Shown in pieces: positions 1 to 64,000 of a stretch of DNA of 64,000 nt. Made by a program: the position numbers and the translations under genes. Within the stretch, counting starts at the first letter, position 1; every line of letters starts with the position of its first letter. This DNA comes from Mya arenaria (Eukaryota > Mollusca > Bivalvia > Myida > Myidae), in assembly GCF_026914265.1 (NCBI RefSeq), contig NC_069123.1, forward strand, positions 48,616,949 to 48,680,948, written 5' to 3'. Below the pieces are notes generated by a model, which was given only the letters and a program-made list of their open reading frames with translations, ran no database searches and had not been told where the DNA came from.

Positions 1-515
1 TTTTTCTTTGATTTTTCCCAATCATTTGTTGCTATGTCCCAAGTATGCACATCCTGTAAATTAATACAAAGTCATATTCCAAAATTTTCAGAATGCAGCC
101 AATGGGGTGGGATTCATATTAAAGCTCCAAACCAACAACTACTAGTTACAAAATAAATACATCCTCTATGATACAATCTTGTACATGGGAGAGTTTTGAA
201 AAAATGGATCAAAATTACCTAACAATCAAACCGTATACATTTTATTACCTGGTGCACTATTAGATGATGACCTGCATATCATTAACACACATAAAGCAAA
301 ATATCCAAGATCAAACTTAATATTGTATTTGTTGACCACTCTAAATTAAATATTTTTTGTACCTTTTTGTGAATGAGGCCATACAGGGCCCTTGGAATTT
401 TAAAAAACAGCAACTATCTGCCATTTTCAGACAAAAAACTAATGTACAATATGCATAATGCATACATCAGTTTTTTGACTGAAAATGGCCATTCACATAC
501 AAAGCAAACCATTAC

Positions 516-629
516 CTTATAATTTGCAACACACATAAACTTTTGTTGTTTTTTATCCCACTGTACTGGACTTGTAATTGTAACTCCATGGCGTAGAGAC
601 CAGCTTTTCACTAATTTCTGGTCTGCTAG
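516..629 (-). CDS. NOL11: NOL11 coding exon 2
   Basis: Acceptor ttctccttcag precedes CTAGCAGACCAG; donor is AAG before gtaatg. Exactly 38 codons, so both flanking introns are phase 0. Contains the diagnostic SDQKPLGSWSVKQG-like block (here ADQKLVKSWSLRHG). Confidence 0.87.
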
Positions 630-3600
630 CTGAAGGAGAAAAAGAAGAAACAAATTAGTATACACAATAATTCAATATATAATAAGGCCGTACAAATATG
701 ATTATTTGTTCATCTTAATTTGGCTGAAAATGTTGAAGTGTGGAATACATTTTGACAATTTGTTTAATAAACTGGTCCAGGCCATACATTTATATATTTA
801 GAACAAACATGCTCAACAGTTATTGTTATAAGAGTATTGTTATTCTAATTTTTGTGTTCAGCATTAATAAAGGCATAATGTCCTGTGCGCCCAGGCCTCC
901 TGGTTCATGGTTTGGGGTATAAAACATAATCGATTATGTGAGTTTTAACACTATTTTCTCTGTGATTCAACTATATTTTTTAGAAACAACTTTGTGCACC
1001 AAATGAAGAGCAATTGCTTCTTTACAATGACAACTGTTTTAGGTAAAAAATTATGTCTGATTTAAAATATCTTGTGAAAACAATGCATGTTTTTACTAGG
1101 CTTACAGAGTCACTCAATGCACTTAATTATTTAAAACTGTGATTTTATACTGTTCTCTTTCGTGTTAACCTCATCCGATATTTTTTTTTGGTCAAAGACT
1201 AATATTAATATTGTTTTCTGAGTGCACATCACCAGTTTTGGGACAAATCGGTACATTAAAAAAAAATGCTAACTGGTTCACTCTTTGCATTTTTTATAAC
1301 CCAGGTTCATCCCAAATATGGTAAATCTATGGCACACTTAAATAAACCATATTCGACAAAATTTATGGGCAATGCACAAAGGTCATCACAATGTATGTGT
1401 TCCAAACAACCTTTTAATGTGGTTGCTGTATATGAAATAAAAGTTTTTTGTTAACAAATTCACAAGCAATAAAGGTAAATATATAAATGTTTTTCAATTG
1501 TGCAGACAGTCTCGGAGAGTAGGGAATTCATATTTTAAAAAAAATCTGTTATAAGCCATATCAATGTTTTGGGAGGTGAGTAATAAAATTTATCAGGCCT
1601 AAAAAAATATATATGTCTGTTTCGGGTAACCCGACCCTACCTATAAAAATGCGCCGACCCTAACTATTTTTCCTCATTTCTGAGCAAAAAAATATTCGTT
1701 AGCGAATAGAGAGTTACTAAGGGCGGATAAATGCGAATTGGACGATCAGAATTATTGTTTATATGATAAAACAAAGTCAGGCAATGACATTAATGTAGGA
1801 AAGACTGCCATGTGCAAACAGTCTGAACTTACGACAGATTTTTAAAAAAAAAATAAAAAAAAAAAAAAACCTACCTACCCTACCTCAAAAATTTGGGAAG
1901 GTTACCCTGAACAAACAATATTATTTTTTTTTGCCTCATCATGGATTCTACAAAAAAGTTACAGTTTTTTGGTAGTTTAGTTAATATTACCTGGGATCAA
2001 AAACATTTTTCTCCCAGATATTACCTCACAGTTGGATCAACAGAGTTATACTCATACATTGGCCGAACCAAGAAAATGTTACTGAAACTGCACGTTCTAT
2101 ATTTAATGTCATATTCCGACTTCAGAAAATAGACTGTTTTTGTCAAATAACTGGTGGCGTATGCTTGGTGGTGACATATGTATGTATAAATTTCCATATA
2201 TGTGTTCAACTTAGTTGTTCAAGAAACAATTTTATCATATTTATTCAAAAGCATATTACTGGTGAAGTACCCCTTTCCACCCGACTATGGGTGTTTTCCA
2301 CGATGGGATTTAATTAAGAATCTCTGACTGTGACTTAAATCATTGACAAAATCCACTGAAAGGACTGTGTACTATACAAATAAATAATCTACCGTATTAT
2401 ATCATGCATAGGACGCACTTTTTTACCCCCAATTATCGTCTTAAAAATTGCCTGCGTCCTTTCTATGCTATTAGAATTTCATCTGTTTTTTTCCAAGTCC
2501 ACTTCAGGTCGAAAATATCGGACCGGGGAAGAACGCGGTAATAGTAAGTATCTGTACTGCGTCAACGAAGAGAACAACTGACATAGGTAAAATCACGCAA
2601 GTTAACACACGCAGAAATATATTGAATGTTTACTTTAAAATGATTTATTGAGAAATAAATTGAAAACAAACACGAGTGTTTACTTTTTTACAAAAGGGAC
2701 GCTACTCACAAAAACTCGATGTGAGTCAGCACTTTAACTGGATTGAGTTATAACGGCAACGGAAAATCGGGAAAGGAGGTATTTATCAATTAATTGTTGT
2801 TCATGATTTTAATGTTTCGATATTTTACAAAACATTTTGTTGTATGTTACTGTTTTAAAAAATTAATAAAGGAATGTGCATAACGCAAAGTAGCTTTATT
2901 GTCACTATCAAATCTTTTCAAATGTGCGAAGGTGTGAAAAACACCCGCTGTCTGTCATTAGAAAAACATCAATAGAACAAACTATTGTGATGGTAATACC
3001 GTATTGTTGTTTGTTCACACTTTACCCGAGGTGCCTTCTGCTGGCAAGGCTAATTACCGAAACGCAATAATTATGCTGACATGCTTTAATCTGCGCAGCG
3101 ACAAGCCTTATCAAAACAATCATTAGTTTTGACAATACACAGTTTGGCAACGGTTGCAACGTTTGACTGTCATTCAGAAAGCATGTCGGGAGATGCAACG
3201 GTTGCAACGATTGACTGTCAGTCAGAACTAGTCTATTACAGCATTTGTATAAGTCTTATATTATGCGTGAATGTTCTCAAAATGTCAAGACATATCATTG
3301 TTGTGTACGCTTAATTACCGAAATAAGAAGATAATTATCGAAATACACAAGACACTTATCGAAATATGCCTTATATACAATTTTTGTTTGTTTTTTTACT
3401 TCAATATATGTTATAAATACTTTACCAACCTCAATTTTTCGGCTCCGATTTTGACATTTTTCCGCTGCGTCCTATCTTATGTATTAAGGGGTTTTACCCG
3501 TTTTCTCGACATTTTTTTTGCCTGCGTCCTATCTATGCTAGGGTCCTATACATGATATAATACAGTACATTTGAAAAAATGTTATTACATAAAAATATTT

Positions 3601-4516
3601 TATTTATGAAATATTGAACAGTCTCATGATGTTCTAGTAGTCCAAATAATTGTATGTTGGCAGATTTTTTTTTACAATTTTTGATATGGTAAATTCTTCA
3701 ATCACGTATAAATTGTTTAGTACGAAAAGTGGGTAGTTATTCCGATCGGGACTCTGGGTTAAAGCATATTGCATCTATAAAATATCATAAAAACAAGTAA
3801 TATTACCAGATAATGTTATTTTATATTAGTTCCGTACACAAAAATATATATCCAACGAATAATTATGATTTTGACGGGGTTTTCTTCATTTCATTCTGTC
3901 AAAACATAACGATATATACATGAGCGGCACCTGCAAGGCTTCCGTTCACAATTTTAAAACAATCGGAACATTTCGGCCATGGCCGAGTTGTTATGATTGT
4001 TATGATAGTATTTACGAGGTCTATCTCGAAGCTTGTCAGAAGTGGCCGAGTTATTATGATTGGGTCGAGTTATTTCGCTTGGCATAATTGTTGTCTGTGT
4101 CAGTCAACTTTCGTTTCATTAGAAAGGTAAATAATGTATTTCAATGCATTAAATGCTTGTTTTGTGCAAAATAACTTTTCACTTACATGGTAAAATATGA
4201 ATATAAACCTTAATTATCCATTTCAACCATAAAATACTTCACTTAATACAATTTCAATATTTTTCAAACACCCCCGGTTTGTGCACAAACCCGTTTAGAC
4301 TTTAGGGATTGGAAGAATCCAGTATATAACACGTAAAAAAAGTGGTCCTTAACCAGATATATAGAAAGGTCGTCATTTTCTCACCGTATATATGTTGCAT
4401 GATTTCGTTTTGTTTGAAACAACTATCGAGTCTTCGGCATGGCCACCAGCAACAAACAGAAAACTAGGTTCGTTAACAATTTTACAAAATGCAATGCTTT
4501 CCATGGGCGCAGCCAT
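516..4516 (-). CDS. NOL11: NOL11 (nucleolar protein 11), 5' part of gene, runs off left edge
   Basis: Two coding exons are seen: 4385-4516 (start ATG at 4516-4514, 44 codons) and 516-629 (38 codons), joined in phase 0 across a 3.75-kb intron. The joined start reads MAAPMESIAFCK..., then DSIVVSNKTKSCNIYT, then LADQKLVKSWSLRHG and VTITSPVQWDKKQQKF. Order and spacing match the human NOL11 start, including its DQKPLGSWSVKQGQIITCP segment. Exon 2 ends in AAG before a gtaatg donor, so the gene continues beyond position 1; no further exon was recognised in 1-515. In animals NOL11 is a t-UTP/UTP-A subunit of the nucleolar SSU processome needed for pre-rRNA transcription and early processing; the N-terminus seen here would begin its beta-propeller. 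It shares an 80-bp start-to-start gap with CEP20. Family assignment rests on remembered human sequence; exon structure is read directly. Confidence 0.85.
1596..1935. mobile_element. Harbinger-like MITE, copy 1
   Basis: Starts GGCCTAAAAAAA and ends TTTTTTTGCC, an imperfect inverted repeat, flanked by TCA on both sides (1593-1595 and 1936-1938). The interior has cgggtaacccgaccctacc near the left end and cctacctaccctacc near the right. A second copy at 54096-54424 shares this layout. A 3-bp duplication with a GGCC-type terminus suggests the PIF/Harbinger superfamily. No transposase is encoded. Confidence 0.65.
2392..3565. mobile_element. TIR DNA transposon relic with TA target duplication
   Basis: Left end CCGTATTATATCATGCATAG and right end (reverse complement) CTGTATTATATCATGTATAG form a clear terminal inverted repeat, followed inside on both ends by a TAGGACGCA-type motif. 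TA dinucleotides flank both ends (2390-2391, 3566-3567). The 1,174-bp interior has no long ORF, so this looks like a non-autonomous or gutted member of a TA-targeting group such as Tc1/mariner/pogo. Near 3150-3225 a short duplicated segment (gcaacggttgcaacg...gactgtca) is present. Confidence 0.65.
4385..4516 (-). CDS. NOL11: NOL11 coding exon 1
   Basis: Initiator ATG within atATGGCTGCGCCC on the minus strand. Ends ...AACATATATACG before a gtgaga donor, phase 0. Encodes the first 44 residues. Confidence 0.83.
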
Positions 4517-4596
4517 ATTTGTTAATGAAGAATACTACACCGTATTGTACAAAAATACTCAAAAACCGGTGACGTAGAACACAAGCGGCAGTCAGA
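4517..4596. promoter_or_regulatory. Shared NOL11/CEP20 divergent promoter
   Basis: Only 80 bp separate the two start codons, so both 5' UTRs and the core promoter elements must lie in or overlap this interval, or overlap the neighbouring exon. No TATA box is obvious for either gene. A CCGGTGACGTA stretch at 4566-4576 resembles a CRE/ATF half-palindrome (TGACGT), a common motif in TATA-less housekeeping promoters. The promoter role is inferred from gene order; transcription starts are not visible. Confidence 0.6.
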
Positions 4597-4624
4597 ATGA
4601 CTTCAACACAAGAGCTAAAAGAGG
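4597..4624 (+). CDS. CEP20: CEP20 coding exon 1 (28 nt)
   Basis: Encodes MTSTQELKE plus one base; donor is GAGG before gtattt. Too short for ORF finding; recognised by family similarity and by phase match to exon 2. Confidence 0.88.
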
Positions 4625-7600
4625 GTATTTTTTTAAATTATTTTACTGCTAAAAGGTGCATTTAAATAAAATACGCGATATTAAAATCCACCAAACTAGA
4701 TCTGATCTTTTTTTCAAAATTACATCGGATGTACTTCATGTTCTGTCATAGAAATATTCCTTCCAGTCATGTTTACATGTCAGAGCTTGAAAATAATTGT
4801 CATAATATTAATTTACATAGTCGAAAAAATTTAGTTCAGCAAAATTTAGACTTTATAAGATAATGATTGAACAAAAATACATGTGAGCATTTTTATATGT
4901 CCATATAAGCCCAAATTGTTTCTTGCAATCACCAATCCCCCCCCCCCCCAGAGTCCGGGGAATAGCGGGGACTTTCGGTCAAGCCAACCCCGGGTAAAAT
5001 CCTCGTCCTGCGGGGACGAACAGATGGTAAAATCCCCATCAAATGTCCCCACACCCAGGGACCCTAGGTAAGGCCCATTCGCAGCTATATTTTGCGCGAA
5101 GACAAAATCACTGCATTTACCCGTCACTGCGGGTCCCCCTGAAAGGTAAAAACACAGCCCATTTCCTCGGCTATCCCCGGTATACCCCCAGACCTGGGGG
5201 GGCCTTGGTTATAATTGGTGCACTAGTAGCAAGTGACCCAGCCAAAGTCACAACTGGTATGCCTATCGGTCGAGACTAGAAGATGACTATTAATGATTTT
5301 ATGATCAGTAGGTCAAAGGTCAATGTAATAGTGACTTTTAGGTGAAAAATGATAAGTTGTCATTGAAAGCCCAAAAATGGTTTCCGCTCAATATCTAAGT
5401 AACACTTGCACCAGGAACTTTATCCTTGGTATGCCTGTTGGTCATGAATAGTAGAATAACCATATTGATTTTGAGATCATTAGGTCAAAGGTCAAGGTCG
5501 CAGTGACATTGAGGTAAAAAAAAAAGTTTTTCGCTCAATAACTAAATAATACTTGGGCCCAGGATTAGGGATAAAATGTGACATATTTATCATTTTTAAA
5601 TCATAGCTCATCAGTCTTAATGTCTCTCTTTTAAAAGTAAAACAAAGTGAGATAATCATGTCATCAATGATGGCATCAAATATTAGAGTTACATCCCGTT
5701 GACACAAACATTTCTGTTTTCTTAGTATAAAAATATATTTTCAGCTACAGCCTTTTGATAAATATGGCTTTTTACATTTAACCTTTTTTCTGGATATTAC
5801 AGAGGCTTGTAAATAGTTTAAAATATATTTGAAAAAAAATGAGAATGTCATTTCTTACAAAAATGTCAAATAAAAATATATGTAGCTTGCTAGAAGTGTC
5901 TAGGGAAGTGCATTACAGTATGACATGACAGTGTATCATAAGAATATGATAAATCATGACATAAAATAATTCTGTATAATGAAAAAGTTAAGAGGTTTTC
6001 AAAGCAAACTATATGTGAATACATTTTTTCGTACTTGCATCTAAAAATACTTAAAAATTACGCCAACTTAGACCTGCTAAAAAAATCCCCCTGAATACAA
6101 CCAAAATCCCCCTGAATTTTCAGCATTTTGAACAAATCCCCCTGAATGGTCTCCAAAAAATATGGCATGTATGCCACAAATTGATTTGAAATTTTCAGCT
6201 TTTGAATTGAGCACTTAATACAGGTTTTCCAGTAATCCTTCCCTTATCTTGTAGCTTTTCAGTTTTCAATTTTAAGCATACACACAGTTTATTCACATAT
6301 TAATTTCATGAGATCAATTTGAATTTTCGTCTTGCTGAACTTAATTAACATGTTCAAGTTGTCACCATTAAACGCACTGTTAATTTATAATTTGAAGTAT
6401 TATATTTGAGCCATGCTATCAAGAATTAATTTAATCAGGCTGTTGACTAGTTTATAGAACTATTAATATACTTAAATTACAATAGCTGTGAACAAGTTTC
6501 CTAGATTAACCACCCTATTGCTGAAAAAGATCCAGGCCAAAAAATATTACAAGAAATTGAGTCTAGAGCTATGAAAGAACAAACCAATGAAACTTTTTTG
6601 CAAGCCCATATAGCTTGAGCTAGAACTCTGAAGCGAGTGAACCATTTGTCACAGAATCAGAAGATTTTAATGCAAATCCATGGCTGGACCCTGGTAACTC
6701 GGGTCACCCTAAAAAGAAAAGGTGCCAAGCTACCGTTTTTATAGTCAGTTGGTAAAAAAATGTTCTTTTGTTGTTTTTTAAGTGTGTGTTTCAATAAGTA
6801 GTTTCAAACCTTTAAAGTTTTATACAGAAGATAATTTCGCCACACTGCTCCAATGATGACAATAACATTCTTTCATAATAAAAATATGCCTACCTACCGT
6901 ACCTGTTATTGAAAAGGATGTAACCCTAACCAAACCATTTTATTTTGTTTAGCTGTTTTTCTTGAAAACATTAGAAAAACAATGAGTGTTTGAATCTGAA
7001 TCCTGTGCTCATGTTTTCGAATACATGTAGATGGAATGTATTTTCAGTAATCAAAGATACTTTGGAGAACAGGGGAGTGCTGGGACAAATCAAGGCCAGG
7101 ATACGAGCGGAGGTGTACAACTCCCTGGATGACACTAGCGATTCTAAACCACCTCTCAGCAATGAGAACATGATGATAAATGAACTTATAAGGGAATACT
7201 TAGAATTCAACAAATACAAGTACACTGCTTCTGTTCTTGTGTCAGGTATGTGAAATGTACTGCACATCCTTTTTGTATATTCCCTGCTGAACTGAAAGAT
7301 ATAGATAATTATGTCTTGAAATGTTCTACAACAAAGTATCCTTCAGCAGGGGGTATAAAAGGCCTAATGAGCTTGTGTATAATGTTTATAAATCCATGAT
7401 TTATAAATATTTAACCTTGCAAATAGCATAATTATGTCTACATTTTTACAACAAAATGTAAACTTTTGATCTAATTATATCACTTGACTTTACTGTTGAA
7501 TTTAAATTAGTTCATTTATCATGACTTACATTTTGTGTTGCCATGCAAAGCATGGCTGATGCATAGGCACTACTTTGTCAAGCAGTGTCATCTGCTTTGT

Positions 7601-10600
7601 CACACTCTGTTTCTAGGTCATGGTTACCTGTGCTTGAATAGTCATTGGGCTCCCAATAGGTCACACTTGCAATTCGCAGGATTCTGTAGCATTGAAATTA
7701 TCTCTGTTTCTAGACGATAACTAAATACTTAAATACGCATTAGACAGTATAATAATAGGAACATTCTTTTCAATTCATGAGTATTCACATGTGTAATTTT
7801 CTTTAGAATCAGGTCAGCCTAAACAGCCTTTAGACCGGGCATTTCTAGCCGAGGAGTTGAATGTGGAAGAGGACAGAAATAGCACTCAAGTGTAAGTCAC
7901 TGTTCAGTCACAAGTTATATTTGGTGTTAATAACATGTGTGAATGAAACTATACAAAACAAATGCAAAGCATGACTCATATATTCTTTTTATCACAAGGG
8001 TTAGGTGAAGTATCTGTTTATACCATATTGTCAAGCTTACTATGCAATAAGTAGTTGATGTATGTTTAAAAACTGTGATAATTAATTATCCACACATTAC
8101 GGTAAGTTGAACTCTACATCCTGGTAACCATTCTTGTATGAGAAATGAGGCATAATTAAACCAAAGAAACACTATTAAATATAACACTTATATATTGTTA
8201 TGCCTATATTATACATCTTATAAGCAGGTCTACTTTTTGAAGTCATCTGCAATTTCGTGTAAACCTTTAACTTTTGCCATGACTCACTATACTATTAAAA
8301 CTTGGTTCACATGTTTCAGAGATAATATATATATGCAGAGTATAGCAATGCATTAAAACGTGACTTTATTTAAGGATTGAATCTAATTAACTTGTTTTCA
8401 TGAAATTTTTTCCTTATGTTTGCATTTTTATGCTGCCCGAAGGGATTTGCTGCTTTGTCTGTCTGTGAATCTGTCCAGGCCAACCTAGGGGTGTTTTTGA
8501 ATTTCAATTGCAGCTTTTTAATTTTATTAGCTCCACTGGCCGAAGGCCATGGAGCTTATGTCGTCACAGATTGTCCGTCGTGAGTGCGTGCGTGCGTGCG
8601 TGCGTGCGTAAACTTTTACTTTAAACGACATCTCCTCTGAAACTGATAAGCGGATTTTGACAAAACTTCACAGGAATGTTCCTTTGGTGGTCCTTTACCA
8701 AAATTGCTCAAATGGTTCCGGTCCATTGCACAATATGGCCGCCAGAGCTAAAAATAGCAAAATCTTTAAACGACATCTCCTCTGAAACGGTTCGGCAGAT
8801 TTTGATGAAACTTGACAGTAATGTTCCTTGGGTGGTCCTTTATTAAAATTGCTCAAATGGTTCTGGTCCATTGCACAATATGGCCGCCACAGCTAAAAAT
8901 AGCAAAATCTTTAAACGACATCTCCTCTGAAACGGATAGGCAGATTTTGACAAAACTTCACAGGAATGTTCCTTTGGTGGTCCTTTACCAAAATTGCTCA
9001 AATGGTTCCGGTCCATTGCACAATATGGCCGCCAGAGCTAAAAATAGCAAAATCTTTAAACGACATCTCCTCTGAAACGGTTCGGCAGATTTTGATGAAA
9101 CTTGACAGTAATGTTCCTTGGGTGGTCCTTTATTAAAATTGCTCAAATGGTTCTGGTCCATTGCACAATATGGCCGCCACAGCTAAAAATAGCAAAATCT
9201 TTAAACGACATATCCTCTGAAACGGATAGGCAGATTTTGACAAAACTTCACAGGAATGTTACTTTGGTGGTCCTTTACCAAAATTGCTCAAATGGTTCCG
9301 GTCCATTGCACAATATGGCCGCCAGAGCTAAAAATAGCAAAATCTTTAAACGACATCTCCTCTGAAACGGTTCGGCAGATTTTGATGAAACTTGACAGTA
9401 ATGTTCCTTGGGTGGTCCTTTATTAAAATTGCGCAAATGGTTCTGGTCCATTGCACAATATGGCCGCCACAGCTAAAAATAGCAAAATCTTTAAACGACA
9501 TCTCCTCTGAAACGGATAGGCAGATTTTGACAAAACTTCACAGGAATGTTCCTTTGGTGGTCCTTTACCAAAATTGCTCAAATGGTTCCGGTCCATTGCA
9601 CAATATGGCCGCCAGAGCTAAAAATAGCAAAATCTTTAAACGACATCTCCTCTGAAACGGTTCGGCAGATTTTGATGAAACTTGACAGTAATGTTCCTTG
9701 GGTGGTCCTTTATTAAAATTGCTCAAATGGTTCTGGTCCATTGCACAATATGGCCGCCACAGCTAAAAATAGCAAAATCTTTAAACGACATTTCCTCTGA
9801 AACGGATAGGCAGATTTTGACAAAACTTCACAGGAATGTTACTTTGGTGGTCCTTTACCAAAATTGCTCAAATGGTTCCGGTCCATTGCACAATATGGCC
9901 GCCAGAGCTAAAAATAGCAAAATCTTTAAACGACATCTCCTCTGAAACGGTTCGGCAGATTTTGATGAAACTTGACAGTAATGTTCCTTGGGTGGTCCTT
10001 TATTAAAATTGCGCAAATGGTTCTGGTCCATTGCACAATATGGCCGCCACAGCTAAAAATAGCAAAATCTTTAAACGACATCTCCTCTGAAACGGATAGG
10101 CAGATTTTGACAAAACTTCACAGGAATGTTCCTTTGGTGGTCCTTTACCAAAATTGCTCAAATGGTTCCGGTCCATTGCACAATATGGCCGCCAGAGCTA
10201 AAAATAGCAAAATCTTTAAACGACATCTCCTCTGAAATGGTTCGGCAGATTTTGATGAAACTTGACAGTAATGTTCCTTGGGTGGTCCTTTATTAAAATT
10301 GCTCAAATGGTTCTGGTCCATTGCACAATATGGCCGCCACAGCTAAAAATAGCAAAATCTTTAAACGACATCTCCTCTGAAACGGATAGGCAGATTTTGA
10401 TGAAACTTGACAGAATTGTTCCTTGGGTGGTCCTTAACCAAAATTGCTCAAATGGTTCCGGTCCGCTGCACAACATGGCTGCCAGGGCAAAAAAATAGAA
10501 AAACCTTTAAAGAACATCTTCTCAGAAACCGATGATCAGATTTTGATGAAACTTAACAGAAATGTTCCTTGGATGGTCCTTTATCAAATTTGCTTCAATG

Positions 10601-13600
10601 GTTTCGGTCCACTGCACAAGATGGCCCCCAGAGGTAAAAATAGAAAAACCTTTAAACGACTTCTCCTCAGAAACCGATGATCGTATTGCAATGAAACTTG
10701 ACAGAAATGTTACTTGGGTAGTCCTTAACCAAAATAGCCCAAACAGTTCTGGTCTGCTGCACAACATGGGCACCAAAGCTAAGAATAGAAAAAAACGTTA
10801 AACTACATCTTCTCAGAAACCGATTATCAGATTTTGATGAAACTTTACATAAATGTTCATCGGGATGCCCTTTAACCAAAATTGCCCAAATGGTTCCGGT
10901 CCGCTGCACAACATGGCTGCGAGAGTTAAAAATAGAAAAACCTTTAAGGACTTCTCGTCCGCAGTCTTCACGAAAAACATTTTAACCTACTAGCCAGTTG
11001 GACTAGCATAATGGCATATTTTACTAGTCCGAATGACAATCTAGTAGTCCGACTATTTTGCCACATTATAAAACTGTATGCTTGAGGTAAATACCTATTT
11101 CAATTGAGCAGCTTGCAGTTTGAGTAAACATTTCTTTATTATGATGCTCATGCAGTGATAGGGAGTGACATCCTTCTGTTGGGAATAGTGCTCCTTGTTT
11201 TTCAGAACCTATGGGTACTATGTAAAAACAAAAGGCATCTTGCTTGAATAGACTGTAATAATATCAACATGGTTAGAAAAGAAATGCCATGCTTTAATAG
11301 CTTTGATTACATTTTACTACTGAATTTCCTCCCTTTAATAGAAAAAAAATTAATGTCTTAATTTTTCACGTATAGCATCTTTAAATAATTTTTAAACAAT
11401 AATAATTTATGAGTAAACATATAAGCATAAAGTTCTCACAAAAAGATCAATTTAAAAACCTTACATTTATACATAGGAAAGTATATATAGACTGAACATT
11501 AATTTTCGTTTAAGTGACATTCTGAAAGTTTATGAAACAGCTATTTTTAGTAACTTAAATGGCCGAAAAGTGTAAGTGAAACACCAAGTCGATTCTATCT
11601 CGTCAGTTCTTGTTCAGGTTAGATATTTGCTTCATAATCTATTCAGATTAAATGTTAACCGATGATCAGATTTTGATGAAACTTGACAGAAATGTTCCTT
11701 GGGTGGTCATTAACCAAAATTTGTTAAATGGTTCCAGTCCACTGCACACCATGGCTGCCAGAGCTAAAAAATAAAAAAAACTTTATACGACTTGTCGTCG
11801 AAACCGATGACCTTTTTTCGATAAAACTTGACAGAAATGTTTGTTTGGTGCTCCTTTACTCAAATTGCCCAAATCATTTCGGTCCACTGCACAACATGGC
11901 AGCCAGAGCTATTAAAGTAAAAAATTTTTTTAAATAACTTCTCCTCAAAAATTGATGATTGTATTTCTATGAAACTTGACGAAAATGTTCTTTAGGTGGT
12001 CTTTGCTTGAACCTTTTGGCCACTGGAGCACAGGCACTGATGTGCCTCTTGTTTCTAAACATATACCTTAACATTTATTTTTCAAACCTGCAATTTCTTT
12101 CCGTGTTTTTCCAACTTGAATATACATGTGTAATAATGCTTCTTCCATTTACTTTCTACCAAAACACATTTTATTACAATTTCTGTCTTTTTATATAAAA
12201 TTGGCATATGGGAAGGATCTATTGCTTCCAGTGACATTCTTGTTTTGTTTGTTTTTAAATTAAAAAAAAAATGAATAATTTCCGGTGAAAATTACAGAAA
12301 AAAATAATTACATACATAGTGTACCATTGATTGGCCAAATGGTGTAACACTTGTCAGAGTGCAGCAATTAAAAAACCATGTCAAAAACATAGAACAGTTC
12401 ATGCAAAATGAATGTCAGTTTTTTTAATGGAAAGTACTGTGGCTATGTAAATATTACTGCTTAAATCAAGCACCTAATTTGACTGAAAAATATGAACAGA
12501 TGAGGACCGGTATTGACTCTATTGAGCTCTTGTTTATAAATAAAATGTAGCACCGCATGTTTGATGATAATGGGAAGTGAGTTTATTAATAAAAGCATGC
12601 CTTGACTGCTAATAAATTAATATTTTCTCTTACCCTACACTCTATGTAGGATTAAAAACGCAATGTATTGAATTTCTACTTCCGCTTCAAAATGCGTGAG
12701 GCAGTGAATGATTTTACTCATTGATTTTTAGTTTAAGCTAATATCTTAATCCGCGTAAATTTTTCAGGCCACTGCTGTACAGTTTGATTGGTCAGTTTAT
12801 GAATAAAAACCGTGGGAAATCCACAAAATCTGCAATGCAGAACCGAGGACAGTCTTCCCGATTCCTCGATGATCTTGAGCATGAGATGGGTAAGTGTTAC
12901 TCGAAGCAAGTTTGTATAGCGCTTCGTCACAATCACTTCTGAGATGACTGATTCTGGTAAATAAACTCTTATTTTGTAAGTTGTGTTAAAGATTGGAATT
13001 CAGTTTGTCAAGTGAAAATGTGAATACAAAGGGAAGGAACTTTGATCTAAAACAGAAAGCTTTTCTATTTTGGTGCCAAAGTTATAAATTACAAAATGTA
13101 GTATGTAAGAAGCACATGTTATTAGTTTAAACATATTTATTTTACAACGATTGTGAAACAAGTTATTACAACATTATATTATTCACTCTCGTTGGCCTGA
13201 TTTTACGCAAGAGTGTGGTCTTGTGTTGCGGGGGAACCCAGAGAAAACCCACTTGTCCAGCTTGGTGACCACGAACCAAACTCATGTGCCCGAGCTGGGA
13301 ATCGAACCCGGGTCGCCTAGGTGAGAAGCGAGTGCGCTAACCACTGCGCTAACCGGACAACCACATGATATTGATGTCATATTACTGTCAAAAGTCAGCC
13401 TACAACTTGGCTTTGTAAGTAGACATAATAAGACTTGTAAGAATGACAAATTTAGTATTGTCATTTTAGTGAATACATGTTGTTTATTACAGATTAAACA
13501 CCCGTTTATTACAAAATCTCTCTTCATTTGGGTTTTAAAACAAGTCTTAAAACACATAAATACAAGTACACTCAGTGTCTGCAAACTGTACCAACTTAAT

Positions 13601-13820
13601 TATGCCCCATGGGCAGGCAAATAGAAGCCACACGGTCTGTCCATCCCTTTAGTCCATTAACATTGTGTCTTGGTCGCAACTTTTCCTCTTTTATTTGAAT
13701 GACAGAATGATTTGATTTTATTCAAGTCACTTTGCAGTATTTTTGTGTTTCTGTTTTTTAGCATCGGGAGGCATTAACCATATAACAGAGCCACTGGTTG
13801 TAAGAGGGGGTAGAAAATGA
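4597..13820 (+). CDS. CEP20: CEP20 (FOPNL/FOR20), centriolar satellite LisH protein, complete
   Basis: Five coding exons: 4597-4624, 7048-7245, 7807-7891, 12768-12889, 13762-13820; 492 nt, 163 aa plus stop, all junctions GT-AG with matching phases. The start reads MTSTQELKEVIKDTLENRGV (human MATVAELKAVLKDTLEKKGV), followed by LGQIKARIRAEVYNSLDD. The N-terminal FOP dimerisation region with its LisH motif covers about residues 50-75 (NELIREYLEF, NKYKYTASVL). Then come SGQPKQPLDRAFLAEELNV and PLLYSLIGQF, and a short basic tail ending VVRGGRK. Human CEP20 is 174 aa, so length fits. The protein acts at centriolar satellites and basal bodies in cilium formation. The start choice is supported by exon 1 encoding the conserved ELK-V/L-KDTLE lead-in. 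It is divergent from NOL11 and convergent with the MINPP1 gene. Confidence 0.95.
5210..5565. repeat. Decayed composite-repeat fragment (two internal units)
   Basis: Two diverged units of about 180 bp share ctggtatgcct...ggtc, gatcagtaggtcaaaggtcaa / gatcattaggtcaaaggtcaa and cgctcaataact. The aggtcaaaggtcaaggt wording recurs in the tandem units of the composite element at 57820-59221, so this is probably an old relative. Confidence 0.5.
6685..6950. mobile_element. Decayed Harbinger-like MITE relative
   Basis: Shares cgggtcaccct near the left and cctacctacc plus gaaaaggatgtaaccctaaccaaac at the right with the copy at 54096-54424. Ends are blurred, so limits are approximate and no target duplication could be read. 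Confidence 0.5.
7048..7245 (+). CDS. CEP20: CEP20 coding exon 2 (FOP N-terminal/LisH)
   Basis: Acceptor gtattttcag, donor gtatgt. Encodes VIKDTLENRG through ASVLVS, the most conserved block of the family. Confidence 0.96.
7807..7891 (+). CDS. CEP20: CEP20 coding exon 3
   Basis: Acceptor ttctttag, donor gtaagt. Encodes ESGQPKQPLDRAFLAEELNV and EEDRNSTQ; human has ESGQPVVPLDRQFLIHELN. Confidence 0.95.
8431..8470. repeat. Short composite-repeat head with CCCGAAGGG palindrome
   Basis: tgctgCCCGAAGGG at 8431-8444, then gatttgctgctttgtctgtctgtg. It resembles the head of the neighbouring composite element (palindrome, then a Gtcygtc-rich stretch) but has no visible array of its own. It lies about 90 bp left of the larger element. 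Confidence 0.4.
8619..10960. repeat. 145-bp tandem array with 290/580-bp higher-order structure
   Basis: The word ctttaaacgacat begins at 8619, 8764, 8909 and 9054, i.e. every 145 bp. Units alternate in two forms (accaaaattgctcaaatggttccgg versus attaaaattgctcaaatggttctgg), giving a 290-bp dimer. Single-base markers (cctttgg/actttgg; gctcaaa/gcgcaaa; catctcc/catatcc/catttcc) alternate between dimers, giving a 580-bp order. About 16 units; those to the right of about 10390 are more diverged. Confidence 0.9.
10965..11655. other. Non-array segment splitting the composite element
   Basis: Array units stop near 10960 and resume at about 11656 with ttaaccgatgatcagatttt. Near the left edge are ctagccagttggactagc and tagtagtccgac, wording also seen at the ends of the hAT-like element at 52394-53738 (tagtccgtcggactact). 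It may be an inserted, decayed relative. No intact terminal repeats were found. Confidence 0.35.
12768..12889 (+). CDS. CEP20: CEP20 coding exon 4
   Basis: Acceptor atttttcag, donor gtaagt. Encodes VPLLYSLIGQFMNKNRGKST and a linker ending in FLDDLEHEM. Confidence 0.92.
13181..13362 (-). mobile_element. tRNA-derived SINE
   Basis: Minus-strand head GGTTGTCCGGTTAGCGCAGT carries a box A-like element (13341-13352) and a box B GGTTCGATTCC (13298-13308) at tRNA-like spacing. The body continues with GTGGGTTTTCTCTGGGTTCC and ends with CCAACGAGAGTGAAT. The flanking unrelated body shows it is a SINE rather than a tRNA gene. It could belong to one of the mollusc-wide SINE groups (MESC/RUDI/V-SINE types); I cannot decide which. 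It lies in CEP20 intron 4. Confidence 0.75.
13762..13820 (+). CDS. CEP20: CEP20 coding exon 5 (terminal)
   Basis: Acceptor tgttttttag. Encodes ASGGINHITEPLVVRGGRK and stop TGA at 13818-13820. The divergent tail is typical of the family. Confidence 0.88.
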
Positions 13821-15077
13821 CCTACTTGATGTGACACTGCCAGATGAACTTCCCGCCAAGGCAGCTACACATGCTAGATGTTCATCACATATATGAAAAA
13901 CATTGTGACTTGGTGTGAATGTTAAACTACACTGAGCTTGTTGTTTTTTTTCATCAGCAAGGTCATTAACACTTACCCAAAGCAAAAGTGTGATTAGTTA
14001 ATAGCTCTGTACCTAGTGAAAAAAAGCAAATTCCAATGTATATGTATATAAAAAATGATAAACAACGAAGAAAGATAAATGTACAACCATGTACATGTAT
14101 GTCAATGGGTGGTCCATATTGAGGACATTGGTATTAAGTTTTCTTTTCCCTCAGATTGGAAAGAAGTGTTGACTGTGATAGAACAAAGTGATTGTTGAAT
14201 ATTGTTGACTCGATGATACTGGTGGTGTATGTGTGGAGGACGAGGCTTCTCTCACAACAGTTCCAGATTGTCTCACAATGTCTATTTAAAACGCAATGTG
14301 TACATGTGAATGTCACTTGGTCAGTAAAAAGTCATAAACATGCATATGTATGTGTACATTTAAGTGTTATTCGAAAATAGATACATTTTTAATATTTTTG
14401 TGATTATTAGTTGAATAAATATGCAAAATTATAATGAGAAACCCTATTTATTCAAGTGCCACTGGCTAAATAATTAAGTGTTATATGTTTATTGTAGACC
14501 ATCATATATTATTAGCATATATACAACTCAAAATCTATGAAGAAAATCTCAATTTATTATTAGAAAATATTAGATATATTCATATTTTAAAATGTGCGGT
14601 AATTATGATATTTGAAGTACTGACCTACACAATAGCTAAAATACATATGCAACAAAGTAGAAATGGTTTGAAATAAAGCAATTTGTCATGATTTGCAGGC
14701 TTATAAAAGCACGGTAAAGAACTAAGAGGACTATATAGTGTACTGTATAGGGTACCCCATCTACAAGTCAACTACACACATGTAGTTCATATCTCTATTG
14801 ACATACTGTTTGTGATTTGTGCCAGTACGGTATTGGTATCAACTTGGGAGTATATTTCTTGGTTGCAGGTAACATGTGACTGGGTATGCTTTTCTTATAT
14901 CATTTTCCAATAAGATATGTTATATATTATTTACACGTTTCCCATCCTTTCATAATTCTAATACTGTCATATTTTACATAATCTGTATTTTTTTACAAAG
15001 TATTTTCAATGGTATTAAAACGAAGGTACATGTAAGGTTTTGGATAGTTGGAAGTTCCAAGTACTGAACTGAATATT
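13821..15077. other. Convergent intergenic/3' UTR region between CEP20 and MINPP1
   Basis: 1,257 bp separate the two stop codons. Plus-strand AATAAA at 14414-14419 and minus-strand AATAAA at 14452-14447 lie within 40 bp of each other and are candidate poly(A) signals for CEP20 and MINPP1 respectively. In AT-rich DNA these can occur by chance. No other feature was seen. Confidence 0.4.
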
Positions 15078-15531
15078 TTATGAACATGACAATGCTGACA
15101 AAAGTAATGTTGCAATAAATACGGTGGTGTTAATAATGATGACACTGGTTCCTGATATATCATCGTCATCGTCGTCACAAATCTTCTCGATATCACAGCT
15201 GTTGGTTATGTTGGCGTATTGTTGAAGCATGGTGTCAAGAGGGCAGGCGTCGGCATTGCAGCCTGGTATACGGACTACTTCCTCATTAACGAACATCTTC
15301 ACGAGAAACTTGTTGTCAGGGTTGTCATCGTTGGGACCAGCTTTACACGCATATAGCACGAAAGCTAAATTGGCAGAGAATGGCAACAACTTGCTTGATT
15401 TGAATTTCCTGTCTCGCAAAGCTTCCCTGTTAGTCGCGAGGAGCGGGGTATTGTCCTTGTAAAGACCTAATGTAGCCATTAGCTGCGCCACCGTCTCTGA
15501 ATGTCCGAACAGAAAATTGGCCGCTGTGTAT
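15078..15531 (-). CDS. MINPP1: MINPP1 coding exon 4 (acid motif, C-terminal tail)
   Basis: Acceptor tttttatttgcag. Encodes YTAANFLFGHSETVAQLMAT, then RKFKSSKLLPFSANLAFVLY and a CDIEKICDDDDDD stretch before the hydrophobic C-terminus; stop codon at 15080-15078. The human counterpart reads FGHAET and [20 protein letters not shown]. Confidence 0.95.
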
Positions 15532-16982
15532 CTGCAAATAAAAAAAAATACACCGTGAATCATTCCCATAAGGGTTTGTATAAGACATAGACTAAACCGA
15601 GGACACGTTACACAACTTATTGGCTTTCTTCTCATGCCTTCGCACTGATGTTCTTACTCACTTGACATGGACTAATCAGCTGCATGCAGTCATTATATCT
15701 CAGAAAAGTACCAAGAAAACCATTGTGTCAGAAGTATTGTTTAAACCCTTCCCCGTGATCAGTGACCGTAGAATGTATGCATACCCCCGGTTAGCCTGCT
15801 CCTGTGTGATATTGCTGTAGTCCCAGCTGGTGTTCATAGCTGCCTTTAGGTTACCCAACATGTGCCGTACCAGCGGGCACGCCACCCTTGACGTCAGTGG
15901 ATCGCCGTACATACTCTCCAACCATTTCTAAAGCATAACATGTTTACAATTTGTCAATCATTTTCTGAAGCCCGTTTACTTAATTTGAGATTTGTAACAA
16001 GAAGAACGCCTTAAATCTAACATTTAAACTAGAATGACATTCATTCTAAATCGTCCTCAATTTATTATCCCATGCCGAAATTTTTCGGAAGAGGGATCTC
16101 CTGTCCGTCCGGAACCATTTCTATGTAAAAACTGAATGTTAACGATTGAACCATGTATGAAAATTGTATAAAAATCGTGCGTTGGTGTACGTGCTACTGC
16201 TAGTAACACAAGAGTAATGACCCTTTAAGTATGGTTATCATGCCTGAAGCTGAAATGTGTTTGTCCAAAGTCTTTACTATTTAGTTGATAAAGAGTGTAA
16301 ACCGTACATAAAATAAACCTTTGTGCGCTGGTGCATGCCGGAGATTCATCTATATCGAGTGAGCATCATAAATAATGTTGCTCTTCATTAATGGCAAAAA
16401 GAAAACCTAAATATTGTCCGTTCAGAGTCACACTTGACAGAAATATAGTTAACTTGTGGGAAGTTGGTATAACTATCGTGCGGTATACACCGGCAAACTT
16501 TGTCTTTATATGATTGGTTTTAGACAAGTTGTTGTTGATAAAAAAAGCTGAAACTTAAGTTAATTGTTTAGAACTAGAGTGTGATGATGCACGTGCAATA
16601 TTTGTCTTGATAGGACCAGTAACTTAATTGTCATTTAATTATTAAAAAACAGCACAGAAAGGGTCCTTTCGGAAGCATTTCTATTAAACTTACTAATGGA
16701 TTTTAATTGTACTTATGAAACCAAATAAGTATTATAAAAATACAATTGAGTGATGCTTGTGCAAGTACTGCCATTTAATGATAATAAAAATAACAACATA
16801 AACGTCTTCCCAAGCTGTTTCTGTGTAACATCTTATGTAACTTTTTGTGTAACTAAAATACGCGGAGGCGAAGACGTAGATAGACCAAAATTGATGTGCA
16901 GACCCAGTTTGTTGGGGGTCTATATCTTTCAATAAACATAACTCACATACGCGCGCGCACACCCACGCACACCCTCTCTCAC

Positions 16983-17027
<45 letters not shown>

Positions 17028-20000
17028 TCTAGGCCAGAGAAATGTCTGGCGGGGAATATCAATGATCGATTGTACTTGGTTACCTCCAAATCCTGTCCGT
17101 ACTCGAGGATCTCGCGATCGCCATTGGAGAGGAGACGGCACCAGAAGGGCGGGGAGGGCGGCTCCAGTGTGTACTGGTCGTACGCGCACAGTTCGTACAG
17201 TGTGTACACGTCCGCTGGAATGTACAAGAGATCAGTGCAATGGGCGTACGCGTTTGTACACTGGGGCTATAATGTACAAGGAATATATTTCAGCAAAGAT
17301 CATCAGTGTGTAAAATGTAGGGAGTTAGGTGATTAGTATTCTGATTTCGAGACACAAATGAAGATACACCGGGCTTAGAAGTAATTAAAATGCATGGCGA
17401 CGTTCATGGCGTATGATACAGAAACAGTTGGTCTCAATCAATTAAGGGATATTATCAAGCATGTCAAGATGATTTATTCTGACATTGTTCATATTTACAA
17501 TTTACCAAATGAATGTTCGTTTACAATTCAAATTGCCTTGATGGTCCTCGCGAATGATCGAGTAATCTTCGTGCAGTGTGGCTTATTTCATATGTTTAAT
17601 ATGTAAGGCATCTGACAAGATTCATCCACAATTCAAGATTCTATGGTTTGTTTTAACCGGTGCCCCTAATTAATGCTACCAGCATGCATATATCGACCAA
17701 TTAAGTGCTGTGCCATCTTTCTTTTATATAAGAAGATTTGAAATAGTGAAATTCTATGGGAAATGTAGTAGTAGCAATAAACCAGCGGCACCAAACCGAA
17801 TCCTATGGACAAGGTTGTCTGGTACCCAGCATACTCTGCACAACAAGAAATGGTAAGGGCAGGTAACCCAGGCTAGGGACAAGGTTGTCTGGTACCCAGC
17901 ATACTCTGCACAACAAGAAATGGTAAGGGCAGGTAACCCAGGCTAGGGACAAGGATGTCTGGTACCCAGCATACTCTGCACAACAAGAAATGGTAAGGGC
18001 AGGTAACCCAGGTTAGGGACAAGGTTGTCTGGTACCCAACACACTCTGCACAACAAGAAATGGTAAGGGCAGGTAACCCAGGCTAGGAAGAAGGTTCTCT
18101 GATACCATCCTCTGCACAACAATAAATGGTAAGTGCAGGTAACCCAGGCTAGGGACAAGGCTGTCTGGTACCCAACATACTCTGCACAACAAGAAATGGT
18201 AAGTGCAGGTAACCCAGGCTAGGGACAAGGCTGTCTGGTACCCAACATACTCTGCACAACAAGAAATGGTAAGTGCAGGTAACCCAGGCTAGGGACAAGG
18301 CTGTCTGGTACCCAACATACTCTGCACAACAAGAAATGGTAAGTGCAGGTAACCCAGGCTAGGGACAAGGCTGTCTGGTACCCAACATACTCTGCACAAC
18401 AAGAAATGGTAAGGGCAGGTAACCCAGGTTAGGGACAAGGCTGTCTGGTACCCAACATACTCTGCACAACAAGAAATGGTAAGTGCAGGTAACCCAGGCT
18501 AGGGACAAGGCTGTCTGGTACCCAACATACTCTACTCAACAAGAAATGGTAAGGGCAGGTAACCCAGGCTTGTGACAAGGAACTTTTAGTGTAGGAGTAG
18601 GACAAACATTCCCTAGAGATAAAGTCCATTAGCGGAAAGTACATAACCATATTATGATACATAATAACAAACACACTGTATACAATTTACGTTACATTCA
18701 ATACTGAAGAACGTTACATCATATGTATTGATAATAAAGTAAATAAACACACGTGTTTGATTGTTATGTCATTATACATGGCCACTAAACGCCAGTTCCA
18801 CCACTAAACGGTGGTGCAAAGAAAATGAGCTTTCGCAACATCCGTGGTTCAGCTATGCCCTGTGTTTACTTCTACAAATATGAATGTGATTACTATTTTA
18901 TTTGATAATTTTTTTAAACTGACATAAATCGAAAATCGGAGAATGTTGAACCATGTAAGAACATTTTTACTGCAGGCTGGCTACGATTTAGTTTCAATAT
19001 TGTGCGAATTATGGTGTCAGGAGCTTTTCTCCCAAGCCGGATCTGTGCATATTTTGAGATCTGCTTGCATTTTCACAGTGGCTTGATGACAAAGGCTCAT
19101 TAAAGTCACAATAAATAATTTCAACTAGCCAAATTTATATTTTATACATACTTGAACATGTATATTATCATTATAATACATTGCCATAAACATAAAATGA
19201 GATTTGACAAAATTCAAATATACCCTATACTGTAATATGAAACTTTAGTTTAAACTAGATCAGATTCGTGTTAACACTTATCTATAAATGCACTTTTGGC
19301 TCCTAGCAGTAACTGGTTATCTAGTTATGGTTTTCAAACCTGTTTACTTATTGAAGATCATTAATGTTTGCATATTTTTGTTTTGTTACCTATCATTATG
19401 ATCGGGAAAGTCTGTAAATGAAATGGATATTACTTCTGTAAAATTGTACTTAAAATTTACCTACAACATTGACCACTTCAAGGCACATGTCATGGTCATT
19501 TCAAGGTCAGGGTTTGAAAACTACCCCTTTTTCAATATCCTTTTCTTCTTCTTCTTTTTTTTTTTTTTGGACTTTATTTCAGACTCATATGCTACCAAAA
19601 TGGAATGCTAAAATTTCAAATACAATAAATTATGAAAGCTATCACACTCCTATTTCACCTAATACGTTGGAAGTTATCAACTTTAAACGCGTTCTTGATT
19701 CTTACTTTTAAAGTATAAAAGCAAACGTGAATACGTGCAGTTTAAATGTGTTCTGACAGGATGAATTTTTTATTTCACTTAAAATACTGCAACATAATAT
19801 TGCTTAGTGAAAAAGAGTTGTATTAAATACAGAATAATATTAGCTTCAGCTTTATGTCTAAAGTTCTTTTCAACACAAACTATTTTTAAAAATAAAAAAG
19901 TCAGTGGTATCAACCATATAATAATAATAATTACTACATTATCTTGAATCGTTTACAGCCTACTTTCAGGCAGTTAATGATCCTAATGATTTGTTCAGCC

Positions 20001-23000
20001 AGACGAAGACATATTATACTTTAATAATACTATTTTACAAAATGAATTAAAGATAATGTTTTCTGAACAAGGTTTGCCATTCACCGAGGAAGACGTTCTT
20101 AAAGGTATTTCAAATTCGAATTTAAGCAAAAGTGCTGGTCCAGATTGGATACTTAATGAATTTTTGATATATGGTAAACATAGACTATCGTCTTTTCTTT
20201 TAAGGCTATTTAATAAACTATTTATCACCGGGTATTTTCCGGAAAAAGTGGAATGAGGGTTATATAGTCCCAATACATAAAAAGGGAAATTTAAACGAAG
20301 TTTGAAATTTGAGAAATCACATTATTAAGTGTTGTGGGAAAACTATTCACAAATATTATTAATAGTCGGCTTTCAACTTGGGCCGAATATTACCATGTAT
20401 ATATCGAGGCACAAGCTGGATTCAGAGCTGAAATGAGTACCGTTGATAACATTTTTGTATTTCAAAATTTAATTAACCGTGTTCTTAATAAAAACAAGCT
20501 GTTGTTTTGTGTTTTTGTTGATTTTACAAAAGCGTTTGATTATATAGTACGAGACAATATGTGGTATAAACTGCATATATTAGGACTACGGGGCAATCTC
20601 TTTTCAGTTATAATTTCAGTTATAAAGTCTATGTATAATCATTTGTATTCAAGAGTTAAACACCAAAACGAGTTAGATGCAGTGTTTGAAAGTCATTTAG
20701 GTGTACGTCAAGGCGAATGCCTATCGCCATTATTATTTTCATTGTATATTTACGATCTAGAGGAAGTATTATATCTCAAAGGGACCAAAGGGGTCGACAC
20801 AGGATTATTAAAGTTTCTGCTCTTATATACAGACGATATTGTAATGTTTGCTTATTCAGCAGCAGAACTGCAAGCGAATATTAATATATTAGAGGAATAT
20901 TTTAACAAATGGAAACTTAAGGTTAATAAAAGCAAAACAAAGATACTGGTTTTTAGGAAAGAGTGTAGATTACCTATAAATCTTCAGTTTTTCTATCAGG
21001 GATCACCATTGGAGGTTGTAAACAAATTTACACATAAAGCAATTTTTAAATTAAGAAAATATTTTAACAATTTTACTAATATAACACCTGAACATAAATT
21101 GGAACTTTTTGACAAACTTATTAGAACTATCCTATTATATGGTTCAGAAGTTTGGGGATTTTAAAACGAATGCCAATTGTGAGGATACACACCCACTTCA
21201 TAAAATATGTACTTTCGGTTAAAACAACAACACCAATTGACTTTGTATATGCAGAAACGGGCAGATTAGATATACTGTCGCAATGCATTATCGATATTAT
21301 TAAATACTGGCTTAATTTAAGTATGCCGAATGATAAATATGCAAGAGCCATCTATAATGTAATGATTAATGATGTTGTAAAACTTTCAAATAAAACAAAC
21401 TGGGCAGTACATGTTAATTTTTTGAGTAATAGGGGGTTATATCACGTGTGACTTGCACAAGGAGTTGGTGATATTCAAGTTTTGTGTCATTTTTGAAGCA
21501 AAGAATACGAGATGTTTATGTTCGAAATTTAAACAGCAGATTGTCTCCTCAAGAGCTTTATTTTATGGAAACATTTCTAATTTTGAATTAAAACCCTATC
21601 TTAAGTGTGTTAATGTACAGAAATTCAGAATTGCTTTTTAAAAGCCAGTTAAGATTATCGTCGCATCGGTTAAATGTAGAAGTTGGTAGGTGGATTAATA
21701 CAATTTTGGAACAAAGACTTTGCCAAAGACATTGTAATGTCTTAGAAGACGTATTTCATTTTTAGTTGAATGCGGCTTGAATACAAATATTAGATCTAAA
21801 TATATTCCTAGATATTATCGTACTAATCCAAATGTGTTTAAAACCATAGACTTGCTGAATACAGATCATACTGATTTGTTAAAGAATCTTTCTATTTTCG
21901 TGTTTAAAGCATTTGCTCAGAAAAAGAATTTCATTACTTTACATGATACATGATAATTATATGTTTTAATACCAGCCGTAATATAGTTGTAATAAGTTCG
22001 TAATAATTCTTTTGATTTACATTTGCTACTATTTCTGTTACTGTAAAATATATCAACTACTTAAAAACAAAACATATAGAAAACGCCAAGCAAGTGTTAA
22101 ATAATGGAAATGATCATGGACTATCATAGTCTACTTCATTGATGTATGTATGAATTGCGGAACAGATGTTGTTATCGGGGATTGAACGCAGTTGGGCTGG
22201 TAAAGTGGAGTCCGAAGGACTCAACGCGTACTTTAACCAGCCTAATTGCGTTCATATCGCCGAAAATGACATAACTCACGGAATTCATTACTTATATTTA
22301 CACCCAGAGCTCATTTTTTGATTCCTGAATTGTTAAAAAAAACATTTAAGAAAACCTAAAATGTAACGCATTTCAAAAATAAAGGTCCAAATCATTTGAA
22401 TGTCAAAATGCAAATATGACCAATATCGACAGCGCTATAACTTATATAATTATTCTTTTTATGTGAAAAAGTCCTAACATAAATAAACTCACAAATTAGT
22501 GTTAATTATATGTCATCTGTTTTTGCATATATTAAAGTCAAGTCAACCATACAATGTCCCTTCTTGGGCACATTCAGTGGTAAACAAGCTACATATAAAA
22601 TATTTTTCTGAGTTTCATGTCAGCCTATTCAGCCGAAAGTTTCACCTTTTAAGACTTGTGTTGGTTGTTTTTTTCAACATATTATGTTAATTTATTTTCA
22701 AGAACCAAACAACCCAATGAACATTTCTCCCAGTTATTAGAAAACGTGTTTCTATAAGTCCACGTCTATGAATTCCTCAAACCCAATAAGGTCGCGATTT
22801 CTCTTGAAGACACAATATTTCTCCAGCAGCCCTCTGTATCCTAATTGTGGTTACAGTAAAGCCGACTCATTATCAAACAAGCCCAAGACTGTTTTCAAGT
22901 TCACGGTGTGTTCAAACAAACAATAAAGGGACTCTATGAAGCTCTATAAAGTGCCCAATTGGTAAAAGGTTTGTAATACTTGAGACCATTAAGTGTAAAG

Positions 23001-26000
23001 AAATCAAGTCAATTCAGTGCCCTGTAAATCCAAATTAAGCTGCAATTAAGTGTAACTAGTGTCAAACACACAACAGTAGGAGTAGGGCCCTTCTACATTC
23101 AACTCAATTCAAAATAATCTCAAATGCAGCTACATTTTAGTCCATCATGAGTCAAGTAAACACAAGAGCAGCATAACATTTTCATGGCATTCTTAACAAC
23201 AGAAGGCTTCTACACAAACCCTTCCAAGGTCTTACCATTCCTGTTGTGGCTAAAGTCAAGCATATTCATAGATAGACCCACTTCAAAGGGCGAAACTTAA
23301 GCCAGTCCTGTTCTCTATCATTTTCAGTATGACTACAATAAAACACATTCAGAGCCAAACAAACGCAAGTTCATCTCTAATTAAGTCTACTCAGTGCTAA
23401 ACTAACCACATTTGGCAACCCTACTGCCCATTTTAAACCAGACAAGCCCATATGCAGCTGTCATTAAGCATTCTCAGTTCCTAATACCCCACATCTTGGC
23501 AACCCGTGATTAAGCCTATTCACAGCCAAATAAAACATTCCCTTCTCACATAAGGCAATTTCAGTGCCAAATACTACACATTTTGGTAACCATAAAGCCC
23601 ATTCAAAGCCGACCAAACCCATGTGCAGCTCTATCATTAACACTAGTACTCAATGCCATGTGGTGGTCATATTCGATTTGGCGGACATATTGAATATTTT
23701 TTGAGAGGGTCCTTACCCTAACCATAACTGGGTAGTGTACTTAATTATGTGTTTAAGATTTTATATAAAAGTAAGCTGATGTAAAGGAATATATTTAATT
23801 GACATTTATTTCATTCCAAATTGGATATATTAAATTTGTATTAGCATAATACAAGAAAATTATACAGGAAATCACAATTTTTGTAGACGTATCGTACTTT
23901 GAACTTGAAATGGCCTTGACCTTGAGGTAGTCAATACAGCATGTTAACTTTATGTACATTGGGAACATGAGCAATATATACTGGAATAATTATACGTCTC
24001 TATTTATTTAAATTTGTGACATATTTAGAGATAGAAAATACTTAATTAGATATTTATGACGGCCATGTTGAATGACATTTTGGATTTCTTGGTCCTAGTT
24101 TAACATAGGTTACACAAAATTAAGATCAAAACTTTTGCAATACTGCAACGAATTAAATGTTTTGTAAAAAACATTAACTTATGAAAATATAGGGTTCTTG
24201 GTTCTTAAAATCGATATATTTATCTTTTTAATGGAAATTATGGTTGCCAGGGCAACATAAATCTTTGAGGAATAATTGTATGAAATTTGAAACAGGTCAC
24301 TTCTTACATCTTATTATCATTAAACATCACTGAACAAGACATTTATTAAGGTCACAGTAAATACCATAACTAAATTTTAAATAATTATGGTATTAGTGGC
24401 CATCTTGAATTTTGGTTGCCATTTTGAATAAATCCAGAGTGGGTCCAGAGCTTTTTTCAATCGTAATCATATTTTCTGCAAGTGTACCAAGTTTCAAAAT
24501 TTTAACCAAATATGCTCATTTTTTTCACAATATGACCCGAGTATATGTAATGAAAGTCAAAATCTTTATGTTACTTTGGGCGCAAAACGTACTCGACATC
24601 GCCACCAGTACTCGACAGCGCCACCACTTTTATTAGTACGTGAATATATCCTTTTTATGAAGTGCTTATTAGCTGTGTTGTTTTCCGGTGTGAGAACTAA
24701 ACATAACAGTTATATATGCACGCGCCAGAATGTTCTTACGTTTTGTGTAAGCAAGGAAGTGTACTCGAAATGCTAGCAGATCACAAAATAATGAAAATAT
24801 TCACAAGTCCAATTCGATGGAAAAGCTCCTGGAACCACAGTTCGCACAATATTGAAACGAAATCTTAGCCAGCCTGAAGTAAAAATGTTCTTACACGGTA
24901 CCACATTGTCCGATTTCCAAAAAAATGTCCATTTCAATAAAATTATAAAATAACAGTGCTCCAGTCAGGATTTGAAAAGGGCAGGGTGCTAGGTTAAAAA
25001 GGGCACTTTCAATGAGCCTTGATCGGGCACTTGCAAGGGCCAATGTTGAATTGTGTTTTTGTTGTAATTACTTTCAATCCTAATAGTTAGTTATGAATAC
25101 CTTACTCCTTATCTGTTTTCTTTAATTTAGTGTCAAAACTATTTCTATTTATTATTTTCATACTTATTTCTGAAAATTGACTCTGTCAAACAAAAGGGCA
25201 CAGCAGGGTGTAGTTAAGGGCAGCAGGGTGCTGGAAAAAAGCAGCAGGGTGCCCCACCCTGCTATTTAGGCCTAGCTGGAGCACTGAATAAAATATATTA
25301 ATCACATTCACGATTGTAGAAGTAGCACAGGGCACAGCTGCACCACGGAAGTGTCGACAGGTAATTTTCTTTGCACCACCGCTAAGTGGTGGAGCTGGCG
25401 TTTTAGTGACAATGTTATATGGTTACGCATTACATTGACTCTTACAGCAGAGTAAGAAAAGAGTAGAGGATATTTTTGCAGAGTGGTTAAATATTAACGA
25501 CACTTTTTACATAGTTAATATAGGTCAAGAACTCTTATACAGAGTAACAAAGAGTAACAACTCTAAATAGATGAATATTGAAATACGTATTGTGGCTATT
25601 AGTATTCTAGTATATGTATTTATGTATTGTTCAACGTCAAGGTACTAAGTGACAGGCCGGGTCGAACTCGTATGGATGAAGGGAAAACGTAACACAAGCT
25701 TTGAATGAAAATAGGGCATATATGTATATATCATTACCTAGGGGGGTATATGAAATGTAATTAAACAATGCATGCGCATCGGGATAGATTACAAGTCAGC
25801 TATATTAGGTATTACCATGTTTAAAGACAGGAGATGATGACTCAATCATACTGAACAAGACATATAGAGTAGCGTTATGTTAAACCAAATAACAATAGTA
25901 ATGAATATAGAATTTTGGGACTACGGGCTTAGTTACACTGCCATGCAAACGGAAATCGTGGGTTGGTGAAATATGTGTCAATTCACAAACCTCAAGATGA

Positions 26001-29000
26001 CAACGCAAAAATCAACTCTGTGACCTAAATGCTTTGCATGTCATCAGTAAGTGAAATTTCAATACCAACATGAAAGTGCGAATATCAAGCAGCTAATTAA
26101 AGCTGTAGGTTATGGATTGCTAAACGAGTTGCGGATCCGTGGTCTGGTGGTAGCATGTTGTTGTTGTAACTTGCTGCCCAACCCAACCCAATTGTATTAT
26201 ACTATTGTTTGTTCAGTTGATATATACGATGTGCGTATATAATGTAAAATAAATTACGATAAAAGTTAATTGGTAACACACTTGACTGTCATTTCAGGGA
26301 TCGCAGGCTCGATTCACCGCCGGACAACTAAAAAATACTTCTTCCAAGAGGGACGTTAAATGGAGGTCCCATGTGACAGTGCCATACACTGGTGCACGTT
26401 AAAACCCAAGGGTAGCTATAACCGGTGTCACATTACGTCTGTACACTTTGCTCCAAAACATAAATGACTAACAATCTTATCGGACCACTCGCCGAATGGG
26501 CATTGCCCGAGTGCGAGTATAAATAAGCTTACACATACATCGCTCAACGAGCGTAATTTGAAGGTTCAGTCATCCGCTTCTCCCAAAAGAAGAACGCACG
26601 ATTAACCTACTCACGCGAAGAATAATAAACAAAACATTAAAATGACACACTGGTAAATGACCTTATACGAGTACATGACCTTAACGCCAGCTCCACCACT
26701 TATCGCAATGAAATTGAGATGCCGACACTTCCGAGGTGCAAGCTGTGGCTTTTGTTTATTTGTACACACGTAAGTATGACTTATATTTTACCTGAAAAGA
26801 TTATAAAATGGACATATATCGAAAATCGGAGAATGTGGTGCCGTGTAAGATCTCTTTTACTACAGGTTGCTTACCATTCTGTTCTAATCAATAACGAATT
26901 GTGGTGCTAAAAGCTTAATTCTCTCCCGATTCGGTCTTGTTTATATTTTGAGATCTGCTTGTATTTCAACAACATTTCAGTGTAAAGACAAACCAAAATT
27001 CTTGCGCATGAAATGATAACTATTATATAAATAACTTACGCCGGTAAGAGAACATACATTTTTTTCTTAAAAAGGAAATTTGCATATATTTATAAAAGTG
27101 GTGTCGCTTTTAATGAACTGATTGTGCTTTGGGGTTGTGCTGGCGCTGTCGAGTATGATTTGCACTGAAAGTTTATTAAAAAAGTTTTAAACCTTTGGAG
27201 GGAATGCGATATGGTGTCATTTTTACCATGTATTGTTGTGCTTGGTTTACCTATTTGTTGCAGAAGCTTTATAGTGGGTGAAAAAATATTGCCAATTTGC
27301 ATGGCATTAAATTCCGTCGAGTCCTTTCTACATTTGAATGGTTTGTCTTCCTGGGCGTCTTGTGCTTATTGGAACAGTCAAAGGAAGGCACTTGACACAG
27401 TTTCTTTTTTTCTGTTCGCAGAAACAAGCCTTTTCTTGATAAAAAAAACATATGCAATGTATCAGGCAGTATGTGTATACTGTTTAAAATAATACGAAGT
27501 TAACAATTTTTAATCATGTTAGACACTAAACAAAACCAGAGCGCAATGTTATATATTTGGAGAAAAAGTTACAGGCCTTTAAAGACGATACCATCGAAAG
27601 TATGTTTTAGAATGGAATAGCCATAATCTTCATGAACTTGGGGGCCTGCACCAAGGGCTATGGGCATTTCTCGGTCTATGTCTATCACTTAGACACAAAG
27701 TTCTGATGTACTCTAGTCTCACAAAAAGATACGGCTTACAAGTCAAAATTTGTTATTTTACTTTTTTATTACGCCCCTACCCCAAAATTTCTGACTCACC
27801 AGACTTCACATGTGGTCTGAAAGTGGCAGTTTTATGGTAAAATACACTGGCACACACGCTGTCATATATGCTACGTCGAAAGACAACATTTTCCTTAAAG
27901 TGAAGACTAAAATCAAAGATAACTTTTCTTTTACTACACCATTTTAAATAAAACAAAATGCAGTCTATGCCGCTTAAAGAGCCCCGCCTTCGTTGTATTA
28001 CCGAAGTTTGATAAGGTGATAAGTTTCATCAAACACTTCGACAAACCGGTTTCCAAAATAATGTTTTGACAGTGCTCCGTCAAACGACCGTATTGTGAAA
28101 AGGTTTGTCAAAGTGTTTTAAAAAACTAAACTCTCAATTAAATTCTGACAAGAACGGGAGCAGGAGCTCCGTTAGCGATTGCGCTTTATTTCGTTCAAAA
28201 TGGTGAAGAAAAGGTGAAGTTATCTTTGTTTAAAGTCTTCATTCGAAGCAAAATATATATAGCCTGCGACGTAGCATTTATGAGGCAATTTATCACGAGG
28301 TATACATACACACACACTATATACAATGTGTGCATGTTTCCTTATTAAGAAGGGTTTGCAAAGTTTGTTGTGTGTCTGGTGTAAGTACTATACATAACAG
28401 TTATATTTGCACACGCAAAAATGTTCTTGATGTAAAATGTAGTTAAAATGCTAGCAGATTTCAAAATTTGAACAAGTCCGTATCGGGAGAAAAGCTCCTG
28501 GCACCACGAATCGTACTACATGCATATTGAATCCGAATCGTAGCCATCCTTTAGTAAACGTGTTTTTACACGGTACAACATTCTCCGATTTTCAAAATAT
28601 GTTCATTTAATAAAAATATCAGCTAAAATATTAATTATACTAACGTATGTACAAATAAACAGTACGCATTACTTCATTACGGAAGTGTCGACAGCTCAAT
28701 TCCTTTGCACCACCGATAAGTGGTGGAGCTGGCGGCTTTACATACAGTACTAAAGTTTTCACCTGGAACCACTTAAATGGCTCACGTCACGTGGGGAAAA
28801 ATAAGACATGACCTACATTGACATGACCTTGATACATTATGGTCAAAATGGCTCGCACGGGACGAACGTGTCGGTGTTTACCTAAAATAAGTCATAACCC
28901 ATTCGGAACTCCTCGGCCATTTTTTTTAAAAACAACGTTGTTTTCGATAAAATGGCCGAGGAGTTCCGAATGAGTCATAACCTACACTGACATGACCTAA

Positions 29001-32000
29001 ATAATGGACGGGAACCGCTGGAACCCTGCTCTACGTACGCTTAGTTTGCTACTACTAATGAACTATTCAATACCGTCTGTGACGTCACACTAATTATATT
29101 CTAGAAGTAGGGGTATACGAATACCTTTGTAAATTCAGATTCTAATTAGCACTTATAATTAAGACAGTACATACATGTTCTTATCCAGGCGGCGAAATAA
29201 GATTTTTAGTTAAATATGACTTTAAAATGCCGCTAATAAAGTGCTCACTTGACCGTGCTAATTTGTGGAATTATTAAAATGGCATTTTTAAAACAATTTG
29301 GTTTCTCTTTCTTGAAGCATATCACATGTCACTTTGTGACATTTATCATTTGATATTACCTGATTTATCCATGTTTGAATTGGAATGAGTGAAATAAAGG
29401 AAACTTGACTTGACTTGACTTGACTTGACTTGACTTGACTTGACTTGACTTCAACTATAAAGGTTAAACAGAAGAACTTTAAGCTAAGAAAACAACTTTC
29501 AAAATTCCACCAAAAAAGGCCATATGTTTCAAAATCTAAATGTCCATCTACCTAGGTTATCGCTGCGAAATATCATGCACAGAATTATTGAAGTGTACTT
29601 TGAGTCTGTACACAACGCCATTTATGTGAATATTATCAACAGGAAATAAATAGAATATTGCTCACGAAAGGCTGCAACTTTATATATTGCTGCTCGGAGA
29701 CACGACAGCAGACTGAGCTGTCAGTCTCTAGAAGGGCGGTCCTGCTAAAAGCCACAAGAGCTACTAAGGGAGCTTATAATAGAGCTACAACTAAGAGAGC
29801 TAGTAAGAGCTAATACGAGAGCTATACTACTAAGAGAGCTAGTAAGAGCTAATACGAGAGCTATACTACTAAGAGAGCTAGTAAGAGCTAATACGATAGC
29901 TAATAAGAGAGCTATTACAAAGAGAACTAGAAAGAGCTAATGCGAGAGCTTATAACAGAGCTACTACTCAGGGGTGTAGAAATGGGCCGGAAGCCGGTAA
30001 AATAACCCGGTTACTTTAGCATCTTCACCCGGCTATTTATCCCCGCATCATCAAAAATAAAATCTGTTATTTTTTGTCATGTTTACATAAGTTTAAAACC
30101 CTGATTGATGGTTTATTTTGGTTTCCACGCGTTCGGACTACAATGCACCACTAGCTCGATTCGTGACGTCATTAGTCGCATCCCCCTCTGGGATGTTTTC
30201 AAGTTCTAGGTTTGGGTTTCCCAGCGTTCCGAATACAATAACATTGGCTCGATACATGACCTCATTAGTCGCATGTTTTGAAGTTTATGATTAGTGAAGC
30301 AATAGAGGGTGAAAAAAAGAATATATTTTTTCCAGACACCAAAAAGCGTAGTAAGTTTGCAACATGAGCGTGTCTGTCCTTCTGTTAGTCCTATTACCAT
30401 TTACGCAACATTCCTTTTTGTATACGCGTGTTATCCAGATGTTTAACAAAATGAAACAAGCTTGCGGTGATGTCACTGCTAAAAATAATCCATTATTTTG
30501 ATGAATTTTACATGTACCTTTGGCGAAATTTCGTACGCTTTTAATAAACGCCACAAAGTGTCCAGATATTTCTTTTGGTTGTTATTAAAACGGAATTAGC
30601 TAGCTGTAGGTGAAATATCTAGAACCACAGAAAATGAAGTAAGATGTTTAATTTTCAGAGGATCACAGAGATTCAGTGGCTGAAAGTATATAAGTGGTAG
30701 AGAAGAAGGTACACATACGATTAGGAGGGAATTGCTAGCAAATGGCAAGGCATGTGGTCTGGAATGTTATAATAGTATCCTGAAACTGAATTTGACAGTT
30801 ATTTGGTTTATTAGTTGGCCCTCACTGGTCGGGGGTGGAGGTGGGGTCGGGGGTGGGGGTGGGGTAAAACTCAGATCAGTGGGGTAGTTCTCAGATTCAG
30901 TATCATATTCAAGTAAAGACGTTTCCCTGTTTCCTTGTTACAAAATAAACATGCACCAGAACAGTTCAACACTAGAAATTTTGGTTAAAAAGGGCTTAAA
31001 TTCAATCCCACAAGGGGCATTGGCCCCTTGACCCTAACTGGGGAAGGACACCCAGACTACCCCCCCCCGCCTACTTTTGGGATCTTCCCTGCTACTTCAA
31101 AACATTTCTACACCCCTGACTACTAAGAGAGCTAGTAAGAGCTAATAACAGAGCTACTACAAAGAGAGCTAGTAAGAGCTAATAACAGAGCTACTACAAA
31201 GAGAGCTAGTAAGAGGTAATAAGAGAGCTACTACAAAGAGAGCTAGTAAGAGGTAATAAGAGAGCTACTACAAAGAGAGCTAGTAAGAGCTAATAACAGA
31301 GCTACTACAAAGAGAGCTAGTAAGAGCTTATAACAGAGCTACTACAAAGAGAGCTAGTAAAAGGTAATAAGAGAGCTAACAAGAGAGCTACTACTAAGTG
31401 AGCTACTAAGAGCTACTGAGAGGAACTTGAAAATGACATAAATTATTACGGCAATATCTAAAATATAATTCCTAATTAAGGACTTGTATTTTAAATCTGT
31501 TCCATATATTTGCTATATATATAGAACTATATAACATTTTTTTTATGACAGGTCATATCAGGTTTCAAGATAGGGGTATCGATAAATCAATAATCATTTC
31601 TTCATACATGTAAAAAAAAAATCAAAAGGATGGATTGAACTTTAAGGGACCGCAAACCTGCAAAATGATATAGCGTCATATTGCTTAGAAAATCGAGATC
31701 TTTTAGGAGTTATCTATTAAATGACTAAATTGAAGGCGTTGATCACGAATTCATATGCTTCTGAGAATAATACTGTCAATCTGTGAGAGTGCAGCTAAAC
31801 CTTTTATACTTCTTCATATTTTTTAACGTATGAATGCCTTAAAAACACTCATCAAATCTATGTGGCTCTATTAAATAAGTTCTTAGTAGCTCTTGTAGCT
31901 CAAACTAGCTCTTAGTTGCCTTTAGCCCCTTGAAGGGTTGGGTATTGGCTAGACCCTCCTAATTCAGGAGCAATACATAAATACATGTAACCATATTCAG

Positions 32001-33329
32001 CGGTTGTTCTGTATTTGAGTTCAACCAAAGTGTCCTATCTCTACAAACTTCATGTAACACGTTGCCACTCATACCACTCCCTTTATAGTTTATACAAATG
32101 AAAGCAATTATAGCCAAACGAAATATATTAAAATGTTACATTTGGTAACATTTGGCAACAGGCCGTCGCCTTAGGGTAAGATACAACTGTTGTGTATGTG
32201 AGGTATATATCAAACGGCTTTTCTCGTGTGTGATTCATAGGCTGGGAGAAGCTGTTAGGCTCAGGTGACACTGACAGTAAAACTATGTAAAGAAAAAAAA
32301 TATTTCCTCTCACTTCTATGTCAGATTAAATAAACATTACAGCATGTACTTCTCAAATTGAAATGTTGTCAAAACATTGTACAGGTAATTTCAATACACT
32401 CAGACACTCAGCTACGGCTGTCAGCTTTGATTCACCTTAAGGCGAAATCACTTGTAAACTAGAATGTTTTGTCCACAGGAAAAACAAAGAAGCTTCGTTA
32501 ACATGGGACAATATGTTCTTTTGCGAAACAACATGCAACATTTGTTAACATATAAAGACTTACTTGAACTCAGCGCAAAGCCTGAAGGCAGTCCTAGTTT
32601 GGCTCTGATGGATTTCGTGATGTTCAGAAACTCTTCTGTTTTCTCATACTTTTTGAACTCTTTGAAATAATCGTCATTGTCCTCAATATCGTTTTCATAT
32701 TTGTCACAGCCATCGTAAAATCGAATAATTTTATCATCGATCGTGAGGTTTGTCGGGGCTATGTTTGCGATTCCGGTAGGTGGAGCGCACCGCTGGTTAC
32801 CGTACAGGCAGTCCCCGGTTGCGTTGTACAAACCGCCATAAAAGCTGTTAGCGCTTGCTCTTGTACGCTGTTTGTCCGAGGATATAAACCGGATGTACTG
32901 TCCGTTTCTTTGGAAGAGCCGGCGGAACCTAAGAGCCGTTCGCTGGCCGAGGAGGCGGTGTTCCTCCTTCCCTTCAGCATTTAGCGTGCTCGCCAGCGGT
33001 TCAGTATAGGGCGAGGTCCATGTCTCCAGCTCAGGAAAAACGTTAATGCTTTTACCGTCCTTTAGACGCTCGTGGATATCGTTGATCTCTTCAACACTGC
33101 CGTCGGAGGGGTAGCGCGCTCCGTGACGCAACAGCATGCTCATATGCACTGCTTCACACAGACGATCATTGTAAACCTCGTTAAAACCAGAGTTTTCGGA
33201 CGGCTGGGCAACGCTGTGAGCCCACCTGTACAAAGTCTTGGTAGAAAATACGGCCCAGTCTGAAACAATGCCATTGGGTACTCCCCCGTAGCACAGTGGA
33301 AAGAGAACCACTACTATTATTTTCCACAT
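15078..33329 (-). CDS. MINPP1: MINPP1-type multiple inositol-polyphosphate phosphatase, complete
   Basis: Four coding exons, transcribed leftwards: 32564-33329, 17084-17214, 15785-15927, 15078-15531; 1,494 nt, 497 aa. Splice phases agree at every junction. Residues 1-15 (MWKIIVVVLFPLCYG) look like a signal peptide. The histidine-phosphatase catalytic motif RHGARYP is at 68-74, the second conserved arginine lies in SSDKQRTRASANSF, and the acid motif is H357-S358-E359 (GHSET), where human MINPP1 has GHAET. Several N-x-S/T sites fit a secreted glycoprotein. The enzyme class removes phosphates from InsP6 and lower inositol phosphates (and 2,3-BPG in vertebrates). The C-terminus is a run of Asp followed by a hydrophobic tail (VIIINTTVFIATLLLSALSC) with no ER-retention signal, suggesting GPI anchoring or a membrane tail rather than the ER-lumen form ending SDEL in human. 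A decayed second copy lies at 37987-38283. Confidence 0.95.
15785..15927 (-). CDS. MINPP1: MINPP1 coding exon 3
   Basis: Acceptor gttatgctttag, donor CGGGG before gtatgc. Encodes KWLESMYGDPLTSRVACPLV then RHMLGNLKAAMNTSWDYSNI and TQEQANR, ending in phase 2. This matches the helical insert region before the HAE/HSE motif. Confidence 0.92.
15928..17083 (-). other. MINPP1 intron 2
   Basis: 1.16-kb intron between coding exons 2 and 3. Apart from the CA repeat close to exon 2, I see no gene or clear element. Confidence 0.7.
16985..17024. repeat. (CA)n microsatellite
   Basis: About 20 CA repeats, preceded by gcgcgcacac and cacacgc variants. It lies in MINPP1 intron 2, about 60 bp downstream of the exon 2 donor on the transcribed strand, where it reads as (TG)n. 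Confidence 0.95.
17084..17214 (-). CDS. MINPP1: MINPP1 coding exon 2
   Basis: Acceptor tgtacattccag, donor GAG before gtaacc. Encodes TDVYTLYELCAYDQYTLEPP then SPPFWCRLLSNGDREILEYG QDLE in two parts; human has LIQVAFFTCSFDLAIKG and [20 protein letters not shown] at the same place. 131 nt completes the codon opened in exon 1. Unusually GC-rich for the window. Confidence 0.93.
17806..18577. repeat. 70-bp minisatellite, about 11 copies
   Basis: The unit begins aaggttgtctggtacccagc and ends aggtaacccaggctagggac. The first starts are 17811, 17881, 17951 and 18021, exactly 70 bp apart; one unit near 18089-18156 is shortened. Repeats are near-identical with a few fixed variants (aagggcagg/aagtgcagg; cccagc/cccaac). 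It lies near the exon 2 end of MINPP1 intron 1. Confidence 0.95.
19950..21955 (+). mobile_element. LINE (non-LTR retrotransposon) relic, reverse transcriptase and C-terminal part
   Basis: Translated pieces carry RT motifs in order: AGFRAEMSTVDNIFVFQNLI (about 20420), FVDFTKAFDYIV (about 20515), LGVRQGECLSPLLFSLYI (about 20700), YTDD at about 20826-20837 in place of the usual YADD, and KWKLKVNKSKTKILVFRK (about 20910). After ILLYGSEVWGF the reading continues in another frame with RIHTHFIKYVLSVKTTTPID and later a TNPNVFKTIDLLNTDHTDLL tail. The frame also shifts near 20255-20335, and the expected F-x-YLG block after EVVNKFT is deleted. No endonuclease domain is present, so the copy is 5'-truncated. 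Group: jockey/CR1-like at best. It sits antisense to MINPP1. Confidence 0.88.
22183..22253. repeat. Long hairpin with GAGTCC-GAA-GGACTC centre
   Basis: Outer arms GAACGCAGTTGGGCTGGTAAAG (22183-22204) and ACTTTAACCAGCCTAATTGC (from 22230) pair with few mismatches. The inner perfect palindrome GAGTCCGAAGGACTC is at 22208-22222. Probably the head of a composite repeat or a small MITE; no matching second end was found. Confidence 0.6.
22880..23640. repeat. Degenerate tandem-like region (about 55-65 bp spacing)
   Basis: Related phrases recur: cattcagagccaaacaaa, tattcacagccaaataaa, cattcaaagccgaccaaa; and acatttggcaaccctactgccc, acatcttggcaacccgtgat, acattttggtaaccataaagccc. Divergence is high and the exact period is unclear. 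Confidence 0.4.
24954..25286. mobile_element. Small MITE in the right TIR of long-TIR element 1
   Basis: Starts CAGTGCTCCAGTCAGG and ends (reverse complement) CAGTGCTCCAGCTAGG, 333 bp, interrupting the otherwise continuous right inverted repeat between aaaatgtccatttc and the tail near 25300. Internal text repeats gggcaGCAGGGTGctgg. The flanks are AT-rich and no clean target duplication could be called. The CAG start is hAT-like. Confidence 0.6.
26120..26530 (+). mobile_element. Probable tRNA-derived SINE (decayed)
   Basis: gtggtctggtggtagcatg (26139-26157) resembles a box A region; GGCTCGATTCACCGCC near 26305 resembles box B. They are separated by more than usual, as if by an insertion of about 100 bp ending at ttaattggtaacac. 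The body cttccaagagggacgttaaa, then tggtgcacgttaaaaccc, is typical SINE-like wording. Limits are approximate. Confidence 0.4.
26695..28734. mobile_element. Long-TIR element, copy 2 (2.0 kb)
   Basis: Left end CGCCAGCTCCACCACTTATC and right end (reverse complement) CGCCAGCTCCACCACTTATC are identical over 20 bp, and the repeats remain alignable for about 290-300 bp through tcgacacttccg-like, aaaatcggagaatgt and gagatctgcttgtatt. The inverted repeats match those of 18783-25409. The unique centre (about 27000-28380) has no recognisable protein. Flanks read ccTTAA on the left and gcTTTA on the right; no clean target duplication. Confidence 0.65.
28891..28982. mobile_element. Small palindromic MITE
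   Basis: Left arm gtcataacccattcggaact, cctcggccatttt and right arm aaaatggccgaggagttccg, aatgagtcataac are inverted repeats of about 33 bp around a short centre (aaaacaacgttgttttcg). The whole is about 92 bp, able to fold into one long stem. Confidence 0.65.
29404..29451. repeat. (GACTT)n microsatellite
   Basis: About nine perfect GACTT units. Confidence 0.95.
29755..31425. repeat. 37-bp AGCT-rich minisatellite, split by an insertion
   Basis: Two blocks, about 29755-29968 and 31119-31425, share units such as gagagctagtaagagctaat followed by aacagagctactacaaa (37 bp). They are one array interrupted by the 1,150-bp element at 29969-31118. Remnants in the opposite sense appear near 31870-31915. 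Confidence 0.85.
29969..31118. mobile_element. hAT-like non-autonomous DNA transposon inside minisatellite
   Basis: Starts CAGGGGTGTAGAAATG and ends with its exact complement CATTTCTACACCCCTG (16 bp). The flanks read ACTACT on both sides, compatible with a short target duplication although the host repeat is itself ACT-rich. The interior includes a tggggtcgggggtgg-type G-rich patch near 30825-30870 and no transposase ORF. The CAGGG start suggests hAT. Confidence 0.75.
32564..33329 (-). CDS. MINPP1: MINPP1 coding exon 1 (signal peptide and catalytic RHG motif)
   Basis: ATG at 33329-33327; donor TTCAA before gtaagt. 766 nt, ends one base into a codon. Encodes residues 1-255, covering the signal peptide, RHGARYP and the SSDKQRTRAS block. 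Confidence 0.96.
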
Positions 33330-33867
33330 AGTGACACAGGAAATGGGAAAAAACTACGTATAATCACTTGCGACTGTTTCTCTACCTTTATGACACAACA
33401 GTGGTAGATGTTTGTGATCGCAGTTCACTTACTTCCAGCGCAAGGTAATTCATCAGGCTGTCATGTATGACTTCAAACCTTGAAAGTGCGTGTATGTTGA
33501 CAGTACGGAGTGAATTTAAGATAAAAACAAGAATCCATCCTTACCCTAACCGGCCACTTGTGTAAGATTCGACAATAACTATAGTACAGTTGAAGAAATG
33601 TTGACCTTGATATAAAACAAAATTTACATTATTTTAGGTTAAAGAGCTTAACGTTGACATTATAAAATATATAGAAGAGACAGTAAAGAAGTCATAACAC
33701 AGATCATAGCTTGGGTATCACCTAGTACGTACATTGTGAAATAAGCTATCGCCAATATAAAGAACACAATCTGATGACAAAACGTGACCCACGGTTGGTA
33801 AACTTCACTTAAGAATGCAAGGCCCAGTAGTTTCAATCGTTTCAGCCTTTTAGCCGATACTTCTTAA

Positions 33868-34575
33868 ATAACATCTTTAGATGAATGTGCATATTTCTAT
33901 AACATCTTTAGATGAATGTGCATATTTCTATAACATTTTAAGATGAATGTGCATATTTCTATAACATCTTTAGATGAATGTGCATATTTCTTTAACATTT
34001 TAAATGAATGTGCATATTTCTATAACATCTTTAGATGAATGTGCATATTTCTATAACATCTTTAGACGAATGTGCATATTAAATATTTCTATAACATCTT
34101 TAGATGAATGTGCATATTTCTATAACATCTTTAGATAATGTGCATATTTCTATAACATCTTTAGATGAATGTGCATATTTTTATAACATTGTAGATGAAT
34201 GTGCATATTTCTATAACATCTTTAGATGAATGTGCATATTTTTATAACATTGCAGATGAATGTGCATATTTCTATAACATCTTTAGATGAATGTGCATAT
34301 TTCTATAACATATTTAGATGAAAGTGCATATTTCTATAACATCTTTAGATGAATGTGCATATTTTTATAACATTTTAGATGAATGTGCATATTTCTATAA
34401 CATCTTTAGATGAATGTGCATATTTCTATAACATTTTAGATGAATGTGCATATTTCTATAACATATTTAGATGAAAGTGCATATTTCTATAACATTTTAG
34501 ATGAATGTGCATATTTCTATAACATCTTTAGATGAGTGTGCATATTTCTAAATTTTTTAGATGAATATGCATACT
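33868..34575. repeat. 31-bp minisatellite, about 22 copies
   Basis: Unit ataacatctttagatgaatg followed by tgcatatttct, with 30-31-bp spacing and recurrent variants (catttta/catcttta/catattta; gaaagtgc). It starts about 540 bp upstream of the MINPP1 start codon, so it may lie in or near that gene's upstream region. Confidence 0.95.
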
Positions 34576-35135
34576 AAGTATTTCTATCTTTTTATACTCG
34601 TATATATTTCCACATCCGTATTCTCATTTGGGGCACAAAATCTCATCATCATGACTAATTTAAAAGCATCATTATTGGATCAGATAGGAAGATATAGATA
34701 TTTATCAACCCGATATTTTACGGAGCCGGTGTAACAAAGTGTTGGTAAAATACCTGAAATGAGAGAAGGGGTCCATCTATCTTCCACGACGGCCAATATT
34801 ATGTATGATTTTTTTTTTCTCCAACCCGTTTCCAGAGAAGTAAAAAAGATTTTGCTTGAGCTCTTTCCGCGTGCACAGCAATTAACGTTATGACATTGAT
34901 CGTGGAAGAACGTAACCTAGTTCCAAGTTTATGAAAGGATTTTTTTTTACATAATTTGAATCGCAAAAACTTGTCCTTAAGAACGAATGTTACATTCAAG
35001 CTCTATGGATAAGGCTAAACGGTGGTCATGTTTGTTTGATATGTGTCTTATGCATTTACAAAAGCGCAAATAGCCAAAAGGAGTATTTGTTCTCAACTAC
35101 AATTAAGTTTGAAGAGATCTATGTTTTAAAAATGT

Positions 35136-35178
35136 CAGAAAATCTCGAAAGACCTTAATAGCCTTTCGAGATTTTCTG
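35136..35178. repeat. Perfect 16-bp inverted repeat
   Basis: CAGAAAATCTCGAAAG (35136-35151) and CTTTCGAGATTTTCTG (35163-35178) with an 11-nt loop. Intergenic; function unknown. Confidence 0.8.
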
Positions 35179-35734
35179 TCGTCAAGAATACAGTAAATCA
35201 TAAATGTTTTATGCTACATCAATTGCTATGGTAAGATTGACCTCTTTTGTCTTTTGTCCCCCCCCCCCTTGCCCAAGAAAATTTATCAATACATAGTCCG
35301 AAATGGTGCATTTTGGGTGCAAATTTTACGCCTAAATTTACATTTAAAGTAGACTTGGACGACATAAGGGGGGTGGGGCTTTTTGAACTTGAACTTTTTG
35401 TCCTTGAACTTTTTGTCTTATTTCATGTAAGGGTTTAAATGCATTTCAATGGGTAGTTGAAAGTGCTGAAGTACTCACATATTTAAGAAAAGAAAGAGTT
35501 TATAGTATTCTTTAAAATGTTAAGTTGAATGTTAGCTTTAATACTTGTACAAACAATGTAGCCGACAGATTTAACATTGAAGATTTGTTAAGCTGTGATG
35601 GATGCCAAAGTTGCCCATTTAAGGTATAGAAGAATGATACATCTTTCATAACGCTTCACAATCTGTATACGGACCACACTACGGAAATGTCGTAATGACA
35701 ATCGCCTGTGATCGCCTGTGATCGCGACATCCGT

Positions 35735-36065
35735 TGATGATAACGGGACAGTACGATACTATGTTAACGAAAACACGATATCACGATATAACGATGGTGA
35801 AAACGCGACATAACGATGGTGAAAACACGACATCACGATGGTGAAAACGCGACATTACGATGGCGAAAACACGACATTACGATGGTGAAAACGCGATATT
35901 AAGATGGTGAAAACACAATGACATATTGCAGTATCATCATCGTGCTGTCGTATTATCGCGTTTTCGTTATCGTACTGTAGCGTTTTCATCATCATACTGT
36001 CGCGTTTTCGTTATCGTAGTTTCGTGATTTCGCGTTTTCATCATCGTTCTATGGAGTCTCGCGTT
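35735..36065. repeat. 22-bp minisatellite with an inverted, diverged second half
   Basis: Left half repeats acgatggtgaaaacgcgaca at 22-bp spacing (for example 35791, 35813). From about 35940 the complementary wording appears: cgcgttttcgttatcgtact, gcgttttcatcatcatactg. The two halves could fold on each other. No coding potential. Confidence 0.8.
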
Positions 36066-36396
36066 TCATATCAACACATTCACAGGCAATGGCTCTTTGA
36101 ACGGCATTTCGTACCATACAGGACAAACGTCAGCGCCATGGCGAAAGAGGATCCAATCCAATCCAATACCTAAACCATATAATACGGACTGGTATGAGCC
36201 ACTGTCTAAAAGAGATATTACTTAAGCACACGTGACCATCTATATATATATTCTACCATACTCAATTATAGAATGGTACAATAGCCAGAAAATGATAACC
36301 CCATTGATGTTGAGTATCTGGTTATAGACGACGCAGCAGCACAATCGATCCTTTTCCTCACTAATGTAAAAGACACTATAGTAACCTACATACAAC

Positions 36397-36424
36397 CACG
36401 GACCTAAACCATTGTAGGTCCGTG
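36397..36424. repeat. Short perfect hairpin
   Basis: CACGGACCTA and TAGGTCCGTG, 10 bp each, around an 8-nt loop. Intergenic. Confidence 0.6.
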
Positions 36425-36429
36425 ATACA

Positions 36430-37980
36430 ACGCTGCTGCATAGATGATAGTTGTTGGTTTCAGTTTAAGATATGCAATATATATGAGGAGCAAAGGTTAT
36501 ATTTCACGAGTGGCTTTTGGTGTTCACGAGGTGATATATGTTGCAATCTTACACTGAAACAAACATATATTGTTTTATTTCATGCTTGTTATTTAACTTT
36601 TTTTAAATGGTATTTAATAGGAAACCCGCTCTAAATGACGTTTTCCGCGAAACGAAACTAAATGACGTAAAAGCATTTTTTCCCGGCACTTTATGAGTTT
36701 ATGGTTACCAGTTTTACAATGAAACGGGTAAAATCTGAGAAAACAGTGGAACTCGTCGTCAATACAGGTGCCTGTGGTACTTCATACGAATGCGACTTGA
36801 ATGTCTTCATTTGAAACGTTCTATAAAGGGCAACAGTGATTTACAATGGTCACCTTACACTATTTAATAGTAACTTAAATCGAAATACACATTCTATTCA
36901 TATTGACAGAAAACAATAGACAAATAAATCGCTTTGAAATATATTGTTTTATAGTAAGTATTTAACACGTGGTAGTATGATATCATGGAACGTTTGTCAC
37001 AAGTTTCATTTGTTTTCAGTTATAAAAGGTCGTCAAATGTCTTTCAGTTCAGATGCCAAAAGGTGGTTGAACTGTTATCAGCAAACATTTAGGTGGTTAA
37101 ACCAAAACAAATTGACCATGGAGGCTCTTGTACAGCAAAGGAATTGGCAGGAAATTAAATTACCACATTTAAATAATGTTAACGTAGAAATCATTGCATA
37201 AAATGTGTTTTTGGAGCTTAAAAGTATCAAATTCTGGCTTCCCACATTTGTAGACAAAAGACTTGTCGAAGGTTTTCCTTCGATAACTTTTTTATTCCGT
37301 AACCTAGAAGCATGAAATAAAAAAACCGAGTGAGGCATGGTAATTGTAGAGCCGAATGCGCGTCATGATATTTTAGAAGCGTATACTTTATAATACTCAC
37401 CAGGCGAAATAAAATACACATTCTATTCCGAAAATCCTATTGTGTCATTGTTTCGCCGCCATCTTGCATAGCAGACCCCAAAACCTCACTTAAACCGTTG
37501 CAGATTCGGAATACCTTTACCCGCCTGTTGAAGGGACTATGATAGTGTTTTTCTTTTCTTCAAATGCACGTTTAAAGGAACTACATGTATATTTATTACC
37601 AAATTAATAAGTGTGGCAAATCATAAGGAGTGTTAAACTGGTTGATTGACATTATCACGTGATGCTACCAATATAGTTAATTAAGGTTAAACTACTCGGG
37701 AGCTTATGTACTAACCCTTGTTGGCAAATGAAAATAAATTATATGGTATCTGTTTTCTATGTTTAGTCTGTCCCGGCGTTAGTTCGCTTCCCACTACAAC
37801 CATGATTATTTTATACCTTTATTGTATCTTTTCTGCAATTTCGGTTTCAATGAGTATATTAAAACTATAACTAAAGTGTTTTCAGATGACGGGAATAAAA
37901 TGAGTTGGTACCAAAACTTGAGCGAGTCCATCGAACACGCTTTATTAGCCTGTTTTAATTATTTCACGCCAAATACATTA
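36430..37980. other. Intergenic stretch, nothing recognised
   Basis: AT-rich single-copy-looking DNA. Short ORFs on both strands (the longest about 85 codons near 36944-37201) lack splice context or family similarity. Confidence 0.5.
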
Positions 37981-37986
37981 TGTTCT

Positions 37987-38283
37987 CTCCTGCTCTTTAA
38001 ACACTTCGTATTTTCATCAAAATCGTTATCATATTGTCACAGGCATTATGCATTCTAACAATATTATCATCGTGTTGGTCGAGGCTATATGCTTGTGATG
38101 CCAGTAGGCGGAGAACGTCGCTGGTTGGCATATTGACAATCCCTGATCGCCATAAAAGCTATACGCACTTGCTTTTGTAAGCAACTCATCGGACGATAGA
38201 AACCGTACTTTGCAAGAGCTGATGTAACCGGAGTGCCGTCTGCCGGCGGGGGAGGCGCTGTTCCTACGTTTCTTCAGTATATG
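37987..38283 (-). pseudogene. Fragment of a second MINPP1-like gene, exon 1 part
   Basis: Minus-strand text aligns by eye with the MINPP1 exon 1 segment at about 32640-32978. Shared phrases on the plus strand are atcgttatcatattgtcaca / atcgttttcatatttgtcac, ccagtaggcggag / ccggtaggtggag, cgctggtt, gccataaaagct, cgcacttgcttttgtaagc / cgcttgctcttgtacgc and gaggcgctgttcct / gaggcggtgttcct. Several internal deletions are apparent (for instance the segment around the pseudogene's gacaatccctgatcgccat is shorter than gcagtccccggttgcg...gccat), and no open frame runs through. No other exons of this copy were found. As introns are absent from the matched segment by nature, processed versus tandem origin cannot be told. 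Confidence 0.75.
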
Positions 38284-39734
38284 TTATATTCAACAAAGAT
38301 ACAAAAATCCTTAAACAACAATTCTGACCAAGTTTCATGTGTATACAGGAAATATACAGTTGCTTCTGCACGAATTGAGGTTTTCTAATATTTGACCTTG
38401 TGCCTTACCTTTTGATCCAGATGACATAGGTTTAAAACTAACCAAGAGTTCATCAATACAATATTTCTGACCAGGAAACTCCGTGTTCACATGAAAACAG
38501 CAGCATTTATTGCGTAACTTTTGTTAAGATTTCATAATTTACACATGGTATGATGACATATAAGTCCTTGGCCGAGACTTCATCAAGAAAGTTTCATAAA
38601 CATCGGAAGATATAAAAGCAGCCGTTATTTTTGTTAATAAATTTCCCCTTAGATTTGACAGTAAGACCTTGTTCTGGACCCTGGACAGACGACCCACCTA
38701 CTACACAAGCTCATTCTGAGAAGTGTATGAAAATAATAGCACACACCATGCAATGACATGTGGGGGTTAATGGCAACCTTCTTGTCATTTTCCTTCGACA
38801 AAAATATTAAAACCATCAGGTGTGACCTTATACTTACTGACTTCCCAAAATATACAGTGCACTCTACCGGTCAAGGGCAGTCAACCCATTGGCGTAGTCT
38901 CATCAACTTACTTTAAATCGTTCTTGCACAATACATCGCAGGCAAGACCGACAGAGAATAATTGGAAAATGGGAGCAAATCCTACATCTGCCAGACATTT
39001 TCAACCATTTCGGAGTTACTCATCTTTTCCCCTCTTGTTACAAATTAACTGTGGAAACTTGGCTGTACAAATATAAATGGGCAATAAAATGGTAAAATAA
39101 ATATGTCAATATGTTGTGTTAAATTCATATATCTGAAATAGCAGTTCTGACAAATTTCAAAGGATGTCAATGGTTAGTTGTAGGTAAAATAAATTGTGCG
39201 ATAGTGACCGTTTAATAGCGATATTTTGACCACCAAGGTTAACTTATGACAGCGAAATGCCAATTCTGAAAACCCCACTTCTTTACGAAGTAAATTATCC
39301 GAGGTTTTCAAAGTCATTTCAACGTGCTAAAGATCTTCAGACTACATCTAGTGCAAATGTCCAGCATTTTTTTGACAAAAACAAAATCCGATGTTGCAAT
39401 CGCTCAATCATAACTTCTGGGTTAACACCACACTTAAACGGTCATATACTGGACTTGTCATGAACATTTTTGCGAAGTTTGAAGACCCTTACATATTGGT
39501 AGTTACCGGTACTAATTGATCATGAACAATCTTCTAGAAACATATGGTCAGTGGGTTTTATATCAGAAACCATTCACTACCTAGGTTACTGTGACCTTGC
39601 CCATATACGTCTAAAATCGCCAGTATTGTCGAGGACTATCTTTTTGTGAAACTCAGACAATTCGGGCTATCGATCGGAAATCATTGTTTTGCTAAATGTG
39701 AGTGACCCTGACCTTATAACTTTTAGATCAAGTT
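38284..39734. repeat. Decayed repeat-rich stretch flanking the triplication
   Basis: Contains recurrent phrases typical of composite-repeat internal units (tctgaccaagtttcatgtgt, gaccaggaaactccgtgttc, tgaccttgccc, tgaccctgaccttataactt) but no clean period or ends. No gene recognised. Confidence 0.4.
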
Positions 39735-42700
39735 TACTCAACTACTTATTATGGTCGACTTTGATGTTCTAGAGTATTTGATCACTATGACCTAGATCTT
39801 TGTGATCCTCTACCTCTATATGTTAACAACAATCCTTTTCGTGAAATTTGAGGAATTTAGGGTCAGTCTCATTTCGAGTTCTTGATCAGAAGCATTAAAA
39901 GTCGTTATGAGCTTGACCTCAAATCAAAGGCCACCTTGTTCCATGTCCTGGTTCCACAAGCATGCTCGTGTTTTTTTATCTACTCAATAACTGACTTAAC
40001 TCATTTTTACACTTAACAGCCTAGCATTTAAAAAATGTTAAATGTATGGGCTCCTAAACAATACAAACCCTCCTGAATCAAATGTTAATAATGTTTGGAT
40101 GAATATTAAAACAAGAGGCCATGAGGCCCATGCTCTGTCCCCTTTAAAGTGTTAAACCCAAAATAGGGTTCAAAGGGGATGGAGCACCCAGATGCCGAAG
40201 CGAAACGGGATTTTTACAGTCTCGTTTGATGGCTGTCCTGATTTGAAGCTAACTGGGGTGTCAACATTTACGACACATAAAGTAAGTTACGAAGATCCTT
40301 GAAGAGCCGTCCAGTTATTTGGATTTTGCAATTACTAGTATTCCTTCATTCGGAAAGAGCGATCATAACTGTACTTGGGTGTGCATGGCAAGGTTTCAGG
40401 AAGGACACGACCAAGTATATTGTTAGTGCATATATGCAGCATTCCATTATAATAACCATGTTGAGTGGGTCTTGCACACAACACGTCATTAATATGTATG
40501 TACAAAACACACGAGCCAAGAAATTATAAAATCAATCGTTTCATGACAAAGTTACAGCCTAGCCACACCGACAGACGATACTCGATGTGTATATATGCAG
40601 CATTTCATACTGATAAAAGTGTGACCTTGAACTTCCAGGAAGAGGCCAGGTGTTGCATGAATCGCAGACTGTATTTACCGAACACATATATGCCAATTCA
40701 TTTTAACATCATTTTGTGCATGACAAAGCCCACTATGTTGAATATGCATACAGACTGCATTCCATAATGATACACCTGTAGGGATGCCAGTCTCTCCAGC
40801 TTTCATTACTGATTCAATGGCAAGTCTGAACTTGAACTCTTGAGGTAGGATGGTGCATCTTGCACGCAGCAAGTCATCTTAATGTGCATTGCTAAGTTAC
40901 AACCAGGACATTATCAGCTGTATAAAGTCACTTATAATTCCTCCACACGACAGTTACGGCACAGGCATAACCAACAATACCCTGGTGTATATATGCAGCA
41001 ATCCATAATGATACTCAACTACTTATTATGGTCGACTTTGATGTTCTAGAGTATTTGATCACTATGACCTAGATCTTTGTGATCCTCTACCTCTATATGT
41101 TAACAACAATCCTTTTCGTGAAATTTGAGGATTTTAGGGTCAGTCTCATTTCGAGTTCTTGATCAGAAGCATTAAAAGTCGTTATGAGCTTGACCTCAAA
41201 TCAAAGGCCACCTTGTTCCATGTCCTGGTTCCACAAGCATGCTCGTGTTTTTTTATCTACTCAATAACTGACTTAACTCATTTTTACACTTAACAGCCTA
41301 GCATTTAAAAAATGTTAAATGTATGGGCTCCTAAACAATACAAACCCTCCTGAATCAAATGTTAATAATGTTTGGATGAATATTAAAACAAGAGGCCATG
41401 AGGCCCATGCTCTGTCCCCTTTAAAGTGTTAAACCCAAAATAGGGTTCAAAGGGGATGGAGCACCCAGATGCCGAAGCGAAACGGGATTTTTACAGTCTC
41501 GTTTGATGGCTGTCCTGATTTGAAGCTAACTGGGGTGTCAACATTTACGACACATAAAGTAAGTTACGAAGATCCTTGAAGAGCCGTCCAGTTATTTGGA
41601 TTTTGCAATTACTAGTATTCCTTCATTCGGAAAGAGCGATCATAACTGTACTTGGGTGTGCATGGCAAGGTTTCAGGAAGGACACGACCAAGTATATTGT
41701 TAGTGCATATATGCAGCATTCCATTATAATAACCATGTTGAGTGGGTCTTGCACACAACACGTCATTAATATGTATGTACAAAACACACGAGCCAAGAAA
41801 TTATAAAATCAATCGTTTCATGACAAAGTTACAGCCTAGCCACACCGACAGACGATACTCGATGTGTATATATGCAGCATTTCATACTGATAAAAGTGTG
41901 ACCTTGAACTTCCAGGAAGAGGCCAGGTGTTGCATGAATCGCAGACTGTATTTACCGAACACATATATGCCAATTCATTTTAACATCATTTTGTGCATGA
42001 CAAAGCCCACTATGTTGAATATGCATACAGACTGCATTCCATAATGATACACCTGTAGGGATGCCAGTCTCTCCAGCTTTCATTACTGATTCAATGGCAA
42101 GTCTGAACTTGAACTCTTGAGGTAGGATGGTGCATCTTGCACGCAGCAAGTCATCTTAATGTGCATTGCTAAGTTACAACCAGGACATTATCAGCTGTAT
42201 AAAGTCACTTATAATTCCTCCACACGACAGTTACGGCACAGGCATAACCAACAATACCCTGGTGTATATATGCAGCAATCCATAATGATACTCAACTACT
42301 TATTATGGTCGACTTTGATGTTCTAGAGTATTTGATCACTATGACCTAGATCTTTGTGATCCTCTACCTCTATATGTTAACAACAATCCTTTTCGTGAAA
42401 TTTGAGGAATTTAGGGTCAGTCTCATTTCGAGTTCTTGATCAGAAGCATTAAAAGTCGTTATGAGCTTGACCTCAAATCAAAGGCCACCTTGTTCCATGT
42501 CCTGGTTCCACAAGCATGCTCGTGTTTTTTTATCTACTCAATAACTGACTTAACTCATTTTTACACTTAACAGCCTAGCATTTAAAAAATGTTAAATGTA
42601 TGGGCTCCTAAACAATACAAACCCTCCTGAATCAAATGTTAATAATGTTTGGATGAATATTAAAACAAGAGGCCATGAGGCCCATGCTCTGTCCCCTTTA

Positions 42701-43565
42701 AAGTGTTAAACCCAAAATAGGGTTCAAAGGGGATGGAGCACCCAGATGCCGAAGCGAAACGGGATTTTTACAGTCTCGTTTGATGGCTGTCCTGATTTGA
42801 AGCTAACTGGGGTGTCAACATTTACGACACATAAAGTAAGTTACGAAGATCCTTGAAGAGCCGTCCAGTTATTTGGATTTTGCAATTACTAGTATTCCTT
42901 CATTCGGAAAGAGCGATCATAACTGTACTTGGGTGTGCATGGCAAGGTTTCAGGAAGGACACGACCAAGTATATTGTTAGTGCATATATGCAGCATTCCA
43001 TTATAATAACCATGTTGAGTGGGTCTTGCACACAACACGTCATTAATATGTATGTACAAAACACACGAGCCAAGAAATTATAAAATCAATCGTTTCATGA
43101 CAAAGTTACAGCCTAGCCACACCGACAGACGATACTCGATGTGTATATATGCAGCATTTCATACTGATTAAAGTGTGACCTTGAACTTCCAGGAAGAGGC
43201 CAGGTGTTGCATGAATCGCAGACTGTATTTACCGAACACATATATGCCAATTCATTTTAACATCATTTTGTGCATGACAAAGCCCACTATGTTGAATATG
43301 CATACAGACTGCATTCCATAATGATACACCTGTAGGGATGCCAGTCTCTCCAGCTTTCATTACTGATTCAATGGCAAGTCTGAACTTGAACTCTTGAGGT
43401 AGGATGGTGCATCTTGCACGCAGCAAGTCATCTTAATGTGCATTGCTAAGTTACAACCAGGACATTATCAGCTGTATAAAGTCACTTATAATTCCTCCAC
43501 ACGACAGTTACGGCACAGGCATAACCAACAATACCCTGGTGTATATATGCAGCAATCCATAATGA
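39735..43565. repeat. 1,277-bp unit in three head-to-tail copies
   Basis: Copies at 39735-41011, 41012-42288 and 42289-43565, each opening tactcaactacttattatgg. They are almost identical; I noted gaggaattta versus gaggatttta in copy 2 and gataaaag versus gattaaag in copy 3. Each unit includes acaagaggccatgaggccca, the head of a composite repeat, plus its internal units (tgaccttgaactt..., atatatgcagcattcc). Diverged units of the same type continue to about 43900. Either a recent tandem duplication or an assembly artefact. Confidence 0.95.
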
Positions 43566-44393
43566 TTTAACTCTAAGGTTGACCTTGAACTCTACGGTCG
43601 AGTCGTGCATGGCACACATTTTCTTTATATACCAAACTGAAGTGCCTATTTATTTTAAAATCCCTCGACATGACCAAGTTACAGCCTGGACAGGGTAAAA
43701 ATATTCTATGAACATATATGCAGCATTCAATAAGAATTTAACTCCATGTGTGACCTTGAACTTTGAGGTAAGGTTGTTCGTATTCCATGTGACTTATCAT
43801 TTTTATTTTAAAATTTCTGTGCATGACAAAGTTACAGCAGAGAAACAACCAACTATACTGTACATGCTTTCAGGCAGCATTCCATTATGAAGGTGCAATT
43901 TAGATATGCCCTTCTGAATAATACACATCTCTCTGTACAATGTTGGCTCTCTTGCTATTTGGACATTTTCAGTTTGGAGCATGTCATCATGTTTCATATC
44001 GAGAAAAACACCAATAATACTAAACTCTACAAGAAGTTGTCTCCTTAAAATTTGGAATTTCAAGGGCCAAAATACAGGCATACAGGGGGATCTGGGTGGT
44101 TTTGGATTGGAGCCCAGCCTTCTTGATATCGGACTACTGGTACTAAACAAGATTGATTCAGATACAATCAAAGCTGTTTTATTGGGTTGATGGGCGCACG
44201 GACACCACCTTTGGCCAGTCGATAGTACTAAAGATAGTAACAGTACTAGAATATAGCACTTGTTTCTTATTTTCCTTTCTCTACATCTGACACTGTTTTA
44301 TATGAGAATACCAATGCTAAACATTTTCCATGAATATATCTATTTTATACTGGAGCAAAAAAACAAAAGTTAAACCAAATTCCAGTTTTTCTC

Positions 44394-44399
44394 TTTAAT
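44394..44399 (-). terminator. RPS24: RPS24 poly(A) signal ATTAAA
   Basis: Minus-strand ATTAAA 45 nt past the RPS24 stop codon, a common variant signal at the short 3' UTR distance usual for ribosomal-protein genes. Confidence 0.65.
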
Positions 44400-44443
44400 A
44401 GTATGGTATGTACAAGACAAGCCAAGAAAACCCAGCTGCAGAC

Positions 44444-44449
44444 TTATTT
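44444..44449 (-). CDS. RPS24: RPS24 coding exon 5 (AAA TAA)
   Basis: Acceptor ctttttcag then AAA TAA. Two-codon terminal exon followed by a short 3' UTR; matches the known habit of animal RPS24 genes of ending in a tiny last coding exon. Confidence 0.8.
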   Translation of the reverse strand, partial: K

Positions 44450-47400
44450 CTGAAAAAGAAAAAAAAGAGTATAAATACAATTATTGTTCCAACAAACATT
44501 ATCATGATAGAACCAAAAAAATCAATATAAGATCTTCTGTTTCCACAGTGAAATAAATTCATTGTATCTAAAGTTCAACATGAAGCACAATTAACAGCAA
44601 GACTTCTGAATCAATATACTGCAATCAGAACTATCAGTGACAAAATAAGCTTGAAAAAATGCTCACAATTGGTGATTAAATAAACAAGGTTAATTTTGTC
44701 AACATTAAGAGTTTAAGGGCCACAACTCAGATTGAAATCATATCTGGCTGGCTTATAAAATTTGTACCATTGAATATAAAAACTTCTAACAAGAGAAATT
44801 CAGGGCACGTGTAAGATGTAAAAAATTTAGAGAACCGACAGCTCAAGGGTAATAACAGGTGAAAAATGAGCAAAATCCAAGGTTGATTTCCTTTTTCAAT
44901 CATAATTGTTTATTATTAAAATATTTGTTTGAAGTTTGAATCTTTCATTTAATTCATTAATACGCGAAAAAATATTACTTCACGTTCAGTAAAGATTTGA
45001 TAAAAAAGACATAAAAATTAGTCTTTTGGATGAACAAGCCCAAATTCATATACTACTGCTTGGCATAACATTTTTGAACAAACCCAACTGTATAAAACTC
45101 AGAATGAAACCAAGCCCAGACAGCTTTTTACCAGTGCAGGGCTTGCAGGTTGTGCTTATGACCACTGTCACAATGCAATATAATCCCTCCCTGACATGCT
45201 ACACAGTCAACATAATTCTCTTCATTATTATGTTGTCAGTTGCCTTAAGTATCAGCATGATAATAAGTTAATAACCCTTTTCCACTTTGCAGAACGATGG
45301 TTAATCTTTCTCACCTTTTTACCAGCTCCAATCTTTGCCTTTGCCGTCCCTCTGACCTTCAGCGTTCTGTTCTTCTTTTCTTTCCTCTGTTTACGTCCAG
45401 GCCGGGCAACTTTCTCGTACAGGCCATGCTGAAATACAGACACCACAATACTACAATACAACCCTAGAATTATTTTCTTACACAGTTCAGACACGGGCCC
45501 AATTTCTCGAAACTTCTGAAGTCGCTTATAACTGGATTAAGCTACGCTCGTTATTTTTGTTTTTCAATAATTTGCGTTAAATTAACTTCTTTAAGAACTT
45601 ATATACTTTATATAAGAATTAAATTGATGATTATCACAATAAACCATTTTCCTTTCATAAAAGTTCAATGTAAGTACATGTTTTATTTTAGCTAATTGAA
45701 ATAAGCTACTTAAGCCTGTTAAGCTTAAGAAGTATCGAGAAAAGGGGGCCAGGGGCATAACACAGAACAAGCTAGTTTCTTTGATTGTACATAAAAAATT
45801 ATGGACACCACAGTCAAGGGTCTTCATAATTAATGCTTTAATAATTAATACATGAACAGTGACTTTCGCCAATTATAGTGGTGAATTTCATTTATAAAGT
45901 TAAACAATGGATTGAGTGGTTGTAAAACTAGATATTAATTTGCATCAGCATGCAGGAATTTGACTCAGCATTTGGTCTTAAATGATAAACTAAAGTCATT
46001 ACATGACCAATTACTGACAAAAACACAATTTCGGACAAAGACCAGGGCACTAATACTATCATTAAAGAAAGGATTAGCACTACAGATGAGCCCAAAATCA
46101 GTCAAGTAAATTTTGATCTCTTTTTACTTTTACAAAACCGCCGGAATCTAAACATACTGTACATTTTTGATAAGCTTCATCCGTAACCTTTGCAATGATA
46201 TACAACACTTGACACTTCTTTTGCAAATCAAAAAGAAATCGAGCAAATAACTAATCCTGTCAGTGCGATTTTTAAGGGTTGGAAATGTTTATAGAACCCA
46301 ACGTAATACAGTGTGATCAGAGTCAAGATCATGCACAGGTGGCATATAGCAACAATTCATCGACTGTTCCAAACATATATCAACAAAGTTTTGTAAATGC
46401 ATCAATGACAAATGCTTTCAGAGAGACAGCGTGCTCGACTATTCCGCCGCTTTTCAGTTTAGGCAAAAAAAAAGAAGTTCTTGTTTCTGATCACCCGACC
46501 GACTGTACTTTTTTCTCTCCCCAAAATCAATTTTGATAGAACAGAGTCCCGGGAAAACGGTACTGAATACGAAAAAAAGTGCTATCCAACAACGATATTT
46601 AAACAGGGCTTTCAATGGAACCTACCTCTTGTGAGATATCGTCAATGACCCTAAGTTCGCAATTAAGTGTCACCTTTGAACCTAGAGTTCAGTGCAAGAG
46701 TCGTTAGTCCTGAAACTGAAGATCAATGGGGCCGCAAACCATGTGCTGAATGTTTGTTTATTCAATTAAACTTTCTTTAAAGTAAACACATGTCAATAGC
46801 AATTAACGCCCGAAGTGACAAGTGAACAACCCTGTCCATTAACAGCAGTCAAATCTATGTCGTGAATAACTCCACCATTATGTAAATGGATACCTTCGGC
46901 AGTTCTAGCTAACTTCGAACAACAACGTTTCAGTATCAACAATTGAGATGAAATTTAATTCAATTTTACCTATTAGCTAAAAAAATAAATCTTGGAACTT
47001 TGTAAATGCGTAAAAAAAATAAACAATTTTCGTCTAGCTCTCCTGCACATGAACATGGTCCAAAAAGCGCTGTAAACAGGTGCTTTTACGTTAGCTTCCT
47101 GTTAATTTTAATGAAAGTGAAAGAAGAACTATTTGACGTAAATCCTGTACTATCTAAAGTTAAGTTCTATTGCATAACATGTGGATTGCTCTGCCATTTT
47201 TATTAAAGAACAATAAAGGGATATTGGTAATTGGAACGCTGAATGTTTTTGTTTACTTCCAAAAGAATCCTAAGGTGAAAATGAAACTGAAAATAAAAGC
47301 AAGAAAAATGTCGTCGCATATTGGATTTTGACAAGGATGCATAAGATTACATAACAAATAATACATGCATCCTTTTAACTCAACCCTTACCAGTACAACT

Positions 47401-49749
47401 TCGATAACATTGAAATATATCGCCAGTCTTTGTAACATATTTCGGTAGCCAGTACAGGATGTTGCTATTTTTAGTAACGAAAGGTATTTCCCCGCTATTC
47501 CAATTGCAGACAATACATTCAAAATTCCGATCAAAAGGTTTATTAAAAAAAGAAAAAGAAAAAAAAATCCCTTCCTACCGACCCTTAGGATTTTGAGGCC
47601 TGTAACCAGAAACAAGAACTTTTTTTATGGCCTCTAGGATTGGAAAGTTCTTGGCAAAACATGCATGGATCACTGTAAAATTAGATTAGAATGATGCCTG
47701 CGAAGATTTGTGTAAACAGACTAAGGCGAGTAAAATAGCTCTCCTTATTCTTCGAATAGTCGAGCTAAAAAGTGCATTTTACAGACCATAAGTGAGTCCC
47801 TTAAAATAGTTAAATGAAATAGTTCAACGGCAGCAGCTTTTTATCCTTCTTCATAAAGAATGATAAGCCTCCAAAGTGACATAACAATTCAAACAGTTTT
47901 TTGTACAACTCACTGCATATTAAAATAACCACTTCATACCCTTGAAAGTCTGTGTTTTGGTTCAAATTTCTTGGCAAAGTCGAGACTGTCGTAGATGAGG
48001 GCAAAGCCCGTAGTCTTGCCACCCCCAAACTGTGTGTGAAATCCGAAGCAGAAGATTACATCAGGTGTGGTCTTGTACATGCGAGCCAACTTCTCGCGAA
48101 CTTCAGTCTTCGCTAGAGTGGCCTTGCCGGGATGCAGCACATCTACAATCTGCAAAATGTCCCAAATCATTACTTTAGATGTTAATTTGCCAATTGCATG
48201 ACAGCAGTGTTTCAACTTAGGCTTAGATATGACCTGACATAAATCACTCATAGTCTCATTTACCATTATCTTATTAAGCAAATGTCTCGATCAGGTGTCA
48301 ATCTAAATTTATGCAACTATATTTTTTGCATTCAAAAATGTTTTCTGGTTTTTCAAAAGTTCTAAATATCTCCATGTCCTTCGTCATGGTGTAGTCACAC
48401 ACATTGCATTATCAAAACAAAGCTAAACATGCAATATTGAAACTAAATAGAACTTTTACAAAGTACATCAGTAATTTAATTTTAAAGCTCACCATCTGCC
48501 TCCGGCAGAGCAGACGATTGGTCATGAACTTGCGAGTTCGCAGAGTGGCCGTTCCTTCACTCTGAAAAAAAGAATTGTTTACTGATTTTGTATCATTTTA
48601 GATAAATTTGTTTAAAGATGTTAGGTTTGAAAATCAATGTCAGATTACAATGCAGGTAATGTTAAATTATTTTCTTTTACTTTCCTCAGTTAAAAATGAA
48701 TGACAAAGCAATAATGTAGTGGCAATTTTAAGATTTGTCCAAATTTTTACTCAATTCATGACCCCCTCCCCCATACTAAATCGGTCTGATTCACTTATTT
48801 TGCTATTAATAGGACTCGCCTTCACTGATATTAATAAACAGGTTTAATAAAAAGAAAGGCTTTCTGAATGTTGATTGTGCAAGGAAACCAAGTGTATGCT
48901 TGAACTGTTACTCATGATGTTAGCTACAATAATGAGCGATCAGGGATACTTTTTTTATTATTTTGACATTTATGTATCCCTGTAACGCTACAACTCTCTA
49001 CCATTTTACAACGGGCGAAATGATATACTGTAATAATATGCATTGATGTTGAATAATAATGATATAATTGATCGAAATGTACCTGACAGTGATCTTAACT
49101 GGGTTGGATTTGTCGTCAAGAGTCGTTATTTTCACATAAATATACTCTGGGTCACGAAATAGTTGTAGCGTTACAGGGATACACATGAAATGTCAAAATA
49201 ATAAAAAAGTATCCCTGATCGCTCATTATTGTAGCTAGGTTAGAATCCTCACCAGGATCTGATGACAATGCAGTGTTCAGCTATTTGACAACTTAATACC
49301 TTTTATTTCAAACCCTCAAAGTTCAATTGACATTAGTCATTTAGTCAAAAAAACACATTGATAGGCGATATATACTTGAAAGAACCGTTCAAAACATAAA
49401 AATGTATTATTGGCGTTGAAGACTCCGCAAATAACAAACGGAACAAAATGCGTACTCTGTTAATATTCTGTTTCCATTCTTCACATTTACAAGGTAACGA
49501 CTACGCGTTCTTATTGTTAAATAAACCTAAAAAAGTAACTTTCCACAAAGTACTTTTGACTCGACAATCGTTTATAAACACTGGATTCGGATGCATATTT
49601 TTCATATAAGCTCAAACCCATTTAGTATGATTGCAAGAATATGTGATAGATTGATATGCGTAGACATTTTATCCAATTATATAAGCATCGATGGGACTTT
49701 CAAACATAATTAAATTGACGGATATTTCCAAGAGGTATTTGTTTACCAT
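44444..49749 (-). CDS. RPS24: RPS24 (40S ribosomal protein eS24), complete
   Basis: Five coding exons, transcribed leftwards: 49747-49749 (ATG only), 48493-48561, 47940-48149, 45315-45428, 44444-44449; 402 nt, 133 aa, the same length as the human long form. The protein reads [20 protein letters not shown], then [20 protein letters not shown], then [20 protein letters not shown] and [20 protein letters not shown], ending [15 protein letters not shown]. All introns are phase 0. A first exon ending right after ATG and a tiny last exon (AAA TAA) mirror the known animal RPS24 gene structure. eS24 is part of the small ribosomal subunit and is needed for 18S rRNA maturation. A pyrimidine tract lies just upstream of the ATG. 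Introns carry two MITEs. Confidence 0.97.
45315..45428 (-). CDS. RPS24: RPS24 coding exon 4
   Basis: Acceptor gtctgtatttcag, donor AAAAAG before gtgaga; 38 codons [20 protein letters not shown] to IGAGKK. Confidence 0.96.
45495..45750. mobile_element. MITE with GGGCCC-type terminal repeats
   Basis: Left GGGCCCAATTTCTCGAAACT and right (reverse complement) GGCCCCCTTTTCTCGATACT form the terminal repeat; length about 256 bp. Flanking duplication not clear. Confidence 0.65.
47700..47768 (-). repeat. Composite-repeat head fragment
   Basis: Minus strand reads AGCTCGACTATTCGAAGAAT (47766-47747) then aaggagagctattttactcg, matching the head of the element at 62908-63640 (AGCTCGACTATTCGAAGAAT then a gctatactactcg stretch). 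Truncated soon after. Confidence 0.7.
47940..48149 (-). CDS. RPS24: RPS24 coding exon 3
   Basis: Acceptor cattttgcag, donor AGG before gtatga; 70 codons from [10 protein letters not shown] to EPKHRLSR, the family core. Confidence 0.97.
48493..48561 (-). CDS. RPS24: RPS24 coding exon 2
   Basis: Acceptor ctttttttcag, donor ATG before gtgagc; 23 codons [20 protein letters not shown] plus RQM. Confidence 0.96.
48923..49235. mobile_element. MITE with ~78-bp TIRs and TA duplication
   Basis: Left end GCTACAATAATGAGCGATCA and right end its exact complement; inverted arms of about 78 bp (through gggatac...attttgaca and atccctgtaacgctacaac). TA flanks both ends (48921-48922, 49236-49237), pointing to a Tc1/mariner-type non-autonomous element. 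It sits in RPS24 intron 1. Confidence 0.85.
49747..49749 (-). CDS. RPS24: RPS24 coding exon 1 (start codon only)
   Basis: ATG immediately followed by the gtaaac donor. The 5' UTR to its right is short and starts in a pyrimidine tract. Confidence 0.85.
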
Positions 49750-49784
49750 GTCTGTATCTTGGACCAACACAGGAAAAGGAAGTA
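49750..49784 (-). promoter_or_regulatory. RPS24: RPS24 5'TOP leader and transcription start region
   Basis: Minus strand reads ttaCTTCCTTTTCCTGTGTT just upstream of the ATG. A C followed by a pyrimidine run is the 5'TOP signature that places ribosomal-protein mRNAs under TOR/LARP1 control. The probable cap site is the C at 49782, giving a leader of about 33 nt. Confidence 0.75.
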
Positions 49785-52393
49785 AAATTGTGAAAAACCT
49801 ACACCGTAATATAAACTATAGTTTTTTGACAAGTGCTGTTATCAGTAGTTCCGTCAAGTAATTTAGACATTTTATTTCAAAAGTTTTCTCTCAAACATTC
49901 ATGTCGATATATAAAATGGATAATTTAAATATAATTTTCAATTCATATTCGTTTTAAATATGTAAAATAGTACGGTAGTGGTTTCATATGATTAACTGTT
50001 AAAAAGTCCTTAAGTTAAAACGTCCCCAGGAACTTGTCAAAACCGCCCCAAGAACGTCCCCACTTTTGAGTGAACATTGCATTTAGTACTCATTTTAATT
50101 AACAAATGAATATGCAATGGATTAATATTTGAATAATACCGACTGTAACAGCGTGAAGCATTTTGTTTTGTACACACATTTAGCACATAAACGAGAGGCA
50201 ATTATTTTCTCATATTTAATAAAAAGCATGCATAGAAATCCTGAATGTTAAGTTTATTTTATTTATTTTTGCAATAACGAACTAAGTAAAATACCTTATA
50301 CATCCGTCGTTGTTGGTTCGGACAGCTTGTCCAAAGACGCCCCCCCCCCCCGGCTCCCCGCTTCCCGTTCCAATACGGGGAGTTGAACCACTGACGTTCC
50401 AGTTACCGGCATTATATTTTATTTGAAGCAGTTTAAATCATACACTTACTGTTTTATCCCGACTCTTTATTTCGTCTTAGTGGGCTAAGTGCTAAAATTA
50501 TGTTCAGAAATTTCTGGTATGCATTCAGCCAGATATTATAACGTTTACCCTAACACAGTTCAAGGCATTGCGTGAACTGGAAATATTGTATTGTAGACAA
50601 AGTATAGTAAGCACACTGTGAATATCAGATTCAACCATATCAGTTTTGCATAGTTTATATTTTCATATGTATGCTTTATATAATAGAATTATCCTTACCA
50701 TAATAAAAATTCTAGAAACGTGGTGTATGGGAACGACTCAAAATCATCTGTATATAACATATAAAATACTCCCAATTATCCTGAAATGCACGTGCGGTGT
50801 TTTCATTACTCACAGCTCTCGCATTGGATCTCATGCTGACCACGAAGCATGAAGTCGAAAGATCAGCCAAGCGTAAAGATCGAGAGGTCCCCGCTCGAGA
50901 ATGACAACAGTAAACGTCAAACCGTGGAAACTATCGTTATCGTCGTGGTCCACGGCAAATGACGATGAAGCCACGTCCAATCCCTACGGTTCTGATATCG
51001 GCCTCTTCAACGAGCCCCCGTGATACCTCAAGATCCAAATGACCACACAGAAATAGGCCAAGCTAGGAGAGTCACTGTCAAAGTATTGTAACGGTCCGCT
51101 GTAGGTTGCGGATGTGCGTTCGTAGTGTAACGGTCCGCTGCAGGCGGCGGATGTGCGTTCATAATAGCATTCCGTTATAAACGGAAGTACGTTCATAGTA
51201 CGTATGTTAATTTGGTTGGTAAAGCCCGGGCTCTGTGTGAATAGAGAATTTAGTGTATTTAAAGACCACTGGACCCCTTCAGGGTCGAGCATGCTTTTCT
51301 CTGTTGGTGTTTCTTAGACGTCGCACGTTACAGTGTCTACTGATCGGGAACGATACACATGAGCGTGAAAACTGTTTGTTTGCCGTATAAGCGACCTAGA
51401 GATAAAAAATTCAACGCCTTAAATAATTATTACCCAAAAACATTACTCACTAAAATTTTGTTTCTCAAAACTAAATAAGACTTTTGAAACGTTTTAATTA
51501 TTGGCCTTTCCCACCCTCTTTTGCACTGTAGCCAGGCCCTAAAAATAATGTTAACACATTTAATACAATTATGACAAATTTGATAATGATGTACGTTATT
51601 GCTATATAGTGTGTTCAATCCAACAATATATAAATATTGTACATATTACACCATGTTTTTAACTACTGCATTCATAACTTAATTGATAGCATTATGTTAT
51701 TGTATCAATACTTAATATACTGTACTGATGAGAAATCATGGGTTATACATTTCTTTGCACAATATTTTGATATATATGTCTGAAAACGTTTTAATCATAT
51801 GCTTTACTACCAAATATTTGTATCGGCCTGTTCTATAAATGTTGTTTAAATTGTATGGTTAGATAGATTGAAGAATTTACGAATATTTGTCATCATATTG
51901 TTGCAACCCACAGTTTGCCCAGAGGACGTTTCAACCTTAGGACGTTATGCCTCATATGCCGGACCAACAACAACAACAACACCAACAAAAATAAAACAAA
52001 AAATGAATTAGACGCCTAGCAGTGGAAAGTTTACTTCTAAGTAAAGGTTAATATTTTTGTATCTTAATATGATGCATTAAATTTAAACAACTTATACACA
52101 CACATATATATAATAAGAAGGTTCAGAAGTGCAACTTTCTCTTTTGTTTTCGTTCCTAGATGATAAGCTTTCGGAATAGTGACATTTCGGACAACATTAC
52201 TATAAGTAATTTAGTAAAAGTTATTTATCGTTGGCTGGTTCAATAAAACATAAGGTAACATAAGCTACATGTAACCATATAGACAACAAGATGAATGGAG
52301 TCAGGTCAAAGAATCTTAGTACCAAAATCGGCACAGTTCAGAAATGCACAGTTTGAAATGATAATAATAATTATAATTATAGGGTCCCATTCC
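49785..52393. other. Intergenic region right of RPS24
   Basis: Mostly AT-rich with nothing recognised. A tandem duplication of about 47 bp at roughly 51085-51170 (taacggtccgctg...gcggatgtgcgttc twice) lies in a GC-richer patch (50850-51350) without an identifiable gene. Confidence 0.5.
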
Positions 52394-53738
52394 CAGGGTT
52401 CGACACTAACGGTAGTCTGGTAGTCCAAGTTTTGTGCTCGGACTACAAGAAATTTTAAGTCAATAGTCCGTCGGACTACTAGAAAAAGTAAATATGACAT
52501 CAGGTAATTGAGCATAAAATATTTATTACGTTTAAACTTATTACGTTTAAACTTGCGTAAAACATGTTAATAATTTTTTTAAAAAGCCGAGTATCACCGG
52601 TAAATACTCATTCTAAAGTTTGCCGAAGATGGCCGAGCAGTTCCGGACAACCTGGACTGTTAAGCGAGTTTCGCGCGCAGTTCGTATAGCCTTTCGATCA
52701 ATATTTAAACCAGTTTGTAGAATGTCGTTATTTAGAAAGGGAAAAACCATTTTGCACTGTATGGTGTGTTTTAATCATCAGACACGTGAAAGTCTGCCAG
52801 TGTCAGCGAGGTAGATTTGGGTTCAAAATGAGGTAGAATTTCTAGATCCCTTGCATTTTCAGTCAGAAACAATGATAGATACGATATTAGCAAAAACTTG
52901 ATGGTTGTTACTATTTTTAGATTTTCTGAAAATACGTCATGGTTATTTATTTATCGTTTAGAGTATTGTCAAATGTCGGTGTTTTGATAAAGCAGACAGA
53001 AGGAACATTTTGTATGGCTTGTGAAATATTTTAACTGGCTTTTAGAAGAGCAGCTTAAAAAATAATCATACTGCTCAAAATGGCAGTTAAGTGCAGACGA
53101 CGGCAGAAATTGTGTGCGTTAATTTTCATGCCAAAATGTCGTAACATTTTATACATTGAAGTTAGGGCCAATAACAATTCTTATCTAACTCCCAATTAAT
53201 TAATAACATTTTGGGAATTAATTTCATTATATTTTTAAAGCATTGTTGTATGTCGTTTTAATAGATTAACAAAGACTACTGAATATTAGGATGCCAATAT
53301 CAATTATCAAATAGTGCTGACCAGTAGGATGGCCTGTCATTTGTGCCGTAACTTAGCAACGATCTCGGTCGAGGTGTCAATTGATTTATTGCACCATTTT
53401 CCTGAAAGTGACAGATTATGGGGTATTTTAGCATGGTTTTAAGATTTTTATTCTGGGGTATTTTAGCATGGTTTTGAGACTTTTTAAAGCTTTAAAATTG
53501 AAGGCCAAACATTGTTTTGAAGAATGTGGAAATTCTAAGATTGAGACAGATAAGAAACATGATCAATCAAAGGGTTATTCTGACAATGTTTTTATGGAGA
53601 AGTCTAACAAAACACTGAAGGAATCCGTTGCAGGCTTGCATTTTTTTTTGGACTATCAGAATTTTTGCTGGACTACCTGGATTTTAGATCCAGTAGTCTG
53701 ATGGACTACCTTGTGAAACATATTAGTGTCTAACCCTG
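52394..53738. mobile_element. hAT-like DNA transposon relic with 6-bp target duplication
   Basis: Starts CAGGGTTCGACACTAA and ends (reverse complement) CAGGGTTAGACACTAA. CATTCC flanks both sides directly (52388-52393 and 53739-53744). Both ends carry subterminal tagtccgtcggactact-like words. The 1,345-bp interior has only short ORFs (64 aa near 52620, 77 aa near 53468) without recognisable transposase motifs. The CAGGG terminus suggests hAT. Confidence 0.75.
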
Positions 53739-54095
53739 CATTCCTGGTTATGTTTTAACTTAAATATTTTACATAATGTTTTTAAATGTTTTACATAATG
53801 TTTTACGTTTAATTTCGTTAGCGAAAAGAAGTGTTATAAGAATAAAGATATATTATTATAATTTATGTGTTACTTTAATGATATACTCAAAAATTGATGA
53901 AATTGTACAGTGAGTACATAAATAAGAATTGTTTCCAGAAATGTTTATTCTTTCCTTGCATAATCAGGTTTTTTTTGGTGCAGTTTAGTTCATTTTTCCA
54001 AAAACTTGATGATATTTTCCCAATTTATTAAATACAGATTCTGTGAATTAATAAAAAAGCAATGAATTTCCTAAAAAAAAGCAAAATCTTCATAA

Positions 54096-54424
54096 GGCCT
54101 GAAAAAAAAAACATTTGGTTCGGGTTACCCGACCCTACCTACGGAATTGGCGCCGACCCTAACGTTTTTATAGTCAGTTTGAAAAAAAAAATTGAAAAAC
54201 TAAAAAAAAAAAAAAAAAAAATTCTTTTTTTTTTTTGCTTTTCAATATGTAGTTTAAAACCTTAATTGCTTATATAGAAGATAACACCATTCTCCAATTA
54301 TGAAAATGACATTCTTATATAAAGCCTAATAAAAAAAATAAATAAAAAAAAATAAAAAGCCTACCTACCCTACCTATTTTTGAAAAGGATATAACCCTAA
54401 CCAAACATTTTTTTTTTTTAGGCC
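54096..54424. mobile_element. Harbinger-like MITE, copy 2
   Basis: Starts GGCCTGAAAAAAAAAA and ends TTTTTTTTTTTAGGCC, flanked by TAA on both sides (54093-54095, 54425-54427). Interior phrases tacccgaccctacctac and cctacctaccctacc match copy 1 at 1596-1935. Confidence 0.75.
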
Positions 54425-55165
54425 TAAGATTAGCTCTTATACAGCATAATTTATGTATAAAAAGTAAAAATATGTATATTTGGTATTATATTTGCTATTT
54501 TAGCATGGCTTTATATTTTTCCCAAAGACGAAAGAATACAAATTTGGAAGGAACAGGTGATGAAAATAATCCAAATTAAATCACTGATAATATGTCTCAA
54601 AAAATGTATAATAAGTCAAAGACAGTTAGTAGGTCTTTTCGGTACTAGACCTTATGAGAAGTGTATCTTCTGACCTGCATTCAATGAAAGGCCAGCAACA
54701 CCCTCAGGTATCCATAGGTACCATGCAATTAACCCAAAACATCTTAGCATCATACAAAAGGGCATACAAGCCTAGTTAGAATGAGAAGAGTGTTTTGCAA
54801 CTGCCTGGAACCCTCTAATCAATAATAACATATGGAACCAGGAAGTATTACAGCACAGAGCAGCTTGTTTTTATGAGCTTAACAAAACTCTGGTACTTCC
54901 AGTGATTTCACTGTCTGAATAAGAAAGATCCAGAGCAGCAAACTGTGTGATGACTTAATCTGTTTGGTTGACCTCCAAGTTCTGCAAGTTGTACATGTAT
55001 GTGGTAAACTTCTATTTGGTGTTTTTTTAAAAACTTCCACATATACTTGTTTTACGTATAGTTGTTGTAGGTTAGGGTTTGCAATGGGCCTCTTGTTGTA
55101 AGGCAGGTTTACAATTACCATATTTCTATTTTTGATTTTGATATTACTTCTATTTTAAGGAGACA

Positions 55166-55220
55166 ATGAGTAAACCTCTAAAGAGGAAAAGAACCATTAT
55201 AGATTACTTCAGCTGTCAAG
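55166..55220 (+). CDS. PARG: PARG coding exon 1 (PIP-like motif)
   Basis: ATG AGT AAA ... encodes MSKPLKRKRTIIDYFSCQ plus one base; donor gtaaat. The preceding attttaag could be an acceptor of a 5' UTR exon. Confidence 0.8.
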
Positions 55221-58200
55221 GTAAATATTTCTCCATCCATTTTGAAGAGAGACATAATTAAATTATTAGGCCTCGACCAGTTTCTTTAGCTTTCCATCCG
55301 GAAGAGCTGGATCTTGGGATATCTCAAAAAGTAAGCAAGCAAAATTTATGATGCTTAGTATTTGGTTAGAGGGCAGTAAGGAGATATTGCATGCCATGTT
55401 TTTCTTTGGTCAAACAAAAAATGTGGTTGCTTTGGCAACAAAAAAAGAAAATGTGGTTGCAGTATCAACAAACAGAAGAACATGTTTAATATTAGTAGTT
55501 TCAGATTACTTTCATTAAGCATTAAATGGATGGTGTGATGAAGAGGCTTAAACTTGAAGGGTACATAATTATCGTATTGCTAGGAATTCTTGAAGGGTAC
55601 ATAATTATCGTATTGCTAGGAATTCTTGAAGGGTACATAATTATCGTATTGCTAGGAATTCTTGAAGGGTACATAATTATCGTATTGCTAGGAATTCTTG
55701 AAGGGTACATAATTATCGTATAGCTAGGAATTCTTGAAGGGTACATAATTATCGTATTGCTAGGAATTCTCAGTGATGTGTAGCTATTTGTCCTGCTTGA
55801 AACTTTGGATTATATTTAGTGTCAATGCAGCTTGAGAGGGTAGCCATACTCCTGTGATATTTTTGAAAAAACCCTTAGGATTGAATGACCACAAAAATGT
55901 TGTTCTATTTATGTCATAAATTCTAAATTCTAAATTTTTCTAGCACTTATACCTTAAGTGTCTCTTCTTGGCATGCACAATTTACAATGCTATATTCATG
56001 GTAAGTGTCAAATCAGAATAAAATTCCTTATTGCCTTTCAGATATACCAACGAAAACAAACACTGCAAGAACCACTAGAAGGACAATGGCTTCATCAGAG
56101 GGAAAGTGAGTACATGGATTCATTTATAAAAATAGCCAATGTATAGTGCAATAGAGATTTTAATTTGACTGTCACACAATTTTCAGAACAATCATTTTTT
56201 ATAGAGATTTATATATATATTTAATGTTAATAAAAGGATGAATAAATGTCGAAAACAATGCTTCTTATGAAGGATATCGAGTTTAAGTTGAAAGAAATGA
56301 GCATAAAACACTATTTCTACCTAACGAGACTATAGTTGACCACAGTAAATCTTTTAGCATTCAACAGTCATTTAATATTTTTACACTTTCTGCTATTTAA
56401 TACACAGTTACAATCTTGTTATCAGTTATTAATATTTTCCATAAATGCAATATTTAGTCAGTAGTTAAAGGTTTATCAGTCAAAATTGATGTTTGTTATA
56501 CATGTGTATGTATTGATTTTGAACAAGAGTGCCACTTTAAAATAAAACAATAGCACATCCAAATATGTGTTTGAGAAATTAAGGCAGTTATTTAGTACTA
56601 GTAAATAAGAGTCAACATCTTCCTTCTTTCATATCTTTAATGATAAGGATCACTGATACCTGAAATGTATATACACAGTACATTTATTTAGTAAATGAAT
56701 AGTTAATATTAAGATTGAATCATAACTCTTTATCCCCAACAAATATAGGGGGCATATAGATTTGCCCTTGTCCGTCCATCCATAAGTATTATGAAACTTG
56801 TGTCCCTCGAAACTTTTAAACTATTTCACCTACAATTAAGAAACTTTGGTGGAATGTTGTTTAGATGATGCAGTTTCACACCAGGGGTTTCTTTCTACAC
56901 CAATTAAAACCCGAGTTATGGCTGTTGAAATAGTAAAAATTGGCATTTCTTGACTTGTGTCACTCAAAACTCAAAACTATATTATCAAGAGTCATTAAAC
57001 TTAGGTGAATGTGAATAGGGTGAGTAAAATGTGTACGAGGGGTCTTGTTTCTCACAACACTTTTTAAAACTAGAGGTATAGCCTAGGGGATTGTTGTTAG
57101 TTGTGAAAGCAAGCAATACTGTGAGAATTTGGGGTTGTTCATTCAAAAGTCTAATTTCGATGACTGTAATTTTGATGGACATTTATGCAGAATGGGCAAA
57201 CTTATCGCCTATGGACAGATTTCTAGTTTGTTACCAGTATTTATTTCATTAGTCCACTGGAAGCTTCTTTGTCCATGTCTCATTCATTTCTGATCAATAA
57301 CTTTTGAACAACTTGGTGTAGTGATTTTTAACCTTTAATGCATTTTCATCCATGGCCAGAAGATGAGTTTTATTGATTTTGAGGTCAAATTGATGTTTGC
57401 TATGAAAATTATGGTAGAGCTTTCAAACTTGGTATGCACATTAGTCATGGTCGGTGGAAGAAACTTGTGACCTTTACTTGAAAATGATGTTTGCTCCCTG
57501 AAGGAGACACATAAGATTAAAGAAATTTTAGTCTAAAATCCTACTCAAACTTAAATTATGTTTAATGGATATTTTAGTTTTTCATATTTTTTCTGGTGAA
57601 GATATTTAACAGTTTAGTATTTGATATATTTTCAGGTCTGCCACTGCTTCTGCTGGTTTGTATTCTAGTTTTTATTGTCAAATGAAAATATGACTTAAGT
57701 AGATGCAAATGTCTTTTTTTCAAACCATTGAAGACTTTACAAAAATAAGTTGCACTTTAGATTAGGCTGGCAAGGTTTATATTTCTGTAAATTTGTGTCT
57801 GGTTTATTGTAGTATTATTATACCCCCACAAACGAAGTTTGAGGGGGTATATAGGAGTGAGTTTGTCAGTCGGTCGGTCGGTCTGTCGGTCGGTCCGTCA
57901 GTCTGTCGGTTTTCATGGTTTCCAGACGATAACTCATGAAAGGCTAGACAGATTTGAAAAATTTTTGGTACACAGGTGTAACATCAGAAGGTACAGGTCA
58001 AGTTCGATATTGGGGCTGGTGGGGCCAAGGTCAAGGTCACTGTTACTAAAAATAGAAAAACGGCTTCCGGACGATAACTCATGAAAGGCTTGATAGATTT
58101 GAAAAAATTTTGGTACACAGGTGTAACATCAGAAGATACAGGTCAAGTTCGATATTGGGGCTGGTGGGGCCAAGGTCAAGGTCACTGTTACTAAAAATAG

Positions 58201-61200
58201 AAAAACGGTTTCCGGACGATAACTCATGAAAGGCTTGACAGATTTGAAAAAACTTTGGTACACAGGTGTAACATCAGAAGATACAGGTCAAGTTCGATAT
58301 TGGGGCTGGTGGGGCCAAGGTCAAGGTCACTGTAACTAAAAATAGAAAAATGGTTTCCGGACAATAACTCATGAAAGGCTTGACAGATTTGAACAATTTT
58401 GGGTACACAGGTGTAACATCAGAAGATACAGGTCAAGTTCGATATTGGGGCTGGTGGGGCCAAGGTCAAGGTCACTGTTACTAAAAATAGAAAAACGGTT
58501 TCCGGACGATAACTCATGAAAGGCTTGAGAGATTTGAACAATTTTTGGTACACAGGTGTAACATCAGAAGATACAGGTCAAGTTCGATATTGGGGCTGGT
58601 GGGGCCAAGGTCAAGGTCACTGTAACTAAAAATAGAAATACGGTTTCTGGACGATAACTCATGAAAGGCTAAACGGATTTGAACAATTTTTGGTACACAG
58701 GTGTAACATCAGAAGATACAGATCAAGTTCGATATTGGGGCTGGTGGGGTCAAGGTCACTGTTACTAAAAATAGAAAAATGGTTTCCGGACGATAACTCA
58801 TGAAAGGCTTGACAGATTTGAACATTTTTCGGTACAAAGGTGTACATTTCAGAAGATACAGGTCAAGTTCGATATTGGGGCTGTTGGGGCCAAGGTCAAG
58901 GTCCCTGTTACTAAAAATAGAAAAATGGTTTCTGCTTCATAACTTTAATTGGGCATGAGATATTGTGATGAAACTTGCTGTATAGGCAGCCTCTGTGAAG
59001 ACAATGCTTGTGATTGAAAATGGGACCAGTGGAGTAAAGGTTTTTGTGCACTGTTACAAAAAATAGAAAAACGGTTTCCGGACAAACAATACATGCATGA
59101 TAAAAGAAGATGCAGTGTGCAGTAACCTTGGAGTTATGGCCTCTTTTCAAAGGAATGGTTTGCCATTCCTGTGTCCAGGCGGCATTTGGGGGTATTCGTC
59201 CCTCCTGTGACAGCTCTAGTTGTTGTTGCAGTGCGAATGCACATTTTTGTACCAAGTAAGCATCAAAAATGATATTTTACATATTGCTAGATGGAAGTAT
59301 TTAGTTCACTGGACAAAAAAAATAATAATGTATTAAGAGCTTACCGGAATAATGACTACAGTGGTACCCCAACCAATTTTATTGCACAATAAGTTGACAT
59401 TGTTTGAACATGTTACAGGAACCTCGTCCGGAAACGTGCCCGTGTTACTGGAATCTGATACCTCAGACCAGTAAGTTGACCTATTGATGAGCAAGGCAGT
59501 GTAACATAAATCTGATTTGTTGATACATTACGGGTATCCAGAACTTCAAAAGTTACTAGTAAAACTCTATGATACAATGAATCAATAAAATTTGATTTTT
59601 GTTCACAAAATCAAATTAAAATAAAAAAAATCCTGTATGTATAGGATCTTAAAAGAGTTGCCATTTAAAAACAAAAAAAGAGGTTTATTTGTCATTTAAT
59701 AAACAATAATTAAGCATACATGTTTACAAAATGCTCACTCAAACAAAATGCAACATGTTGGTAACATTGCAATCTTCATGTCTTAACATATAATTTGCGA
59801 ACAAAATTTTCTGAAAATTGTTAATCTGAAATATCATAAATCCAAACTTTTTATCTGGGTCCTGACAACTTCGGATAAACAGTGTTTAAATGTATGTTGA
59901 TACAGTTCGGAAAACAGTTGTGTGATGCAGATTGTTCAATACGTTATGCAGTTTTTCAGTGTTGGATATGGAAAAGGACATTAATAGGCATGTAATAAAA
60001 GAAAATATAGGTAATGGTTGAATCAAGGAACAGGCAAAGTCATGTGGTAAACAAGTGTTCATGAACATAATAAAATAATCCAAGTTGCATTTTAAATTTC
60101 TGTTTTCACTCGAACCTGTAATGTGCTAGTCCCTAAGGCAAATTTCAGAAAAGAATGAATGAATCCTTCTTGTTTAATGTGAAATTAGCAATTTCATGTG
60201 AGTCCAGCACTAGGGATAATTTAAGCATTTATTTGTGTACATGAAAAAAGGTGGTTCCAAACTCTTCTTGTAAATACTTCTTTACTTTGCCTAGTAATGC
60301 TGAATAATGTAACTAATCTGCCGACATGTTTTCAGGGAGGCTGCAGTCGGTGAGGAGGAGGAGGACCAGGCAGTTGAGCTCAAGAAGGACCCTCGCATAC
60401 CCCAGAAGAAACCCAGCAAGATGTCCTCTAACAGCCAATCCTGGAAGGTGACTACCATTCTTCTTCCCTAACACAGATGATATAATATTCTATGAATAAC
60501 TGTTGCTAAACCAATAGTATAACTTTTCTATTTTGTGGTACATGAATTGCAACAAGCAGAAAAGGTCTTGTGTTATTGAAGGTGTAAGCATTAAATATGA
60601 CATAATAGTTTATTGTGGTCATGGAGTGGTGAGGCAGCCCCCATTGTGTGACATGTTTATGGAATGGTCCCAGGTTATTTTCATTTCTTTTTAAATTATG
60701 TTAACATAATTTTTATGATGCAAAAGAAGGGACATTAACTATAGAACCGATTTTTGCACATTGCTGTTCATTATGTGCTGAGTCTGAATTAAAAGTTTGA
60801 CAATGACATTCCCAATGTTAAACATCATTTTCTTTTGAATATTGGTTAATGGTCACATGTTATCCTTGGTCACTTGAATAATGTTTTAAGTGAGGTTGAT
60901 GTATGCTGTTTGTATTGTCAGGGTATTCCCTTGAAGACTCTATGTACGCTGATGGAAAACAAAGCTCCTAAAGGGCCCCTTAAACCTACAGAGAGGCATA
61001 AAGTGCTGTTCAAAACTCCAGTGAGTATTCCCTCTTTGGTCTTAACAATAGTAGATCAGTCGTGTACAGTTCTTGGAGATGATGAAGGGCTCATGATTAC
61101 ATATAATCTGATTATCTCAAGCCTGAGTAACTAAAGACTCCAAGCTTGTTCCTTAATTTAATTGTGCATTTCTATTTTTTAAAGCTTGATTGTGAAAAAT

Positions 61201-62227
61201 TGTTTGAAAGTTTAATCTGTTTGTGTCAAAGTTTTTGGGACCTTAAGAAATACTTCCAGATAACTTTTGACATTACTGAAAAAATGTAGAATCAAACCCA
61301 ACACATTCGGGGCCAATTTCTTTTCTCATTGAGATTTACATCAGCCATAGAACCAGTCTTGTAATATATTTCTGTGGTGAAAACAGCAAGCTTATTATTG
61401 AAAATAAAAATGGAATGTCTTTGTTTCAATTTTACATTCACTTTTATTGATTACGCCTAAACAAATATAAAACAAGCACAAACATGATACCCGTCAAATT
61501 TCCTCATGATGTTGTCAACATCCTTTGTGTTTCAATAGATGTCTCTTCATTAAATACTTGTACCTAATTAAACAACTTTAATCATTCACACTTAACCAAT
61601 TATCCATCCAATTAAAACAGCAGACCATCATGAAAATTTTGCAACGTCTGCTGAACCTACAGATACATAAAGGATGAAGGAAATGTGTGAAATTCGACCG
61701 CAAGAACTGTTATACTACTTTGACATAGTGAATATTCCAGATAAAAAATTGTTCTAAGCTTAATTGTTTTATAAAGAACAAAAGTTTGTAAACATCGGCC
61801 TTGATTAGATTGTGAACTTTTAATTTCAGACTTAAAATTGTACTGTTTTCATGTTGTTTTTTCCCTGGATAATTGCATTAGAAATATAGTAAAGAAGTAC
61901 CTTGAAAGAATATAAATGGCTTAAGAAACAATTCCAACAGATGTCTAAGCCCTGCTTCTGGCCTGAATCTCTACATATTTAACTAAATTTTCTGGATTTT
62001 AAGTAGAGTAGGCTGTTCTTAAAGCTGTGAAGATGGATGTTAAATAGAAGCAGTTCTGCGTATTTCAAGGAAATCTATCATTACTGTGTACATTTGATGC
62101 TACATTCCAGTACCAGTACGACCCCAAGTCTCCTCCAAAAGTTTACCCAAACTACGTAGATAAATGGGACCAGTATCACGTGCGCATGCCCTGCTCCAAC
62201 CAGAATGAATACCCTGTCAATGGGAAG
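55166..62227 (+). CDS. PARG: PARG (poly(ADP-ribose) glycohydrolase), 5' part, runs off right edge
   Basis: Seven exons: 55166-55220, 56042-56105, 57636-57655, 59419-59470, 60336-60447, 60922-61020, 62111-62227; 519 nt, 173 codons in one frame. It is identified by exon 7, YQYDPKSPPKVYPNYVDKWD then QYHVRMPCSNQNEYPV, matching human PARG [20 protein letters not shown] at the start of the accessory/catalytic region. Exon 6 (GIPLKTLCTLMENKAPKGPL) matches the preceding WLGTPIEEMRRMPRCG block. Exon 1 carries KRTIIDYF at residues 8-15, a PIP-box-like sequence (I at the hydrophobic site, YF aromatic pair). The macrodomain with its GGG-x-QEE signature must lie beyond the window. Human has about 450 residues before this point; here there are about 145, so the regulatory N-terminus is short. 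PARG cleaves PAR chains in the nucleus during DNA repair. Confidence 0.92.
55552..55769. repeat. 36-bp minisatellite, six copies
   Basis: Unit cttgaagggtacataattat followed by cgtattgctaggaatt. Because 36 is a multiple of three, both strands stay open through the array; this is PARG intron 1, not coding. Confidence 0.93.
56042..56105 (+). CDS. PARG: PARG coding exon 2
   Basis: Acceptor tgcctttcag, donor gtgagt. Encodes DIPTKTNTARTTRRTMASSE G, basic and Thr-rich, probably disordered. Ends two bases into a codon. Confidence 0.75.
56735..57510. repeat. Decayed composite repeat
   Basis: The head atccccaacaaatatagggg, gcatatag resembles a worn version of the palindromic head at 57821. Diverged internal phrases follow (gaaacttggtggaatg, caaacttggtatgcaca), and the end is near ctccctgaaggagacacata. 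Lies in PARG intron 2. Confidence 0.5.
57636..57655 (+). CDS. PARG: PARG candidate 20-nt microexon
   Basis: Acceptor atatattttcag, donor gtttgt (weak). Encodes KSATASA with the borrowed bases. Leaving it out puts exon 4 in a frame that stops after 13 codons; including it keeps the frame open into the conserved exons. Confidence 0.6.
57820..59221. mobile_element. Composite repeat element with hairpin head and 145-bp array
   Basis: Head palindrome at 57821-57849 (TACCCCC, A, CAAAC, GAA loop, GTTTG, A, GGGGGTA), a cggtcggtc microsatellite, then seven tandem units; cgataactcatgaaagg-type words start near 57928, 58073, 58218, 58363, 58508, 58653 and 58792. The tail diverges from 58925 and ends ggcatttgggggtattcgtc then gtgacagctctagttg. 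It lies in PARG intron 3, encodes nothing recognisable, and the units contain ggtcaaggtcac motifs. Confidence 0.8.
59419..59470 (+). CDS. PARG: PARG coding exon 4
   Basis: Acceptor catgttacag, donor gtaagt. Encodes GTSSGNVPVLLESDTSD. Ends two bases into a codon. Confidence 0.75.
60336..60447 (+). CDS. PARG: PARG coding exon 5
   Basis: Acceptor atgttttcag, donor gtgact. Encodes QEAAVGEEEEDQAVELKKDP then RIPQKKPSKMSSNSQSWK, acidic then basic, and ends in phase 0. Confidence 0.83.
60922..61020 (+). CDS. PARG: PARG coding exon 6
   Basis: Acceptor tgtattgtcag, donor gtgagt. Encodes GIPLKTLCTLMENKAPKGPL then KPTERHKVLFKTP, the conserved block leading into the catalytic half. Confidence 0.9.
62111..62227 (+). 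CDS. PARG: PARG coding exon 7
   Basis: Acceptor ctacattccag, donor gtaggc. 39 codons with the diagnostic DKWDQYHVRMPCSNQNEYPV segment. No further exon was recognised in the rest of the window. Confidence 0.94.
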
Positions 62228-64000
62228 GTAGGCCACTTTTTAGATTCATAATTATCATGAAACCCAGCAAGCAAAATAAGAAATAAATAAAAAGTCCCCA
62301 TACTGTTTATTTTATTTTTTTTATAAAATTCTCCTAATTTAATGATCAGTCATGCATCAGTATCAAATACCAACTACACTTGTCACAAAAAGCCATCAAC
62401 TGTTGTTGTTGTTGAGTTTATAAAGGTTTGCCCGTGCCCTATATTGGGTACATTATGGCTTGACCCCGTTTTGTGGGATATTCACCAAACGAATTGCTTG
62501 GCAGCATTAAAAGCTTGCAACTGACCAATCAGCTTCGACAACATCATTGCTGTTCACCCCCTTATGTGTTAATAATGTGGTCCATTGGACATGTGGCTTC
62601 AATATAGCATGAGAGATACGGTAAAAAGGGCCTCTTAAATTTTGAAATATCAGTGGTCCATGGCCAGTTTACGCAACCCTTCCCTTCCCATCATTTTTTC
62701 TTTAACTATGAAAATTGATAATAATATTAAAAATAAAAATATAATGATTTTGCCCCCAATTTTATTTGTAAACAAATTTTCCGCAAGTTGACTTGGTGGT
62801 ACCAAAAGAAAATATTGTGAAAAGAAGAAATGCTGATCCTTGGTTACACTACACTAAACATCATGCGGAAAAAAAAATTGAATTGATAAATGCTTATAAA
62901 GTTTTTAGCTCGACTATTCGAAGAATAGGTGGGCTATACTACTCGCCCCAGCGTCGGCGTCGGCATCCGGTTAGTTTTAGGGCAAGTTGGGATTTTCACT
63001 TATAAGTTCAATACCCTACATTCAATTGACTTAATACTTCACACAGTTGTTCAGGGCCATCACATGATGAGGTTAGATAACTCCATATTATTCTTTACAC
63101 AGATTATGGCCCCTGATTGACTATGGAACTTAGGGTAAAGTTTTAGGGCAAGTTGGAATATTTATTAATAACTTCTATATCCTTTGTTCAATTGACTTAA
63201 TACTTCACACAATTGTTCAGGACCATCACACAATGAGGTTACATAACTCCATATTATCCTAAATACAAGTTATGGCCCCTGATTGACTTAGGTTAAAGTT
63301 TTAGGGCAGGTTAAAGTTTTAGGGCAAGTTGGGATTTTCACTTAAAACTCCAATACCATTCATTCAATTGACTAAATACTTCACACAGATGTTCAGAGCC
63401 ATCACATAATGAGGTTAGATAACTCCATATTATCTATTATACAAATTATGGCACCTGATTGACTATGGAACTTAGGTTAAAGTTTTAGGGCAGGTTGGGA
63501 TATTGTTTAATAACTTCTATACCCTTCATTCAATTGACTTAATACTTCACACCATTGTTCAGGACCATCACCCAATGAGGTTACATAACTCCAAATCCTT
63601 AATACAAGTCATGGCCCCTGATTGACTTAGGCCACACCAAATTAATGTTTAGTTCCTCGGATTTATGCCAAAAAAAAATTGGAGCGAGCGAGCGAAAAAA
63701 TAAAATAAAATAAAAGTTTGTCAGTTTTCATAAAAACCGAAGCGAGCGAAGAGCATAAAATATATTTTTCCTTATATTCAATATAAATAAGAAAGATTGT
63801 TCAAAATAATTGCGTTTAAACCCATTTTAATGCCATCTTGAACTGAACCTCTAATGGACATTGGGAAAATGTCGGAATACATACTATTTATTCATCCGTG
63901 TTTAGTACAAACATTATATGGATAAATCTAATTTCTTATATAATTAAAACGTACTTTAATATGACGATCATTCATAATAATAAATAACCCTGCTTTTAGG
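62228..64000 (+). other. PARG intron 7 (open-ended)
   Basis: No exon matching the next PARG block was seen. Besides the composite repeat, 63650-64000 is AT-rich with short GAGC and AAAT microsatellites. Confidence 0.6.
62908..63640. mobile_element. Composite repeat element with hairpin head and ~170-bp array
   Basis: Head AGCTCGACTATTCGAAGAAT (62908-62927) with perfect centre CTATTCGAAGAATAG at 62914-62928, a cggcgtcggc stretch, then four units; ttcaattgac recurs at 63021, 63187, 63363 and 63529 (166-176-bp spacing). The right end is unclear because of the cgagcgagcg/aaaat microsatellites at 63680-63745. A head fragment of the same family is at 47700-47768. Confidence 0.75.

Follow-up and report, generated by a model that had tools for sequence, protein, structure and literature searches.

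Results

Repeat elements in the window

The window, that is, the whole stretch of DNA that was analysed, covers 64,000 nt of Mya arenaria contig NC_069123.1 (GCF_026914265.1; 48,616,949-48,680,948 of the forward strand), and all coordinates below are relative to it. It contains three repeat elements, A, B and C, with the same layout of a T-run, a 5' hairpin, a GC-rich microsatellite and a tandem array, together with a palindromic repeat, D, and a short motif, E (Table 1). The first-pass annotation had reported five palindromes with a C-G-closed GAA loop at 8436-8444, 8537-8549, 22208-22222, 57829-57841 and 62914-62928, and all five were found there. It had further described three cases in which a hairpin at the element start is followed by a microsatellite and a tandem array; this holds for A, B and C, whereas D starts another repeat without either. 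Overall, the positions and the start-of-element layout of A, B and C stood, but the constancy of the GAA loop and motif E did not. A tRNA was sought at 50900-51400, and none was found.

Table 1 Features of the window. Fold energies are predicted by a model that is blind to loop letters and gives one value to all loops; TRF, Tandem Repeats Finder.
Feature	Position	Strand	Remarks
A, TT preceding hairpin	8527-8528	+	
A, 5' hairpin, one-bulge stem	8529-8556	+	Fold -11.3 kcal/mol; found blind upstream of microsatellite
A, 5' subTIR	8530-8541	+	
A, apex C-GAA-G	8541-8545	+	
A, microsatellite, CGTG (GTGC-type)	8579-8609	+	TRF
A, tandem array, 145-bp unit, ~16 copies	8619-10947	+	TRF
A, 3' end	12018-12053	+	Sequence, comparison of ends
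A, inverted 3' subTIR	12018-12029	+	11/12 match to 5' copy
A, 3' palindrome	12032-12047	+	
A, terminal CTCTTGTT	ends 12053	+	
B, 5' hairpin TATACCCCC...GGGGGTATA	57819-57851	+	Inverted arms 57819-57833 / 57837-57851; fold -12.0 kcal/mol
B, apex C-GAA-G	57833-57837	+	
B, GTCG microsatellite	57865-57910	+	TRF
B, tandem array, 145-bp unit, 7 copies	57917-58932	+	TRF
B, 3' end: subTIR, imperfect palindrome, CTCTAGTT	59187-59221	+	
B, inverted 3' subTIR	59187-59195	+	9/9 match
C, 5' hairpin, T-run before	62908-62934	+	Fold -5.2 kcal/mol
C, apex C-GAA-G	62919-62923	+	
C, array, 166-bp unit, after short CG-rich run	62973-63627	+	TRF
C-start relative, apex C-GAA-G	47742-47771	-	89% identity over 47 bp
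D, ~150-bp palindrome, apex C-GAA-G (15-mer 22208-22222)	22140-22290	+	Fold -39.9 kcal/mol; alignments
E, motif CCCGAAGGG, weak hairpin; TTTTTATG precedes, TCTGTCTG follows	8436-8444	+	Fold -2.1 kcal/mol

By their layout, the elements are ordinary HINEs, and the hairpin that opens each of A, B and C corresponds to the 5' subTIR-IR palindrome of a non-autonomous Helentron (HINE, DINE-1 type). The same layout is seen in two complete elements within 200 kb of sampled genome, and in A, B, C, L017 and L024 alike a 5' subTIR and its IR form a palindrome that lies no more than a few bases from the 5' end. A GTCY-like microsatellite and central tandem repeats are found in A, B, L017 and L024, C having only the short CG-rich run before its array. 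The inverted 3' subTIR, present in A and B (Table 1), amounts to 11 bases common to both ends in L017 (ATGCCCCCGAA) and 14 in L024 (TTATACGCCCGAAG); by eye, a palindrome between it and the element end stands out in A and L017 but is imperfect in B and short in L024. These four complete elements have different stems and a common 3' end, CTCTTGTT or CTCTAGTT, with 85% identity over 40 bp between B and L017, and all begin after TT. Insertion at TT is demonstrated for L017 only, via a 28-bp flank repeat whose empty site has one TT and whose filled site has TT on either side. A canonical Helitron (5' TC, 3' CTRR, A/T insertion) was rejected given the start after TT and these terminal letters, and we regard the HINE-like nature of A and B as close to certain.

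For C, whose hairpin pattern has 941 genome copies, a 3' end and an inverted 3' subTIR were sought by comparison of ends and not found. Its motif had been noted again at 47700-47768; what lies there is the minus-strand relative, in whose context no microsatellite or array was seen, and the CGAAG at 47701 is separate from it. Repeat D was rejected as a HINE, since an alignment of seven copies contained no microsatellite, central array or HINE 3' end. Its palindrome opens a repeat of ~600 bp and its 15-mer has 1,259 genome copies, GAA being the loop at 1,259 of the 1,503 stem sites in the genome. Of 765 matched copies of D, 40 carry the apex in inverted orientation, which means that a start palindrome with a C-GAA-G tip does flip in this genome; the corresponding flip test for B (2 and 0 matches) is uninformative because the chosen downstream word is rare. 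Motif E was rejected as a real hairpin given its weak fold and its absence from the hairpin scan, and, judged by its letters, is possibly a decayed HINE start.

Loop letters and stem pairing

An enrichment of GAA over other three-base loops was not observed in the window. CGAAG occurs 53 times against 47.2 expected (at least 53 in 21 of 100 shuffles). Among perfect triloop palindromes, GAA is the loop in 2 of 30 with stems of at least 6 (ATA and GTC, 4 each) and in 7 of 122 with stems of at least 5, joint first with ATA, TTT and TTA; with bulges allowed, CGAAG led the apices closed by C-G, with 5 of 79 strand-wise calls. Because the CGAAG count lies within the shuffles and GAA accounts for so few of the longer-stemmed palindromes, window-wide enrichment was rejected; the loop signal sits at element starts.

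The loop had been described as constantly GAA, and within some families this description is apt. Counted by eye, GAA is the loop in 41 of 50 sense-orientation rows of family B (50 of 100 rows counted), in 92 of 100 listed copies of family C and, in one further listing of 66 rows, in 44 of the 55 that show letters; the commonest departure in B and C is G to A at CpG. Other families of the same layout, however, show AAA and, in one case, GTA. Sites beside GTCY microsatellites were also surveyed blind to hairpins. The 29 sites, which come from 0.5-14 Mb of a single contig and include the duplicate pairs L074/L075 and L067/L073, had as apices scored by eye C-AAA-G (8), C-GAA-G (4), T-GAA (2), C-GTA-G (1), decayed or other (5) and not of this kind (9). 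In this set AAA outnumbers GAA and GTA also occurs, so the loop is not constantly GAA; its most frequent form here is not a GNA loop. R-A-A or GTA loops were present at 15 of the 29 sites, all on the sense strand and none pyrimidine-rich (by eye), and a clear C-RNA-G or T-GAA apex was absent from 14; L004 and L009, with GTGC/TG-type arrays, had no such hairpin. When scored by program, C-RNA-G made up 11 of 16 blind triloop hairpins versus 10 of 295 in a 200-kb genome sample (p = 2e-11), and two of those 10 are HINE starts. With the blind hairpins hand-collapsed to families and the 200-kb sample left uncollapsed, the same contrast gave p = 1.8e-4.

Stem pairing was examined in 16 hairpins picked from those found (D and E included; near-duplicates L051, L052, L054, L061, L064, L069, L074 and L075 and decayed L055, L058, L067, L070 and L073 omitted). 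Their letters change between families, and stem positions 2-5 are paired in 52 of 64 cells; re-dealing the arms gave 19.8 on average, and none of 5000 such trials reached the observed value. C-G closes the loop in 14 of the 16. The apex on the element's sense strand is mostly C-R(A/T)A-G, over stems that still pair while their letters change.

Search for an autonomous partner

At least 85 Helitron_like_N matches were found in the genome, several of them near-identical with long open frames. When coordinates were compared by eye, none of those listed lay near any of the 40 copies scored for the 3' end of one family, and no element ends common to HINEs and Helitron_like_N loci were found among the matches listed. 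Twenty loci of 3.4-3.6 kb around Helitron proteins yielded the C-G-closed hairpins C-ATT-G (L034) and C-AAA-G (L046), the latter at 1571, within the protein match. Around the Helitron matches listed, no autonomous element carrying the hairpin was found, so that a single machinery reading it is an inference.

Discussion

DINE-1 of D. melanogaster carries a C-GTA-G tip, and AAA closed by C-G has a sheared A-A version. Our search of the literature on sheared loops gave nothing relevant among the matches listed, and a text search for the hairpin letters returned no repeat-element paper by title among the matches listed. The HINE 5' palindrome is itself already known; the accessible literature contained no description of its loop that we could find. 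Cg_HINE of the Pacific oyster, likened here by description only, also has a 5' subTIR with a complementary IR 1-12 bases away, a GTCY-type microsatellite, a satellite-like array, a 3' subTIR and a 3' palindrome, and its accessible main text does not describe the loop and has no word starting 'GAA' (PMC7492417). Drosophila DINE-1 has in common with the present HINEs an IR alongside the subTIR, a GTCY microsatellite, central repeats, a 3' stem-loop and TT insertion; its subTIR begins ATACCC or TATACCC, but the letters past TATACCC differ, and in the accessible text compensatory stems are described for the 3' hairpin, with no rule for the loop of the 5' hairpin (PMC2374699). HINEs and Helentrons of a mite and other animals likewise have palindromic subTIRs that lie 2-4 bases in from the 5' end, a 3' palindrome and a T-rich or TT target, whereas the distance from 3' subTIR to end is 38-60 bp in the mite and ~24-27 bases here; no loop letters were found in the accessible text (PMC4067079).

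The first-pass annotation had appealed to the unusual stability of GAA triloops closed by C-G. Extra-stable GNA mini-hairpins require at least two G-C pairs (PMC4686876) and are distinguished by a high melting point and resistance to nucleases; GAA and GTA closed by C-G are GNA loops, whereas AAA is not. Their letters fit A, D, L017 and L024, but not the AAA families, nor B and C, for which the argument is poor because an A-T pair adjoins the closing pair.

We consider it fairly probable, taking the explanation as a whole, that HINE 5' palindromes are read by a Helentron Rep via pairing and a purine triloop; on the narrower point of the loop as a recognition feature, our judgment is evenly balanced. 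An HUH-type Rep/helicase of autonomous Helentron-like elements would recognise the 5' end as a folded single strand, relying on pairing and a compact C-G-closed purine triloop (GAA, AAA or GTA) more than on stem letters. It would nick the adjoining TT, beginning a rolling-circle transfer that would terminate at the 3' subTIR, the palindrome and CTCTTGTT. Recognition of this kind could allow a single machinery to serve families with unrelated stems. In the 3' hairpin of Helraiser, changing the loop and closing pair gave the activity of a hairpin deletion and changing the stem left ~90% activity (PMC4778049), and one bacterial HUH transposase depends on a particular G within its hairpin's three-base loop (PMC8266576); no experiment on Helentron end recognition was found in the accessible literature. 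That one transposition machinery acts on many families had been proposed from the outset. A common layout and 3' end despite different stems are what one rolling-circle machinery serving many families predicts, and A, B, C and the blind-found families share that layout, as the four complete elements share that end. On the other side, the loop is not strictly GAA, AAA being commoner in the blind survey, a place for D under the same machinery is not supported, and E is too weak.

Two modes of recognition compete here, one of letters and one of loop shape, because in two of the four complete elements, L017 and L024, GAA also lies inside the 3' subTIR without a matching hairpin there. GAA might then be conserved as the inner end of the subTIR, bound by the transposase as sequence at both ends, the loop simply following from the 5' palindrome. 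The long stretches that L024 and L017 share between their ends are in keeping with this, as is A, whose 3' copy reads AAAA in place of the GAA of its 5' copy. However, the 3' subTIR of B stops after 9 bases, short of the apex, and yet its family loop is mostly GAA; moreover, the second arm still pairs across families. We hold this reading to be possible but doubtful. It could also be argued that the shared loop is functionless, inherited from one ancestral C-RAA-G HINE with too little time or mutation to change. Common descent is likely since the families share layout and 3' end, and part of the loop change, such as the CpG transitions in B and C, is plain decay; but pairing and the closing C-G persisted through the turnover of stem letters. 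We consider inheritance as the explanation improbable.

Alternatively, C-GAA-G tips might be general to palindromes here, tight stable turns aiding their formation or survival with no role in transposition. Repeat D, with the same apex without the HINE layout, a predominant GAA loop and occasional inversion, speaks for this, but the scarcity of C-RNA-G among triloop hairpins of the 200-kb sample speaks against it, and we find it very unlikely.

Returning to a Rep that reads pairing and a purine triloop, we tentatively suggest a more far-reaching form, which is itself rather unlikely: a Helentron 5' shape code, in which a fixed-polarity C-[GA]NA-G purine triloop would be read by Rep on folded single-stranded DNA while stem letters drift. 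If true, it would explain how shared machinery moves HINE families with unrelated subTIRs, perhaps from molluscs to flies. A preferred apex over stems that still pair is a testable recognition signal for Helentrons, and it also offers a means to find and orient element starts.

A shared layout in HINE-like elements

All five palindromes reported by the first-pass annotation were confirmed in position, and the order it had described, from hairpin through a CG-rich microsatellite or run to a tandem array, is seen in elements A, B and C (Table). Two more complete elements with other stems were found in 200 kb of sampled genome, at locus L017 (6077-7011) and on the minus strand of locus L024. The ends of the A, L017 and L024 elements have CTCTTGTT in common, and the 3' ends of L017 and B are 85% identical over 40 bp. 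The L017 element is inserted in a 28-bp flank repeat that also displays an empty site, with one TT when empty and TT on each side when filled, and with one mismatch at the junction. The layout matches that published for HINE and DINE-1 (PMC7492417, PMC4067079, PMC2374699), although the 3' subterminal inverted repeat (subTIR), placed 38-60 bp from the end in the mite HINE account (PMC4067079), lies at ~24-27 bases here. A comparison of ends found no 3' end for element C.

Table. Features of the window
Feature	Position	Description
Element A, start	from 8527	TT (8527-8528), hairpin (8529-8556), CGTG microsatellite, 145-bp array
Element A, 3' end	12018-12053	inverted subTIR (11/12), palindrome with 6-bp stem, CTCTTGTT
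Element B, start	from 57819	hairpin, GTCG microsatellite, 145-bp array
Element B, 3' end	59187-59195	inverted subTIR (9/9), then CTCTAGTT
Element C	from 62908	hairpin, CG-rich run, array
Lone HINE-like 3' end	12490-12534	GAACAGATGAG ... GAGCTCTTGTT; no matching 5' start found within the window
Motif E	8436-8444	fold of only -2.1 kcal/mol
Repeat D palindrome	22140-22290	related copies L001-L007
Short hairpins	7540-7556; 29326-29342 (minus strand)	perfect C-AAA-G, without adjoining microsatellite or array
Tandem unit, 1,277 bp	39699-43612	~3 copies, beyond the period limit of the tandem-repeat finder
22-bp repeats	35782-36032	CGACATTACGATGGTGAAAACG, then another 22-bp array, wording partly inverted
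Homogeneous arrays	17803-18580; 33868-34573; 55553-55770	units of 70, 31 and 36 bp, respectively

From a constant loop to a preferred one

Across the window as a whole, GAA is unremarkable among three-base loops: CGAAG occurs 53 times against 47.2 expected, and GAA accounts for 7 of 122 perfect triloop palindromes with stems of at least 5, level with ATA, TTT and TTA, and for 2 of 30 with stems of at least 6. With bulges allowed, CGAAG tops the C-G-closed apexes (5 of 79 strand-wise calls): four belong to A, B, C and D, and the fifth to a relative of C on the minus strand at 47754.

We then considered hairpins beside microsatellites, using a fold program that assigns all triloops equal energy. 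For each of 18 GC-rich microsatellite sides in 49 sequences (the window and 48 loci), the best upstream hairpin was taken, and it had C-GAA-G at four sides, namely three GTCN-type arrays and A's GTGC array; the other 14 include the opposite sides of these four and the GTGC/TG-type arrays of L004 and L009. A second survey covered 29 sites upstream of GTCY microsatellites. These were the distinct sites among the first 100 matches listed, out of 13,036 that overlap one another, and they all lie on contig C1 at 0.47-14.0 Mb. By eye these gave C-AAA-G at 8, C-GAA-G at 4 (L074 duplicating L075), T-GAA at 2, C-GTA-G at 1 and decayed or other apexes at 5 (L067 duplicating L073), with no hairpin of this kind at the remaining 9. 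By program, C-RNA-G was found in 11 of 16 sense-side triloop hairpins at these blind sites, picked without using the hairpin itself; the 200-kb sample had it in 10 of 295, of which two are HINE starts (p = 2e-11; p = 1.8e-4 with blind hairpins collapsed by hand to families).

The claim of a constant GAA loop thus survives as dominance within three families, but across families only a preference for C-R(A/T)A-G, AAA included, is observed. In family C, 92 of the 100 copies listed have GAA at the apex, 7 have AAA, 1 has GGA and none has TTC, the pattern being blind to inversion of the whole hairpin; family B has GAA in 41 of 50 sense rows among the matches listed (AAA 7, CAA 1, GAG 1), and the third family in 44 of 55 rows. 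Some of the AAA is what CpG decay of C|GAA is expected to produce. AAA is also a family state, because every blind copy of two families (L050, L060, L061 and L069; L051 and L054 with L017 9594) has AAA despite retaining neighbouring CpGs, as judged by eye.

Stems remain paired while their sequences differ. Over stem pairs 2-5 of 16 hairpins, 52 of 64 cells are paired versus 19.8 with re-dealt arms, a value reached in 0 of 5000 re-deals; since these hairpins were chosen from those already found, the statistic gauges pairing across families, not enrichment. All four Watson-Crick types are present at pairs 3 and 4, and 14 of the 16 hairpins are closed by C-G.

An isomerising palindrome in repeat D

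In the genome (1,216,080,610 bases, 18 contigs), the 15-mer of repeat D occurs 1,259 times out of 1,503 sites having the D stem with any loop. It forms the apex of a ~150 bp palindrome at the start of a ~600 bp repeat (L001, L003, L004, L006, L007). Alignments to this repeat span ~490 bp for L002, 130 for L005, 61-72 for L008 and ~180-220 for the copy in the window. The D palindrome isomerises: of the 765 copies retaining both pattern words, 725 have GAA at the apex when read in the direction of the body and 40 have the inverted form, TTC, and L004 is an inverted copy by alignment. Isomerisation is known for terminal palindromes of other replicons.

Recognition of the hairpin

The loop may be read for its shape, or for its letters, or may merely be inherited. 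GAA lies inside the 3' subTIR of L024 and L017, element A has AAAA there at the letters matching the 5' GAA, and in element B the 3' match ends before the apex. From these comparisons, recognition of letters therefore accounts for part of the conservation, and the short match in B speaks for the apex itself. Precedents for loop reading come from different elements, the Helraiser 3' hairpin (PMC4778049) and a bacterial REP transposase (PMC8266576). No statement of loop identity was found in text passages of PMC7492417, PMC4067079, PMC2374699, PMC4344730, PMC8268682, PMC12628747 and PMC7992393; loop identity may already be in print.

The L024 family looks young and is perhaps recently active, because, of 40 copies of its 3' end (3866-3935, minus strand; query included) scored out of 525 candidates, 30 are identical over 69-70 bp. 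None of these 40 lies, by coordinates, near any of the at least 85 Helitron_like_N matches in the genome, so this comparison found no autonomous partner. Several of those matches are near-identical copies with long open frames; a domain scan of six frames gave Helitron_like_N in all six and DUF6570 as well in four. The near-identical Helitron-like proteins of L029-L048 (L029, L030 and L031, for example, at 99.6-99.8%) are possibly recently active autonomous elements. The best-supported mechanism is one in which a Helentron-type Rep would recognise the folded 5' end of these elements.
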